The notes under the pieces: generated by a model
Database searches by the model: none
The model's input: the letters and a program-made list of their open reading frames with translations, nothing else
What the model was told of the DNA's origin: nothing
Source of the DNA: Nautilus pompilius
Lineage: Eukaryota > Mollusca > Cephalopoda > Nautilida > Nautilidae
Length of the DNA stretch: 64,000 nt
NCBI GenBank assembly: GCA_018389105.1
Contig: JACATO010000991.1
Coordinates: forward strand, 808,001 to 872,000
Reading direction: 5' to 3'
Shown: piece by piece, positions 1 to 64,000 of the stretch
How the letters are laid out: each line of letters begins with the position of its first letter
Position numbering within the stretch: the first letter of the stretch is position 1
Program-made: the position numbers and the translations under genes

Positions 1-2797
1 TCTACTGAGCTTCTCACACAAACTGTTGGTTCTTTCAGATAGACCTCTTTAGTGTTTCTGCTACTTGTGCAAAATCAGGTAAAAATTTGGCAGAATACTA
101 TGCCAAACTTAAGAATGATCTTACTTCTGTGGCAATCTTTTGGGGTTTTTCATTCTGAATTGCTGATTCCTTTCTTCACTATATGCAATTCCACATTTAC
201 TAAGGTAATGTTCACTAAAGTAAACTAAAGTATTTTAGTTTGGGAAGTCTAAACTTAATTACTCCTGTTAAGGGTCACCCGAGACATTCCAGCACTGCAA
301 ACAGATTTTTGTCTGAGACAACACACAAATTAATTAACCATTTCACCTGTTTATTGCTCAAATTTGACAAATCAAATGTCTCTCAAAAGGTGTATTATAC
401 CAAGGCAAAAAAATTATCCAACAAAAGTCATGCATTCTTGGAAGATCTTTACTGCCTCTTCAGGTACAAATGTGTATTATAATTTCTGCAACTCAAATCC
501 AACATATTAAATGCTTATTTCTGCTCAGTTTTCACTCCCCCAAGAGAGTAAATAAAGATTGAAAGCACATTTCTAGCAGTCAACAAAATGTTGGGATTAC
601 TTTTGATGTCAAAAGGAATTCTTCCAATATCAATTGTCTTTAAAGCTGGTGGTGAAGTGTTGATTACAACCTCTCCTTCTATTCCGCCATTACTGGCAAA
701 ATTCATCATATTGATGAAAATATCAGTCCAATAACACAATTCACCATTTAAATGTGTCAATTAATGTTGGATAAATTTAATCATCATCACCAATGTGGTT
801 ATTGCTTGATGATTTCCTGAATATCATGAATTCAATTGAATCTTTTGTTTACCATTTATTTCATGCAACACCACACTGCATTCTCTTATTTACCTACAAT
901 TTTAGCCTTTCACATACAATATCAAAGATGGCAAACTAACTGCCCATGTTCAAACAGTACATTCAGTATTGGTCAAAATAAAGCCACGAGACACATAATT
1001 AGTGCTATACACAACACAGCTGTCACCAGATTTTTTTAAAGAAGCTGATCTAATTCCTGTTACATACACTACACATTCAAAGTAAAGCAGTCAAATCCGT
1101 GAAGAAAATCAAGCATCAACTTACAGATCTCCACACACAAGTCATGGAACTGTCAACTTAAATGATCGACATTGCATAAGAGTTGCAAACAGCTAGGTGA
1201 GAAGTTTGGAGAAAAATGGGCTAACAGGAAATCAGCACTATAGAATGTTATAATCAATGAATATCTGATCCTGCCGTAATCTAAATCAGACCACCATCAA
1301 TACTCATTCAACCAAGCAAATTAAAAATTAACTAAAGCACCAGAGAATTCGATGGACATATACAGACAGAACAGTGGGTAGTTTTAGATCTGCAGTTGCA
1401 GGCATTTATGAACTAATGATAGATGGAAAAGAAAATAAGACAGAAATAGCAGCCAACTACCTTCTTTCACTTGAGGTACCCTGCCATGTAAATATCTTCA
1501 CCAAAAGTAATTCTCCCCTACAATCTCTGATGAAATGCAAAAAAAAAAATAAAATGGTTTGGAGTTACAAGAGCAATTTTTACATAATATGCTTATAGAA
1601 CTATCTGTAAAAGGTTTCAGATTCATACTGCAATTGGTACCAAGTCATGTTGGTCTACCAGGCGGTAAAAGTTGTTGACAAAACTGCTAAAGTTGTCACT
1701 AAATTATTCTGAGTCAGACTGATATTGACTTCTTGAGCACAAAAGCATGTCAACTGAAAAAAATTAAGGACCTATGGAGAGTTGAATCTGACAATAACAC
1801 ATTTTAATTTGAGTAAATTAGAATTAAAAAATGTGCAAAGAGATTTTCACAAGTTAAGCAAGGATCTAAGGTACAGAATAGCAGTCTATGTACAGGTTAT
1901 TCTCCTAAATTCCTCATAGGTCACCGGATAAGAGTCGCCACTTTAGAAACATGCCGCAATTTCTAAAGACCATCTCAAAGAAAGAAGTTCAAAACATACC
2001 CAAAGTGGAGAGGTGCTGATTCCAGCAATACTGAGATTCTTTTTAAAATATTAAACCGACAATACAGTTTCTAGAATTAAATCATCTTTTGTGATCACCA
2101 TGAGACCACTAGGCAAGAAAGCATTTTCCAAATTCTTCTAAATTCCCACATTTCCCTAAACCTTTTAAGATATTATCAATTATGACATCTAAGTTGTTTT
2201 CCAGCTTTTTTTGTTATTTATTACAATCTAGTTCATATAGATAGTTTGTACTAGTGTGTTCATGGATCAGGTACTAAACCAAACTAATTACCAAGATAAA
2301 TTAAAGATAATTAAATTTATTAATTTTGAAATGTTGATTTAAAAATATGCATTCTACTATTTAACAACATATCTCAGGTTCTAAAATGCTGTTATATTTT
2401 TTAAAGGGTTCATTTGAATAACAAATAGGGAGTCAAACAAATGTTGCTGTAATCAGATTTTAAAAAGGTAAACTCCAGGAATATAGAATCTTAGAACACA
2501 AAAAAATAAGATAAACCAAACACAAAGCACAATCTATAGAAGTTGCTCCAATGAATTTCAATTGCAGATTGCCTATATCATGATAGTAAATATCCATACA
2601 AAAGTCCTGGTCTGATATCACTAAGTCTACAATGAACTCCCAGATTGATAACATGTGGTCACTGATTTAAAAATGCAAAGTCCACACTTCAAATGAAATC
2701 ATTACAAAAATTTATTTCTCTGGTTGGTTGATTTTATTGTCTGCATGTGTTATGTGTCTTTGTGTACAAGTACTGTCTATCAATACATTTTCACTAC
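1..2797. other. Last visible intron of the giant gene
   Basis: AT-rich, with the LINE scrap described separately. Two small minus-strand reading frames (515-760 and 2460-2654) have no recognisable domain or convincing splice sites. No further VWC exon was seen. Confidence 0.5.
1300..1720 (+). mobile_element. LINE fragment with RNase H remnant
   Basis: Around 1355-1535 the plus strand reads TYTDRTVGSFRSAVAGIYEL and ATP-independent RNase H-like CHVNIFTKSNSPLQSL, resembling the YTDGS...AGAGIY and VNIFTDSxSALQSL motifs of LINE RNase H. At about 1640, VPSHVGLPG matches the WVPSHVGIPGN motif. Frames are interrupted. No reverse transcriptase was recognised, so this is only a scrap. Confidence 0.5.
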
Positions 2798-2983
2798 CTT
2801 TACAGACCGGACAGCAGAATCCAGACTTGGTCTCTGTGTGCAAGCAGGATATCTGGGGACAGGACCTCACTACTTGACAGGAGATATTGCCATCTTTGCA
2901 CGTACATTCCTGGCACAGTTCACTACCACTACCTCTTACAAATTTAGCTCCATTTAAAATGATTTGTCCATCCACTAAACAAA
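2798..2983 (-). CDS. Giant gene exon Z: VWC domain (last one seen)
   Basis: VCLVDGQIILNGAKFVRG, CQECTCKDGNISC, CPQISC, FCCPVCKG. It ends AAAG|gtagtg in phase 1, so at least one further exon follows to the left. I find no Cys-rich exon in 1-2797, so the gene most likely continues outside the window. Confidence 0.93.
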
Positions 2984-5900
2984 CTGAAAAGAAAAAAAAT
3001 TTAATGACTTGCTGAAAGTGACAAATATCTATCAGCATTCTAAATGTCTGATATTTTAAATTAGCTATAAAAAAAGAAAACTAGCACATTAGGTGTGGAG
3101 GCCTCTTGCCTCTTTGTATCAAGCAAGCCTAAGCAGGCATAAACTTTCTTGAAAACCTGATAGGCAAAGCGAGCGAGTGGAATATGGACCGCGTCTGGAA
3201 TGCATATTAAAACTTTTCTTTTGTAATGATCAATAAACATTTGTTCTCTATTATTTCAAGGAATTCTTACATTATTTGCACTAATTATTGCAATTGCTTT
3301 ATGCACAATTAAAGAATTTATCAGACTGCAATAACTAACAGTAATAAAGCCACAAAATAATCAGAAATTTACTGTAATTAATTAAGTAGAAACAGCATAA
3401 AAACAAAATGGACTGCTAAACTAAAGTAAAATTATTTTGCTTCATTAACTGTTAACTTTAAAAACTATTTGATTGCACTATCAATGCACCTGTTGATACT
3501 CTGTGGAGTATAAGCTTTCCATATTTCTTCAGGCATACATATTTTAAATTAACCCCTGCAATAATGGTGCAGAAACTATATGGAAATCTTTCATTGTACC
3601 GTGATGCACAAGTACTTTTTTTTTTGTTTGTTTTTTTTACATACTTTGTATGTAGGTTTTCTTTGGTTACCTCTGTCATCGTTCTCTTTTTGGTTTAATG
3701 CCTGGCCTACAATTTCCAACCCTCAAAATAGCGTACACAGACACACACATGGAGAAGATAGTATTCAACAAAATGAAACACCAAGTGCAAAGTTATAATC
3801 TTGAGTGTGCACCATGGATGATAAAGTTCAGTTTTATGAATTGCATAAGCATAATTCAAGCAGTAAAATGAGCTATTAGCGCATTATTTTTTAAACTGGT
3901 TCTAAACTTAATGAAAGCAGACAAGATCAAAGTAGAGTTAGAACAAGTAAAGCCAATATGCCATTTGATCAATGACCATTGGCAATTAGATGAGACTATT
4001 TACCTGTACACTGTGAACAGCACTGTCCCCTGGGGAGGACCCCATTGGTGCATTCTTTTGCACACTTTTCCTTTAGCCAACAAGATAGCAAGCCATTACG
4101 ACAACGACACAGCCGACAGGGATCTGAGGGTGACACCTTTGTTTCCCCAGCTTCATATTCTATTCCATTTTTTACGCATTCTTAAAAAGATTTTTTTTTA
4201 AACTTGAAAAAAAAAGTAACAACAAAGTAAAACAAAACAAGAGTAAATATTTGTCACAGTTTAATCCCACGCGTGCACAAAGCATGAGATCACGTGGCGA
4301 TGCATAGTCAGATCTCAGAGCTTTTAGAGATCTAGCCATTTTTGTTACTGTAATTTACTACTTCCATTGAATACCCCTTTGTCTCCCCACCCCTCAAAAG
4401 GGCATCACTACTTCTAGCCCCCTTAAGCACAATTTTTTTTTAAAGTTCCAGCTTCATAAATTCTTTTGAGCAACCAATCCATAGATCTACACTGTGCAAC
4501 ATTTCTCTTAGGTTTACTCTGACTTAATTTATAACTTAAAAAAAAAATACCTAAGTGCCCTAATGATATTTGAGGTTACTAAGTCGGTAAAAAAAGGGGG
4601 GGGAGACCTAAGTGCCCTAATGATATTTGAGGTTACTAAGTCAGTAAAAAAAAAATAATATAGTAAAAAAAATATTAACTTAATTCTAAAATAGCAGTAA
4701 ATAAATTGAGGCTGTTAAAATTTTTAACAAAGATATAAACAGTAAAAGACTAGGCAACATTACATCACAGTCCACAAACAGAAAACATGCGGCGGAATGT
4801 TTAATTACTTCTTCCAGTCTCCTTTTTTTAAAAAAAAAAAAAATAACTTTATGAAAGTATACGATGACTTGATAACAAATAGAATAAAAATATAACAAGG
4901 ACTGAAAAATCTTTTTAAAACGCTAAAGCATCACACAGGTTCGTCTCTGCACCTTTTGTTTTGGCTTTGAGCAAGTAAAGCGAATTAACAAAGCTGCAAT
5001 GAGCAATGTGTCGAGCTAGTGCAGCATCACTTACTGGGGCAGGCAGACGGGCAGCATTCCCCGTTCTTCTTCAGTGGTCGCTCACAGTTCAGTTCATCTC
5101 GTCGGATGCAGCGAATGGCGCTGCATTTCACAATAGAATTGGTACAAGAACAATTCATACAGATGTTAAAGTCTGGAGTAAAATGTTCCTCATGATGGTA
5201 TTTCTTGCCATCATACTCACAACCTATGATTTTAAAAAACATTTAAATACATAAGTAAATACACTGAGGTATATGTATGTATGTATATTCTGCCTCACTG
5301 CAAAAGACAGCAAAGAATAAATCTAATGAAAAGGTGCTTAAAATTACTGAACTGTAATATGAAATACAAAATCTCTTTAATGATTTCATTGTTTAAATTC
5401 CAGTTGTGGAAAGCTAGACAATTTTCTTAAATAAAACATATCTATCACATGATAGTCTAAACAAAACATAAGAAACCTCTACAAGTGTTAACTTTTAAAT
5501 TCTCTCCAGAGACATAATACTGCATCACATTTATATTTCCTTAATCTCTTTATTTACATGTACACCTGACTGTAATGGAAATAGCTACAGAAATCTGGCT
5601 TTTGCAAACTCTGCAAACAGATTTTATCACATTTTACACCACACAAAACAGCATTTACCATTTTGATATTTGAAACCATTTCAAAACCAGATAATCTGAA
5701 TTCAAGTAGCCTCAATGCAATATGTTGTATGCTATATTTATTTAATAAAACGACAACAGAGGGAAGGCAAATCTGAATCCATAATTTTCTAAAATAGTCT
5801 GAAAAAATAATAATTTAGCCAGAGCTGAACATGAAAATGTGGGGGTTAACAGTATCTACACTAAACTGCACATTCTGTTGGAAGTTCTGCAGATGATGAT

Positions 5901-8900
5901 TATATAAATGTTAGAATAAACAGATTCCTGAACAGAAAAAATAGACAATCAAGCAATCACTGTTTTGTGAACCATGCAATAATATCTGAAAGCCAATAAT
6001 GTTGATAACTTTCACTTGCTATTAATTATGAACATCAAGATTCATTTCTCAGGTCTACTACTGTATAGTATATGCCAACAGTTCTGTTGATCTTAAATGA
6101 TTAATTATCAATAAAATATACAACTGCGCTAATTCACAAGCATGTTTTAGTATTGTATGTTTTAATATTATTGCCAGATTAATGGTTCAGTGTAGAATGA
6201 GATACTAATTTTCAAGTTGCAAATGTTTATAAAATCTATGAGTCCTCTACATCTCAAACAACCATTTTCATGTACTGTATAAAATTGCAGGATTTAAAAC
6301 CTTTATCAAAACATTATTTCCCACACAATTATACGATAATCTAGGTTTAATTTGACTTACCACTATCACAAACTGAACAACATTTTTCTGGAAGCTTCAC
6401 AGGGTTCTTACAGACCAAATTTGGACACATTTCGGCAGCACACGTCACAGTACCCTGATTACATTTACACTGAGTACACACATCTGCCTTGAAACTCTGT
6501 CCACTTTTGTATGTAACTTCATTGTGGTTGCAATCTGTGATGAGAAATGACCGAGAAGATACTGATTTGAAAGAGAATTAACAATCAATTTTGTAAGCAT
6601 GGTTGTATGGAAACTGAATGAATGCCAATTGTAAACTTGCATCAAATGTACCATAAAAAAACCACTTTACATAGAAAAAAAAAAAGAAAAATTCTCAGAA
6701 GCAGTTGCTGATGATGGTCAAGCTTACTCCCCAACAAACATGCCTGTATTGGGACAATGCTGGCGATATACCGTTTTGTACTGCCACCGTTGGCCCGTTA
6801 CCCAGGTCATTGGGCCAATGCTGGGCCAATACCGGCCTACTGTTACAACATGAATTTTTCCACAAACTATATCGGGCCAATACAACAACCTGTATTTGGC
6901 CAGTAATGGCCCAATGGTGGCACATTAATTGGGGCATTAGTTATCAATACAGATGCTCTTCTTCTTCTTAGAGAGATCATGAAATATATTCTGTTCATTT
7001 ATCTTTGTTCAATCCACCTAGCCTTACAAACTGCAGATTAGAGAGAGAATCCATTAAGATTCTTAAAGACCAAGACACAAATAGCATTATTCCAGTTTCC
7101 TGGTAATTCTAATACCAAATAGACAATAAAAGGATGTACTTGCAAGCTTTTTAAAATGTTCCAATGACTGGTTGCAAGAAAATTATGCTTTAGAAGCCTA
7201 AATATTTAGAACAATTCAACCAGTTAAACAGTTTAAGTTGAGTCAGTTACTGCTTTCAAAGATAAAAGTAATTTTAAAAAGATGGAGTCATTTATATGTC
7301 ATAGAATTACTTGCCTCTACATCTGACTCTGTGCGTCCTACATACAGACATGACAACCAAATATGTCCCACAAGCAACCCCACTATTAAATATTCAGATA
7401 TGTCAGTTGACCAAAACATCAGAAACACTTTCTGATATTACTGAATAATTGTCAGAAAATGCTCAGAGGAATGGAGATCAACAATAGATTGTTAAGAGTT
7501 TCCAGAAATTTCTGAAAACAGTACTATAGAAAAACTAAGCAAAGATCAGTCAGGAAAAAGAGAGGCATTCATGTGCCATTAATTTGGTATCTGCAAAAAT
7601 GTTTTACCCCATAGTTTGTTTCTTTGTTTCAATTTATTTAAAATATGTTTTTGGTAATATGCTGTAAAAAGATTAACTTATTGTAACCCATTTATCTCCA
7701 TGAGCAGCTGACCAAGACAAGTTTTCCCACTAATGTCAAACACCAAATAAATCCAACAATCCACTAAAACCATGCAATGTTATGTTGTTTTGGAGATCCA
7801 TTGCTTTCAATCACAGTTTGAAGGAAGAAAATGTGTTGTTGTTCTGAATCCAAGCAAACTGTGTTTGTGAACATCCTTAACAATACAGAGTACATTATCA
7901 GTACCTCCACAGACTGGGCAGCACTCTCCAGGTGGAGTTTGTGGATGCAGACAAGAAATGGATGGACAGTGGATCTCTTTGCATTTCATATGACCATTCT
8001 ATAATAAAAACAACTTTAATTAAATACAGCAAGTTAATGTAGATAACTTACAATCTACTGTTTTCTTATCTGTGTAGCAAGACATTCCATCATTAAATAT
8101 TTTCAATATTTCTTATTAATTATACCATTAACTCCTTGAAAAACATGAAAGATAAAGGTAAAATGTGCTACATAATACATTGCAAACCTTACAAAATGAG
8201 TTAGGTTATTATTATTAACAGCCAATCTGCAAGTAAACTCCACGCAAAATGGTAAATTCCACAGGCATTCATCCAACCATCACCTCCTCCACAAATTATA
8301 ACCCACACACACATTTTGATACTGTCTTCCTTGGGGGAGAGAAGCAGTGTCGTGTTTAAGAGAACAATTGGCTCCTCACCCACCTTCCCCACCAGAAATG
8401 ACACCCCTGGTGAAGTTTAAAGCCAAAATATTAAAAGAAATAATGTTTTACAAACATAAGTTCAACAACACCTGTATCAAACTTCTGAAGGCTGTCAAAA
8501 TTACAAAGAAAATGTCCCACTAAAATCTCAAACTTAAAGATTTCTATGTTGAACTAAACAATCAGCCATTTTCAAATCTAATATGTAACTGTGCAACAGC
8601 CAAAGTAATGAAAGTAATAATGATTTACAAACACAGATTACAAAATCAGAAACAATTATACAAGTCTGTCAAAAGTATAACCTAGTATTTAAAGTCAAAA
8701 TCTCCTAACTTATCATACAAAAATCAAATTTTCACTGCTTTCTATATTGAACCAATTTCTTTTTTGACTCACATATTTGTTGACTGTTTATAGAATTTGT
8801 TCAGCTTTCTCAAGTGGCAAGTATTTTCTTTCTTCATAACAAAAGATCTTTGTGCCTGCATAGATGGGGAAACTCAAGATATTCCTCTATCATTCTCTCT

Positions 8901-11900
8901 AACATCAGTTTACTTTCCTGTGGAAGCACTGGCAGCTTGCAGTCACAAAATCCAGGAACTGTTACTATTGGTTCAGTAGATGAACTTTGTGGCTCCATTA
9001 CATTTCTCATGAGGCTTTGCCTAATCTTTTCATCATCTATCAACCAATGTGTTTTTCTATATTATTTATTTACTTTGAAACTTCAGTTTGAAGCAAGAAT
9101 CTGAGAGAGTGGAAATGCTGGGTTTGTTTGCCAACTATTTATGTAAACACCTTTGCACAGTTAATTTTAGCTAATCCACTGTTCAGCAGCAATCATCTCC
9201 CATCCTTTGGTGCATGGCTGTGGCTCAAGAATATCTGATGTCCCACAACTTTTTCTTGTCAAGGGATTCCTCCATAGTAATTTGTCTATTGCAACCTGGC
9301 CTGGATTCTTCAAGTTTTCTTTTTGCAGCAGCAACAGCAGGGGTAATCTTTTTACTGCAGAAATACTTTGCATCGTATTTGATGCCATGTTTCATCTTTA
9401 ATTGTTTTATTTTTCTGGTAGTTGTAAATATCTTTGTATTTTTTCCACCTTGAGAGATTTCTTGATTGCAAAGCTTGCATTTAGCTTCGATGGAAGCTTT
9501 CTGAATCACAAAATGATTTTTAAAATATCTATGCCTAGGCACTTAGCTGAATTGTATAGTGTATCAGTGGTCATCCTGCCACAATTCTAACTCTTAATTC
9601 CTCAGCTGAACAATTCCGATATTCAACTTTAAAATGATCATCAAGCACAACAAAGGTTCTATGACACTCAATTAAATTTTGTAGTGTTACTAACAAAGGC
9701 TGTTTGGTAATCAGCTTCATTCAGCCACAGTAAAAACCAAGTTTACCTTCCTATTCAGTGTCGTCTGGTTCTTACCAAAGTACACCCCTAACACTTATCC
9801 CATGGTACTGTGGTAGGTATCTGTTGCCCTTAAGAGAAGCAAGACCCCGTGGCAGTTTAATCACTTAGCTCGTTAATATTTTAAAGGACAATTACTTGTG
9901 CAGACTGATCAGGAATTGCTAATTATTAAGAATTAGGCAAAAAAAACAGCATAGAGGCTTTCTGTATCATGAAAAACAGTCTTAATGTTATAACGGTTGC
10001 TAAATTGAAATATGCAAAACACAGTTTTAAATCTATATTTCTAAAAAAAAAATTTGCTCATATGTGTAGATATAACTTCACATACTGCAAGATAAGATTT
10101 TAACCGTCTTTTAAATATTTTCTTTTTCTTTCAACAAAATGATAATGATTAATCAGTAATCGACCATTTTGATAACCATCACACCTCAATGGCAACTATT
10201 CAATTTTGAAAAGAAAAAAAGACTGCATTTGTTTAGTGGAAACAACTGTTTTGCATAAGTGCTTTGATTGGATTAAATGATAAATAATGCTAATCATTTT
10301 CGAAAAGTCATTTCTGCTTGGCGAGCATGACACATGGACTTGCAGTTAAACATTATTCTTAGCTAGGTACATTCTGCATCAATGTAAATATTTTCTTTAG
10401 TCCAAACACCAGTGTGTTTGTTTTGCTTCCCATCTCGAAATGAAGAAAAAAGAAATTCTCCCATTTACTTCACTTGCAAGTTTAAAATATTAAGTTAATT
10501 TTAAAGTTATTAAATAAAATTTTATTACAACACTTAATCTGAGCAGATGTTTTAAATTTTTCTCAAAAAGGATCACAATGCTCCTGAATTTTCATAAAAT
10601 ATCTAAAAATAATCAATCACTTTAATTTTCTTAAATTTATTAAAACAACTTTCAGCACTGCGCATAAAAGATTAGATTCAAGTCGATAAAGATGTAATTT
10701 TAGAAAATCAGCTGTCATCATAGAGAAAATTACAAACACTGTCATTTTATCTCTCTTAAGTGGAGCTAAATGCTTTTTTTTTCCTTCATTTTGCTGCATG
10801 AAAGCAAAATTAACTTATTTTGCTGAATAACAGCTGGCATTCATTAATAAATCATCAAACAGAGCTAGACTCTGTCAATATTTCTTTGTGGAAGTGGACT
10901 TCTTAACTAAGCTCAGGTGGGCGTGAGCTGAACCATGATGTAAAATCAAACAAATACTGTGCATGCATGAGAACCGTACAAATGGTAGAGCACATGAACA
11001 ATGGCTATGTGCTGTACTAGAAAGGAAGTCTGATCCAAGTCTGTCGGGAAATTACACTGAAACTTAAAATAGAACATACGCTTCCTTAGCCTGTACCACT
11101 ACAATTACAAAAAGAAACTCACTGTACAGCTGCAGTTCCTGCATGGCCCCTCTTCCCAGTGAGAGCCATTCTGATGTGAACCACAATCCAAGCAAGTGGA
11201 GCAGCAGTCGTTTCCAAGGGTGATCGGGCTCTGACAGGAATCCATCTGGGGGCAAACACTTTTTTCACATCTGACATTACCAGCATCACACCGGCATCTT
11301 TCACATGGAGTAACAGACGAGACAAAGCTGCTGCCAGACAGATGTATCTTGTTCTGATATTTACAACCAGCTAGTACACAAAAAGAAAACGAATAGTACT
11401 TATTTTCTTTAAACCCCTTCCACACCCCTCACTTATCCTGTAAAGGTTTTCTCTTAGCATAACATGCTTCTGATTCCCTTGTAACTCTTCTCTCTTATTT
11501 CTATCATTGCCTATTCCTCCTGCCATCAATGTCTCTAATACGATCTCTGGAAACAGTCACCAATTTCAGGCTAATGCATCAGGCTGCATGGGTTCTTGGG
11601 GCTTTATCCATAGTGCATATTACTAGTATAACCTTCAAATGGAATAAAACACTAGCTTGTGAGCTTTCTCTGACTTTGTATTCAGCTTTGTCAATTCTGT
11701 TGTACTATTTTGTCCTGCTGCCTTAACAAAGCTAGATACGAAGTCAGAGAGTGAGCTAAGATGTTCTCATAACCTAGTGTTTTATTCCTATGCAAAAGAT
11801 TACACTACCATTCATTGCGTTTCAATACAGAAGTTTAACAACAAACCTAGATGATAATTTTAAAGTCAACAAAAGAATACCTACTACATTAATTAAAAGA

Positions 11901-14900
11901 TATATAAACAATCCATTGCAGGCCAGGACACCTGGCCAAGTAACCAACTCTTAAAGATTAATTAATTTTTGCCTACCTTAAATATTATCTTAATTTGAAT
12001 GACAAAGAGTCTTTCTTTCAGCCCACAAATGCCTTGTAATTTTTTTCATAATGACCACATACAGTAGATAAGAGTACAGATTTATTAAAGTGGTTCACCC
12101 CCCCTTTTTTTTCCACTGCTCATCTGCTGCAGCTGAAGCACAAAAAGCTTCGAGTTTTTATTCCTTAAAGTGAAATATGTGTAGAGCTTCCCATTCTGTC
12201 TTCTATTGTTATTTCAAGAGAACAGACAAAATTGTTAATAGAATAAATCACCAGCAGTTGTTGATAACGATTGAGTAAGCCAGCTTTAAGATTGCTGATA
12301 GGCATTTGCTTTCCCCACAGGTTTTGAATAAGCCCTGCCTAACAACTCAGCTCTAAACCTTACAGTTTAACCATAAACCCCACAGGCAACCCTAAGCCTT
12401 ACTTACCCTTCCATATTTTAACCCAAGTCTGCGCTATTATTCTCCTGAGTAAAAATTATAGTAGGATAATTCAATGAGATTTTAATTTTTCATTAAAATT
12501 AAAAAAAAAAACAACAGTAGATAAGAAAAGCTACATTCTGACATGCACATAGAGTCTATACTTCTCATTTATTTTCTAAATTACAATAACTGATACCAAC
12601 TACAGACCACATGCTGTTCTTTCTTTAACATCCATCAGTCCTGCTTTTTATTTTTTGTAAAAGACCAAGAAAAAAAAGTCATTGCTTGCTTGTTTTATAC
12701 ATATTTAAAAAAAAAAATGTTATATTAGAGCACTATAGGCTGTGGCACACACTTCCTGAGGTTTTGCTTGACGAGAAGAAGAAATGAGAGCAGAGCTAAA
12801 TGGTGACTAAAAACACAAGAACATTTGAAGAACAGAAAGCAACAGCGCCCACCTTCACAGCTCGGGCAGCAGTCACCGGGTTGTTTGACTGGATACTGAC
12901 ATTTCAGCTGTTGGCAGGAAACTGGTAAGCAGGTCACAAGACCATCCTGCAACATAAAGTACAACTTGCATATATATAAAGTGGTCTGGTTAACTAGTCT
13001 AATATATCCTTCATTTTCAAAGTATTTAGAAATGTCTAGATTAAATCAATGGCACACCTGTATACAGATAACAAAATTCCAAGTTTGAATTTCATTAACT
13101 TCTGTCTGTTCTCCATCAAATGAAAAATTCCAGTGTCCCACTGCAGACTCAAATTTCTTACCTTTAGATAAATAATTTTTCCTACATATATAATATTCCT
13201 ATTCTTTTGCATTATTTTAAAATTTAATTTCAGTCTTCAAAGATGAATTACATTTTCTAACATACTGCAGTTTACCTTTCACTAATGTTACTTTTCTAGT
13301 TTGCTTCCTTATATATATATTCTCTCTCTCTCTCTTTGATACAGCAGTAGCTTACCTGGCAAGTGCATTCTTGACAGTCAGATCTGTTCCATCTTGAGCC
13401 TTCCAACCTGTCTATTCCTTCAGCATCAATACAGCCTATCACAGGAAAATAACCACACAAATTCAATGATATTGCAGACTAGGTGCAAAAAGAATTGTCA
13501 GAAATAGGCAAACTCTTCTGAAAAGAAACTACTCTGTTTCTGTACGCATACATGCTACATGAAAATAATTCTGCAATCAATGGATGCATCAACTTTGTCT
13601 GAAAGATGACATTCTGATAACAGAGCAAATGTTCTACAAATGGTCTGAACTGCTTGTGACATCATGATAAAAAGTTCACCACACTTTAGTAACCAATATG
13701 TGAAAAAAGAAGGAATTCTAACTCACTGGATAGGATTACAGCAAACTTAATTTTAGGATTCCTTGCATTTAAAAATTAACCTTAATAGTGAGTGGTGTCA
13801 GATATGGTTAGCATCTATCAACTCCTATGCATACCTTTTTGTTAAAGAAATAGGCCAGGACCATTTTCTACTAGATCCACAGCTAAATGCTGAAATTCAT
13901 CTCCAAATTCTGATTTACTAGCCCAGTGTCGATTATATGCAAATAAATCATTGTCTTCTGGGTGTATGAAGAATTATCCCTGTTGACAGTGGCATACTTG
14001 CCAACTTTCTAAAATTTTCATGGGGGAGACTTTGGCAATCTGAGTTGCAAAGTGCTTGAAAATGTAAACAAAGAGAACGTAATCACTTGTGATTATCTGT
14101 CTCAAAATTTCCAAATGGTCACAATTGTCAAATGCAATCAGTCGTGCTCTGACTCATGTCCAAGTGTTAATTCTTTATTGTAGGTAACACAGGCTGACTT
14201 TGCTGTTTTCAAAGTTGTCCCACTTGGTTTGTAGGCATGACAGTTCCTCTGTTCCATTGCTTTTACATGTCAACAACACATCCAGGGTTGAATTGTCAAG
14301 AAGAGACCTGTGACACAACTGGGAGTGTCTGCGGAGTGGCGGGTGGCTACAGGGTCAAATGGCGGACGATGATAGCGTGAGTCATACACAACGGGGAGAC
14401 GGGTTTGATGATTTCTGATTGGTCAAAATATGAAACTCATGAAATGTCGGCTATGGGTGACGAAAAATCGGGTTGTTTTCACATTTTATAGGGAGGGTTC
14501 TTAAAATTTGGAGAAATGGATTTTTTTTTACAAAAAAAGCAGGAAGGGGGAGAGTGATTAAAAATTAGGAGAGTTGGCAGGTATGCAGTGGAATCATTTT
14601 TCTATTTCCTAGGTTTTTGATGATACCCCAGTGATTTGTTTTGCTTTCCAACAATCTACCGATTCATGAAAGTCTATTGTCCAAGTCATGACTGCTCAGC
14701 TCCAAGATCTTTTCTATGACACATTTATTTAATACATGATGGGGCTATCTACCGTACTGGGTTCTGACAAGTCTGTGTATATTAAACAATAAGAGAGGGA
14801 AAAAAAGCTTTTTGCTGCTGAGAAAAAAAACAAAAACATTAAGTACAGATAGTAGATGATCCTGGAGCATGAAATGTATCGATAAAATATGGTAATTTAT

Positions 14901-17900
14901 TTACATTTTTGTGGACTTGAAAATGAAAGCAAAGTATGGCACCACCACATTTACACTCACTGCCCCCCATTGCACTCAACACATTACACAGAACTGTATA
15001 AGGCAAGCATGTTTTTCATAATAACCTTTCTGAATTTATTTCTACGTCTCCAATATCAATTACTTTGATTATTATTTGTATTGTTTTAATACATATCAAT
15101 TTAAATATCAAAGGAAAGCAGCTTTTAATTTTTGCGGATTCTGTAAACTAACCCTAAGTAATTTTTGCCTAAACAGCAAAAAAAAACAAAAAAATGTATT
15201 ATTAACAGCATTAATGTATAGCTGAGGTCCCATTATGGTCAATAATTCTAATTTAAGCTATGATATTCACCAGTCAATACTTTGCAAGGAAATCTGGAAG
15301 GAAGGTGGTGTGTTTGGACTACATTTAGTTTTCCTTTGTTGACAACATCAGCAGTTTCTCCAACCAACATGTTTTTTCAGATTCACCTGAGACACTTATC
15401 AGCAGATCTATGAAGCGTGATCCGTTCTCCATCTTTACCGTATAGCTATTCTCTAGCACAATCTCTCTTCACAATTGTAGGAAAATTCAGAAATAACACG
15501 GAAAAACATTGGCTACCTTTGAACAGTAAATAACCCAGAAACAGAATTGAAAATTCTTTTGTATTTATTAGAAAAAAAAAAAAAGAGTTATAAGAAGAAA
15601 CTATAGACGAGTGACTGAAATTTCCTCAATGAGTGCTGCATCTGCATAATGTCAGTATCGATACCACATGTACTGGCATTCGAAATTATTAGCTATTGAT
15701 ACAGAAGCACTGCTATCTGCTTTCTGAACACTTAATTGTTAATGAAAATGTATTATTCCAGAAAAAAAATTTTAAATCAGAACATATAAACAATTGATTG
15801 TGATGTGGCTATCACTTGAAGCTTTATGCATAATTATAAACGCAGCAAGTTATTTCTGTTAATTTTAAATTTAGTTCATACCAAAAGCATGATAGATTTG
15901 TCTTCATCCAATATGGCTACTTTGAATAATTATTTGCTTATACTATGCCTTTTGTATAAAAGGCCTCATATTACTGGTGGTTGCTAATGATTTGTTTGGC
16001 AGATGGAAATAACAACAACAACAAAACTCCCTATGAAACAAGGTTAACACCACATTACTGGCCTTCATAAAGCTAGATAAAGAAAGAGAAAAGCAATGGA
16101 AGAGAAGACAAGTGCTGGTTCTAAAGTATAGATAAATCCTTTTCTGATAAGCAGCCAGTTAACTGCTGACCACCATTTTTTTGTAACAGCCAACATCTCA
16201 GCCTCTATCATCAAAAGGCCGTTGAGAGAGAATGTAGCGATTGGCTGAGTAGCTGCCAGAGAGAGAGAGAGAGAGAGATCTTACATAGATACTGTAACTT
16301 GATTGGGTAAACAACAACTGGACTACACCTTAGAGCAGTGGTGCAGTGTATTCAGATCAGATGAGAGTAGGTTTTAGATATTTGGTTCTAAATGAAAATG
16401 GAAGAGAAAAGTATAGAAAAGGAGTTTTATTATGCATACTGGGGTCAATGTGAGAGTATGGGGTTGTTTTGTTGGTTATTCACCTGTTGACTTGATAAAA
16501 ATTGATGGGATTCTCACGAGAGAGAGAGAGATAAGGTTACATTATTCTACAAAACCATGCAATTCCACTAAGGCATTGTTTGGTAGGTGCTTGGTTTATA
16601 CTGAAACTAGATGATGATCCAAAGCACAATGCAAAACTCAAAACACAATACTTTGCTAGGAAAAAAATTATATGACCTCTTAAAACTACAGATTGGTTCA
16701 GATCTGAAGATCGAGGTGAACATATTGAACTTGTAGGATGAAATAAAATCCAAAAAGTCTAGATAAGGGGTCCAACCAATGTCAGTGGAACCACTTGCAA
16801 GAAGAATAGGAATTACCAAAAAGGGAATATTTTGAAGAGTTACTGAACAGAATTCCAAATTATGTGCAGCAGTTATTTAGATGAAAGGTTGCTATTGCAA
16901 TAGTTAAAAAAGGCTTAACATCATTACATTACGATTAATGGTTTTTGTATGTTCTGAAACAAGGTTCATCTAATTTTATTCCCCTCTCTTCTTTTACTGA
17001 AATAATTCATTCTCATTAACAACAAAGTTTTGAAAAGACAGATGACATTTTTGTATGAATGACATAATTTTGAATGCCAATATATATATATATACGAGTA
17101 TACCACTGAATACTAATTTAAACTCCTTTGTCAAGTAAAACAGAAAATCTATAAAATGTATTTCTCTTTAAATTTTTCCACCACTGTCAGCTATTAGCTG
17201 TTTCAGCAAGAAAGGATTTTAATGTACCTGATGAAGATGACTTTGCAGATAGAATTCTCATGGTCTCCTATAAATACCATTGCTGCGTTAATGAACTTAC
17301 CTTTGCAGTCTAATATTTTTCCTGAAATGCCATCATACCATTCTGGTTCGCACTTTCCACAGACTCTAGTCCTGCACACTGCGCCAGACATGCCTTAGAA
17401 AGTGCAAACAACATTAGGATAATAAAAATTACAGGTTAAGGCAGAAAACAAGAATGTTTTGAAATAGTCAGAGAGAGAGAGCAAACATCATGCTTCAGTG
17501 TGGACCCACAAGTGGGCGGCTCATACAACCTTTCCCTTTTAGCATATGGGAACTTATCAAAATTTAACAAACCAGCTTAATAAAAACCTCATGGATTATC
17601 TGACATATCCAAATTTCTGTCACCCCAACAACCTCAGTTCTGTTTACTACTGAACTTTTAAACTTAAAAAAGTGATGGATTTCACCTGGACAGTGTCGTC
17701 CTTGACACAGGTCTTCTAGACATCTTATTGGTGACTTCCCCAGCGGACACTGAGAGTAGTGATATGTTGCTAGGCACAATCTGCAAGTACATTTGATATT
17801 TCAACACTTTGATGCAGATTTGATGAAACGACACTTGACAACTTGGCATAATCTCGAAGTACCATGGTGAATCTATGATAAGAGAGATAACAATGGTCCT

Positions 17901-20900
17901 GTAAATATTGTTCCAATAACAGAATTTAACCACAGTAACCGTCTCAATATACACTATCTTACCATAATTACAGCATCAACTATATCATTGTGTTTCTTTC
18001 CACACATCAGTTTGGTTTTTTTTTTGTTTCTTAAACATAATTTGATATTCTCTACTGATTCTTTTAGTTAAAAGACCAGAGACATTCATGAACTCATCAT
18101 TTAAAACAACTGTTTGCTGGCTTATTGTTTTGTTATCAATAACCGCAGGGCTTCAAAAGTTACTATGGTGCTGTGAACATTTACCATGTTTTTATATTTT
18201 TAAAGGAGACTGCTCAGTATCAGTGAGTGATGGGGGGACAGGTGCACCAGGCAGGTGACCAACAGCCGTAATGTACCACAGCTTACTATGCATAGCAAAA
18301 CTTAAGAAGAAAAACAAGCAAAAACTAAGCTCCACTAAATAACACAGATCACAGTAAGACTATCAGGGCATGAAATAATTATATGAAATAATAAAAATCT
18401 ATAAAAGTTAAAATACAACTTGATATTTAGCTACATTTTTGCCTGTCAATTCATAAGATAAATACTAAAAGAAGCAGGCTATCAGATTTGAATGTCTGAT
18501 TATAGTAAAAGCAACAGTTATACATCTTTAACTCATTCACTACCAATTCAAAAGCTTGGAAACTGCATCATCTACACATCATTTATTTAAGTATTAATTC
18601 ACCAATGACAAGAAATAATACAGAATTCTTTCTCTTCTTATTTAACTTTTTTTTTTTTTTTAAATGCTGTTGCTACCAAATCGGAGTCAGCTACCTTATA
18701 CTGATTACCCAAAAAGTTCTGCTTCCAAAGAATATTATTGAAACAAATATGTGCATTACTATAGTGAGAAATGTCTGTACTCAACTAAAAAACAAGTCAA
18801 ATATAAGAAGAAAGATGGCTTGACATTTGTGAAGAACAGCAACAAAAAAAACTCACTTCCCAATAAGACTTAACAAGATTAAAGTATCTCTTAAAATGTT
18901 TGTTACGTCTTATTTGTTAAATTATTTACTATTTTATGAATAAGTTGTAGAATAGGGCATACATGCAAGGGCAGTTCCATATATTTTTAGTTTAAGGAGA
19001 ATTGAACATTTTTACACATCAAAACAAAAAGCAACATTTATTTTAAAAAAAATAAGAATGGGTACATTTTAAATGTAGTTGGCATTGCTGAATGAATCTA
19101 TTAAACTTAAGGCAAATTTTGCAATTGAAAATATACTATTATTGGTAAGAGAAGAAATTGTTAAGAAAAGAAAAACAGCGTTTACCTATAGTCAGGACTT
19201 TGTGGGATCCACATCTTGCCTTCAACCAAAGAACTGTAAGGGGAATAATCTGTAATTTCTCGATGGGCCATGGTTTTCTCTACAGCAAGAAAATAGTCAG
19301 GATCACGTAGCCAGTTGGTCAAATGTGAGCGCTCTGGTAAATGACTGACTGCTGGACAAATTCTCTTAATTGACAATAAAGTTTTGTCATCTCCAATTTG
19401 ATTAAGCTGCTGCTGAATCAAGTGTTTTACAATGATATACACTGGCCCCATGAAATATCCATTACAGTGATGTCTGTCAAAACCCTGGGAATCAAATCCG
19501 AATATGTCATATCCTTCTCTGTCAAATCCAAATTTATCAAACCCAAGATAATTGAAGCCAAAACGATCAAAGTTGTTTGGTATTTCCATTTCTGTAAATG
19601 ATGTGGAAACCATTTTTTGAGAAAAACCAAATGGTGTTAACCCATTTTTATCAGATCCATATCTGTTGAATCCCTGATAATCATAGCCATCAGCATCAAA
19701 TCCATCCAAGTTGTAAGAATCTATGTAAAACCCATATCTGTCAAATCCCATCACATCATAACCATTTCTTCTAAATCCCTGTTTATCAAAGCCATTTATG
19801 TTAAAAATTCCTCTTGTATCAGAATTTCCATCAATATCCTCTCCACTTTTAGAATAGCCATCTCGATCATGACCTGTTCTGTCATATCCATGGCGATCAT
19901 AACCATCTTCATCTGGAAAATTTTGCTGCAAGTTTTTTGTTTGATTACAAGGTGCACCTAAAGTTAGGTCAACGTATCCCACACACAGCTGTGCTCCACA
20001 GTCCAGAGTGTCGTGAGGGGAAACTTTGAACGGTGACATCGGAAGATACTGAAATGCTGAAGGAAAGTTTAACTGATGTTTCTGCTGCCAGTCTTCCCAG
20101 AGTTTGTCAATGAAAGCCATGTGCGAGTAAAACAAGGGATCATAAGGAGCCAGAACTGAACCCATATGTCCTCCAACCCACGCTTGAAAAAGATGTGACA
20201 TTATTTCAACATGAACTGAAAAATTGGAAAATGTTTGCTGTTTTAAAGCAACTTGCAGGTGCACAGCATCTGGAAGACTTATTTTAGTGTTAAAGTGACG
20301 ACGCAAACATGGCATCCAATGTGGTGGGTAATACTCCTTAAAAGGATGATGGCGAACACATTCTGTCACATTATCACCATTCCCCCCAAATATGTTAGAA
20401 GCCCATATTGTGGACTTCTGCATCTTCCCCACATCTACTGTCCAATCATAATAGGGAATGGTAATCTGGCAGTCAAGTTCTTGCAATGACATTTCAACCA
20501 TTCGTAAAAAGTAACGATTCCATGGCAGAAACATGATGCTTCCCACAATCTGAGGCATATGCTGGGAATAAAGGTCGGCAAACTGATACCACTTTGATGG
20601 TACGTTTTTTCCAAGCTGCAGGTTTTTAATCACAGCCTGGTATCGTTCTAGTTCCTCTCTGCCCAGATCACGTATTTCCTTTCTTCTAGATTGTTTGTTG
20701 CATGTGCATTTCACAATTCCTCCAGCATTGCACACACACTCCTGGCATCCTGCCGAGAATTTCTCACCAAGTCTGTACATCTTCATGCTGAACCAGCAGC
20801 CACAAGATTCAGCACACGAAGCCTGGTTGCACATTTTACCTGGCGCAAATCTCACTGCCTGTGCTGCCTCATCTTCCAATTCTAGTTTCAGGCATTTGCT

Positions 20901-23900
20901 CCGTGTCGTAAACCGGCACCTGTACACAAAGCCAGCAGCTGTTCCATAATAATCCAAACTGTCCCGGTTGTATCCAAAACAATTAAACCCTGCCCTGCAC
21001 ATAACAGTAAAAAGATACAGAAACAAGGAAACATCTCAGCGGAAACCACAGCAATTAAATTAAGCTTAAGAAATACATTCTTCTCTGTCACAACCAAGAC
21101 AACTTAACCCTGCCTGAAACCAAACCATACTGGCACCTGCCATTAACATTGTAATAATTCTTACATATATTGTTACAACTAATATTTAATACAGTATTCA
21201 ATATTTTAAAATTATTTTTTTACAACTCTATCCAAACATTAAGCAGTAGTGAGTCTATGTTTTATCTAGATAATACTTTGTAAAATAATTCCTTTTTTAA
21301 ATAATTTTCTTTAAAAATTAGAAATTTTCTTTTGTCTGTGTGCACGCTTAAAGAAGAAATATCACTGTTTGGTACATCCATTTCTAAAATTTTAATAGAT
21401 CAACACTTACAGCAATGGAATTATGCTTCTAAAAGAAATGGCAAAATTTGGCAGATGTTATGATTTGATTGGTAATTTTAAAATTAATTTACTGCTTGGT
21501 TGACTTCTACACTACATGGCAAACATAGATAAAAACAAAAATAACATCACTGGAACATTCCAGAGGTAGCTTTTAAGTTTGTAGTTATGTAAGTGAACAG
21601 TATCTTCATAGCGCTATTGGCAGTTCATAATGAACTCCAAGAACAGAAATGTTGCTATCAGAGCAATGCTGTCTAAAGCCCTGTAATGGAAAAGTGCAGC
21701 TATCCATTCATACCAAAGTTTCCTTTATCAAAGAAACAGCCAAGAGCCAATGCTGTCTAAAAGTTCACTCTTAACTGGGGTAATACAACTCCAGCATAGA
21801 CCAGAAGTCACCAACAACTGGTGTGTGTGGGGGGGGAGGAATTATTACTCTTTCTTAGCTAGAAAGTTATAGGAATTCCAAGTTCTTATCCTTTTTAATG
21901 AATTCTTGTCTTTGAACCTGCATGCTGATGTTGGCACATAAGGCATTTACCAAAGGAAACCCTGTGGTCTTGTTTTCCTAACCCAAGCAGAGAAGAATAA
22001 CAAAGTGTAGAGGTTAGCCACACATCTACTGCAAAAATGTCTTTGAAGGGATTATCTTCTTTAGGTAAAATAAGCACCAGCTTTACACCATGACAAGAGA
22101 TGTGAATACTGCACAGTGAAGTTAGTTGTAATATTCAAGAATTATAGGATTTTAAAACATTTCATTTACAGTAAAATTCACATAATAGTTTGGCTTTCTC
22201 AAAGTACAATGGATTAAGTAAAAAAAGCAAAAAATTATCATTTTTCATAAATCAAATCAAGACTCAAACAGGGTAAATCACAGAAAGGTGTATTTGTAGA
22301 GACAACTACAAAAACATTCTCAAAATAAGTAAAAATACATATATTTTTTTTGTAAAACTTTAAATAATATTTTACTCTACCTGTTATATCCCTCTTCATC
22401 ATAACCTTGTTCATTATAGTCAATGATGCCATCATACTCTCTAATTCTATTGTATCCAGTCAGATTGAATCCTTCTCTATCATAGCCTCGTCTGTCATAG
22501 CCTTGTCTGTCATAGCCTTCAGCATCATAACCATTCTGGTCATACCCTAAAAATATGCAATACCTTCTGTCAAACTCAATCAGCTTTTCATGTTTTTCTA
22601 TAAAACTGTTGATTAAGGGCCCATAATTATATACCCAAACTTAGATTTAACCTTTATACGAGTAATATCTAACAAGCAGCCTCCTTCAGACCTACCTTGC
22701 CAGTCAAACTGATCGCTGCTCATTTTCTCAGTACGTCTGTTTCCATGCTTGTTCAAGTCAGCCATGTTGAATCCATATCTACAATAAAAAATAGTTCTTA
22801 GATCATTGGTCATGGTTTATTTTTTGTTAATGAATTTCAAGTTTAAAATCAGTAATGAGGCATTAAAAACATTAGGAAGTTTTATATTTTAGAAAAACAA
22901 ATTACTAATTAATTTCTAGTGTCATTCAAATATCTATATTTGTAAAATAAGATTTACAAAACATTAGCATTGTATTTATTGTTATCATGATGATAACACA
23001 GTAGTTCAAGTACTCTGTAAGGAACAATGAAGTCTGTTAAATTTACTTTATAACTAAAACATTTATGATTAATTTCAAGAAAAAATTTTAGGAAATTTTA
23101 ACTTGTGATAGCTTTCACATCTCGCAATAGCTCTATCATAAAAAAAAAAATAAGCATGCCTTATAGTGATGCACACCACTTGGTGGCGCCACAGTACTGG
23201 TTGGTGATATGACTGCTTTCTCAACTCTCACCTAAAGAAACACAAGGTGGAGATTTAGGAAGAAAAGTTATTTGACATTGAAACTGTAGACTTCAGTGCT
23301 CCTATAGGATAGCAAACATTACATCAAATATTGCCTTTGTTTGCTATTGATGACTAGTACCTGTCATATCCTTCTGCATTGTATCCATACGTCAGTCCAG
23401 GTACCAGCTGCAACCGGTAACAACATGCTCCAACCATGCATCTCCGCTGACACATGCCTGCAGACTGGAAGTTGTTAGCATTGCCGCTGCAGCCAGAGTA
23501 TGTAAATTTGACGCACTGTGCTAGAGAAGAATCATAGTGCCACCTGTCCAATGTTCTATTACATGACCCTTTAAATTATTGTAAAAAAAGAGAAAATTTT
23601 GTTTATTTAAAACATTTTTCTCTTCTAGACAAATAATCAATTTATAACTTATATTTAATGGATGAAATAATTGAGTTTTCATAAAATTGTGTAGTAATTG
23701 CAGCACTATGAATAAATTATAATTTACTTGGAAATCAATAAATAAATAAATAGAATTGTAAATAATTCATGCATCTTTGGGTCAGTTTCTTATATTATTT
23801 TGTTTTCAAATTTTAGTCATTTATTGTAAACTCCAACTATTTTTTTTCTAAAAAACTGACAGTTAATTTTCAAATGTATTAAATGCGGATGCAATTTCCT

Positions 23901-26900
23901 TTTCCACTTATAGAAAAATAACCAAAATATATATGTATATACTTTTCCTTTCCAAAAGACAAATGGGAGTGTCCCCTTTATATACAATGCTGAATGGAAC
24001 GACTAGATTTGTATTTTGATATTCAAGATATTATAATCATTTGGTGATCGTTCTTTCATTCTTAGTTCATTAGAAAACTGTTTCTGTTATCTTGTTTTTT
24101 TCCAAGCGTTTCTCCATGTCTGGATGTGAAGAAATTCTACTTTTCAGTATACCAAAATCATGACTTTGCGCCAAATGTTAAAATAGCTCATGGAACTTCA
24201 AAAGTTGTCAATGTTAATCAAAACGGCAATGATTCAGATCCTCAGGGAGACTTGTGCTGGGGTTGAAATTTAAGAAACAACATTTTGTATCAAAAGGAAA
24301 TTCACATCATCATTATCTTTTACTAATGAGAATCAAGCATAGTTGTGAAAAATTAAGTTACATCCAAAAAAGTTCCTTATTAGATGTTTCATTTCATAAT
24401 ATTCTACTAATTTTTCACACTCGTAAAGCATTAAGGGAGTAGTAGTACAAGCTAAGGTCAGCGATACACACAAGGTTATTGGACTGCTGCTAGTTTGTGG
24501 GACCCTGAGTTGTTGGGGTTAGGGTTACTGTTGTCAGCATCTGTAGGCTTAGGTAGAAGTTATTAATTTGATTTTCAGCAGGGATTATCAATAGTAACAA
24601 AAAATTATCAGACCTTTTCAGATTGTTTAACAAAGTGAAAAGGAAAAAACAAACATTTTTTTAAAAAATACAGCAAAATTCTCAATAAGTGATTGATTTA
24701 AAAATTAAAGTAATGAAACTTTTTACTGCAGCAAACATATCACATGATCCAGTGGATACATCTCAACACTTAGTTCTTGCATGACAACTACAGTTTGACC
24801 TCAAAGTAAACACCCTGAACTCAAATAAAATTTCATTTTGAAGAAGCCATAAAAAATCTTTACAGTATTTGAATTAATGTTTTTAATTGCTCTATCAAAA
24901 AACAGCAAAAATGTTTGTTTTTTAAGAAAAATAATTGACTACCATGTATAGAGAAATAAGCACGTTTCACTGGAGGCAGTACCTTTCACAAATTTCAAAG
25001 GCATTGTCCGTTCTACAAAGTGGTCTTAATATGGATACTGTTTTTTTTCCATATTTTCAGCTTTTTATGATTTCTTAAATTAATAAAATTTGACAGTAGC
25101 TAAAACCTCTCTTTCTTGAAAGTCAAAAGCAGATGATCACACTTTTATAAGAGAGATTGGTGGATTTGGCATGTGAATAGCAGAACAATATAAATGTTAA
25201 CTGATAAATGGCAGCACATGATAGAAACAGACAGCAATTTCCCTCTTCGCCTCAAACCGTTACATATGCTTCCTTATAATCACACCATGCCAAAGCAAGT
25301 GCATCATGTGTTCTTGCGTGAAATCAACAATGTGAACATCAACCAAGCAGTGTGTGTGTTGGTTGGCTGTAGTCTTCACTATGAAGACTGAAGCAGCTGA
25401 AAATGTCAGGAAGCATAAAAGATAGTGGAAAGCATAAGTCAGCATTTGCTGTGACAGCAAAGTCTATGACACCAGAAGATAAGCCAAGAGACACTTATTG
25501 TCACTGCAGCAGAACTGACACCGGCATATCATGTGGTCATGGGTCATAGTAGCTATCTTTCAAGAATGTGGCAATCCAAATTGTTTTCTAACTCTGAAGT
25601 TATCCATAAAATATGCTATGGAAGAACAAAAGCAGAAAGTTTCATTTTATCTGTTTCTTCAAACAAAGGGAATGTCAGATCTTCATATTGATGATGATAA
25701 AATATGCTGACAAGCACATTGGAGTCAAAAAAAAACTTAGAGCAAAACAAACAGCACTTAGAGTTTAACCAATAATATACTGTATTCTGGAAGAAAACTA
25801 CTTAGATATAAAAGATTCTGTGTCTTATACAGCAGACAGTGCAGCAGTAAAATATGGAAAACAAAAATATATCTTTTGCAACTTGGCAAACATACTGCTG
25901 ACACCAATGCGGGCCAATTACACCTGCCATGTGCTTCATAGCATAGCAAAATATGTAGGTAAACTATCCAAGTATGACATTAAAGAATTAGTTTAAGATA
26001 TTCAACAAGATTCAATCTTCAGCAAAAACAGTGAAAGTGTCCAAATAATGTTTTGATTTTGTAGAACAAAATTAGTGGAGTTTTCTATGGCATATTCCTG
26101 TATGATGGCTTTCTTCACTTCCTACTATAGACAGATTACTAAAAACATGGAGATCAGTGTAAACATACTTTTTGTGTCAAGGTGAAAAGAAACTCTTCCA
26201 CTGATTTGAGGTTTTGTGATAGAAAATCAAGATTATAAAGCTGCAAAAGATTGTCTTTCACTAATTGAATGTGTGCTCTGCATAGTTATATTAATTTACA
26301 GGCAACAGGAATTAAGCTTCTGAAAAATTAAGTAACCCAACTTAGAGATTTGTGGAGAGTAATAGATAAACTAAAAAGCAACCTACAGAAAAGAATCCAA
26401 GACAAGTCCTATGGTTACAAAGTTAATCAGTGCAAAAGAAACTCTCCTATTTCACAAATAAAGCAGTCAAAGTTTGAGAAAAAAGCCTTGAATATCTTCA
26501 CAAATGGTTTACATTTGACACCACACATTTCTGTCTTGGAATTTAAAAAAATTATTTTAATTTTGATGACACTGGCCGCTGTTAAAGCTTCATGTACATC
26601 TGTCAACGGAGATAAATTTTAACTGACAAAATCTGACAGGGGGGGGGATGAAGCAAGAGGAATTATTTTTAAAATGATGATAGCCAAAATCTGCTAAAGT
26701 TAGTAGACAATGTCTTTTAAATTTCAATCAGCAGTACTTCTGCTGAAAGAGTTTTTGATCATGAAAAATATTTAGTAAAATAAGAAATCAAATGATTTTT
26801 ATAATGTGTGTTAGAAAACAGAATAGTTTTTCAAACTGCTAAGAATAACAAGCGATACACATTCAATTCAAAATCTTGAAACAATAGCTTGTAGCTAAGT

Positions 26901-29900
26901 ATTTATTACAGTAAGGTATTTTTTTTTAAATTGGTCTTTTAAGTAGTTTGATTATTTAAATACCCCAGTACAACACTTTTGGGTGTGTGGTCTTTGTCCA
27001 TATTTTGTTTAATTAAAAGGTGGGCTCCAAAAGCAAGGAATATTCAGGGAATCCTCTCTTAACCAAAATAGCTGATGTGCATCCCTTTTGGTCACTAGAA
27101 ATGTTTGGTTAATAAAAACTAAAATTTTATTAAAAGGTTAGGAAATGGTTCACCATATGAATAAATAAATAAATAATTTCAAATTTAGGATCATCAGAAA
27201 CTAAACTTTAAAAATATCAAACATAATATAATGCCTGAATAAATTTGAAAAAATATATATTCATCCTGAAACAACATTAAATCTCAATATTATAACCTAT
27301 ATCTAACTTATATATCCATAAATATATTGCTCATGTTTATGTTCAAAATAAATGTTCTACGTTGTTTTTAATATTAAGAAAATTAATTAAAATATGATAA
27401 TTTGCCCTTGTTGTGACATTTGATAAGGTGATGGTGATTATTCAGCTTCTGGATCAGACTCTATTAGAACTTTTGGAGGTCACATGACCTAATCAGCCAA
27501 TGGTGTTATGGCATTGGTATCTCTCTACCCATGATGCATCACTTTTAAATTACATGAGACATGTAAACACATCACAAGTTGCAAAAAAATTATTCTATTA
27601 GATTAAATTTTTGTGGAATCAGATCAGCTGACTAAAATTTTCAGTAAACTGCTTATAATAGCTAGAAATTTCCAGCTTTTTTCATTTCTGATCCACTGAC
27701 CAATCTCTGGAATATTTCAGTTGCCATATTTTGGTTAAGAGAGGATTTTCTGTATTATAAATAAAGTTTTACTCAATCAGATTTCATCAAATTAGACCAA
27801 ATGTTAATTTTATTATTTTTATTCCCCCTTTTTTTAACCCTTACTATACCATCCATGATACCCATAACATTAACCACAGAGAACATTTACCAAGTAATCT
27901 ACAATCTAGAATTAAGCACTCATTTGAGAAAAAAAAAAAAAAAGCTACAGTATATCTGAAGCCCTAATTAGATCTTTATAAAAGAAAAATCATTCAGGTA
28001 ACAAACCTGTCAGTAGAGGAAGTGTGCAGACTTCCAGTGGGATGTGCTGACAGAAGTTACCATCGTAATTTGGTGGACAATTACATGTGACTAATTCTGG
28101 CTCTTTGGGCCATATGGATGAGATACAGGTTCCACCATGTTGACATGGGTTTGGATGGCAATAATCTGTAGAAAAAAATATATAGCATACATTATCAATA
28201 CAAATCATATATACACTGGTGTTCAGAATTATGAAGCTATCAAACAAAAACATTGTTGATGCTTTTCAGTATTTTATTATTAATGAAAACGATTATTTCA
28301 TAAAAAGAGACATGACAAATCAGATAAACCATGTATCAAAAAATATAAACCACTATCTGTGACAATGCTAACACCAAGTTTTTCCATGTAAATAGCCATG
28401 TTTTATGTGAGTAAGTTGCACATATTTTGGACATCTTGTTCGGTAACTTCTCAAAAGTTTGCCTCATTATAATCCCAATTCCCTTTTGAAATTAGTTGTA
28501 TAACTGACTGACATTCGTTAGAACTTTTCCCTTGTCTCCATGATCTGCTTCATTCTACACAAGTTCAGTAGAGTTCAGATCTAGAGATAGAAAGACAAAC
28601 TATGGTTTTAAGAAATCTCTTGGTTTTTTTTCTAATCAGATATTGTGTAGATGTTTGCAGTATGTCTTGGATTATTATCTTCTTAAATTATAAACACATC
28701 AAAGTATGCTATGATGGTATTGCTCTGTGATATTAGAATATTTTCATGTCTCTTTTGTGAGAATCCCATCAATTTTTATCAAGTCAACAGGTGCATAACC
28801 AACAAAACAACCCCATACTTTCACATTGCCCCCAGTATGCATAATAAAACTCCCTTCTATACTTTTCTCTACCATTTTCACTTAGAACCAAATATCTAAA
28901 ACCTGCTCTCATCTAATCTGAATACACTGCACCACTGCTCTAAGGTGTAGTCCAGTTGTTGTTTACCCAATCAAGTTACAGTATCTATGTAAGATCTCTC
29001 TCTCTCTCTCTGGCTGAGTAGCTGCCAATCACTACATTCTCTCTCAACGGCCTTTTGATGATAGAGGCTGAGATGTTGGCTGTTACAAAGAAATGGTGGT
29101 CAGCAGTTAACTGTCTGCTTATCAGAAAAGGATTATTCTAGACTTTAGAACCAGCAACTTGTCTTTCCTTCCAGCACTTTTCTTTTTCTTTTTCCTGACT
29201 AAATCGTTTGTCTTCATTCTATAAAAGGTTGCTTGCATACCACCCCATATAACTCAAACTTGTTCCACAGCATCAGTACCCAGACTTTTGAAGGCCATTA
29301 ATGGATAGCCATGTTTCGTATTAGATGTCATTTTTAGGAGCCATTTTTATCTGCCAAACAGTCAGCAACAATGAGGCTATTAACATTCATAAAAAAGCAT
29401 AAAATGAGCTAACATTTATTCAATTAGTAGTAAGTAACCATATTAAATGAACATTCTAACTTCATGCTGTTGGTATGAGCTAAATTTAATATCAACAGAA
29501 ATAACTTGCTGGTTTTATAATTATGTGAAAGGCTTCAAGTGATAGCTACATCACAATTAATGGTTTACATTCTGTATATGTGGTTCTTCAGATTATTAAT
29601 GCTGTCGCTGTTTTTATTTGTTGGGATAATGCTTTTTTTATTAACAAAATGTTGAAAAAGCAGATAATTGTATTTACATATGGTGAGCCCAATGTTTAGC
29701 ACCTGCAGTTGTTTATGTTGTGTAATATATATATATATATAAAAATTTTTAAACTCAGCTGGAAACAAACCCACCTATTTTGACAAGTTATGTATTTCTC
29801 AGCCTAATTTTTTTTTAACCATTAGAATATCTGTACCTTTTATAAGTTTTTGTTTTTGTTTTTTTTTTCCTTTTACTCGAATCTTCATTTTTAAAAGGGA

Positions 29901-32900
29901 CAATAGAAGTCATTTGGCTTCGTAGAGAACAGATATGATTACTTATACGCTGTGCAGGTAGTGTGTGTGCGATGTCTTTCTGCCTGGTCAGGAGTATTGC
30001 ACTGATAGTTTCCCCTTACTGTTCTTGCTTTGTTCTATCTGTATCAACTTATTTTTAGGAAAGGGATAAGGGGAAAGATCCAGAAAGATGTTAGTAGGTT
30101 TTGTTTTGGGTTTTTTTTAAAGAGATGGTTGGTCTTCTATTGAAATTATACAGAAAGATACCTTCATGACTTCAACTAAAAATGCTGCACTTTCACATAT
30201 CTTCTATAGGATCTACGCCTCATGCTTTCACTTCAATATAATTCCAAATAAACCGACCGTCAGTTTCCCACAAAACAATATAAGATTATAGAAACATCTA
30301 TTTTGGAAGAGATAACATTCCATCATATCTTAGTATTCCTCTGTTTTATTTTCATTCCACCTGTTTCTTTTATTTCCATGAGTATTTTAAAGTATATCAT
30401 AATTATGACTATCTCTAATACCTGATACTCCATGCAATTTATTTTCTACTTACCTGCAAAGCTTTCAGTCCCTTCCAATACCGTACTTTGTGGATTTAAT
30501 GGCAATCAAACAAAATAATTGCTCACCCCTAGCACGTTGGCAATCCACTTTTTCTCCATTCACATACCAGGCAGCCTTGCACTGGTTACAGAAGTCCACC
30601 CGACATTCAGCATTAGGGTAACCTGGACAGGAGACAGTAAGACAGGGGTTTGTTGGGCATGCAGCAACTTCCTCACATGAGCATGGTGACAGGTATGATT
30701 CAGTAGAAAAACAAAACCTGGATGAAGTCTCCAGAGATGCTTTTGGGGCACTCACTCTTACCAGTTCTGAAAGTAAATAACAAAATGGCATTTCACAAAA
30801 ATGTTAACTTTAGTATAATAACTCCCTTTCCACAAAAAGGTCCAATTACGTCAATGCTAAACAATATGTTCCAGCATAGGTATTTATTCAGTGGAGCTCT
30901 CCAATGGCCCTACAACCATGGAGAAGTTCAGGAAAGAAAAAACCCAACATTATGGGCAAGATGATTTTGAACTTTGCTATGCTTGCCCTTAAACATTTTA
31001 ATTATCTTTAAGATTCCTCCCCATTTTTTTAAATTTTTGTTATACAAACAAGGCATATTATGACTCAGTTTCAGCAAATAAAAACCTAAAAGTGTCCATG
31101 TTTTATCATTTCAATTTTATTGTTTTTCTTTTAATCTATCAGATGATCAGTTTCACATCTCAAAGGTGAGCAGATTAAAGAGGAAAATCAGTTTCAGCTA
31201 TAATTTCAAACTTAATATTCCTACCTGTAATGTCTCTTGGCTGAGTAATCCAAAACTGTTCAAACCATGCTGGTGGCAACGGCTCTAATGGTGGACAAGT
31301 TCTAGCAACCATCTTGAGAAAGTCTTTTGGTTGTGACAACAGTATCTTCTCTATGTGCAATGAGTGAAGCACGCTAAACGGCCCCTTAGAATAGTAGTTA
31401 CAATGATCCTTGTCATACCCATTAACATCAAAACCATACTGATCATAACCATCTATGGTAAGCCCTGGAAAAAGAAACATTAAACAAGGGAGGCAATTCA
31501 TTTACCACTAGTTGTTAACTTAATAACAAGTATTCACCTCTCCTTTCCAGTGAAATTAGGAATGGGTATGTGCTAAGTTCTCCTCTTCCAGAGACCTAAT
31601 CCATATTATAAGACTTAATAATTTTTATTGATTTTATATTCCTTTAAACAGGACTAATTATGTAGCACTGTATCTGTCTGAAATGCGTATTAGACCAGAA
31701 CAGAAAGTAAAAGCAGAAAAATTAAGTAGACTACAGTCAAGTACTTCCTGTCCAGCACTCCATACTTTGGCAACATCCTGATTCCAGCACTGATCTAGTG
31801 GCAAGAACCCTCTGTGTAATGTTTTTAGAACTTGCAGTTTGCTAACCAAGCAATCTCATTATTTTTGTGATTTTTACCCTTAATATGCCATCCAACAAGC
31901 ATTTAGCACCAGCTCCCATAATGCGTAAAATGGCAGACCTGCCTCCTGCCTCTCCTGAACCATCAACCTCAACCAAGCTAGATGTTACTTCAACTGGGTC
32001 TGAGGCCACTTTCAGCACTTTGTCATCTATGTAATTGCCTACTTATACCTTAGTATGCATTGTACAGTTTGGAAGTGAAGCTAAGGTTGACCTTTTATTA
32101 AGTGCAGTAATTAAATGTTTTTTAAAAAATACAGTATACATGTTTACAGGTAAAACTCCACTAAAAAGTTACAAACTATTCAGTCTACAATCAGGTCCCA
32201 TTGGTAATACTGTTATCTGAAGTCTGCCAAAATCCATACCTCAGCAACTATTCAGCCTCAAGGTGCTGGTCTAGAGTACTTGACTATACATGCAAAGTTT
32301 CACTAACAGTTTGTATAACAAACAAATTTACTGCCTGTGGACTTTCTATGGTAGCGCCTTGATTTGTCAAACATGGAACATATCTCTTAAATCTGTATTA
32401 CACACCAAAACTACTACTGCCTTCATAGTACTTCATCATGAAAGCTGATCCAGTAACTCTCTATAATATTTCCAGTGCTATCAATCAAAATTGATAAAAC
32501 ATCTTTGCAAATCTTAGTAAACAATTTAGAAAAAAGTGGAGTAATCATCCTTAATTGCATTTTTTAAAAAGTTTTCTGTACCTTTTCTGTTCAAACACTT
32601 TTCATCAAAACCATGAGACAGGTCAATATTTCCATTGAGGTCAACTCCTGATTGGTTATAGCCAAACTGATTGTAGCCTTCTCTGTCAAAACCGAACCGA
32701 TCATATCCTCTCTGATCATAGCCTTCCCTGTCAAGCCCATCTCTGTTATAACCTAAATACAAGCACAAACTGTAGAATTAGTTGAAATCTTGCAGTAGTC
32801 TTCTGCGCCATCCTTCACAGTCCAAACACGATGTGGTGAACTTCTTCACATGCAGGATCTTTTTTATATGGATAAAAGAAAACAAAAAAATTCCAAAAAA

Positions 32901-35900
32901 AATTTGTTTAATACATTTAAGGGTTCATTTATCCACATATTAGAACACCAAAGACATCTTTACAGAAATTAACAACTTACCTTTTCTGTTGAAACCATAT
33001 GTATCAAATCCTCTTCGGTCAAAGCCATCTTCTCCATAACCAAACTGGTTGTATCCAGATTTTCCAATTACCTTAATTTGAATAAGTGTCGTATCCTCTG
33101 ATTTAGTCCATTGTGGCACAGAAGAATTACATGGATGACCTTGGGAAGGCAAGGCATATGTCACACAGAGTCTTCCTTCAAGGTCAAGAACATCTTTTGG
33201 AGGAATATTAAATGGCATCATGGGAATGTTACCAAACGCTGCAGGAAATTTGAACTTGTTGTTGCTTCTTTTCTGCCATGCCCAGTACAACATGTCAACA
33301 TAGGAGTGGATTGCATAAAAAAGTGGATCATAGGCTGTGGCTGTTGTAATCATATCACCACCAATAAAGTTATGAATGTATGCCGAAAAGGTTTCTAACA
33401 AGGAACTCATTTCTGAATAGTCCTTGCTGTTCAGAGCTATGCTTGTCTCAATTTTACTTGGAAGCTGCATGCTGTAGTTAAGTTTCCTTATCAGACATGG
33501 CTTCCAACCATCTCTGCTTCCAAAAGGATGATCAGGTACACAGGCTCCAGCTCCATCTCCACCAAAAATGTTTGGCTGCCAAATGATAGCTTCTGTAAAG
33601 TTGGCAACATCAGTTGTAAAATCGAAATATGGCAGCGTAAGGCTGCAGTCAACCTCCTGCAGTTCTTGTTCAATCTGGCGTAAGAAAACTCGATGCCATG
33701 GAAGATAAAAGGGGCCATTGCTAGAATGCATGCTGTGTTCAATATACAGGTCACGAAAACGATCCCAAATATTATTTGACCCAGAAAGTCTCACTTTGGC
33801 AACAGCTCTCTGGAACATCATGATCTCTTCCCATGACATGTCTCGAATTTCTTTCCTCACAGCCACTGCAATACACCTATTAAAAACCATAAAAAAATTT
33901 ACTATGTATTTTAGTTTGAATGAAATAATTACAGTACAATAAAAATAGTTCTAAATCAACTAATAATCTTTAGAATTATATCAATATTTTGGCAGCTTTA
34001 CAAAGTAGTTTTTTCTTTCTTTTTTTTAAAAAGAACTTCATGTTGCATGGACTTATAGACAGTGGACACATCAATTAAATATCCCAAATCTTATATATAA
34101 ATATAATCATTAAGTTATATGTACATGAGCAGATGGCTGTCAGAAAATCTGTACATACAGAATAACAGTTATTTTCAAACTTTTGTCGCACAAGACTTTT
34201 TTCATGAAAGCATCTTTCTTTATACTAAACTGTTTTCTTCCGGGGAGCCCATATTTATGGTCTCCCCTGTATAAGGTATACTCTGTTAGGTTATCAGTTT
34301 CATCACAATACAGTAAGCAACATCCATTTAGATAAGTAATATTTTACTTTTTTATTAATTTGTATACATTAATATTAGACTAAATGTATGTCTACACAGC
34401 AATATGAATCTACATCTGCTAACTACATAGGAACCATAGTATCACAAGGCTTGATATGATTACTACTGTTAGAATATGACCACAAACCAAAACCCTACAA
34501 CAGGTTATGGGCCCAGTACGGGATTACAAGGATGTTTTGCACAACTTATTTTTGATGGGGACGAAAGAAAATAAAAGTGGGAGATTAAATTCCTGGGATA
34601 CATGAAGCTTCAGAAACTGAAGGATGCCATCTTGCCACTGGAACGTACCAACGTGGACTCCACAAGATGAGCAAGCTTTTGCTGAGCTGATCCACTTCTT
34701 AGATGATAAAAGCCTCTCCCTAGTTATGAGAGATGCCCATGATGACGGAAAGAAAGCATTGGAAATACTTCGAGAACACTACACTGGTAAAGATAAACCT
34801 AGGATTATATCTTTAGTGATGCAGTCCCATGAATCTGTGATAGATTATGTTATCCACGCTGAGACGGCTGCTACTGCACTCAAAAATGCTGGCGAGAATG
34901 TAAGAGATAGTCTATTGATAGCCATGGTATTGAAGGGACTTCCTGAGAGCTATAAACTATTTGTTGTGGTAGTTACTCAGAATGACAAGTACCAGACATT
35001 CTGCGAACTTAAAGTAGCTCTACGTAGTTTTGAGGATACTGAACATGCAAGGAGTGCCACAGCTGATGATGCCATCTTGAAAGTTGTCGCTTCAAACTCC
35101 AAGATGCATGGTAAAAGTGATCACAATAAGACTGTTCAGTGCTATAAATGTAACGAATTTGGACATTTTGCTCATAACTGTCTCAGGAATAAGTTATGGT
35201 GTACATTCTGTCGAAAGAGCACACATAATGACAGCACGTTGGAGTAAAAGGAAGGCAAAGAAGGATAGTGGCATAGTAGTGAACTCATCTGAAGAACATT
35301 CTTTTGCATTTTTAGTTGGTGAGAACAGCAATGCCAGCCCTGGTGAGTATCCCAATAAACTCCTAGTACACTGTGGAGCCACATCACATATTATAACTAG
35401 GAAATCAATGTTCACATGTTTTGATGACTCCTTCCATCCAGACAAACACTATATTGAACTGGCCGATGGTACCAAATTTAACAATATTGCATTAGCTAGA
35501 AGTGATGCAAGTATTCCTATCAAGGATATTGATGGAAAATTTGTGAAAGTTATCTTGAAAAATGCTCTGTACATCCCATCATTTCCACAGAATGTTTTCT
35601 GTACAAGCAGCCATAAACAGAGGTGCTAGTGTCAACTTTCATCCAGATGAAGCTGAATTGACACATAAAAGTGCCGCCCAGTTCAACATAGAAAAAGGTA
35701 GGCAGGATGTATTACCTCAAAACATACAGTGCAGACAATGATAATGATGGTAATGACTTTGTCAATTACACTTGTGATCTGGAATCCTGGCATAAGATAC
35801 TTGGCCATTGCAATTATGCAGATGTGTTAAAATTGCAAGATACTGTTGAGGGTATGAATGCAAGTGGTAATAAGGAAAGGCACGAAAATTGTAGCACTTG

Positions 35901-38900
35901 CTTATTAGGAAAAATGATTGAAGGAAAAAGTACAAAGCCGTGAGTGCGTGCCACAGCACCTTTGGACTTGGTGCACACAGATCTAGCAGGCCTTGTTGAA
36001 ACTCAGTCTATAGAAGGATTCAAATACTCTATGATATTTACTGATGATTACTCCAGTGTAACTTCTGTGTACTTTCTGAAAAGGAAAAGTGATGCTGTAA
36101 CTGCTGCTGAGAAATTCTTCTCCGATTATGCCCCTTTAGGAGGTGTTGTCAAATGTTTGAGATCAGACAATGGAACTGAGTACACATCAAAAGAGTTCCA
36201 GTCATTGCTATGAAAGCATTGTGTCAATCATGAAACCAGTGCACCATATTCATCACACCAAAATGGCACTGCAGAGAGGCCGCAGAGAACACTTTTTGAA
36301 ATGGGTCATTGTTTGTTGATTCAAGCCAAACTGCCAAAGGTATTGTGGCCATATGCAGTTATGGCCAGCTTCCTACATAAGGAATAGATGCTACAACCAC
36401 GGTCTTAAACGAACATCTTGCTACACCCTAACAGGTAGAAAACCAAACATATCACATATGAGAGAATCTGGATCTGAATGTTCTGCGTACAAACACGAGA
36501 AAGGGAAATTAGATCAGAGATGCACAAGGGGAATCTTTGTGGGTTATGACAAGTACAGCCCAGCTTATCTGATATACTGTCCAGAGAATGGCAAGGTAAT
36601 GAAACACTGAGTTGTCAAATTTGCCAGATTGACTGAAAAAGCCTGTGAGCAGCAACCTGTATCATGAGGAGGAATTTGTGGTACAAAATAACTCTGAAGT
36701 AGATATCAAGGCACAAACAGAAGAAACAGATAGAAGGGACATCAATAACCAAACTAATAACAATGAACCCAGTAATGAGAAACATAGAAATCCTTGAAGG
36801 GAAAGAAGAGCCACGGCACACCTTGCTGATTACACCAGCAGACTCAGAAATACTCAGAGTATGACGATGTTGATCATGCGCTATATAGTGTGGATTGCTG
36901 CTACAAGGTATCAGTTTTTCCTCAAAGTTACAGTGAAGCTATTAATTCACCAGAGTCTCATCTGTGGAAAGGAGCGATGGAGGAGGAAATGGATTCACTG
37001 AAGGAGAACAATGCATTTGCTTTAACAGTGTTACCGGAGGGTAAAATGCCAGTTGGGGGACGCTGGGTCTTCACCATTAAAGAAAACTGTGATAGTTCAG
37101 AGACCTATAAAGCTCATTTTGTTGCAAAGGATTACAGCCAGATGAAAGGTGTTGACTACAAGGAAACTTTTGCCCCTACAGCTAGTTTTACTTGTGTGAA
37201 CATTGGTGCAATTAGCTGTACAGCACGAGCTAGAATTGCATCAGATGGATGTCAAGACCGCCTACCTGCACACAGATATTGAATGTGAATTATTCATGGA
37301 ACAAGCTGAAGGGTCTGAAATTCCAACTAACTATACTGGTGAAAAGCTCGCATACAAGTCGAATAAATCTCTCTATGGATTAAAGCAGTCAGGTAGAAAT
37401 TGGACTGGAGTACTCCATGCTTGCTTACTTGAGAATGGTTTTGTGCAAACTCAAGCAGACCACTGTGCCTACATTAAAAGCACAGAGAGAGTTTATGATG
37501 ATCCTGGTATGGGTGGATGATTTGATAATTGCAGCCAGCAATGAACTGTTCATGAATCATACCAAAGACATGTTGAAAGTAAAATTCAAGATGAAAGATC
37601 TTGGACAATTGTCCTATTTCTTGGGAATCGACTTTGAGCAAGGTCAAAAATATATAAAGATGAGCCAGAAAAGATACTTGAAGTAGGTACTTCAGAGATT
37701 TAATATGTCCAATTGTAAACCAAGGACAACCACATCAGAACAGAAAATACATGGTGACTTGGTTGTCTTTGATAACCCAAGAAAGTGTAGAATGGTCGTT
37801 GACCAGACATTTGCTGGGTCGTAACAAAGCTTTCTCAGTATCTCTCCAAACCCTTGAAGGAGCATTGGATTGGCATAAAACATGTATTGAGGTATTTGAA
37901 TGGAACTCTGGATTATGCCCTGTGTTACAGAAAGAGTAACGACAAGTTTACACTCATTGGATATAGTGATGCTGACTGGGGATCATCTACAGATGACAGG
38001 CGTAGCATCACTGGCTACTGTTTTAGTCTATCAAAATCAGGTCCTATGATCTCGTGGAAATCACGGAAACAGACAACTGTCACTCTGTCATCATGCGAAA
38101 CTGAATATATGGCTCTAACTGCTTCAGTTCAAGAAAGCTTATATCTTTTTCAACTGTTAAAAGATGTTGGTTGCTACCAACCCAGTCCAGTTACTATATT
38201 TGAAGATAACCAAGGAGCCATAGCCCTTTCTAAAGATCTGGTCAACCGCCAAAGATCAAAACATATCAATATGAAGTACCATTTCATACGAACAGAGGTA
38301 ATGAGGAACAAGATGACTATTGAGTATTGTCCAACAGAAGAGATGGTGGCTGACATAATGACGAAGACTTCATCCAGAGAAAAATTGGACAGATTTAAGA
38401 AGTTTATATTCAGCTGTTGATGATACAGCAAAGTGTAGGGACTGGATGGTAAAGATCCACGTTGAGAGTGATGTGCTAGTAACCAAATGGGATCAAGTGG
38501 CAGTGTTAGAATATGACCCCATTTTTGTTATGATTAATAAAGTTGCTGGTGGCGGTGCTTTGTTTTCCACTTCCGCTTCCCACAAAACCACAAGCGTGTT
38601 GTGTCGTTATTCTTTGTAAAATATATCCACATCATCCTCCATCATGAGTGCAAACCAAAACCCTACAACAACTACCATGACTAAAAATAATAACAGTAAT
38701 AAATAAACTTAATAACAACAACATAGGTTTTTCTGACAAACAAAGTCTAAGTTTTTAGGGGTTTTTTTAAAGGATAAATCATATAATTTTAAAAGACTTT
38801 TATACATGAAATACAGGTTTTACTAAAACTATTTAAAAGTTTTTGTTGTGATTTTTTTTTTTCATTTTAATGACAAATTTCTGGATTTCAAAAAAAAAAC

Positions 38901-41900
38901 TAACTTGCAATCCAGTTGTTTGTTTTTCTGGCAGATACAATGTTGACAACCAATAGTGGTGGCCTGTCCCACATGTAAGGTCTTGCCAGGAATGTTACAA
39001 GTCTGCCTTTCTTCTGTACATTTCACCTCCTCACAAGTAAAGCCAGGATAGAACCCAGTGACTTCCACATTCACCCTTCCATTCAGATGTCTGTGATGAG
39101 ACTTGCAATCACTATAACTCATTACCTACAATGCAACATGTAGTGATATTTAACCAGTTTATATAACCTTCATTTACTAGATTTATTAAGGGTAGAAAAC
39201 TTGCTAAAGACTTTTAAAATTAAAATGAAGGAATCAACAATGAGTTTTATATGACAACATCCACATTCTCAAAGCTCTGTCCAGCCATAAAAATTTTAAC
39301 AGTGTGTCTGAGCAGTTCCCTTTATAATTCCCTCTATCTCTAGCAGGATCATGCAGCTCCTCCTGCCATCTCTCTGTTTCACAGGGCCTATGAAGAAACA
39401 TTACATTTATTAAAAATGCTGTTAACCCTTGCTCTGAGCATAGTAAAGCTGACCAACAATTTAAGACTTTCTAAAAATGTAATTATAGAAGAAAACTGCA
39501 TAAAAAAAAGCAAAACAACAGAAACCTAATCCAAGCAACTTTCTAAATTATAAGGAGAAAAGGGAGAGAAAGGAACCTCACCTGACATTTAGATTGAGGT
39601 TTCTGAGAACCTCTGATGACATCGTCAAGCAAGGTGGAAAACTGATGCAAGCAGCAGGCTCCATACATGGTAATGTTTTGGCATTCGTCCAAACTTTCAA
39701 AGTTGTTAACATTACCACCGCAGCCTGGATAGAATGGAGTAGGAAAAACACAGCAGATAGAACTGTACAAATAGTGTGGAAAAAAAACATTAACATTGAA
39801 TCACTATAGATTAAGCCCATCCTAGTCTTTTCAAACCGTGTTGGTCATCTACATCTCTTTGTACCTTTTTTTGTTGTTGTTTTTCCTCTTGACTTTTGAA
39901 GTATTCCATCTTACAAGTAGGAAGAGCTGCAGCGTAAAGGCAGAATGGTTCTCTTTGTTGTTGTTGTTTTTTTTTAGGGAAAGACCTTCTATGCCAGACG
40001 CTATATTTCTTGCGTCATATTTTAGCAAGCGACAGGAACACGAATTTGTGTCAGAAATCCAGAATACAAACCTGTATAATTGAAAGGCAGACACATCCGA
40101 GAAAACCGATCAAAATAATATCTTGGCACCACCTGGCTACAGAAACCTGGATCAGGTGGCCAAATGCATGGATTAGATCGCCGATCACAAAACTGTCCTT
40201 CAAAGGGCTTAGGACAGATGCAAGAAAAGGTTCCGTTCCTGTGATCACCAACACATGTCCCACCATGATGGCAAGGCTGACTTCGGCAAGGATCTGAAAA
40301 ATACATGCAATACTGGGAACTAATCAGGAATAACTGAGTATAAAATTCAAAGAGCACGTATACCATGAATGGCTGTCATGCAAGCAATCAGAAAGTAACA
40401 CAGCTGCAGGAGAACTATAAAAGTATAGGCAGTGATATCATTGTAGTGCAATGAAGGTGAGGAATATTGTAAGGGAATAAAATATCACAGGAAGTGTATA
40501 GAGCTAGTATAGGCTACTCCTTGCAACAGAATGCAGCCTGGTATCATGTTTCAGAAGGAGCTTTATGCAAGACTCTGAGAAGGATATGCAAAACTTGTAT
40601 TGTTAATAACAGACAGAGTCAGGAAAGAAAACTAAAATCCTTCAGTAATGATGTTGAGTTTCAGAGTCATGACGAACGACAAGCCAGTATAGATCTTTCA
40701 AATGATCCAGCCGCAAGTATGAGTGTTAGCATTTCCTGAAGAGCAGTAAGATGTTTCAATGGATGTGTAGCTGCCTAAAAATCATTGCTAGAAAGAGGCA
40801 GTCAGACTGCAGGGCTAAAATGAAAAGCAAAAGTAAAAAAAATCAAAACTGTAAGAAAGTGCCCTTTACAGATGAGTCCATGTGTTTGGCAATAGCACTG
40901 GTCAACACAATTTTTGCTGGCTTATATCTGAGACTTGTTTCCGACTGATTTGGGGGCGCTGAACTCAAATACCACATTGGTTTTTGCCTATCACGTCAAG
41001 TTTTTACTCTACAGCATACCCCCATTTTTGATCAGTTGCCGTAAAAAAGTACCCGATTACAATGATTTCCACAATCACCTCAATCCTATTCTTATCATTT
41101 TATTTAGAATACCGTTCCAACAAACAATACCATGAATCAGTTTTGGGATTAACAAATATATTGGTTAACTATGACATATAAGGACAAAATATTGAAATAT
41201 AAAGATATAAATCGATGCTAGAATTGAATGAATTTTAGTCAGAGATGGGCACAAACTAATCCAGAATATTCTTATCATTTCATTTAGAATACCGTACAAA
41301 CAAAGCAATGAGAGACACGGGTTTATTTACATTAACTGATATCAGTAAATGACACATTCTTCTGGATTAAATTTTCGTTTTGTAGGCTTTTCTGGAGTGC
41401 TCCATTTCCAGACAGTCTCTTTTAATACTCCAACAGTAGTCGGCCATCATGTGCGTATCCCACCTTCCTTGGTATCGCTCCTCCATAGCTTGTACATCTT
41501 GATGGAACCTTTCTCCTCGCTCATCACTTACGTCACCTAGATTTTCAGGGAAATTTATCAAGATGACTGTTGAGGAAATGAACCTTTACGCTCATGTTGC
41601 AACCCAGACGACGAAAATTCTTAAGCAATGTTTGAATAACATCTTTGTAATTTTCAGCTTTTTTTGTTTCCCCAGGAAATTTCTCACAGCAGCCACGAAA
41701 AGAATTCCACGCTCTTTTCTCCATATCATTCATGGAGCTTGTGAAACGTTGATCTCTCATCAGTTTTCTGATTTGTGGCCCGTCAAACACCAGATTTTAT
41801 TTTTTCATAACTGAGGCTAGGAAATGTTGTGCATATGTACTTAAAACAGTCACCTTCTATGCTCAGAGCTTTAGCATACTGCTTCATTAGACCCGGTTTG

Positions 41901-44900
41901 ATGTGGAGAGGAGGAAAGGTGATTTTTACCCGATCTACTAGTGGTTGGTTTTTGATATTTGGTTCTCTGACATTTAAGCATGTTCTCACCGGCCAGTTCT
42001 TCTCAGTCCAACGCTTGTCCTTAGCTCTACTATCCCACAGGCACAAGAAACATGTTCCATCCTCCTTGTTGACCAAGTAAAAAATTAACCATTCTAAGAT
42101 CCCGTAGAACAAAAACTTGACGTGATAGGCAAAAACCGATTTTATTTTTGGAATCAGCGCCCCAAAATTAGTTAAAAACAAGTGTCAGATCTTAGTCGGC
42201 AGAAAAAAGTGGGGAAATGTTGGCCAGTGTAATCAATGGCAGTTTGTTCAAAGCAGCTTGAGGAGTAATATAACAGTTAGTGTACAACAGCTACAGTAAA
42301 GCATAAAGGTGGATCAATTTAATACAAGTGTAAGGCTGCACATCGGCCAAGGGTGTAAGAGATTTGCATAAAATCAAAGTATAATGACTGTCGACAGGCA
42401 GGTTCTCATCCGTCATGCCATTGCCTCAGGAAGACATTCATTGGGCCAGGATTCATCTTCCAACATGACAATGACCCCAAGCATGCAGACAATGTAATGA
42501 AAACCTCTCTGAAATATAAAGAGTGTGCTGGAACACTCCCAAAGATTCTGACTTGCAGAAAGTCCTGAAATGGACAACAGTGAAGGCTATTAGGATTTAT
42601 ATGGTCCTGAGAGAGTCAAACAGCAACCAAACACCTTGGATGAATTGCGAAAAGTGCTCAGGATATTTGGAACAACATTCCAGCCATACACTGATAACCT
42701 GCATGGGAGCAGGAAAACAAGGCATCATAATTTACATAAAGCAAAGGGCTCACATACCAAATACTAACGCCTTACAATGTATTCATTTCATTTCATTTTC
42801 AGTGATAATACATTGTGTATATATTATTTACCTCTCCCAGTTGCAATTACTCATTATTTGTGCATACCCTGCATGCTTCCATAATTATTTCCAATGCTGC
42901 AGACATGGGATATCTGCACGTTAGAATTTCAACGTGAATTAAAGCACAAAAAAAGAATCCAGTGTAAAATCAGAAAATCCACGTATTTGCCAGACATATC
43001 AAACCTCATTCCGACATTTAATAGAAAACGGTATTTGTTAAAATAACAAAAAAAATATTGTCAAATTACCCAAATATAAAATATACCAGAAATAAAGAAA
43101 TTAGTCTTTAAAAATCTCTTATCTCCATCCATTTGTCTATGTTCTTAACTTGAAAGCTACTAAAAAGTAAATTAGGGTTAGAAAGCAGTTATTATTTTTC
43201 AAGAATCTCACAGGTAAGAAAGTTGGTTGTTACGCAGTGATGATTGGAAGGGAGACTGAACAATCCCAGTCCATTCTCCTAGTAGTATTAAATTTTAAGT
43301 GTCAGCGTCAGTGCAAACTCTCTCATACATAAATATCTACCCTTAGGTGTCCATATCTAATCAGTCACCAACATGTCAAAACCTAATTTACATATATCAT
43401 TCTTTTGCAGATCACGTCATGTAAGTTGTCATAAAACTATATAAATGGCATATGCAAATAAACACTTAATTGTGTTTTGACAAGTTGATGTAAGTACCTG
43501 TGACAGACACCAATGTCTGTCATTTAGACAGGAGCATTTCTGGTAAGCTTCCCTGATACATTTTTTTTTAAAAATATAATTAAAAACTTTTTTTTTTTTT
43601 TAATCAAGAAATTGTGATAGATAAGGAAGTAAAAATATATGGTTTAGTGGCCTTGAGTTATTAGCCTACTGGACTGCCAAGGTTAAGCACCCAAGGTCCC
43701 ATTCCCAATCAGAACCAGCTCAGTCTAGCGTACTTCCATAACACGACAGTTTCTTCTCACTCTCCTTTACCAGTTTGCAGTTGTGAGAGTTTCTTCCGGA
43801 CACTCTCAGGTTTCCTCCCACATCTGGAAATGAAAAGGTCCAGTAAGAACTTCCCTGCAAAAGGGCAGCCAAAACATCGAGGTATAGGACGCTGCTCTCC
43901 AGCAGCAGGGTTGTTTCCCTTGTGGAGACAGGTGTATGAGGAGGAGAGAAAAAAAAGCAAAATCACTGAACATGAAAAGAAAAGTTGCCAAACACCTAAA
44001 ACCGACATCAAACTAAAACCCAGTTACTATGGAAGAGTAAATGCATGCCAGTAGCAAGGTCCTTGAAAAATGAAAACAACATCATTACCCAAACCAACTT
44101 ACAAATGTTGGCTTACCTATGCAACTTGGTACATCCATTCTTACAATGCACACTGGTTTTCCTTTCTGAAAGCAGACATTTCAAAAGGAATTCATATTTC
44201 AAATAAGTAATTAACAAAACACAGCAGTATTCTTTAAAGACTTCATCAAGATAGCTTTTAGTTGCATCATTTTGACTAGTCATTAAATGTACTTAAGGTC
44301 CAACTGTACCTCACATTGGCAGATTGTGCAAGCATCTGGTTGCCAGGACTCACTGTCTGAATAGATTTCTCCCTCATATGAACAACTTGGCTTGCATTCA
44401 CATGTTTCCAGGTAACTCACTCTGTCCGCCAGGTTGGAATTCTATTTTTTTGAAAATAGCAATAAAGAAAGATTTCTTCTATAGTCCAACATTCTTTCAC
44501 ACCATCGTACATGTTCACAAATCAAGGTGTACTAGAAACCCAATATGTTTATTCTGTGTATGTCATCCACTGAACTTAGGAAGGTGAGAGATTTTTTTAG
44601 AAAAATGAGGTAAAAGAAATATAAGCAATTTGTAACTGTTGATTATCTTTGTTGTAACACTTATATACAGGGTGCCCCACAAAAATCCAAGAAATTTGGT
44701 ACAGTTTATTTAATTGTTTGAAATTTTGGTAGTTATTTAAAACAAAAGCAAAAGATAGAAATTTGGTAGCTTAAAAGAGAACAATTCAAAATGCTTTCCG
44801 TGGGCAGCTGCACAACGACGTAGACGGTCCAGCCAACTTCCAGTCGCCCTTTGGATAACTTCAAGCGGGATATTGTTCCAAGCTTCCATCAACACAGGTT

Positions 44901-47900
44901 TTAAGAAGTGTATGTCTGTAACCTGTCTCCTCTGTAATTAAAGTTGATGTAACAGTAAACCGCACATGGTAAAATCCATTATGTCAAGATCTGGACTTTT
45001 AAAATTTCCTGATGGAGCACCCTGTAGTTCAGTTAAATATTTAAATTTCAGCAAGTAAATAAAGTAACTATATTAAGAGAATATTTTACTCAGTCTTCCT
45101 CAGCCATTACAAGTCATCTGCCTTAACACACACACACACACAGAGATACACATAAAAATAGCTATTTTAAAAAATCAAATTAAAGTACATAATTAAATTT
45201 AACAACAAAGTTAAACAATATTATACTAAAACAATCTTTAAACATATCTAATGTATTGTAATTAAGAAAAATGATGAATACTGGTACCTGTGTTTTTAAC
45301 ATATCAACCATTACAGTTAACTGGGCAACCTGTCTCTCCAGGGTAAGAACTCGATCATCAGTTTTGATTGTAGCACCACCACTGTCATCTGCTTGGAGCC
45401 AGATGTCTAATGGCAAAAAACAAACCAGAAAATTAAAAATTTTAGTGGTAGTAACAATAAAGTGAAGCGCTACTATTTACTGTGCAGACCTTGTCTTTAA
45501 AAGGAACAACAAAAGAATTATTCAGAGCTTGAAAATATCACTAAAAACCTGGTGCAAATTTCCAGATGTTCCGCTATTTAAACAAGTCAAAAATCTTTAT
45601 AGGCGTTCGTTCAGGCATTAGAGAAACAAAGCTTGTCATACTGTGCGCCTGGTCATCCATGCTTCATGCTGATACTACAGATGTCAGTTGTTCAGCACTG
45701 GCTGGTTGAGACAGGTGTTAAAGCTCCATACAAACTGTTTCATTCTAGTTCTACGATATGAAACAAGAGTCAGATGTTTGCAGGTGATTTCTAAACCTGA
45801 GGATGAAAGTATTTATCCAGATTCCTGCCATGGCAAATAAGTTCATGAATGATATATTCATCCTACCATCATCACTACTATACAAATGACTTGTTTTTCT
45901 AGGTCAGTTTACACGACATGTTTCTCACAATATTTTCACTTTCAATAAGTGTTAAGCATAGAATAGATAATCCATTTAAAGGGGAAAGTGTAACCATTAC
46001 CTACTAATGTCCTAGACTTCCTGCCATTTTTATCGCATGCACAGTGAGTTGTCATCGGCAAAATTCATAGTAACCACCAACAATCTCTCTTGGCTGTCAC
46101 ACCATCAACATTACTAAATCAATACATCATAAAATGGCTCCTGCATCAACCTAATATGCAATGGGTTGCTTGACAGATTCAGATAAAGTTTATCATCTTA
46201 CATGGTGTAATATGCTGCATAATGCCAAGCAATAAGTATAATAGCAGTCCAGTCTTTACAGACTTATCAGTTCACGCAGTGCCGGATTTAGGACAAATCA
46301 GGCCCTGTGCTAGTTAAGTCATGAGGCCCCTTACTTGGGCCTTGAAGGAGATACAAACTACAAAGTAATGCTTCAACTGCTTTTGACAATTTTTACAGAC
46401 CAATTTCACTTTTATAACTTTTAGGAAAAACATTTGAACGTTTGACATTTGAAAATTCATTGTAAAAAATTTTTTTGGCAGGAAGATGGGCCCCCTGGCC
46501 AATGGGGCCCTGTGCTTAAGCACACACAATGGTAAATCCAGCACTGAGTTCACGTAATTCGGACAAACAGGGGTCTGAAGAATTGCTGGCAAGGCTCCTG
46601 ATACAGGTGTTAAAATATGGCAGATTTGGATCGCAGCAGGGAGGGGAAGTTGGCAGCATATACCTTCCTGCTTATATTGAATAAAGAGATCCTTGACTGT
46701 AATCACCACATCGTGCGATGAAGCAGCAAAATGCCATACATCCAGAACTACTACTGCACGGATGATGACATACAAACTGCTGTTACTTCCCTGAGAGCCC
46801 AAAGCCCAGCTATGAACACCAATCATCATTGGAAGAATCTGCATGGGCAGCTGAAGCCAAACAACCAAGCTCAAAGCAGTATTAAAAAGTTGGACAAATC
46901 GGGTCCGTGTGACTGTTGCCAATTTGATAAACTCCACATATAGACATCTAAAGTTCTACACAATGCAATAAAAACTCCTACCATATATTGGAAAATGCCT
47001 TTTAAAGTTTCTGTATAAACTACAAATAAATGTGCATATGCAAAACCTTTGGTGTTCAAAATATTATAGTAAAGACATTTCTCTCTCTATCTGTTTGTGC
47101 GTGTTTTTTGTAGAGAGAGAAAAAAAATTTTAATTTCAAAATCTTCAAATTATATAAAATTGTATTTTATTTTATAAAATAATTTATCTGGTATCTGTTT
47201 TTGTTATAATCCAAAGATCACGGTGACCAATGTAATACAGAGTGCAACACAAACTTTGTTCATTTTCCTGTGTATTCAGCTCAACAGGAAAATACAGCTA
47301 AACTCCTGCAGTTGAGGAGAGACAGCAAGCTTTTTTTTAAATCTTTAAAATAATTTAGATTATTTTACTATCAAACAAGAGATGGCTGACCCATTATTAG
47401 TGTACACATGCAAGCCACATTTCCCTTCCTCTACTTTATGCAATGGTCGAACTTTAAACAAATACTGTGATTAACAAATGCCTTTTTCTCTCAGACTTAG
47501 TAACCAGCAGAGTAATAAAAACTACATCCCTGTTCAGACATTGTAGAGGCAGTGCTTTCTGCTCTTCATTTCTTCCTAAACTCTCACAAAATCTAAAATA
47601 ATTAAATAAATATGCAAATAGTATGGCCAGAACTACCTAAACTCATCTAAAAACTGCATTAAAATGTAGCAGATTTGTGGTGAGAGACATGAATTTCTCA
47701 TTGTGCAAACTCTCAGACTAAATTTGTTCCCCGGGGACCTGGATGGCAGAGGGATGTCGAGTACCTTGTGGTGAAGTACAGAAAAGTTCCCTGCCCACAA
47801 GGCTGGGGGAGGGATCTCTTTTTGCCCTGGGCCTTCCATCCTCTGGCTGGAAAGGTTAGGTGCCTCCGGACAAATTTTCGGACTTGAGGCACCGAGGCTT

Positions 47901-50272
47901 TTTTCCCCATCAAGGGATCTTTCGGCTAGAGACGCAATCGATCTAACGGAGCTTTGCTACAACACGGGGGCTTTCGAACCCCGACTAACGAGGCCCTTCG
48001 GCCCATCTCAGAACTCGCCTACTCCCTTCTTTTTGGAAATGACCGCACACAAAAGAACCAGTGCATGACGTATTTGTAACAAGGATGAGGGTGACCAGCT
48101 GTGTCAGAAGCAGACAGGTACGAGGGAGTAAAGGCATATTAATAACCAAATATAACTTACTGTTGGGTGGTCATAGAAGTTTTGTCGGTTTTCTTACCGC
48201 AACAATGAGATGTCTCACTGTTGCCGAACATCAAGTTCATTAATCAAGGTAAGTTCCATTACAATCAGTACACTTCTGCCAATGATTACAAGCACATTTA
48301 TACCATTTTGAAAAAACCTGGATTTATGGAGTCAATAAACTGTTGGAAGGCAGTTTAAATTGCTGCTTGGTTGGAGAAGGATTTCATACAGAGGAAGCTG
48401 TTGAGGTGTTTGAAAAGGTGGTAGTCTGTGAGAGAAAGGTCTGGTGAATAGGCTGGGTGAGGGAGAACTTGGTACCCCAATGTGTTCAGTTTCTGAAGAG
48501 TCACTTTTGCAATATACAACACTGTCGTGATGCAGGATTGAGCCTCTTCGATTCACCAATGGCAGCCGGCTGTCATTGGGAAAGTTACTGATGAACAACG
48601 TTTAATTCACAGCAGTACCTTTCAGCTGTGATGGTTTCGCCAGGTTGCAAGAAGTTGATGACACCAGCTGCAGTCCACCAGACAGTGACCATGACCTTCT
48701 TTGGGTGGAGCTGGGTTTCGAAATATGATTAGGAGCCTTGTCTCTGTCGAGCCACTGAGCTGATCATTTGCAATTGTCGTAAAGGATCCATTTTTCATCA
48801 CACACAATGACTTGGTCAAGAAATGGGTCGTTTTTGTTTCTTATGACAAAGCAAAGAGCAGATCTCCAATTTATGATTTTGTTGTTTCTCATTCAATGCA
48901 TGAGGCATCCACTTGTCAAGCCTTTTCACCTGGCCGATTGCATCAACATGTTGGGAAACAGTTGCAGTGCCTACATCAAGCTCTCCAGCAATTTCCCACA
49001 TTGCTTTTCTTGGATCGGCTTCAGCCAAGGCTTTCAGACGGCCGTCATCACAGCTGGATGGACGTCCGCTACCTTCCTTATCTTCGAGGCTCACATCTCC
49101 TGATCAAAACTCTGCAAACCATCATCGTACTGCACGTTCATTTGCTGTGTCCTCACCCCATGACTGCTTAATGTTACAAGCTGCCTCGCTCGCTTTGTGG
49201 CCTGGTCTGAACTCGTGAAGCAAAATGGCACAAAAGAAATTTCTATCCCTGCTTCACTCAGAACCCTAAAACAAATATCCATTTTATGATTTTTTAAAGG
49301 GTAGGTTTTGCATAATGTGTGCCAAAGCACACATCACAAAAAGATATACAGCTTATCTACAGAAACCTTTAGAAATAAATGAATTCCAAATTAACATATG
49401 AAAACCGACAAAACCTTTGTAACGACCTGATAGTTGAATGTCAAAAAGTGAAATACAGGTGGGTGTATGACCAGTTGTGCTTTACACGTGTGTAAAGGAT
49501 TTGTAATAAGCACGACCAGTTGTGTGGAGTAAGAGTCAGCACTGAAGAACAAAGTGAAGTGTTTTGCATGTAAGGAAGTAGTGTCTGTCTTCGTACAAAA
49601 GTAGGCTGGAACAACAAAAGAAATACCGTGATCACAGTTCCATGGCTGCTTGTCGAGAGCTTTTCTGTAAAGTGTGGCTCCATATAAAAGACCCTACAAA
49701 AAGAGGTTAAAAAAAAAAAAAAAAGAGAGGATAAAGCATAAATAATGCATCAGATGTTCACCAGATGAATGGGAAGACATTACAAACCTACAAGAGATAA
49801 AGCTTAGAATTATTTGCGTTTATGATTACATTCAGAGACTGGGTTGCAGTAAGGGTAGGTCTTCTTTGGAGCAGTGGCATTGTCTCCAAGAGTGAAGCAC
49901 TATCTGCGCACTGATAAGCAAATGGCCTGACCATGACCGCTATCTCTTGGGAAAACTATCGGGGTAACGATGAATTGTCAGTGAGGAGACCACCAGGAAA
50001 ACAATGCAAGCATTCAGAACCTCCTTCTTCTCCTCCCACCCCCGCACTGGCTCTGGAAGTGGAAGTTGTTTAACCCTTGTGTATGGTGATCGTGTAACAG
50101 AAATCAAAGTAAAATTAGGTGTGTTTCTGTTGTTTCCTATGACAGTGCAACAGTTTGTACCAGTAGGTGTCAGATTAAGGTGTGGACGACCTTCGGCAGC
50201 AGACAGGCTCGCAAGATGTCTACTTTGCTTCTCCAGCCAAGCTTCATAACAAAGGGGCATCTTTATCTCTAC

Positions 50273-50327
<55 letters not shown>

Positions 50328-53300
50328 TATCGCTTGATAGTTTGGTAGAAGTTCTATAATTCACGTCTGGGAGACAGGAGGAAGAATCCTGCTGGGAATT
50401 GCAGTTAGTATCTGCTCATCCGTGATGATGTTCCTCGCTGTAGGTGCCAAAGGATTCTGGATCTTTCGAAGCAAGGTGACCAAACCAAAAGGACGAGACA
50501 ACGGATCCAGCTGTTAGCAGACAACACGGGGAGTTATTTATTTATTTATTTATTTATTTTCGTGTTTAATTAGTCACTACAGGACCGGTTACCTCGCTAG
50601 CGGCGTTCGCCGCCGCACTAGCTCCCCGAAAGGCTCGGCCGCTACTACTTACCCTGAGGCCCTTTCCTCCGTTTCCGTCCTGGCCGAAGTAGACGCGCGG
50701 TTCCCCCGGGGGGCTCCCGGGCTCTTCCTGGAGGGGAAGCTTCCTCGGTCGTCTGCAGTCCACCCTCAGCTCCACTTCCGCCCCCCTGAACACCACCAGC
50801 AGGTCCTCCCAGCCGGAGGGGAGGGGGAACGCATCACGGAAACTCGTCCTCCGGAAAGACTTCCGCCCCTGGTACCTGACCACCAACGACCGGCGGCCGG
50901 CGTCCAGGAGAAGCTCGAGGAGGGGCAGCCTCTTACCGGCCAGGTAAACCCCGAGCAGGGTCCCGACGGAGCTCCCGGCGACGCTGGCGGACACGTGGAG
51001 CGAGAAGGTCCCGCTGAACCGCCTGAAGACGCTCAGGACGCCATCGCTCGTCAGCTCTCCCCGGAAACCGCCTTCCACCCGCCAGGCAGTCGGCGATATC
51101 CTCTCCATCCCCGCTGCCAGTTCCTCGATGATGTCTACACCTTGAAAAATAATTATTGTTTTTTTTTTTTTAAAAGAAATAAAGAGAAATAATTCTTTTG
51201 TTGTTGTTAGAGGACGAGGGCGTTCTGCTAGACATCTTAATGGCACGTGACACGCGTCTGTCCATTAGCCGAGTTCGGATAACTAACTAACTCACCTGTA
51301 TCGCTCCTTCGCCAGGTGCATTAAAGCCATATCCCCCCCAACAATGTCACACCAATAATGGTGTTCACATCTATAACCTCTAATTAATGAATAAAATAAC
51401 ATTTACAGGTACAAACAGATTTTGTCTTGTTTTTCTTTTCTTTTCACTTTTACATTCCTCTCCCAATTTTGCTAAGACCCCTGGAGAAATCAACCATTCG
51501 GACGGCCGCTGGATTCGTAAAAAAACAGAGGAACAAATCTGATCACACAAACGAACGCTGGGTGTCCGTGTCAATATTATTGAACTGTTCGCGAGTATTA
51601 TTCATTCTGTCTCTTTCCAAAGGTTTGGTGGACCCGGCCGCCCTACCATCGGAGAATTGGTTCTGGATCCCGTGTAGTCAGCTTAGACACCTTGGACTGG
51701 GTTTAGGTCTAAAAATAGCAACAAGCAATCAGGTACTAGATAGGGGCACTAACTTGAAAATACCCCTGACGATAATCACCTTCAGTTTACTTCCTTTCTC
51801 TACATTGTTAGAGTTGCAATTTCGTTTCCTTATTTATGTATATCAGTGATAATAACGAATTCTTAATTTTCTGGTAAACAGTAGTTATAATTCAAAGCCC
51901 TATCGTTTCTTTAGTAATCAGTAACTGTATTTCAAAGCCCTATAATATATTTTTTCTTATAAAGATCTGATGTAAATCAAACCCTGATAATCTTTTATAA
52001 ACAGTAATTGGAAGTCAAAGCCCTACAATTTTTTGCTAAACAGTAGTTATAATTCAAAGCCCCGTAATTGTTTTGGTAAAAAATAGTTATAATTCAAAGC
52101 CCTATAATTGTTTTGTTAAACAGTAGTTATAATTCAAAGCCCCGTAATTGTTTTGGTAAAAAATAGTTATAATTCAAAGCCCTATAATTGTTTTGTTAAA
52201 CAGTAGTTATAATTCAAAGCCCTATAATTGTTTTGTTAAACAGTAGTTATAATTCAAAGCCCTATAATCCTTTTGCTAAATAGTAGTTATAATTCAAAGC
52301 CCTATAATTGTTTTGTTAAACAGTAGTTATAATTCAAAGCCCTATAATTGTTTTGCTAAACACTAGTTATAATTCAAAGCCCTATAATTGTTTTGTTAAA
52401 CAGTAGTTATGATTCAAAGCCCTATAATCCTTTTGCTAAACAGTAGTTATAATTCAAAGCCCTATAATTGTTTTGTTAAACAGTAGTTATAATTCAAAGC
52501 CCTATAATTGTTTTGTTAAACAGTAGTTATGATTCAAAGCCCTATAATTGTTTTGTTAAACAGTAGTTATGATTCAAAGCCCTATAATTGTTTTGTTAAA
52601 CAGTAGTTATGATTCAAAAACCCGTAATTGTTTTGCTAAACAGTAGTTATAATTCAAAGCCCTATAATTGTTCTGGTAAACAGTATTTGTAGGTGAAATC
52701 CATACGGTGACCTCTGTCCTCGTCACGTGAACCTCTTCTCTTTTTTTTCAGCCAATCAGGACTCATTTGAACCTGGCTCGGCCAGTTTAAGGAAGCCATT
52801 TCTCCATCTAAATAAAAACAGAGGCCTTTTTTTCTTTTAAGCGCCATGTTAAAGAATCTCCCTTCATAGAAAATAAAATGGAATTGCTTTAATTGAGTTT
52901 TAAGCTAAAATTAATTCTGAACGTGGAAGTGTGAAGACTCTAATGATGCGCATGATTGGCTATTGCGAGAGCCAATGATAAGCGGCCTAACTGGCGGTAG
53001 ACACATTCTCCATTGCATGGCTTTGCGATTGTGTTTGCGTTAGACTGACGCGGACAGATGGGAGGCTGGCTGTAGGCTCGGTGAAAAACTGCCGAAATGC
53101 AAATGGTTGACACATCCAGATTTCTGGGAGGAAAGAAGAAATCACTGGATGAACATCCCAAGAGGAAAATCACCGAAGATGGGAACAGCAGAAGTCACTG
53201 GGTCTCACCCTCCCGGGAATAACTTGCAAGACTGCGAGGGGCAAACGTAACTTCACAATATATGGAGTTATTGGGTTTTGCGAGGTTCCAGGGCTTCTTT

Positions 53301-55938
53301 CTGATGAATCGGCTGCTGGCGAATCGAGTGTCATGGACGGCTCCTGTTAATCGCCGCCATAGAATTGGCCGGAAAACGTCGAGCACTTCCCAGTACTCGG
53401 CCGGAGGGGGGGGTGTGTGTGAACAGATATGTCCGCGACCTGCAAGCGGTCGAGATCTTCTAGAAATGGTATTCCTATAATCATAATGGTAAAATACAGT
53501 GTCAATTAGAGAAATATTTAGCAGTCTCACATCATAGCTCCCGAAATGCCAGAGTCGGTCCCTTAATCTTATTTCTGCAGGTTTTCCCCTTGTTATGATA
53601 GTCGGCCATAAAGTATCAGATATCTCTCTTACCTCCCCCCACCTGACATCTGCAAGAGTTGAAGAAAAGAGACGGAATACAAAATGTATTACTGTTTGCT
53701 TTGTTTTTTAGAGAAAGAATTAGGATCCAGATGTCCTGTCGTTGCGTGTTTCTGGATAGCGTGAACAGGTTTTAATACGTTAGTTTATTAATCCCTTCAG
53801 AGAATACCGAAAAGAAAAAAATGTTTAGTTTACGTCGGGCCTTTCCAAGGAAGGTCCACCCATAGGATTCTTCAAGCAATTGATGCTATTACCATCAACT
53901 ACTCTCTTTGGTGGCGATGTGTTCCATTCAGTAACAATTCCAATAAAACTCTTAAACTGTAGACAGTTACAATGGCTTACAGACACGTTAGGGTAGTGAA
54001 TAAGATCAGGCAGAAATCGAAATTAGTTAACCTAACCTAGTATTTGACTGGCTTCTAGAGCAGTAAGTATCCTATCTAGAGTAGGTCAGAATCCATGCAA
54101 AAATGTTTACTATTATTAAATTATCGATGTATTGTTTTAGCCAGCAGAGAAACAATATAATAATAATATTGGGTCGTTACAAAGGTTTTGTCGGTTTTCA
54201 TATTATGTTAATTTGGAATTCATTTATTTCTAAAGGTTTCTGTAGATAAGCTGTATATCTTTTTGTGATGTGGGCTCTGGCAGACATTATGCAAAACCTA
54301 CCCTTTAAAAAATCATAGAATGGATATTTGTTTTAGGGTTCTGAGTGAAGCAGGGATAGAAATATTTTTTGTGCCATTTTGCTTCACGAGTTCAGACCGG
54401 GCCACAAAGCGAGCGAGGCAAGTCGTAACATTAAGCAGTCATGAGGTGAGGACACTGCAAATCAGTGCACAGTACAACGATGGTTTGCAGAGTTTTGATC
54501 AGGAGATGTGAGCCTCGAAGATAAGGAAGGTAGCGGACGTCCATCCAGCTGTGATGACGGCCGTCTGAAAGCCTCGGCTGAAGCCGATCCAAGAAAAACA
54601 GTGCGAGAAATTGCTGGAGAGCTTGATGTAAGCACTGCAACTGTTTCCTGGCATCTCGACGCAATCGGCCAGGTGAAAGGGCTTGACAAGTGGTCGCCTC
54701 GCGAGTTGAATGAACAACAACGACTCATTTCTCGACCAAATCATTACATGTGATGACAAATGGGTCCTTTACGACAATCGCAAACGATCAGCTCAGTGGC
54801 TCAACAGAGACAAAGCGCCTAACCACATTCCAAAACCCAGCCTCCACCCAAAGAAGGTCATGGTCACTGTCTGGTGGACTGCAACTGGTGTCATCCTCTA
54901 TAACTTCTTGCAACCTGGCGAAACCATCACAGCTGGAAGGTACTGCTGTGAATTAAACGTTGTTCATCATAAACTCTCCCAACAACAACCGGCCGCCATT
55001 GGTGAATCGAAGAGCCCCAATCCTGCTCCACGACAATGCTCATTCTTAGGTTGCAAAAGTGACTCTTCAGAAACTACCAAGTTCTCCCTCACCCAGCCCG
55101 TTCACCAGACCTTTCTCCCACCGACTGCCACCTTGCCCAACACCCCCAGAGCTTCCTTTCTACGGGATCCTTCTCCAACCAAGCAGCCATGATACGAAAT
55201 CTCACTGTTGCAGTAAGAAAACCGACGTAACTTTTGTAACCACCTGATGATGATAATAATAATTTCACTTCATTTTTACTAGCAAAATTTTTTTTCTTTT
55301 TGTTGTTGTTTCCTTTTAAATTATTTGTTTTCCAGGGTATAAGAAGGAAATCAGAGGAGAGCAAGCGAGCAATCGAGCTACAGATGACGCCATGCACTTT
55401 GACCTTTAATCAGAAGTTACTGACCCTGTAACTTCTCACTGTGGCAGCGGGTCCCGGTTGTCTCCCCTAAACTTAAGTTTCAGGAATGGCCTTAAATTTC
55501 CGACTCCCCATTGAGCCCTAAGCTAAAGAACTAACTAATTAAGCAAACTTATGTAATAATATGTAAAAAAAAAATAATAATAACTTGTTGTTTTTTTTTT
55601 TAGGAGCCACTATAACAAAATGGAGTAGAATGTAAAGTATAGGTTGTAAGATTAGGTTGGCAGCGACCTCGACTTCCACACAGGGGTTAGCACAATACCG
55701 GGTGTAATGTCAGACGACAGCAGATTGTTTTGATGGATCTGCTGATGGATGGTTTACGGTTCTTAGCAAGACCCTGTAGAACTGTAAAGAACTGACCCAA
55801 ATGCGCTGTTTAGCGTTGGTCATACGAAACCAGCGCCATGTGCCGAACTGTATCCCCTCACAGAGCCGAACTGTATCCCCTCACAGAGCTGAAGCAGTGC
55901 CCGTATGATAGCGTATACTCCCATATTCCTATAAACAA

Positions 55939-56000
<62 letters not shown>

Positions 56001-56157
56001 CTTCTTTGAATGTGTATGCCAAGTAACCAGAGAAATTCGCGAAACGTCGTCATATGAACGTTCGGTGAAAACAGGGGAGACTTACTTTCTCTCATATTTG
56101 GTTCTCCAGAATTAACCCGGCCGCCATCGTGCGCGGTGCAGCAGACAGAGCCTGCAT

Positions 56158-56189
<32 letters not shown>

Positions 56190-56239
56190 GGCGGCGCGCT
56201 GATATACGTCCACATCACGCGGAGGCCACACGTCTCCAT
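2798..56239 (-). CDS. Giant NELL-like/tyrosinase-like/VWC mosaic secreted protein (27 exons placed, 3' end outside window)
   Basis: A single minus-strand gene with 27 exons recognised from GT-AG borders, matching phases and domain continuity. Order: signal peptide; TSPN/LamG-like; coiled coil; VWC; EGF; Kunitz; VWC-like; tyrosinase-like 1; GYDxx repeats; Cys-rich NPC module; EGF; Kunitz; GYDxx repeats; VWC-like; tyrosinase-like 2; GYDxx repeats; NPC module; seven VWC domains. About 2310 codons are visible. Most junctions are phase 1, as is usual for shuffled extracellular modules. One exon (length 1 mod 3) must lie between 50653 and 45406. The front half matches the NELL plan (TSPN, coiled coil, VWC, EGF). 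VWC strings are known to bind BMP-type ligands, and Kunitz folds inhibit proteases. A secreted scaffold is inferred. Two adjacent genes spliced in my model is the main alternative, but the phase chain and the repeated cassette argue against it. Confidence 0.88.
4004..4180 (-). CDS. Giant gene exon Y: VWC domain
   Basis: KCVKNGIEYEAGETKVSPSD, CRLCRCRNGLLSC, LPRGQCCSQCTG. Phase 1 at both ends, with a clear T-rich acceptor. Confidence 0.93.
4549..4650. repeat. Tandem duplication of about 57 bp
   Basis: The phrase cctaagtgccctaatgatat, followed by ttgaggttactaagtc, occurs twice (about 4550 and 4607), separated by an A/G-rich run. A local duplication in an intron. Confidence 0.85.
5035..5223 (-). 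CDS. Giant gene exon X: VWC domain
   Basis: GCEYDGKKYHHEEHFTPDFN, CMNCSCTNSIVKC, then NGECCPSACPS. The middle part is Arg-rich (AIRCIRRDELNC). Phase 1 at both ends. Confidence 0.94.
6361..6534 (-). CDS. Giant gene exon W: VWC domain
   Basis: Single-exon VWC: DCNHNEVTYKSGQSFKADVC, TQCKCNQGTVTC, CPNLVC, EKCCSVCDSG. Phase 1 at both ends. Confidence 0.94.
6705..6945. mobile_element. MITE-like element rich in GGCCAATA motifs
   Basis: Imperfect inverted ends of about 35 bp (ccccaacaaacatgcctgta on the left against ccccaattaatgtgccacca in reverse on the right), with repeated internal TGGGCCAATRCTGG words. No transposase. In the intron between exons V and W. Confidence 0.5.
7905..7998 (-). CDS. Giant gene exon V: VWC domain (second half)
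   Basis: NGHMKCKEIHCPSISC, LHPQTPPGECCPVCGG. Together with the end of exon U it forms a VWC of standard length. Confidence 0.92.
8800..9545 (-). mobile_element. Broken hAT transposon with BED finger and hAT C-terminal remnants
   Basis: From 9542, FVIQKASIEAKCKLCNQEIS, followed by a TT...L..KH region, is a BED zinc finger of hAT transposases. Around 8900-8850, MIEEYLEFPHLCRHKD resembles the hATC dimerisation end. The space between them is far too short for a full catalytic domain, and the frame is broken at least twice. An internally deleted copy in the intron between exons U and V. Confidence 0.6.
9620..11122. other. Intron sequence without recognised content (U-V, left of exon U)
   Basis: AT-rich, no conserved frames or repeats that I can name. 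Confidence 0.5.
11123..11370 (-). CDS. Giant gene exon U: complete VWC and first half of the next
   Basis: Full VWC: GCKYQNKIHLSGSSFVSS, CERCRCDAGNVRC, NDCCSTC. It is followed by LDCGSHQNGSHWEEGPC and RNCSCT, the start of another VWC finished in exon V. Donor ACA|gtgagt, phase 0. Confidence 0.93.
11371..12852. other. Intron T-U
   Basis: AT-rich; a 65-codon plus-strand frame near 11529 has no support. Nothing else seen. Confidence 0.5.
12853..12946 (-). CDS. Giant gene exon T: VWC domain (second half)
   Basis: DGLVTCLPVSCQQLKC, QYPVKQPGDCCPSCEG: the typical VWC end (C-x(4)-C-x(4)-C, then CCPxC). First of the C-terminal VWC run. Confidence 0.92.
13356..13435 (-). CDS. Giant gene exon S: VWC domain (first half)
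   Basis: CIDAEGIDRLEGSRWNRSDC, QECTCQ: the VWC opening, with CxxCxC at its end. Phase 0 donor, continued by exon T. Confidence 0.88.
13990..14588. mobile_element. MITE with GCATAC[CT]TGCCAACT inverted ends
   Basis: Left end gcatacttgccaactttcta and right end (reverse) gcatacctgccaactctcct, about 600 bp apart, with AGTG flanking both sides as a possible 4-bp target duplication. Both ends carry a G-rich gggggag stretch. No coding capacity. Confidence 0.65.
15775..17095 (+). mobile_element. Tc1-like transposon, decayed copy 1
   Basis: About 1.3 kb. Plus-strand remnants MHTGVNVRVWGCFVGYSP and DLIKIDGI, then about 16610 DDDPKHNAKLKTQYF, match the VWGCFS and QDNDPKHT blocks of Tc1 transposases; several frame breaks. 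The whole segment aligns in reverse with 28205-29580. It lies in the intron between exons R and S. Confidence 0.7.
17301..17393 (-). CDS. Giant gene exon R: second half of NPC module, copy 2
   Basis: MSGAVCRTRVCGKCEPEWYD, GISGKILDCKG: the AxCR-x(2)-CxxC-x(3)-WY pattern of exon K again. In copy 2 the module is split by an intron that copy 1 lacks. Confidence 0.85.
17686..17780 (-). CDS. Giant gene exon Q: first half of NPC module, copy 2
   Basis: LCLATYHYSQCPLGKSPIRC, then LEDLCQGRHCPG. The CP-x(7)-CL-x(3)-C-x(3)-CPG spacing parallels exon K. Starts with one base of a split Arg codon and ends in phase 1. Confidence 0.85.
17781..19185. other. Intron P-Q
   Basis: AT-rich with poly-T and poly-A runs. 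No element or conserved frame seen. Confidence 0.5.
19186..20994 (-). CDS. Giant gene exon P: VWC-like module, tyrosinase-like domain 2, GYDxx repeats and post-repeat domain
   Basis: One 1809-nt exon. Residues 1-30: repeat end (GFNCFGYNRDS). About 35-105: Cys-rich VWC-like region (GEKFSAGCQECVC, KCTCNK). About 110-350: tyrosinase fold starting RRKEIRDLGREELERYQ. CuA: LYSQHMPQIVGSIMFLPWNR; the second and third ligand His are Val and Asn. CuB: MSHLFQAWVGGHM and YDPLFYSHMAF; ligand positions are Ser, Gln and Met. Only about one of six copper ligands survives, so this is a pseudoenzyme. About 375-505: more than 20 GYDxx-type repeats. About 510-602: post-repeat domain (HHCNGYFMGP, RICPAVSHLPE). 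In copy 1 the same parts are spread over exons G-J. Confidence 0.94.
20995..22380. other. Intron O-P
   Basis: AT-rich. Short frames only; no repeat family recognised. Confidence 0.5.
22381..22546 (-). CDS. Giant gene exon O: GYDxx repeats between Kunitz 2 and tyrosinase 2
   Basis: Regular repeats GYDQNGYDAEGYDRQGYDRR and GYDREGFNLTGYN, then EYDGIIDYNEQGYDEEGYNR. The matching place in copy 1 (between Kunitz 1 and the VWC-like exon G) has no repeats, so the two cassettes differ here. Confidence 0.92.
22696..22778 (-). CDS. Giant gene exon N: degenerate repeat linker
   Basis: 83 nt encoding YGFNMADLNKHGNRRTEKMS and SDQFDWQ. It joins the repeats of exons M and O in frame and looks like a decayed stretch of GYDxx motif. 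Acceptor in attgtag, donor CAAG|gtaggt. Confidence 0.82.
23361..23568 (-). CDS. Giant gene exon M: Kunitz 2 and first GYDxx motifs
   Basis: With exon L it completes CTLPLLTGSC (C-x8-C), then RWHYDSSLAQC, GCSGNANNFQSAGMC and RRC: a full six-Cys Kunitz domain. P1 would be Asn or a neighbour (SCNRT), not the basic residue of trypsin inhibitors. The exon ends LTYGYNAEGYDR, leading into repeats. The acceptor at aatttaaag was chosen because it keeps the frame and the Kunitz spacing. Confidence 0.9.
25150..26800 (+). mobile_element. Decayed hAT-type transposase fossil (ZBED/DUF4371-like)
   Basis: Discontinuous plus-strand matches to a familiar transposase type: TAAELTPAYHVVMGHSSYLS, SNSEVIHKICYGRTKAES (about 25490-25650), YTADSAAVKYGKQKY and ANYTCHVLHSIAKYVGKLS (about 25840-25970). 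Stops and shifts are frequent. In the intron between exons L and M. Confidence 0.6.
27045..27752. mobile_element. pogo/Tigger-like MITE
   Basis: Left end cagggaatcctctcttaacc and right end (reverse) cagaaaatcctctcttaacc: inverted repeats of about 26 bp, CAG termini, TA at the right flank. The 700-bp interior has no reading frame. Confidence 0.55.
28007..28165 (-). CDS. Giant gene exon L: second EGF-like domain and start of Kunitz 2
   Basis: DYCHPNPCQHGGTC and CNCPPNYDGNFC give a six-Cys EGF; VCTLPLLTG is the start of a Kunitz domain whose rest is in exon M. The order EGF then Kunitz repeats that of exons E/F. Confidence 0.93.
28205..29580 (-). mobile_element. Tc1-like transposon, decayed copy 2 (inverted relative to copy 1)
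   Basis: Shares long stretches with copy 1 in reverse, e.g. tgagaatcccatcaattttt and aaggtgtagtccagttgttg. Its end near 28205 (cactggtgttcagaattatg) corresponds to the right end of copy 1 near 17080. No intact reading frame. In the intron between exons K and L. Confidence 0.7.
30527..30766 (-). CDS. Giant gene exon K: Cys-rich NPC module, copy 1
   Basis: After a Ser-rich linker: CSCEEVAACPTNPCLTVSC, then PGYPNAECRVDFCNQCKAAW and YVNGEKVDC. The pattern NPC-x(4)-CPGYP-x-AxCR-x(3)-CxxC-x(3)-WY is a small Cys module that I associate with invertebrate matrix proteins; I do not know an established function for it. Phase 1 at both ends. Confidence 0.88.
31225..31464 (-). CDS. Giant gene exon J: last GYDxx repeats and post-repeat domain, copy 1
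   Basis: Begins LTIDGYDQYGFDVNGYDKDH, then CNYYSKGPF and a helical-looking segment containing LLSQPKDFLKMVARTCPPLE and FWITQPRD. The same layout (HHCN...GP, then ...RICPAV) follows the repeats of copy 2 in exon P, marking this as part of the duplicated cassette. The post-repeat domain itself is not one I recognise. Confidence 0.9.
31465..32581. other. Intron I-J
   Basis: AT-rich; a slightly GC-richer patch around 31900-32000 is probably an old repeat, but I cannot name it. Confidence 0.4.
32582..32752 (-). CDS. Giant gene exon I: GYDxx pentapeptide repeats
   Basis: About 56 codons, nearly all in a five-residue period, G-[YFL]-[DN]-x-x, e.g. GYDQRGYDRFGFDREG, then a less regular end (HGFDEKCLNRKG). 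Both borders are phase 1, so the exon can be gained or lost without a frame change. Confidence 0.92.
32981..33876 (-). CDS. Giant gene exon H: tyrosinase-like domain 1 (probable pseudoenzyme)
   Basis: Begins CIAVAVRKEIRDMSWEEI and covers a whole type-3 copper (tyrosinase/hemocyanin) fold. CuA region: LYIEHSMHSSNGPFYLPWHR; the first and third ligand His are present, but the His expected nine residues before the WH is Ser. CuB region: FSAYIHNFIGGDM and YDPLFYAIHSYVD; the first CuB His is Ser, the second and third are present. Four of six ligands thus remain, so normal oxidase activity is unlikely. The exon ends in the first GYDxx repeats (GYNQFGYGEDGFDRRG). Confidence 0.93.
34467..38670 (+). 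mobile_element. Broken Ty1/copia-family LTR element in intron G-H
   Basis: A fossil, about 4.2 kb, flanked by the 5-bp target duplication ACTAC. Repeats at the ends begin TGTTAGAATATGACC and end CCCTACAACA; the 3' LTR is 38504-38670, and at the 5' end the match is recognisable only over 34467-34502. Directly after it, GGTTATGGGCCCAG is complementary to the anticodon arm of initiator tRNA-Met, the priming mode known for copia. Parts in copia order: gag with CCHC zinc knuckle, protease/integrase region, reverse transcriptase and RNase H (up to about 38420). It is broken, by an estimated six to ten interruptions. It sits opposite to the host gene and is moderately old. Confidence 0.9.
38905..39125 (-). 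CDS. Giant gene exon G: VWC-like module before tyrosinase 1
   Basis: Cys-rich: DCKSHHRHLNGRVNVEV, then CEEVKCTEERQTCNIPGK and GCQHCICQKNKQLDCK. The CxxCxC...C core resembles the first half of a VWC. The last VWC Cys is supplied by the first codons of the next exon (KCIAVAVRKEIRD). Confidence 0.85.
39582..39724 (-). CDS. Giant gene exon F: second half of Kunitz 1 and linker
   Basis: Encodes GCGGNVNNFESLDEC, the canonical Kunitz GCxGNxNxF motif, then ITMYGACCLHQFSTLLDD and a polar linker. The final Kunitz Cys spacing is longer than usual. Phase 0 donor CAG|gtgagg. Confidence 0.9.
40072..40293 (-). CDS. Giant gene exon E: EGF-like domain and first half of Kunitz 1
   Basis: Starts DPCRSQPCHHGGTC, an EGF with six Cys ending in CICPKPFEGQFC, and continues into CIWPPDPGFCSQVVPRYYFD, the opening of a Kunitz (BPTI) domain. 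The split-codon base G joins the next exon. No calcium-binding EGF consensus precedes it. Confidence 0.92.
40430..42790 (+). mobile_element. Tc1-like transposon split by a nested element
   Basis: The left part (about 40430-40925) ends in a region matching the transposase block around VPFTDES. The right part (from about 42191) continues with VGRKKWGNVGQCNQWQF and then RHAIASGRHSLG, GFIFQHDNDPKHADN. The two parts fit one Tc1 transposase in order, with several frame breaks. The break point holds the 1.27-kb element listed separately. Confidence 0.65.
40926..42190 (-). mobile_element. 1.27-kb inverted-repeat DNA element with a conserved protein of unclear superfamily
   Basis: Long inverted ends: left atctgagacttgtttccgac and, about 50 bp in, ggtttttgcctatcacgtca; the right end gives the reverse complement with few changes. 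Flanks CTTAT/CTTAG suggest a short target duplication. On the minus strand from 42181 the product reads SVFAYHVKFLFYGILEWL, FPPLHIKPGLMKQYAKAL, VFDGPQIRKLMRDQRF, VHFLNSHLDKFPENLGDVSD and ERGERFHQDVQAMEERYQG, across two or three frames. I know similar proteins only as repeat-associated unknowns in invertebrate genomes and cannot name the superfamily. Confidence 0.7.
43640..43880 (+). repeat. tRNA-type SINE
   Basis: Starts like a decayed tRNA head (gtttagtggccttgagttat, with ggtcccattccc in the B-box place), then a body containing ctctcaggtttcctcccaca and tctggaaatgaa. The body end matches the SINE at 61973, showing a shared core. Confidence 0.5.
44117..44165 (-). CDS. Giant gene exon D: short VWC piece
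   Basis: A 49-nt microexon encoding KGKPVCIVRMDVPSCI plus one base. It supplies the middle of VWC 1. The usual CCxxC end of a VWC is absent: the chain runs straight into the EGF domain of exon E, so VWC 1 is a shortened version. Confidence 0.85.
44310..44441 (-). CDS. Giant gene exon C: end of coiled coil and start of VWC 1
   Basis: 44 codons in phase 0. NSNLADRVSYLETCECKPSC closes the coiled coil and is followed by CSYEGEIYSDSESWQPDAC and TICQCE, a VWC N-terminal half. The LE-C-C-x(3)-C pattern is close to that of NELL1/2 at the same point. Confidence 0.9.
44668..45024 (-). mobile_element. Internally deleted mariner-type element (357 bp)
   Basis: Ends cagggtgccccacaaaaatc and (reverse) cagggtgctccatcagg, flanked by TA on both sides. 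The minus strand carries AWNNIPLEVIQRATGSWLDR and CAAAHGKHFE, the C-terminus of a mariner-type transposase. The catalytic part is missing. Confidence 0.75.
45288..45406 (-). CDS. Giant gene exon B: coiled-coil segment
   Basis: Acceptor in tgccattag, donor CACAG|gtacc. It encodes DIWLQADDSGG followed by TDDRVLTLERQVAQLTVMVD, a heptad-like stretch with regular Leu/Val spacing. NELL proteins trimerise through a coiled coil at this position. It starts with two bases of a split codon and ends in phase 0, matching the next exon. Confidence 0.85.
45407..46268. other. Left part of the intron between exons 2 and B
   Basis: No element recognised. The exon missing from the model (last part of the TSPN domain) must lie somewhere in 45407-50652, but I could not place it. 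Confidence 0.4.
46277..46546. mobile_element. hAT MITE with perfect 8-bp target duplication
   Basis: 270 bp with inverted ends CAGTGCCGGATTTA / TAAATCCAGCACTG and the identical octamer AGTTCACG on both sides (46269-46276 and 46547-46554). CAGTG ends and 8-bp duplications are typical of hAT. No coding capacity. Confidence 0.85.
47700..48015. other. GC-rich block with strong hairpins (unidentified)
   Basis: Stands out from AT-rich intron. Perfect stems: GGTGCCTC with GAGGCACC (47859-47893) and CGGGG with CCCCG (47965-47983), plus ggcccttcggccc at about 47992. On the minus strand, GGGGTTCGAAAGCCCC recalls a tRNA T-arm/B-box but does not fold as a proper one. It could be a SINE, a retroposed structured RNA or a coding remnant. 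Confidence 0.35.
48164..49430 (-). mobile_element. Mariner transposon, broken copy A
   Basis: About 1.27 kb with inverted ends containing gttttgtcggttttc. Transposase on the minus strand: SLEDKEGSGRPSSCDDGRLK, LAEADPRKAMWEIAGELDVG, IGQVKRLDKWMPH, then further blocks in other frames (SAQWL, catalytic CDEKW region). At least three frame breaks. Near full length for a mariner. In the intron between exons 2 and B. Confidence 0.85.
50272..50326. repeat. (TAA)n microsatellite
   Basis: About 18 uninterrupted TAA units, in the intron between exons 2 and B, about 330 bp from exon 2. Confidence 0.95.
50653..51140 (-). CDS. Giant gene exon 2: thrombospondin-N / laminin-G-like domain
   Basis: 163 codons starting VDIIEELAAGMERI, after a polypyrimidine-AG acceptor, and ending before gtaagt in phase 0. 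Features of the NELL/thrombospondin N-terminal domain are visible: an opening amphipathic stretch, hydrophobic beta-strand alternation, ELRVDCRRPRKLP (compare the VDC motif of TSPN) and a terminal VYFGQDGNGGKGL, which aligns with the LWLGQ...G region of NELL proteins. The last strand and the Cys-rich tail are expected in the next exon, which I did not find. The exon is much richer in GC than the introns around it. Confidence 0.82.
51885..52692. repeat. 40-bp minisatellite, about 20 copies
   Basis: Unit cagtagttataattcaaagc plus cctataattgttttgttaaa, head to tail, with point variants (ccgtaattg, ggtaaaa, gattcaaag); the first few copies are more diverged. In intron 1, about 750 bp upstream of exon 2. 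No coding pattern: 40 is not a multiple of three. Confidence 0.95.
52940..52985. promoter_or_regulatory. Inverted pair of CCAAT boxes
   Basis: catgATTGGCTattgcgagAGCCAATgata: a near-perfect palindrome of NF-Y-type sites about 10 bp apart, in moderately GC-rich sequence. Small plus-strand frames start downstream (53097 MQMVDTSRFLGG..., 53262 MELLGFARFQGF...), none recognised. Could be an internal promoter in intron 1. Confidence 0.3.
54171..55244 (+). mobile_element. Mariner transposon, broken copy B
   Basis: About 1.07 kb; starts ggtcgttacaaaggttttgt and ends with the matching inverted repeat. Plus-strand blocks SLEDKEGSGRPSSCDDGRLK, IAGELDVSTATVSWHLDAIG, FLDQIITCDDKWVLYDNRKR, HPKKVMVTVWWTATGVI and PGETITAGRY follow mariner order. 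Shorter than copy A, with internal loss and several frame changes. In intron 1 of the giant gene, inverted relative to copy A. Confidence 0.88.
55845..55890. repeat. Tandem 23-bp duplication
   Basis: gaactgtatcccctcacaga occurs twice in direct succession, about 200 bp inside intron 1 from the exon 1 donor. Confidence 0.9.
55937..56000. repeat. (TTA)n microsatellite next to exon 1
   Basis: About 21 TTA units, starting 86 bp downstream of the exon 1 donor on the gene's strand. Confidence 0.95.
56086..56239 (-). CDS. Giant gene exon 1: signal peptide
   Basis: Read from the ATG at 56239, the product begins METCGLRVMW and has a hydrophobic core of PP, seven Leu and three Met, then a polar stretch. 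This is a classic secretory signal. An in-frame upstream ATG at 56293 would add 18 residues (MKGGGSGLRR...) ahead of the core and is less likely. The donor is AGAAA|gtaag; the leftover A joins GT of exon 2 to make a Ser codon. The Leu run is coded by a CTG trinucleotide tract. The link to exon 2 rests on phase, position and the need for a signal peptide before a secreted domain. Confidence 0.72.
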
Positions 56240-56293
56240 TCCGCGTCGTGGGAACAGACTAACCCTCCTAAGGCCGCTCCCGCCTCCTTTCAT

Positions 56294-56648
56294 AAATTCG
56301 GCCTCTTCTTACGGGACCCAGGGGGGGGGGTGGGTGTGGAGGAGAATGAACGGGACAGAAGAGTTCCAGCGCCGGAGTTCGCTCACTTTCTTAACTTTTT
56401 TTTTTGTTGTTTTTTTCCTTTTTCTTTTTATTTTGTTTTTACTACTCTTTTTTCCACCGCTGGTAAAACCTGTTTCAGGACGCACGAGACGGGCACGTGG
56501 GACCGCCAAGATCCCGCAGCAGCCGGTGATGTGTGTAAGGTGGCCGTAGGAACTAACTGAACAGCAGCAACTTTGAACAAGTACTTCGCTCCCATTCCGA
56601 AGAGCGACCCGCGGTCGGGTTACACACTGGAGGCTATGAAACGCAACA

Positions 56649-56700
<52 letters not shown>

Positions 56701-57450
56701 GTTATCTCGGGATGCAAATGTACACCGCTGAAATCTTCGGAATAATAAGGAATCGTTTTTTTCTTTTCCTTTTGCGGTGTGTTTAACTTTATTATGGACA
56801 CTATAGAGTCCCCCCCCCCGTGTGGTGTGATGTGGCTGGACCGGCTCCATCCCTCCCTCGGCCGCCGTAGCCGAGGCTTATCCACTCCTCCGACAGTTTA
56901 TTTATTCTCTTAGTTTCTTATCTTTTCCAGACCGCCCTTTTCGGAAATGGGACGCACATCACAAGGAAGAAGCAAAACCCTTCCTTCTCCTTTCTTCCAT
57001 CCTGTTCTTTGCACCTCCCTTTCTGCTTCGTCGCCCCCTTTTCTTTAGCTTACGACTGGGCGATGCGGTATTCTTCGTGTTTCGGATGGGGGCTCCGCCG
57101 CACCCCCATCGCGGCCATTTTGTTTCTATGACGTCATGCCATTCATCGTCGGGTTCTCGCGATTCCGCGCGCAGAATCTCCCCGTGGCTCGGTGATGGAG
57201 AGGGGGAGAACCTCCTTCCCAACGAATTCAAATTATTCGATACATTTGCTTCTGATCCAAGCATCCTCCCCTTTCTCGGCATGTGCATGTACGAAACAAG
57301 ACTACAGTAACCAGACGAAGCATCCTAGGTATAATAGGCAGATGCAGCCAGGACGGAGACCCTCAGCGGCCGTTCAATGGCGTCATTTAAAGGGTTGGGG
57401 AGGGAGGGGCCGGCCGTCTTGGAATTCTGGGATTTAACAATTCTAATAAT
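56294..57450. promoter_or_regulatory. GC-rich 5' flank of the giant gene
   Basis: Lies directly upstream of exon 1. Elevated GC and CpG, with a YY1-like GCGGCCATTTTG at about 57111 beside a full CRE (57129-57136). A (TTA)n run (56650-56703) and a T-rich run interrupt it. No TATA box at a fixed distance was recognised. Likely a broad promoter; it might also fire to the right. Confidence 0.4.
56650..56703. repeat. (TTA)n microsatellite
   Basis: About 17 uninterrupted units in the presumed promoter region of the giant gene. Confidence 0.95.
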
Positions 57451-57664
57451 GCTTCAGACCGTCTCCTCTATGGAGCGGATCACTGGCTCCGGCTTGTTTG
57501 CTTTTTGGTGCTGGAGAAAATCCTAATCGCCAAGGGACGCAACTCTTGTCACACAAGAAGTCCGCTCGCGCAATAACAATTAGGTAGATGAGCGATACAT
57601 TGGTGGAATTCCTTTATTCGTGTTGACGGTAATCCCACCCCCTCCTGCTTTAGCTCGGTAACAG

Positions 57665-57672
57665 TGACGTCA
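57665..57672. promoter_or_regulatory. Isolated full CRE (TGACGTCA)
   Basis: Exact octamer outside the array, in intergenic sequence between the array and the giant gene's promoter. Confidence 0.5.
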
Positions 57673-58289
57673 GAAAATATCAAAAATAGAGTGACTCTAA
57701 CAAAATGTGAATTAGATGTGCTACCACTAATAATAATAAATGCAGGTTTTTAAATAAGGTCTTATTATAATAAACTAATTAAGTATTTTTTTTTTTAAAG
57801 ACCAGAAGAAACCAATTTTCATGAGTTGCCGGGTTCTCCGTAACGATGGCGATTTAGAAAAATAACAGATTCTAAGATGGCGCCCATACTCTAGACGCGG
57901 CTTGCAAGTTTTGAAACAAAATGACTAAATTAGAAAATTCTGTAACAGCGGACACTTTAAGTCGTCTCTGTTCAATACAACGATTCTTCGTTTCGATTTC
58001 AATGTTTCCGAACGTAAATTGTACGGTCTTTTGGTTACCTGTATAAAGGTGGGATTAGCTCTGCGCCGAGAGTTTGCTAGGCTTCCTCACAGCCCATTAA
58101 TTTCTTTTTACTTTTCACATGAATTTCCTCTGCTCCCGGAGTGGTTTTGTAGGCTTGGTGTGTTTTTTGCTTTGCTATTCATTACCCCTATTTGTTGTTG
58201 TTGTTTTAAGACATAAATATTTGAAACCCCAAACGTTCATATTATTAAAATATTGTTCAAAATAGAAAATAGACATCTGACACTGAGGC

Positions 58290-59015
58290 CTGCTCTCTCT
58301 CTCTCTCTCTCCGTACTGACGTCATCTCTCTCTGTACTGACATCATCTCCCTCTCTCTCTGTACTGACGTCATCTCTCTCTCCGTACTGACGTCATTTCT
58401 CTCTTACTGACGTCATCTCTCTCCTCTCACTCTCTCTGTACTGACATCATCTCTCTCCTCTCTCTCTCCGTACTGACGTCATCTCTCTCCTCTCACTCTC
58501 TCTGTACTGACGTCATCTCTCTCCTCTCTCTCTCCGTACTGACGTCATCTCTCACTGTACTGACGTCATCTCTCTCTGTACTGACGTCATCTCTCTCCTC
58601 TCTCTCTGTACTGACGTCATCTTTCTCCTCTCTCTCTCTGTACTGACGTCATCTCTCTCTCTCTCCGTACTGACGTCATCTCTCTCCTCTCTCTCTTCGT
58701 ACTGACGTCATCTCTCTCATCGTACTGACGTCATCTTTCTCCTCTCTCTCTCCGTACTGTCATCTCTCATCGTACTGACGTCATCTCTCTCCTCTCTCTC
58801 TCTGTACTGACGTCATCTTTCTCCTCTCTCTCTGTAATGACGTCATCTCCCTTTTTCTCCGTACTGACGTCATCTCTCTCCTCTCTCTCTCCGTACTGAC
58901 GTCATCTCTCACTGTACTGACGTCATCTCTCTCTGTACTGACGTCATCTCTCTCCTCTCTCTCTGTACTGACGTCATCTTTCTCCTCTCTCTCTCCGTAC
59001 TGACGTCATCTCTCT
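58290..59015. repeat. CRE/CT minisatellite: 23 perfect TGACGTCA palindromes
   Basis: Units of roughly 20-40 bp of the form (CT)n-[CT]GTAC-TGACGTCA-TCT. I count 23 exact TGACGTCA octamers, two TGACATCA variants and one unit with the core lost, from 58317 to 59008. TGACGTCA is the full palindromic binding site of CREB/ATF. Spacer lengths vary while the octamer is nearly constant. Two isolated CREs lie at 57129 and 57665. Confidence 0.97.
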
Positions 59016-59020
59016 CTATA

Positions 59021-60677
59021 AGCGGTTTTACTGACCCTGCTGACTTTAGCCAAAGTGTTTTTTTTTCTTTTGCGTTTTTTTAAAAAATCTTTTTTTTTTT
59101 TAAATCTGATCTCTTAATTCCAAAAATTATTAAAATGTAAGCTTCAGTTCATCAATTACTTAATTTTTGACGTCTCAGATTCAAAAAGAAAAACATTCGC
59201 TTCCATTTATTGTACATGTTAAATCTTTAATTTATATTTTTTTAAGGACAAGAGAGATCCTGTTTTTGATTCATATTTTACTCGCATTACGCTTCTGACG
59301 GGTTCTTTTTTATATCTGTTTATTCGCCGGAAGAGAGAGAGAGGAAAAAAAATGGCGCTCGTGACATTTTTCCTGTCGAGTGACGAGGTAGAAGATTCGG
59401 CGACACGAGACGGAATGGCGGAGACCTTGACCTCTCAGATGGTCACGCGCGCCCTATCGTCGCTGACGAGCATCGGCAACCAACTCGGTCGTGGGCCGGC
59501 GTCGAACACTTCCACAGAGCGGGGCGTCTTAATTGATACCGAAACTAAAACCAGCAATTCCGTAATACAATAACTTTCTCACTTCGCCATATCTCGGTTT
59601 GCACACTTCAGCTGTCTGTCCTTGGCGCTCGCATTGTGCCGACAGCGCCCTCTAGCCAAAATCAATGTTACTCTGATTCACCGCGCTTCTAAACTTCCGA
59701 ATGGTGTCGCGTGGCTTTACTCGTTATCTTCCTTCTTATTAGCCGTGTTCTCTTTTAACAAAACTGTTTAACTTCATATTGATTGCGCTTCTCCCGTTTT
59801 TTTCCCCCTATTCCGGGGCATTTTGCGCTTGATTATTTGTGGAGAAGAGACTGCCTAGCTCCACGTTTCAGTTTGCCAGATTACTAATTAACCGAGCAGC
59901 TTTCTGTCCAGCCGTACCATCCCGCCACTGTACCACCCATAGCACTTTAAGCACACCAACCCCTTTCCAGAAATTGCATCCCTGCTTTCGCGCGCGATGC
60001 CATCACTTCGGACGAGTTCTATAAGAGTTGACTGACCTCGGCGACTTTCACGGGGCCCCAGCCCCCAACTGAGGCCAACCGCTAAGCTGCCAAATCTGTA
60101 CGCTTCCACTTCCGCTGCCATGCAACATAACAGCGATGTACTACCACCCACCATCTATGTAGGTATAGCGCATCATCACCCAGTTACTCTTCCATCTTGG
60201 CTTTTAGAAGAGTTAATTGCCAAAAAATTAAAACCAAACAAACACTACGGCCAACGCCGGCCCTTCCAAATGGCTTCACCGCTGGTTTCTCTGAATATTT
60301 TAAAATGCGCCATCTTGAAGGAGAAAAAAACAAGAAGAGGTGGATCACCTGGAATAACCATTTGTAAGAATAAAGAAAGACATCGGGGTCCAAGCTAAAG
60401 GAAAACAACGCAACTTCTGATTGAAAGCTTATTTATGCAAATTTCCATCTCCCGGAGAAGCCCAGATTTGTGTACATGGAGGCGTCTGGACTTTGTTTCA
60501 TGCCCACAGCAAGATTTACGGTTTGTCGTCTGCTAATATGCTTCACTAGCAGCATCCCTTGGTCTCCCCAAAAGCCTGTTCGTTTAAAAGAATGGAAAAT
60601 AAATGTTAAGATTTTTTTTTTTAAAAAGAAAGAAAGAAACGTCGTTGGGCGAGGAGACTGGTTCCGGATACGGGGCT
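59021..60677. other. Intergenic stretch downstream of the insulin-like gene
   Basis: Holds a T-rich run, then moderately GC-rich sequence. A plus-strand frame at 59352-59573 (MALVTFFLSSDEVEDSATRD...) is preserved but not recognised and has no clear splice context. No clear AATAAA on the minus strand was seen close to the insulin-like stop codon. Confidence 0.4.
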
Positions 60678-60874
60678 TTATCCGCACCGGTTGTTGCCCC
60701 TCGACCGGGCCCGACTGTGTTGGTGGCAGTACTCGGCGTATTCCTCCCAGGCGCATGGCTTTTGGTAGCAGCACTCGTTCATGATCCCCCGCTTCCGGAG
60801 CCCGCGATGTCCCCCCTGCGACGTGAGAAGCTGCGAGGCTTCACGGCGCGAGAGGAAAGGGAATTTCGTGGCAT
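60678..60874 (-). CDS. Dilp7-like gene: A-chain exon
   Basis: Strong acceptor (ttcttcttctcttgcag). Encodes the C-peptide remainder (DATKFPFLSRREASQLL...), RKR, then GIMNECCYQKPC and AWEEYAEYC, a basic tail with NNRCG, and TAA. The tail Cys is extra and could pair with the extra B-chain Cys. LSRR is a further possible dibasic cut in the C-peptide. Confidence 0.93.
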
Positions 60875-62435
60875 CTGCAAGAGAAGAAGAACGGGTAGAA
60901 TACACACGTGGATAATCGCCGTTTGTAATGGGGGCGGTGGACCCCCCCCCCATCGTGGGGCCGAGGGGCCTGGCCTGACGCCGCCTGCGGGAGAAAGGCT
61001 AGGGGGGGTCTAAAATGGCCGCGCTTCCTGCTGTCGACTATCCTTGAAGGGGATGAACGACTCCCGCAATTTTATTTTAGAAAAATGTCTGGAAAATATT
61101 CCCCAACAGCCGTGGCAGAGACATTAGGCCAGAATGGTCGCGGGCCGGCTGCTGGAACGGAGAGGATGGACGCCGCTTCGGCTTTAGCCCGCGTCTGCGA
61201 GTCACGTGACTCGGTATGAACGGCCACCCCTCCCAGACAAAAAAATTGATTAAAATCATCCTTTCTGAGTTTAAAATCAGTTCCATAACTGTTTAAGACA
61301 CGCTTCTGTCAAAAGGAAAGGACCTCTTTCCCCAATTTTTTTTTTGTTAAACGGGAGCAGAGAGATTATAGGGATATTGGAATCTGATGAAGATGCCAGC
61401 TACCTCGAGGTGCTGCCATCTCTATGGGCATAGAATCTGGCAAAGACAGAGCACGATTCCCGGTCCAGACTGTGTAAAGACACGACTGTCTGCGTCTATA
61501 CGGCTGGCATCAGTTGTGCAATTATGCAATGGCCTACGAGTCCTTGCGGAAGGTGGCAGACGACCGGTTACTCAAAAATGGCGGCGAGCGAGTTGAAGTC
61601 GCTTCCAGTCTCCACTGTCCAGTCATCAGCCGACTGCGGGTTCGCGCCTGCTGTATCCAGCTCAGAGGGAATAATGCTAGGAGGGTTGGCGGCTGATCGG
61701 ACTTTCCTGGTGAAAGGTGATGAGACTGCAGCACTTGTTATCCTTTCCTGTCACCCCCGTCAACAACTGGTGGGACGATCAGGGGCCTCAGCCCAGCACG
61801 CACTAATACCACGTCATCTTTTACTCCCAGGCGCCTGCATCAATCACGACCTATTACCTCCATTAGCATGTAATGGAATCCATGGGCTAATTTCTGTTAA
61901 AGAATACATGTTTTATACGTTTAAGATAGCTTTTGGTTTCTTCATATGTAAAATTAAATCGTTAGTTAACGGCGGCGCGGTAGTCCACTGGTTAACCTAC
62001 TGACCTGCTAAAGTCGAGAGGCCGCCGACGTGCAGAACGGCTCATTTTGGCGAACCTTCCCCAGGACAGTGGCCACGTGACTTTTCTCCGGGCACTCCGG
62101 AGTTTCCTCCCCACGTCTGAAAACGAAGAATTCTAATAGGGACCTCGATAGCGGAGTGGCTCACCACTAGGGGTTCGTCCTAGATGTGACGTTAAAGCTG
62201 CCGGGTTCTCGCCTGAGCTCTGCAGAGAAAGGGCTGGTTTTACGTACAAAAGCGTCCCGAACCGCTGTAGCGTCATCCCGTGACAAGAAAAGGGTTCTTT
62301 TGTCATGCCTATTTAGGTCTATGAGGAGGGGGCTAGTCCTTGATTCTACATCATACGGCTATTTCCGTTGTCTGGACGCTCGAGAAATATTACGAAAATA
62401 ACAGTTTCCAGGCAAAAGCAAATCCACATAAACGG

Positions 62436-62494
<59 letters not shown>

Positions 62495-63686
62495 GAGAAG
62501 TTAATACCTTCGAACCGCTAGAGATCACAAGCGGAACAGCTGCTTCAGCAACAACAACAAAAAAGACAAGAATGTCTTAATGTCTTCACAAGTCGTATAA
62601 TCAAGTGGACATTATGGATTCGATGTAAGGAAATATTTGGCCAGGAGCTGATTGCTTTACCGTTTGTTTTTAACTTACGGACATTCTGCCAGCCAAACAT
62701 CTATGAGTCTACCACGGGGAGAGAGAGATTCGCCCCTTTATTTAAATGACGTAAAAAGTCTTATCCGCTATTCGTTTTATAGACATTTTCAGATCAATTA
62801 GGGAAGAAACGGGTGCGCTGGCTGAGCGTGATTCGGCCGCAAGCAAAATATCAGGCTCTTCCGTGAGAAGCTTAGTTTTGTTGCGAGAAACTCGAGTACC
62901 ACCGTGAAGAATTGACGATCGACGTGACGCGTTCAATTTGGCCTTGCAGCCACGGGCCGTCGAAACTACTTCGAACAATTAATTTTCGCGATTTATTCTA
63001 CTCGCTCTCGGCTTTTTTGCGGTTGAGTTTCCGTTCCTTTCTTTCCTCCCCTTGCTAGTCGGTTCTCGCAATAGCCAAACCCTGGAGCCAACAACCATCC
63101 CGACAAGAATTATGTCCGAAACCATTTTCGCCCACCTTTTTTTTATCAAGATCTCCTCCAAATTAGAAATTAGGCTGCATTGGTCTATGGGGACTTCTAC
63201 CGTAAACATCCGTCACGCGTACTCAACACCACCTACCGGCAGCCGTCTAAATTACTTCAGCTCCTCTTTAGGAATGCCATTAGTCGACCGCGTTGTCGCA
63301 GATTGCCTTATTTTCTGACCATCACTAATAAATCAGGATTCGTTGGCGTTATTTGGTGTAGAATGTCTACCAACAAAACCCCCAGTTTCGTTTCCGAGAG
63401 CCGCTCCTCCAAACAAACGTTTCCATGACGACACCGGTGCCGCTCCCCGACGCTGTCTTCAAAGACAAGAAGCCTCAGTCTCTCCTAAATTAGATCGTAG
63501 CTTAAAATATCCTTACCTGGCTCTGGAGTAGCTGCGGCTGTAGCATTTTTATCGACTCTGGGCGCGGATCTTTTGCCCACTCGATATATATCGTAGGTGC
63601 AGGCCAGGTTGACGTGGGGTATCAGCTGTTCTCGACATCGCCGATGGCATTCCGTGTGCCAGGCGTCTCGCCACTCTGACGAAGTC
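60678..63686 (-). CDS. Dilp7/relaxin-like insulin peptide gene, 5' exon missing
   Basis: Two exons (63686-63517 and 60874-60678) encode a B chain, C-peptide and A chain, with a stop codon after the A chain. The B-chain part EWRDAWHTECHRRC, CREQLIPHVNLAC and DIYRVGKR closely follows Drosophila Dilp7 (WHTERHSRC...C...DIYR). The A chain ECCYQKPCAWEEYAEYC has the WEEYAEYC signature of Dilp7 and its CC-x4-C-x8-C spacing (x3 in vertebrate insulin). KR and RKR sites would free the chains. The 2.6-kb intron is phase 1 within the C-peptide, as is typical of insulin-family genes. The product would be a secreted hormone acting through insulin- or relaxin-type receptors. No signal peptide is encoded here, so an upstream exon is expected beyond 63737. 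Confidence 0.92.
61578..61709 (+). CDS. Possible first exon of a plus-strand gene (MAASELKSLP...)
   Basis: The ATG sits in AAAATGGCGGC, a YY1-like element often seen at start codons of CpG promoters. 44 codons (MAASELKSLPVSTVQ...GGLAADRTFL) reach a possible donor CTG|gtgaaa. Local GC is high. I do not recognise the protein and see no second exon before the right edge. It lies in the intron of the insulin-like gene, on the other strand. Confidence 0.25.
61973..62150 (+). repeat. tRNA-type SINE in the insulin-like gene intron
   Basis: Begins ggcggcgcggtagtccactg, gttaacctactgacctg (tRNA-like head), followed by a body with ggagtttcctccccacgtct and gaaaacgaa, the same core as the SINE at 43640. 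Followed by low-identity sequence up to a TTA run. Confidence 0.55.
62436..62494. repeat. (TTA)n microsatellite
   Basis: About 19 units in the intron of the insulin-like gene. Confidence 0.95.
62500..63516. other. Insulin-like gene intron near the B-chain exon
   Basis: Moderate GC, with 75-90-codon frames on both strands (e.g. minus 62742-62978 and 62979-63209), none recognised. Possibly unique regulatory sequence. Confidence 0.35.
63517..63686 (-). CDS. Dilp7-like gene: B-chain exon
   Basis: Acceptor after a pyrimidine tract (ttttccctttgcag), donor CCAG|gtaagg. The first base completes a codon of the upstream exon, then TSSEWRDAWHTECHRRC. The B-chain Cys pair is C-x11-C, as in insulin; an additional Cys lies four residues before it (CHRRC), where the fly protein has Arg. 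GKRSAPR marks the B/C cleavage site. A short ORF read upstream from 63718 (MDRPGIFSLCR) lacks signal-peptide character and spans the acceptor, so it was not used. Confidence 0.92.
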
Positions 63687-63724
63687 CTGCAAAGGGAAAA
63701 TATTCCGGGTCGGTCCATGTCGGT

Positions 63725-63810
63725 ACTTTATAAACACCGGGAGGGGGGGATTTCAACCAATCGCTGGGCGTGTTGCTAATTTCTGTCTAACTCTTCCAGC
63801 CAATTGCTAT
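63725..63810 (-). promoter_or_regulatory. TATA-like motif with paired CCAAT boxes upstream of the B-chain exon
   Basis: On the minus strand, ATTGGCTGG (about 63804) and GATTGGTTG (about 63760) are followed by GTTTATAAAG (about 63730). This order and spacing look like a core promoter. A start about 30 bases downstream would fall inside the acceptor region of the B-chain exon, so it would not give a signal peptide. It may serve another transcript or be chance. Confidence 0.25.
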
Positions 63811-64000
63811 GCATTTATCTTGGAACGCAGTAAAAGTAAAATTCGTAAGCTAATTTCACTTTAAATAAATAAAACATTTACTTTTGTTGCAATAAGGTTA
63901 CCACGGCCAAATGCTATAAATTTAACTTTATATCGCAACAAAATTTTCCCGGCCAATCTTTAGGCGTTACATTTTTTAATTGCAATGAAATTCAGCGTAG

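Follow-up and report, generated by a model that had tools for sequence, protein, structure and literature searches.

A predicted Nautilus pompilius gene sets two tyrosinase folds with incomplete copper sites between a NELL-like front and a chain of VWC domains

The minus strand of the window, i.e., the whole 64,000-nucleotide stretch of Nautilus pompilius DNA analysed here, encodes a long chain of extracellular domains that we read, with rather more confidence than doubt, as one gene for a large secreted extracellular scaffold with dead tyrosinase folds, in which a cassette would have been taken up by a NELL/KCP-type chain and then duplicated. The exons are as follows, numbered from the 5' end.

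E1, 56086..56239, minus strand: start ATG and signal peptide (METCGLRVMWTYISAPPLLLLLLLMMMDAGS...); donor 5.7, hydrophobic core mean KD 3.23
E2, 50653..51140, minus strand: main part of the TSPN/laminin-G-like domain, collinear with NELL2; alternative acceptor at 51134
E3, 49627..49693, minus strand: end of the TSPN-like domain (GLLYGATLYRKALDKQPWNCDH); acceptor 5.0, donor 0.2
E4, 45288..45406, minus strand: first part of the coiled coil, from heptad a/d positions
E5, 44310..44441, minus strand: end of the coiled coil and first half of a VWC domain; donor at 44315 (in frame with E8) or 44310
E6, 43498..43539, minus strand: doubtful small exon (KCSCLNDRHWCLSQ); poor acceptor (-3.4), unneeded with the E5 donor at 44315
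E7, 42635..42698, minus strand: doubtful exon, from splice sites only
E8, 40072..40293, minus strand: EGF-1 (Pfam 1.3e-6) and first part of Kunitz-1 (Pfam 5e-18), with Ser as the P1-position residue
E9, 39582..39724, minus strand: end of Kunitz-1 and GACC motif (Pfam)
E10, 38905..39125, minus strand: Cys-rich stretch and half-VWC before tyrosinase-1, from alignment with cassette 2
E11, 32981..33876, minus strand: tyrosinase-fold domain 1 (Pfam 1.5e-23), 3 or 4 of 6 copper ligands; start of pentapeptide array 1
E12, 32582..32752, minus strand: pentapeptide array 1 (G[FY][DN]xx), 13 units at a spacing of 5 across E11-E12
E13, 31225..31464, minus strand: array end and post-array segment (HCNYYSKGP...), from alignment with cassette 2
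E14, 30527..30766, minus strand: small Cys-rich module, from alignment with E20-E21
E15, 28007..28165, minus strand: EGF-2 (Pfam 6.8e-6) and start of Kunitz-2
E16, 23361..23568, minus strand: Kunitz-2 (Pfam 2.5e-17), with Asn as the P1-position residue; GACC motif; start of array 2
E17, 22696..22778, minus strand: array 2, from curated splice sites and phases
E18, 22381..22546, minus strand: array 2 (GYDQNGYDAEGYDRQ...), from the G[FY][DN] unit count
E19, 19186..20994, minus strand: Cys-rich stretch, half-VWC, tyrosinase-fold domain 2 (Pfam 1.6e-21; 0 of 6 copper ligands), array 3 and post-array segment; 602 open codons
E20, 17686..17780, minus strand: first part of Cys-rich module 2, from the cassette alignment
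E21, 17301..17393, minus strand: second part of Cys-rich module 2, from the cassette alignment; donor 8.7
E22, 13356..13435, minus strand: first half of tail VWC 1 (Pfam)
E23, 12853..12946, minus strand: second half of tail VWC 1 (Pfam)
E24, 11123..11370, minus strand: tail VWC 2 and first half of VWC 3 (Pfam)
E25, 7905..7998, minus strand: second half of tail VWC 3 (Pfam)
E26, 6361..6534, minus strand: tail VWC 4 (Pfam)
E27, 5035..5223, minus strand: tail VWC 5 (Pfam)
E28, 4004..4180, minus strand: tail VWC 6 (Pfam); poor acceptor (-4.6)
E29, 2798..2983, minus strand: tail VWC 7 (Pfam, splice sites); splices on past the window or runs to a TAA near 2699

The exons run from 56239 down to 2798 in a model whose splice sites and phases were curated by hand. 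An automatic exon chain served as a guide only: its 5' part linked wrong open reading frames, with for example TSPN partly out of frame, and its codon model had been trained on the same exons, so that its score is no evidence. With the E5 donor at 44315 joined directly to E8, the model has 27 exons and encodes 2314 aa with no stop and 164 Cys, and its bounds (ATG at 56239, last donor at 2798) are exactly those of an earlier note on this DNA, in which no strand is given. That note had described 27 exons with canonical borders and agreeing phases, and we observe the same: all 26 acceptors are AG and all 27 donors tested, including that of E5 at 44310, are GT (as is 44315). A 29-exon variant, with the E5 donor at 44310 and the weak E6 and E7, is likewise stop-free (2351 aa). 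Stop trinucleotides make up 5.8% on the minus strand, and at the window's composition the chance of meeting none is 10^-15.7 over the 602 codons of E19 and 10^-61 over the 2351 codons of the 29-exon frame.

A Pfam profile search of the protein, with matches requested up to E = 1, together with the curated model gives the domain order signal peptide, TSPN-like domain, coiled coil, half-VWC, two cassettes and seven VWC stretches, all in this stop-free frame; to this extent the analysis bears out the earlier note, in that the NELL-like front, both tyrosinase-fold cassettes and the VWC tail share one long reading frame. No VWC was found on the plus strand when it was searched. By generic splice scores the acceptors of E5 (-1.6) and E28 are poor and those of E2 and E16 are about 0, while the donors of E3 and E25 (-0.1) are weak; E3 was included because an exon of its phase is required between E2 and E4. 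Exons 8 to 29 are much firmer as one unit than is the single-gene reading of the whole.

Within that unit, exons 8-14 and 15-21 share one order of parts: EGF, Kunitz, GACC motif, Cys-rich stretch, half-VWC, tyrosinase fold, pentapeptide array, HCN...GP segment and small Cys-rich module, with an additional array ahead of the Cys-rich stretch in cassette 2 only. The two cassettes are 32% identical over 628 columns (BLASTP), with 38% identity over 103 columns for EGF-Kunitz and 37% over 300 columns for the tyrosinase exons. This kinship was absent from the earlier account of the locus, as were the Kunitz domains, the pentapeptide arrays and the loss of copper ligands. The three cassette-border introns (5/8, 14/15 and 21/22) are of phase 1, as would fit the transfer and copying of a symmetrical module; this is weak evidence because phase 1 is common in the gene (17 of 26 introns). 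Intron positions inside the cassettes differ between the two copies, so a duplication, if it was made in this way, would be old or followed by intron gain or loss; tandem duplication is the likeliest history of the cassette.

As a rule, Kunitz domains that inhibit serine proteases carry Lys/Arg or a bulky residue at P1. The Kunitz fold signature is present twice (Pfam 5e-18 and 2.5e-17). At the P1 position, which follows the second Cys, Kunitz-1 carries Ser and Kunitz-2 carries Asn, with neither Lys/Arg nor a bulky residue in either domain; judged from these residues, neither domain would suit trypsin-type inhibition. For the small Cys-rich module of E14, no credible match was found in the PDB; its top match there, a designed helical repeat (E = 0.0009), was judged a composition artefact. 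The protein holds 42 G[FY][DN] units, 40 of them in the three arrays (13, 14 and 13), and array 3 shows self-match peaks at lags of 5 and 10. Tyr, Phe, Gly and Asp abound in the arrays, which could serve as cross-linking substrates.

With respect to the tail, E22-E29 contain seven VWC stretches (Pfam, 2.8e-54 for the whole), whose closest solved matches are the VWC of collagen II (1.7e-8, the best, for VWC 3) and chordin (0.0033). Binding of a BMP-type ligand by the tail would be a fair guess from these sequences. Positions 1-2797 show no convincing last exon, and the 3' end of the gene may lie beyond the window or just after 2798; the sequence past exon 29 resembles the intron start after exon 25, which favours splicing over the TAA. 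An open reading frame at 1501-1644 that resembles half a VWC was considered as a further exon and left out, as it is without an acceptor. By eye, the intron starts after exons 25 and 29 are alike (GGTACTGATAATGTACT and GGTAGTGAAAATGTATT, at 7880-7905 and 2770-2800, minus strand), a likeness that hints at duplicated exons within the VWC tail.

Searched against the PDB, the joined front (269 aa) gave five distinct matches at E ≤ 10, namely three NELL sequences at 0.0042, 0.0044 and 0.0067 (10ft, 9pwq and 9oz6) and two collagen II VWC matches at 0.011 and 0.015; the reversed front, used as a control, has no PDB match at E ≤ 10. Smith-Waterman comparisons with NELL2 (1000 shuffles each, the target being a region already picked because it aligns) gave Z = 12.2 for the coiled coil with the VWC (0 of 1000 shuffles as high) and Z = 5.3 for a weak, collinear TSPN match (1 of 1000), while the coil alone showed no likeness beyond shuffles (Z = -0.6, 726 of 1000 as high). 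A 36-aa stretch over E4-E5, chosen by eye, has LIVM at nine of its ten a/d positions, equalled by 2 of 5000 shuffles. The half-domain VWC1 in E5, tested with E6 joined, scores E = 0.005, below Pfam's cut-off. TSPN by itself has no Pfam match at E ≤ 1 and no PDB match at E ≤ 10, and this lack of a PDB match weakens the NELL label.

A coiled coil directly ahead of a VWC is a NELL trait, and it is present here (heptads; Z = 12.2). Two others are absent: the four coil-region Cys of NELL2, in place of which a single Cys lies between E2 and the coil end, and the run of six EGF domains that NELL has set between its VWC domains, in place of which Pfam finds two isolated EGF domains, one per cassette. 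From sequence, then, the term "NELL-like" is supported for the predicted front, mainly by the stretch where coil and VWC meet. The earlier note had equated TSPN-coiled coil-VWC-EGF with the NELL plan; the resemblance of the front to NELL stands (best solved match E = 0.004), and the EGF part of the claim overreaches because both EGF domains are cassette parts and not NELL2's run of six.

The central four-helix type-3 copper fold is recognised in both cassettes (Pfam 1.5e-23 and 1.6e-21), and a structural model of domain 1 (pLDDT 76.6, pTM 0.81) also agrees with it. The top Foldseek hit of that model is Streptomyces tyrosinase 1wx2 (TMq 0.79), and among the 50 matches listed bacterial tyrosinase and aminophenol oxidase chains reach TMq 0.75-0.82 and molluscan hemocyanin 0.65-0.74, values to be read with the input alignment in mind, which is mostly Streptomyces (35 sequences) and biases the model towards the tyrosinase fold. 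The model thus suggests that domain 1 has kept this fold; the single-sequence model of domain 2 (exon 19) was poor (pLDDT 33.6) and was discarded. A search for related loci found none for domain 2 in viral contigs and none for either domain in genome contigs.

Copper ligands were read at six columns that carry His in all 35 of the Streptomyces sequences used, chosen partly by what we take to be the ligand positions of Streptomyces tyrosinase. The choice also rests on the spacing rule of the alpha subclass, H1(n)-H2(8)-H3 and H1(3)-H2(n)-H3, as stated in the available portion of PMC3658974. His occurs in at least 34 of the 35 sequences at nine columns; of the three that were set aside as non-ligand, two also show His in domain 2. 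The six ligand columns of domain 1 are Y, H, H, S, H, H (4 of 6, the second H being gap-separated) when it is aligned with six bacterial tyrosinases, and Y, gap, H, gap, H, H (3 of 6) when it is aligned with the 35 Streptomyces sequences. Domain 1 thus retains CuA-H3, CuB-H2 and CuB-H3, and one of the two alignments also puts a His at CuA-H2, 10 residues from H3 rather than 8; CuA-H1 is Tyr, and CuB-H1 is Ser or a gap depending on the alignment. Domain 2 reads Y, Q or gap, N, S, Q, M, i.e., 0 of 6 in both alignments. The His of "IEH" in domain 1 and of "SQH" in domain 2 were considered as CuA-H1 and rejected, as both alignments place Tyr there.

The set of six copper-binding histidines is therefore incomplete in both domains under either alignment, and since neither site is complete a phenol oxidase role appears unlikely; since domain 1 keeps three or four ligands, some metal binding by it is possible. 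The enzymatic alternative, a Tuphoxin-like phenol oxidase that is secreted, active and equipped with matrix-binding domains, could point to a fold that is clearly that of a tyrosinase and to the three or four histidines kept in domain 1, yet we give it hardly any credence in view of the Tyr at CuA-H1, the missing His at CuB-H1, the 10-residue distance of the possible CuA-H2 and a second domain that has lost every ligand.

A more serious alternative concerns the join between the front and the first cassette, which is the weak point of the single-gene model. The E5 donor at 44315 (score 2.9) is better than that at 44310 and splices in frame to E8; this direct splice loses a VWC cysteine, or else two weak exons must be used. 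When the whole E5-E8 interval was scanned for a second start in the phase required by E8, one candidate emerged at 44008-43771 (minus strand), a signal-peptide-like exon (MSVLGVWQLFFSCSVILLFFLSSSYTC..., hydropathy 2.66, donor 2.2) that joins E8 in frame and may be a fair start for a second gene. A phase-matched scan covering 18 of the 28 introns gave six weak signal-peptide exon candidates, and all 28 introns hold nine signal-peptide-like candidates versus five on the opposite strand (nine in 46 kb), a whole-gene rate from which one candidate in the roughly 4 kb between E5 and E8 is about the chance expectation. As an observation in its own right, the open stretch 43771-44008 is a possible alternative first exon.

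Under a two-gene reading, exons 1-5, together with unseen 3' exons, would make up a NELL-like gene, and its neighbour on the same strand would be an EGF-Kunitz-tyrosinase-VWC gene whose separate signal peptide is encoded upstream of exon 8. Such a split would account for the junction 44310-40293 being the weakest of the model, for the missing half of VWC1 and for the fit of the 44008-43771 exon to the E8 frame, and it accords with the statement, in the part of Banyai and Patthy available (PMC4967905), that new domain architectures are frequently gene-model errors. We nonetheless hold it to be unlikely: E5 joins E8 in frame through the better-scoring donor, a single candidate in 4 kb matches the chance rate, and no last exon that would close a front gene came to light, albeit in a search that was not systematic. 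That the whole is an assembly or gene-model chimera without a biological counterpart, as several poorly scoring splice sites and a model resting on one genome could suggest, seems very improbable to us, since a single strand of a single contig carries all the parts, in one frame and with borders of compatible phase, and the two cassettes are mutually consistent. We consider it likely that exons 1-29 form a single gene.

For this single gene, phase-1 exon shuffling would have brought the cassette into an ancestral NELL/KCP-type chain, where it would later have been duplicated. The protein would be secreted and its chains would oligomerise through the coiled coil, with the dead tyrosinase folds and the Kunitz domains acting as structural or binding modules, possibly as folded spacers. 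The Tyr-rich pentads (G-F/Y-D/N-x-x) would serve as flexible linkers, open to cross-linking by an active tyrosinase or peroxidase, and the VWC tail would engage a ligand, possibly of BMP type, or matrix. More tentatively, and with less than even confidence, we propose that an animal tyrosinase fold turned into a non-catalytic adhesion or scaffold module and, as part of an EGF-Kunitz phase-1 cassette, was shuffled into a NELL/KCP-type chain and duplicated, to give a Tyr-rich, cross-linkable, ligand-binding matrix protein.

Several known systems resemble parts of this architecture. Kielin/chordin-like proteins have a TSPN-like start, a long VWC chain and a C-terminal VWD, and the protein here shares with them a putative TSPN-like start and the long VWC chain (seven stretches); we know of no tyrosinase, Kunitz or EGF cassettes in that family. 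Bacterial tyrosinases and molluscan hemocyanins share the fold and the motif order, whereas here copper ligands are lost and the folds are embedded in a mosaic of about 2300 residues. According to the available portion of PMC7083938, NELL1 and NELL2 form trimers, NELL2 without its coil region is monomeric, the six EGF domains of NELL2 are flanked by five VWC domains, and its coil region contains four Cys. The protein here resembles NELL1/NELL2 in being predicted to be secreted and in its succession of putative laminin-G/TSPN-like domain, coiled coil and VWC, with more VWC later, and differs from NELL2 as described there in its two single cassette EGF domains, its Kunitz and tyrosinase folds, its at least seven tail VWC and its one coil-region Cys.

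Tuphoxin, a putative phenol oxidase of ascidians, joins EGF and TSP1 to an intact tyrosinase (PMC9395347, from the portion available). As described there, the likeness lies in secretion, in a tyrosinase domain with EGF-like domains in one species and in a proposed matrix role; in contrast to the protein here, its single tyrosinase domain keeps the copper-binding histidines, TSP1 and cupredoxin-like domains are present, and that portion reports no Kunitz or VWC domain. No TSP1 repeat was matched by Pfam in the protein here, and an intact tyrosinase site is also absent. Loss of ligand histidines from type-3 copper folds has itself been described for the Biomphalaria hemocyanin-like proteins Hcl-1/Hcl-2 and for arthropod hexamerins (PMC5201427, in the section available). 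There, too, at least one ligand histidine is lost, other roles are probable and phase-1 introns stand before linker sequences, but Hcl-1/Hcl-2 consist of hemocyanin functional units with linkers, and Hcl-1 has one histidine replaced per unit, fewer than here.

The combination of tyrosinase, Kunitz, VWC and TSPN in one chain was not found described in the full-text literature searched, outside which subscription journals mostly fall; annotated orthologues may exist. The author of the earlier note knew of no described protein with tyrosinase folds inside a NELL/chordin-like chain, and no counterexample was seen in that literature. The known roles of the tyrosinase fold are those of enzyme and oxygen carrier, and domain mosaics are common in the matrix. 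If our reading is correct, an enzyme fold has been reused as an extracellular building block and joins the reusable extracellular modules, the locus offers a case of a shuffled cassette that was later duplicated, and the protein is a candidate for hardened or adhesive tissues, its Tyr-rich arrays being cross-linked by another enzyme.

Other elements lie in and around the gene. The intron before exon 11 holds a frame-broken copia-type retroelement on the plus strand (34621-37683, perhaps to 38417), with Pfam matches to gag (1.1e-13) and RVT_2 (up to 4.6e-21). An open reading frame at 37803-38417 resembles the end of this element and has no Pfam match, and no repeats of at least 40 bases were found around the element. 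Intron 1 contains a Mariner-type transposase fragment (54710-55189, plus strand; Transposase_1, 7.4e-26) and tandem repeats at 51864-52685 with about 20 copies of a 40-mer. By eye, 48764-49168 resembles 54434-54724 on the other strand; its minus-strand open reading frame is without a Pfam match. A tRNA gene search found none in the window. Upstream of the gene lie a TCTCTC...GTACTGACGTCA array (58304-59016) and an insulin-like gene on the minus strand (60681-63686). The A-chain-like exon of the latter (RKR-GIMNECCYQKPCAWEEYAEYC) matches Pfam Insulin alone at 7.8e-5 and, joined with a B-chain-like exon at 63686-63517, at 6.1e-5 over profile positions 4-81 of 81.
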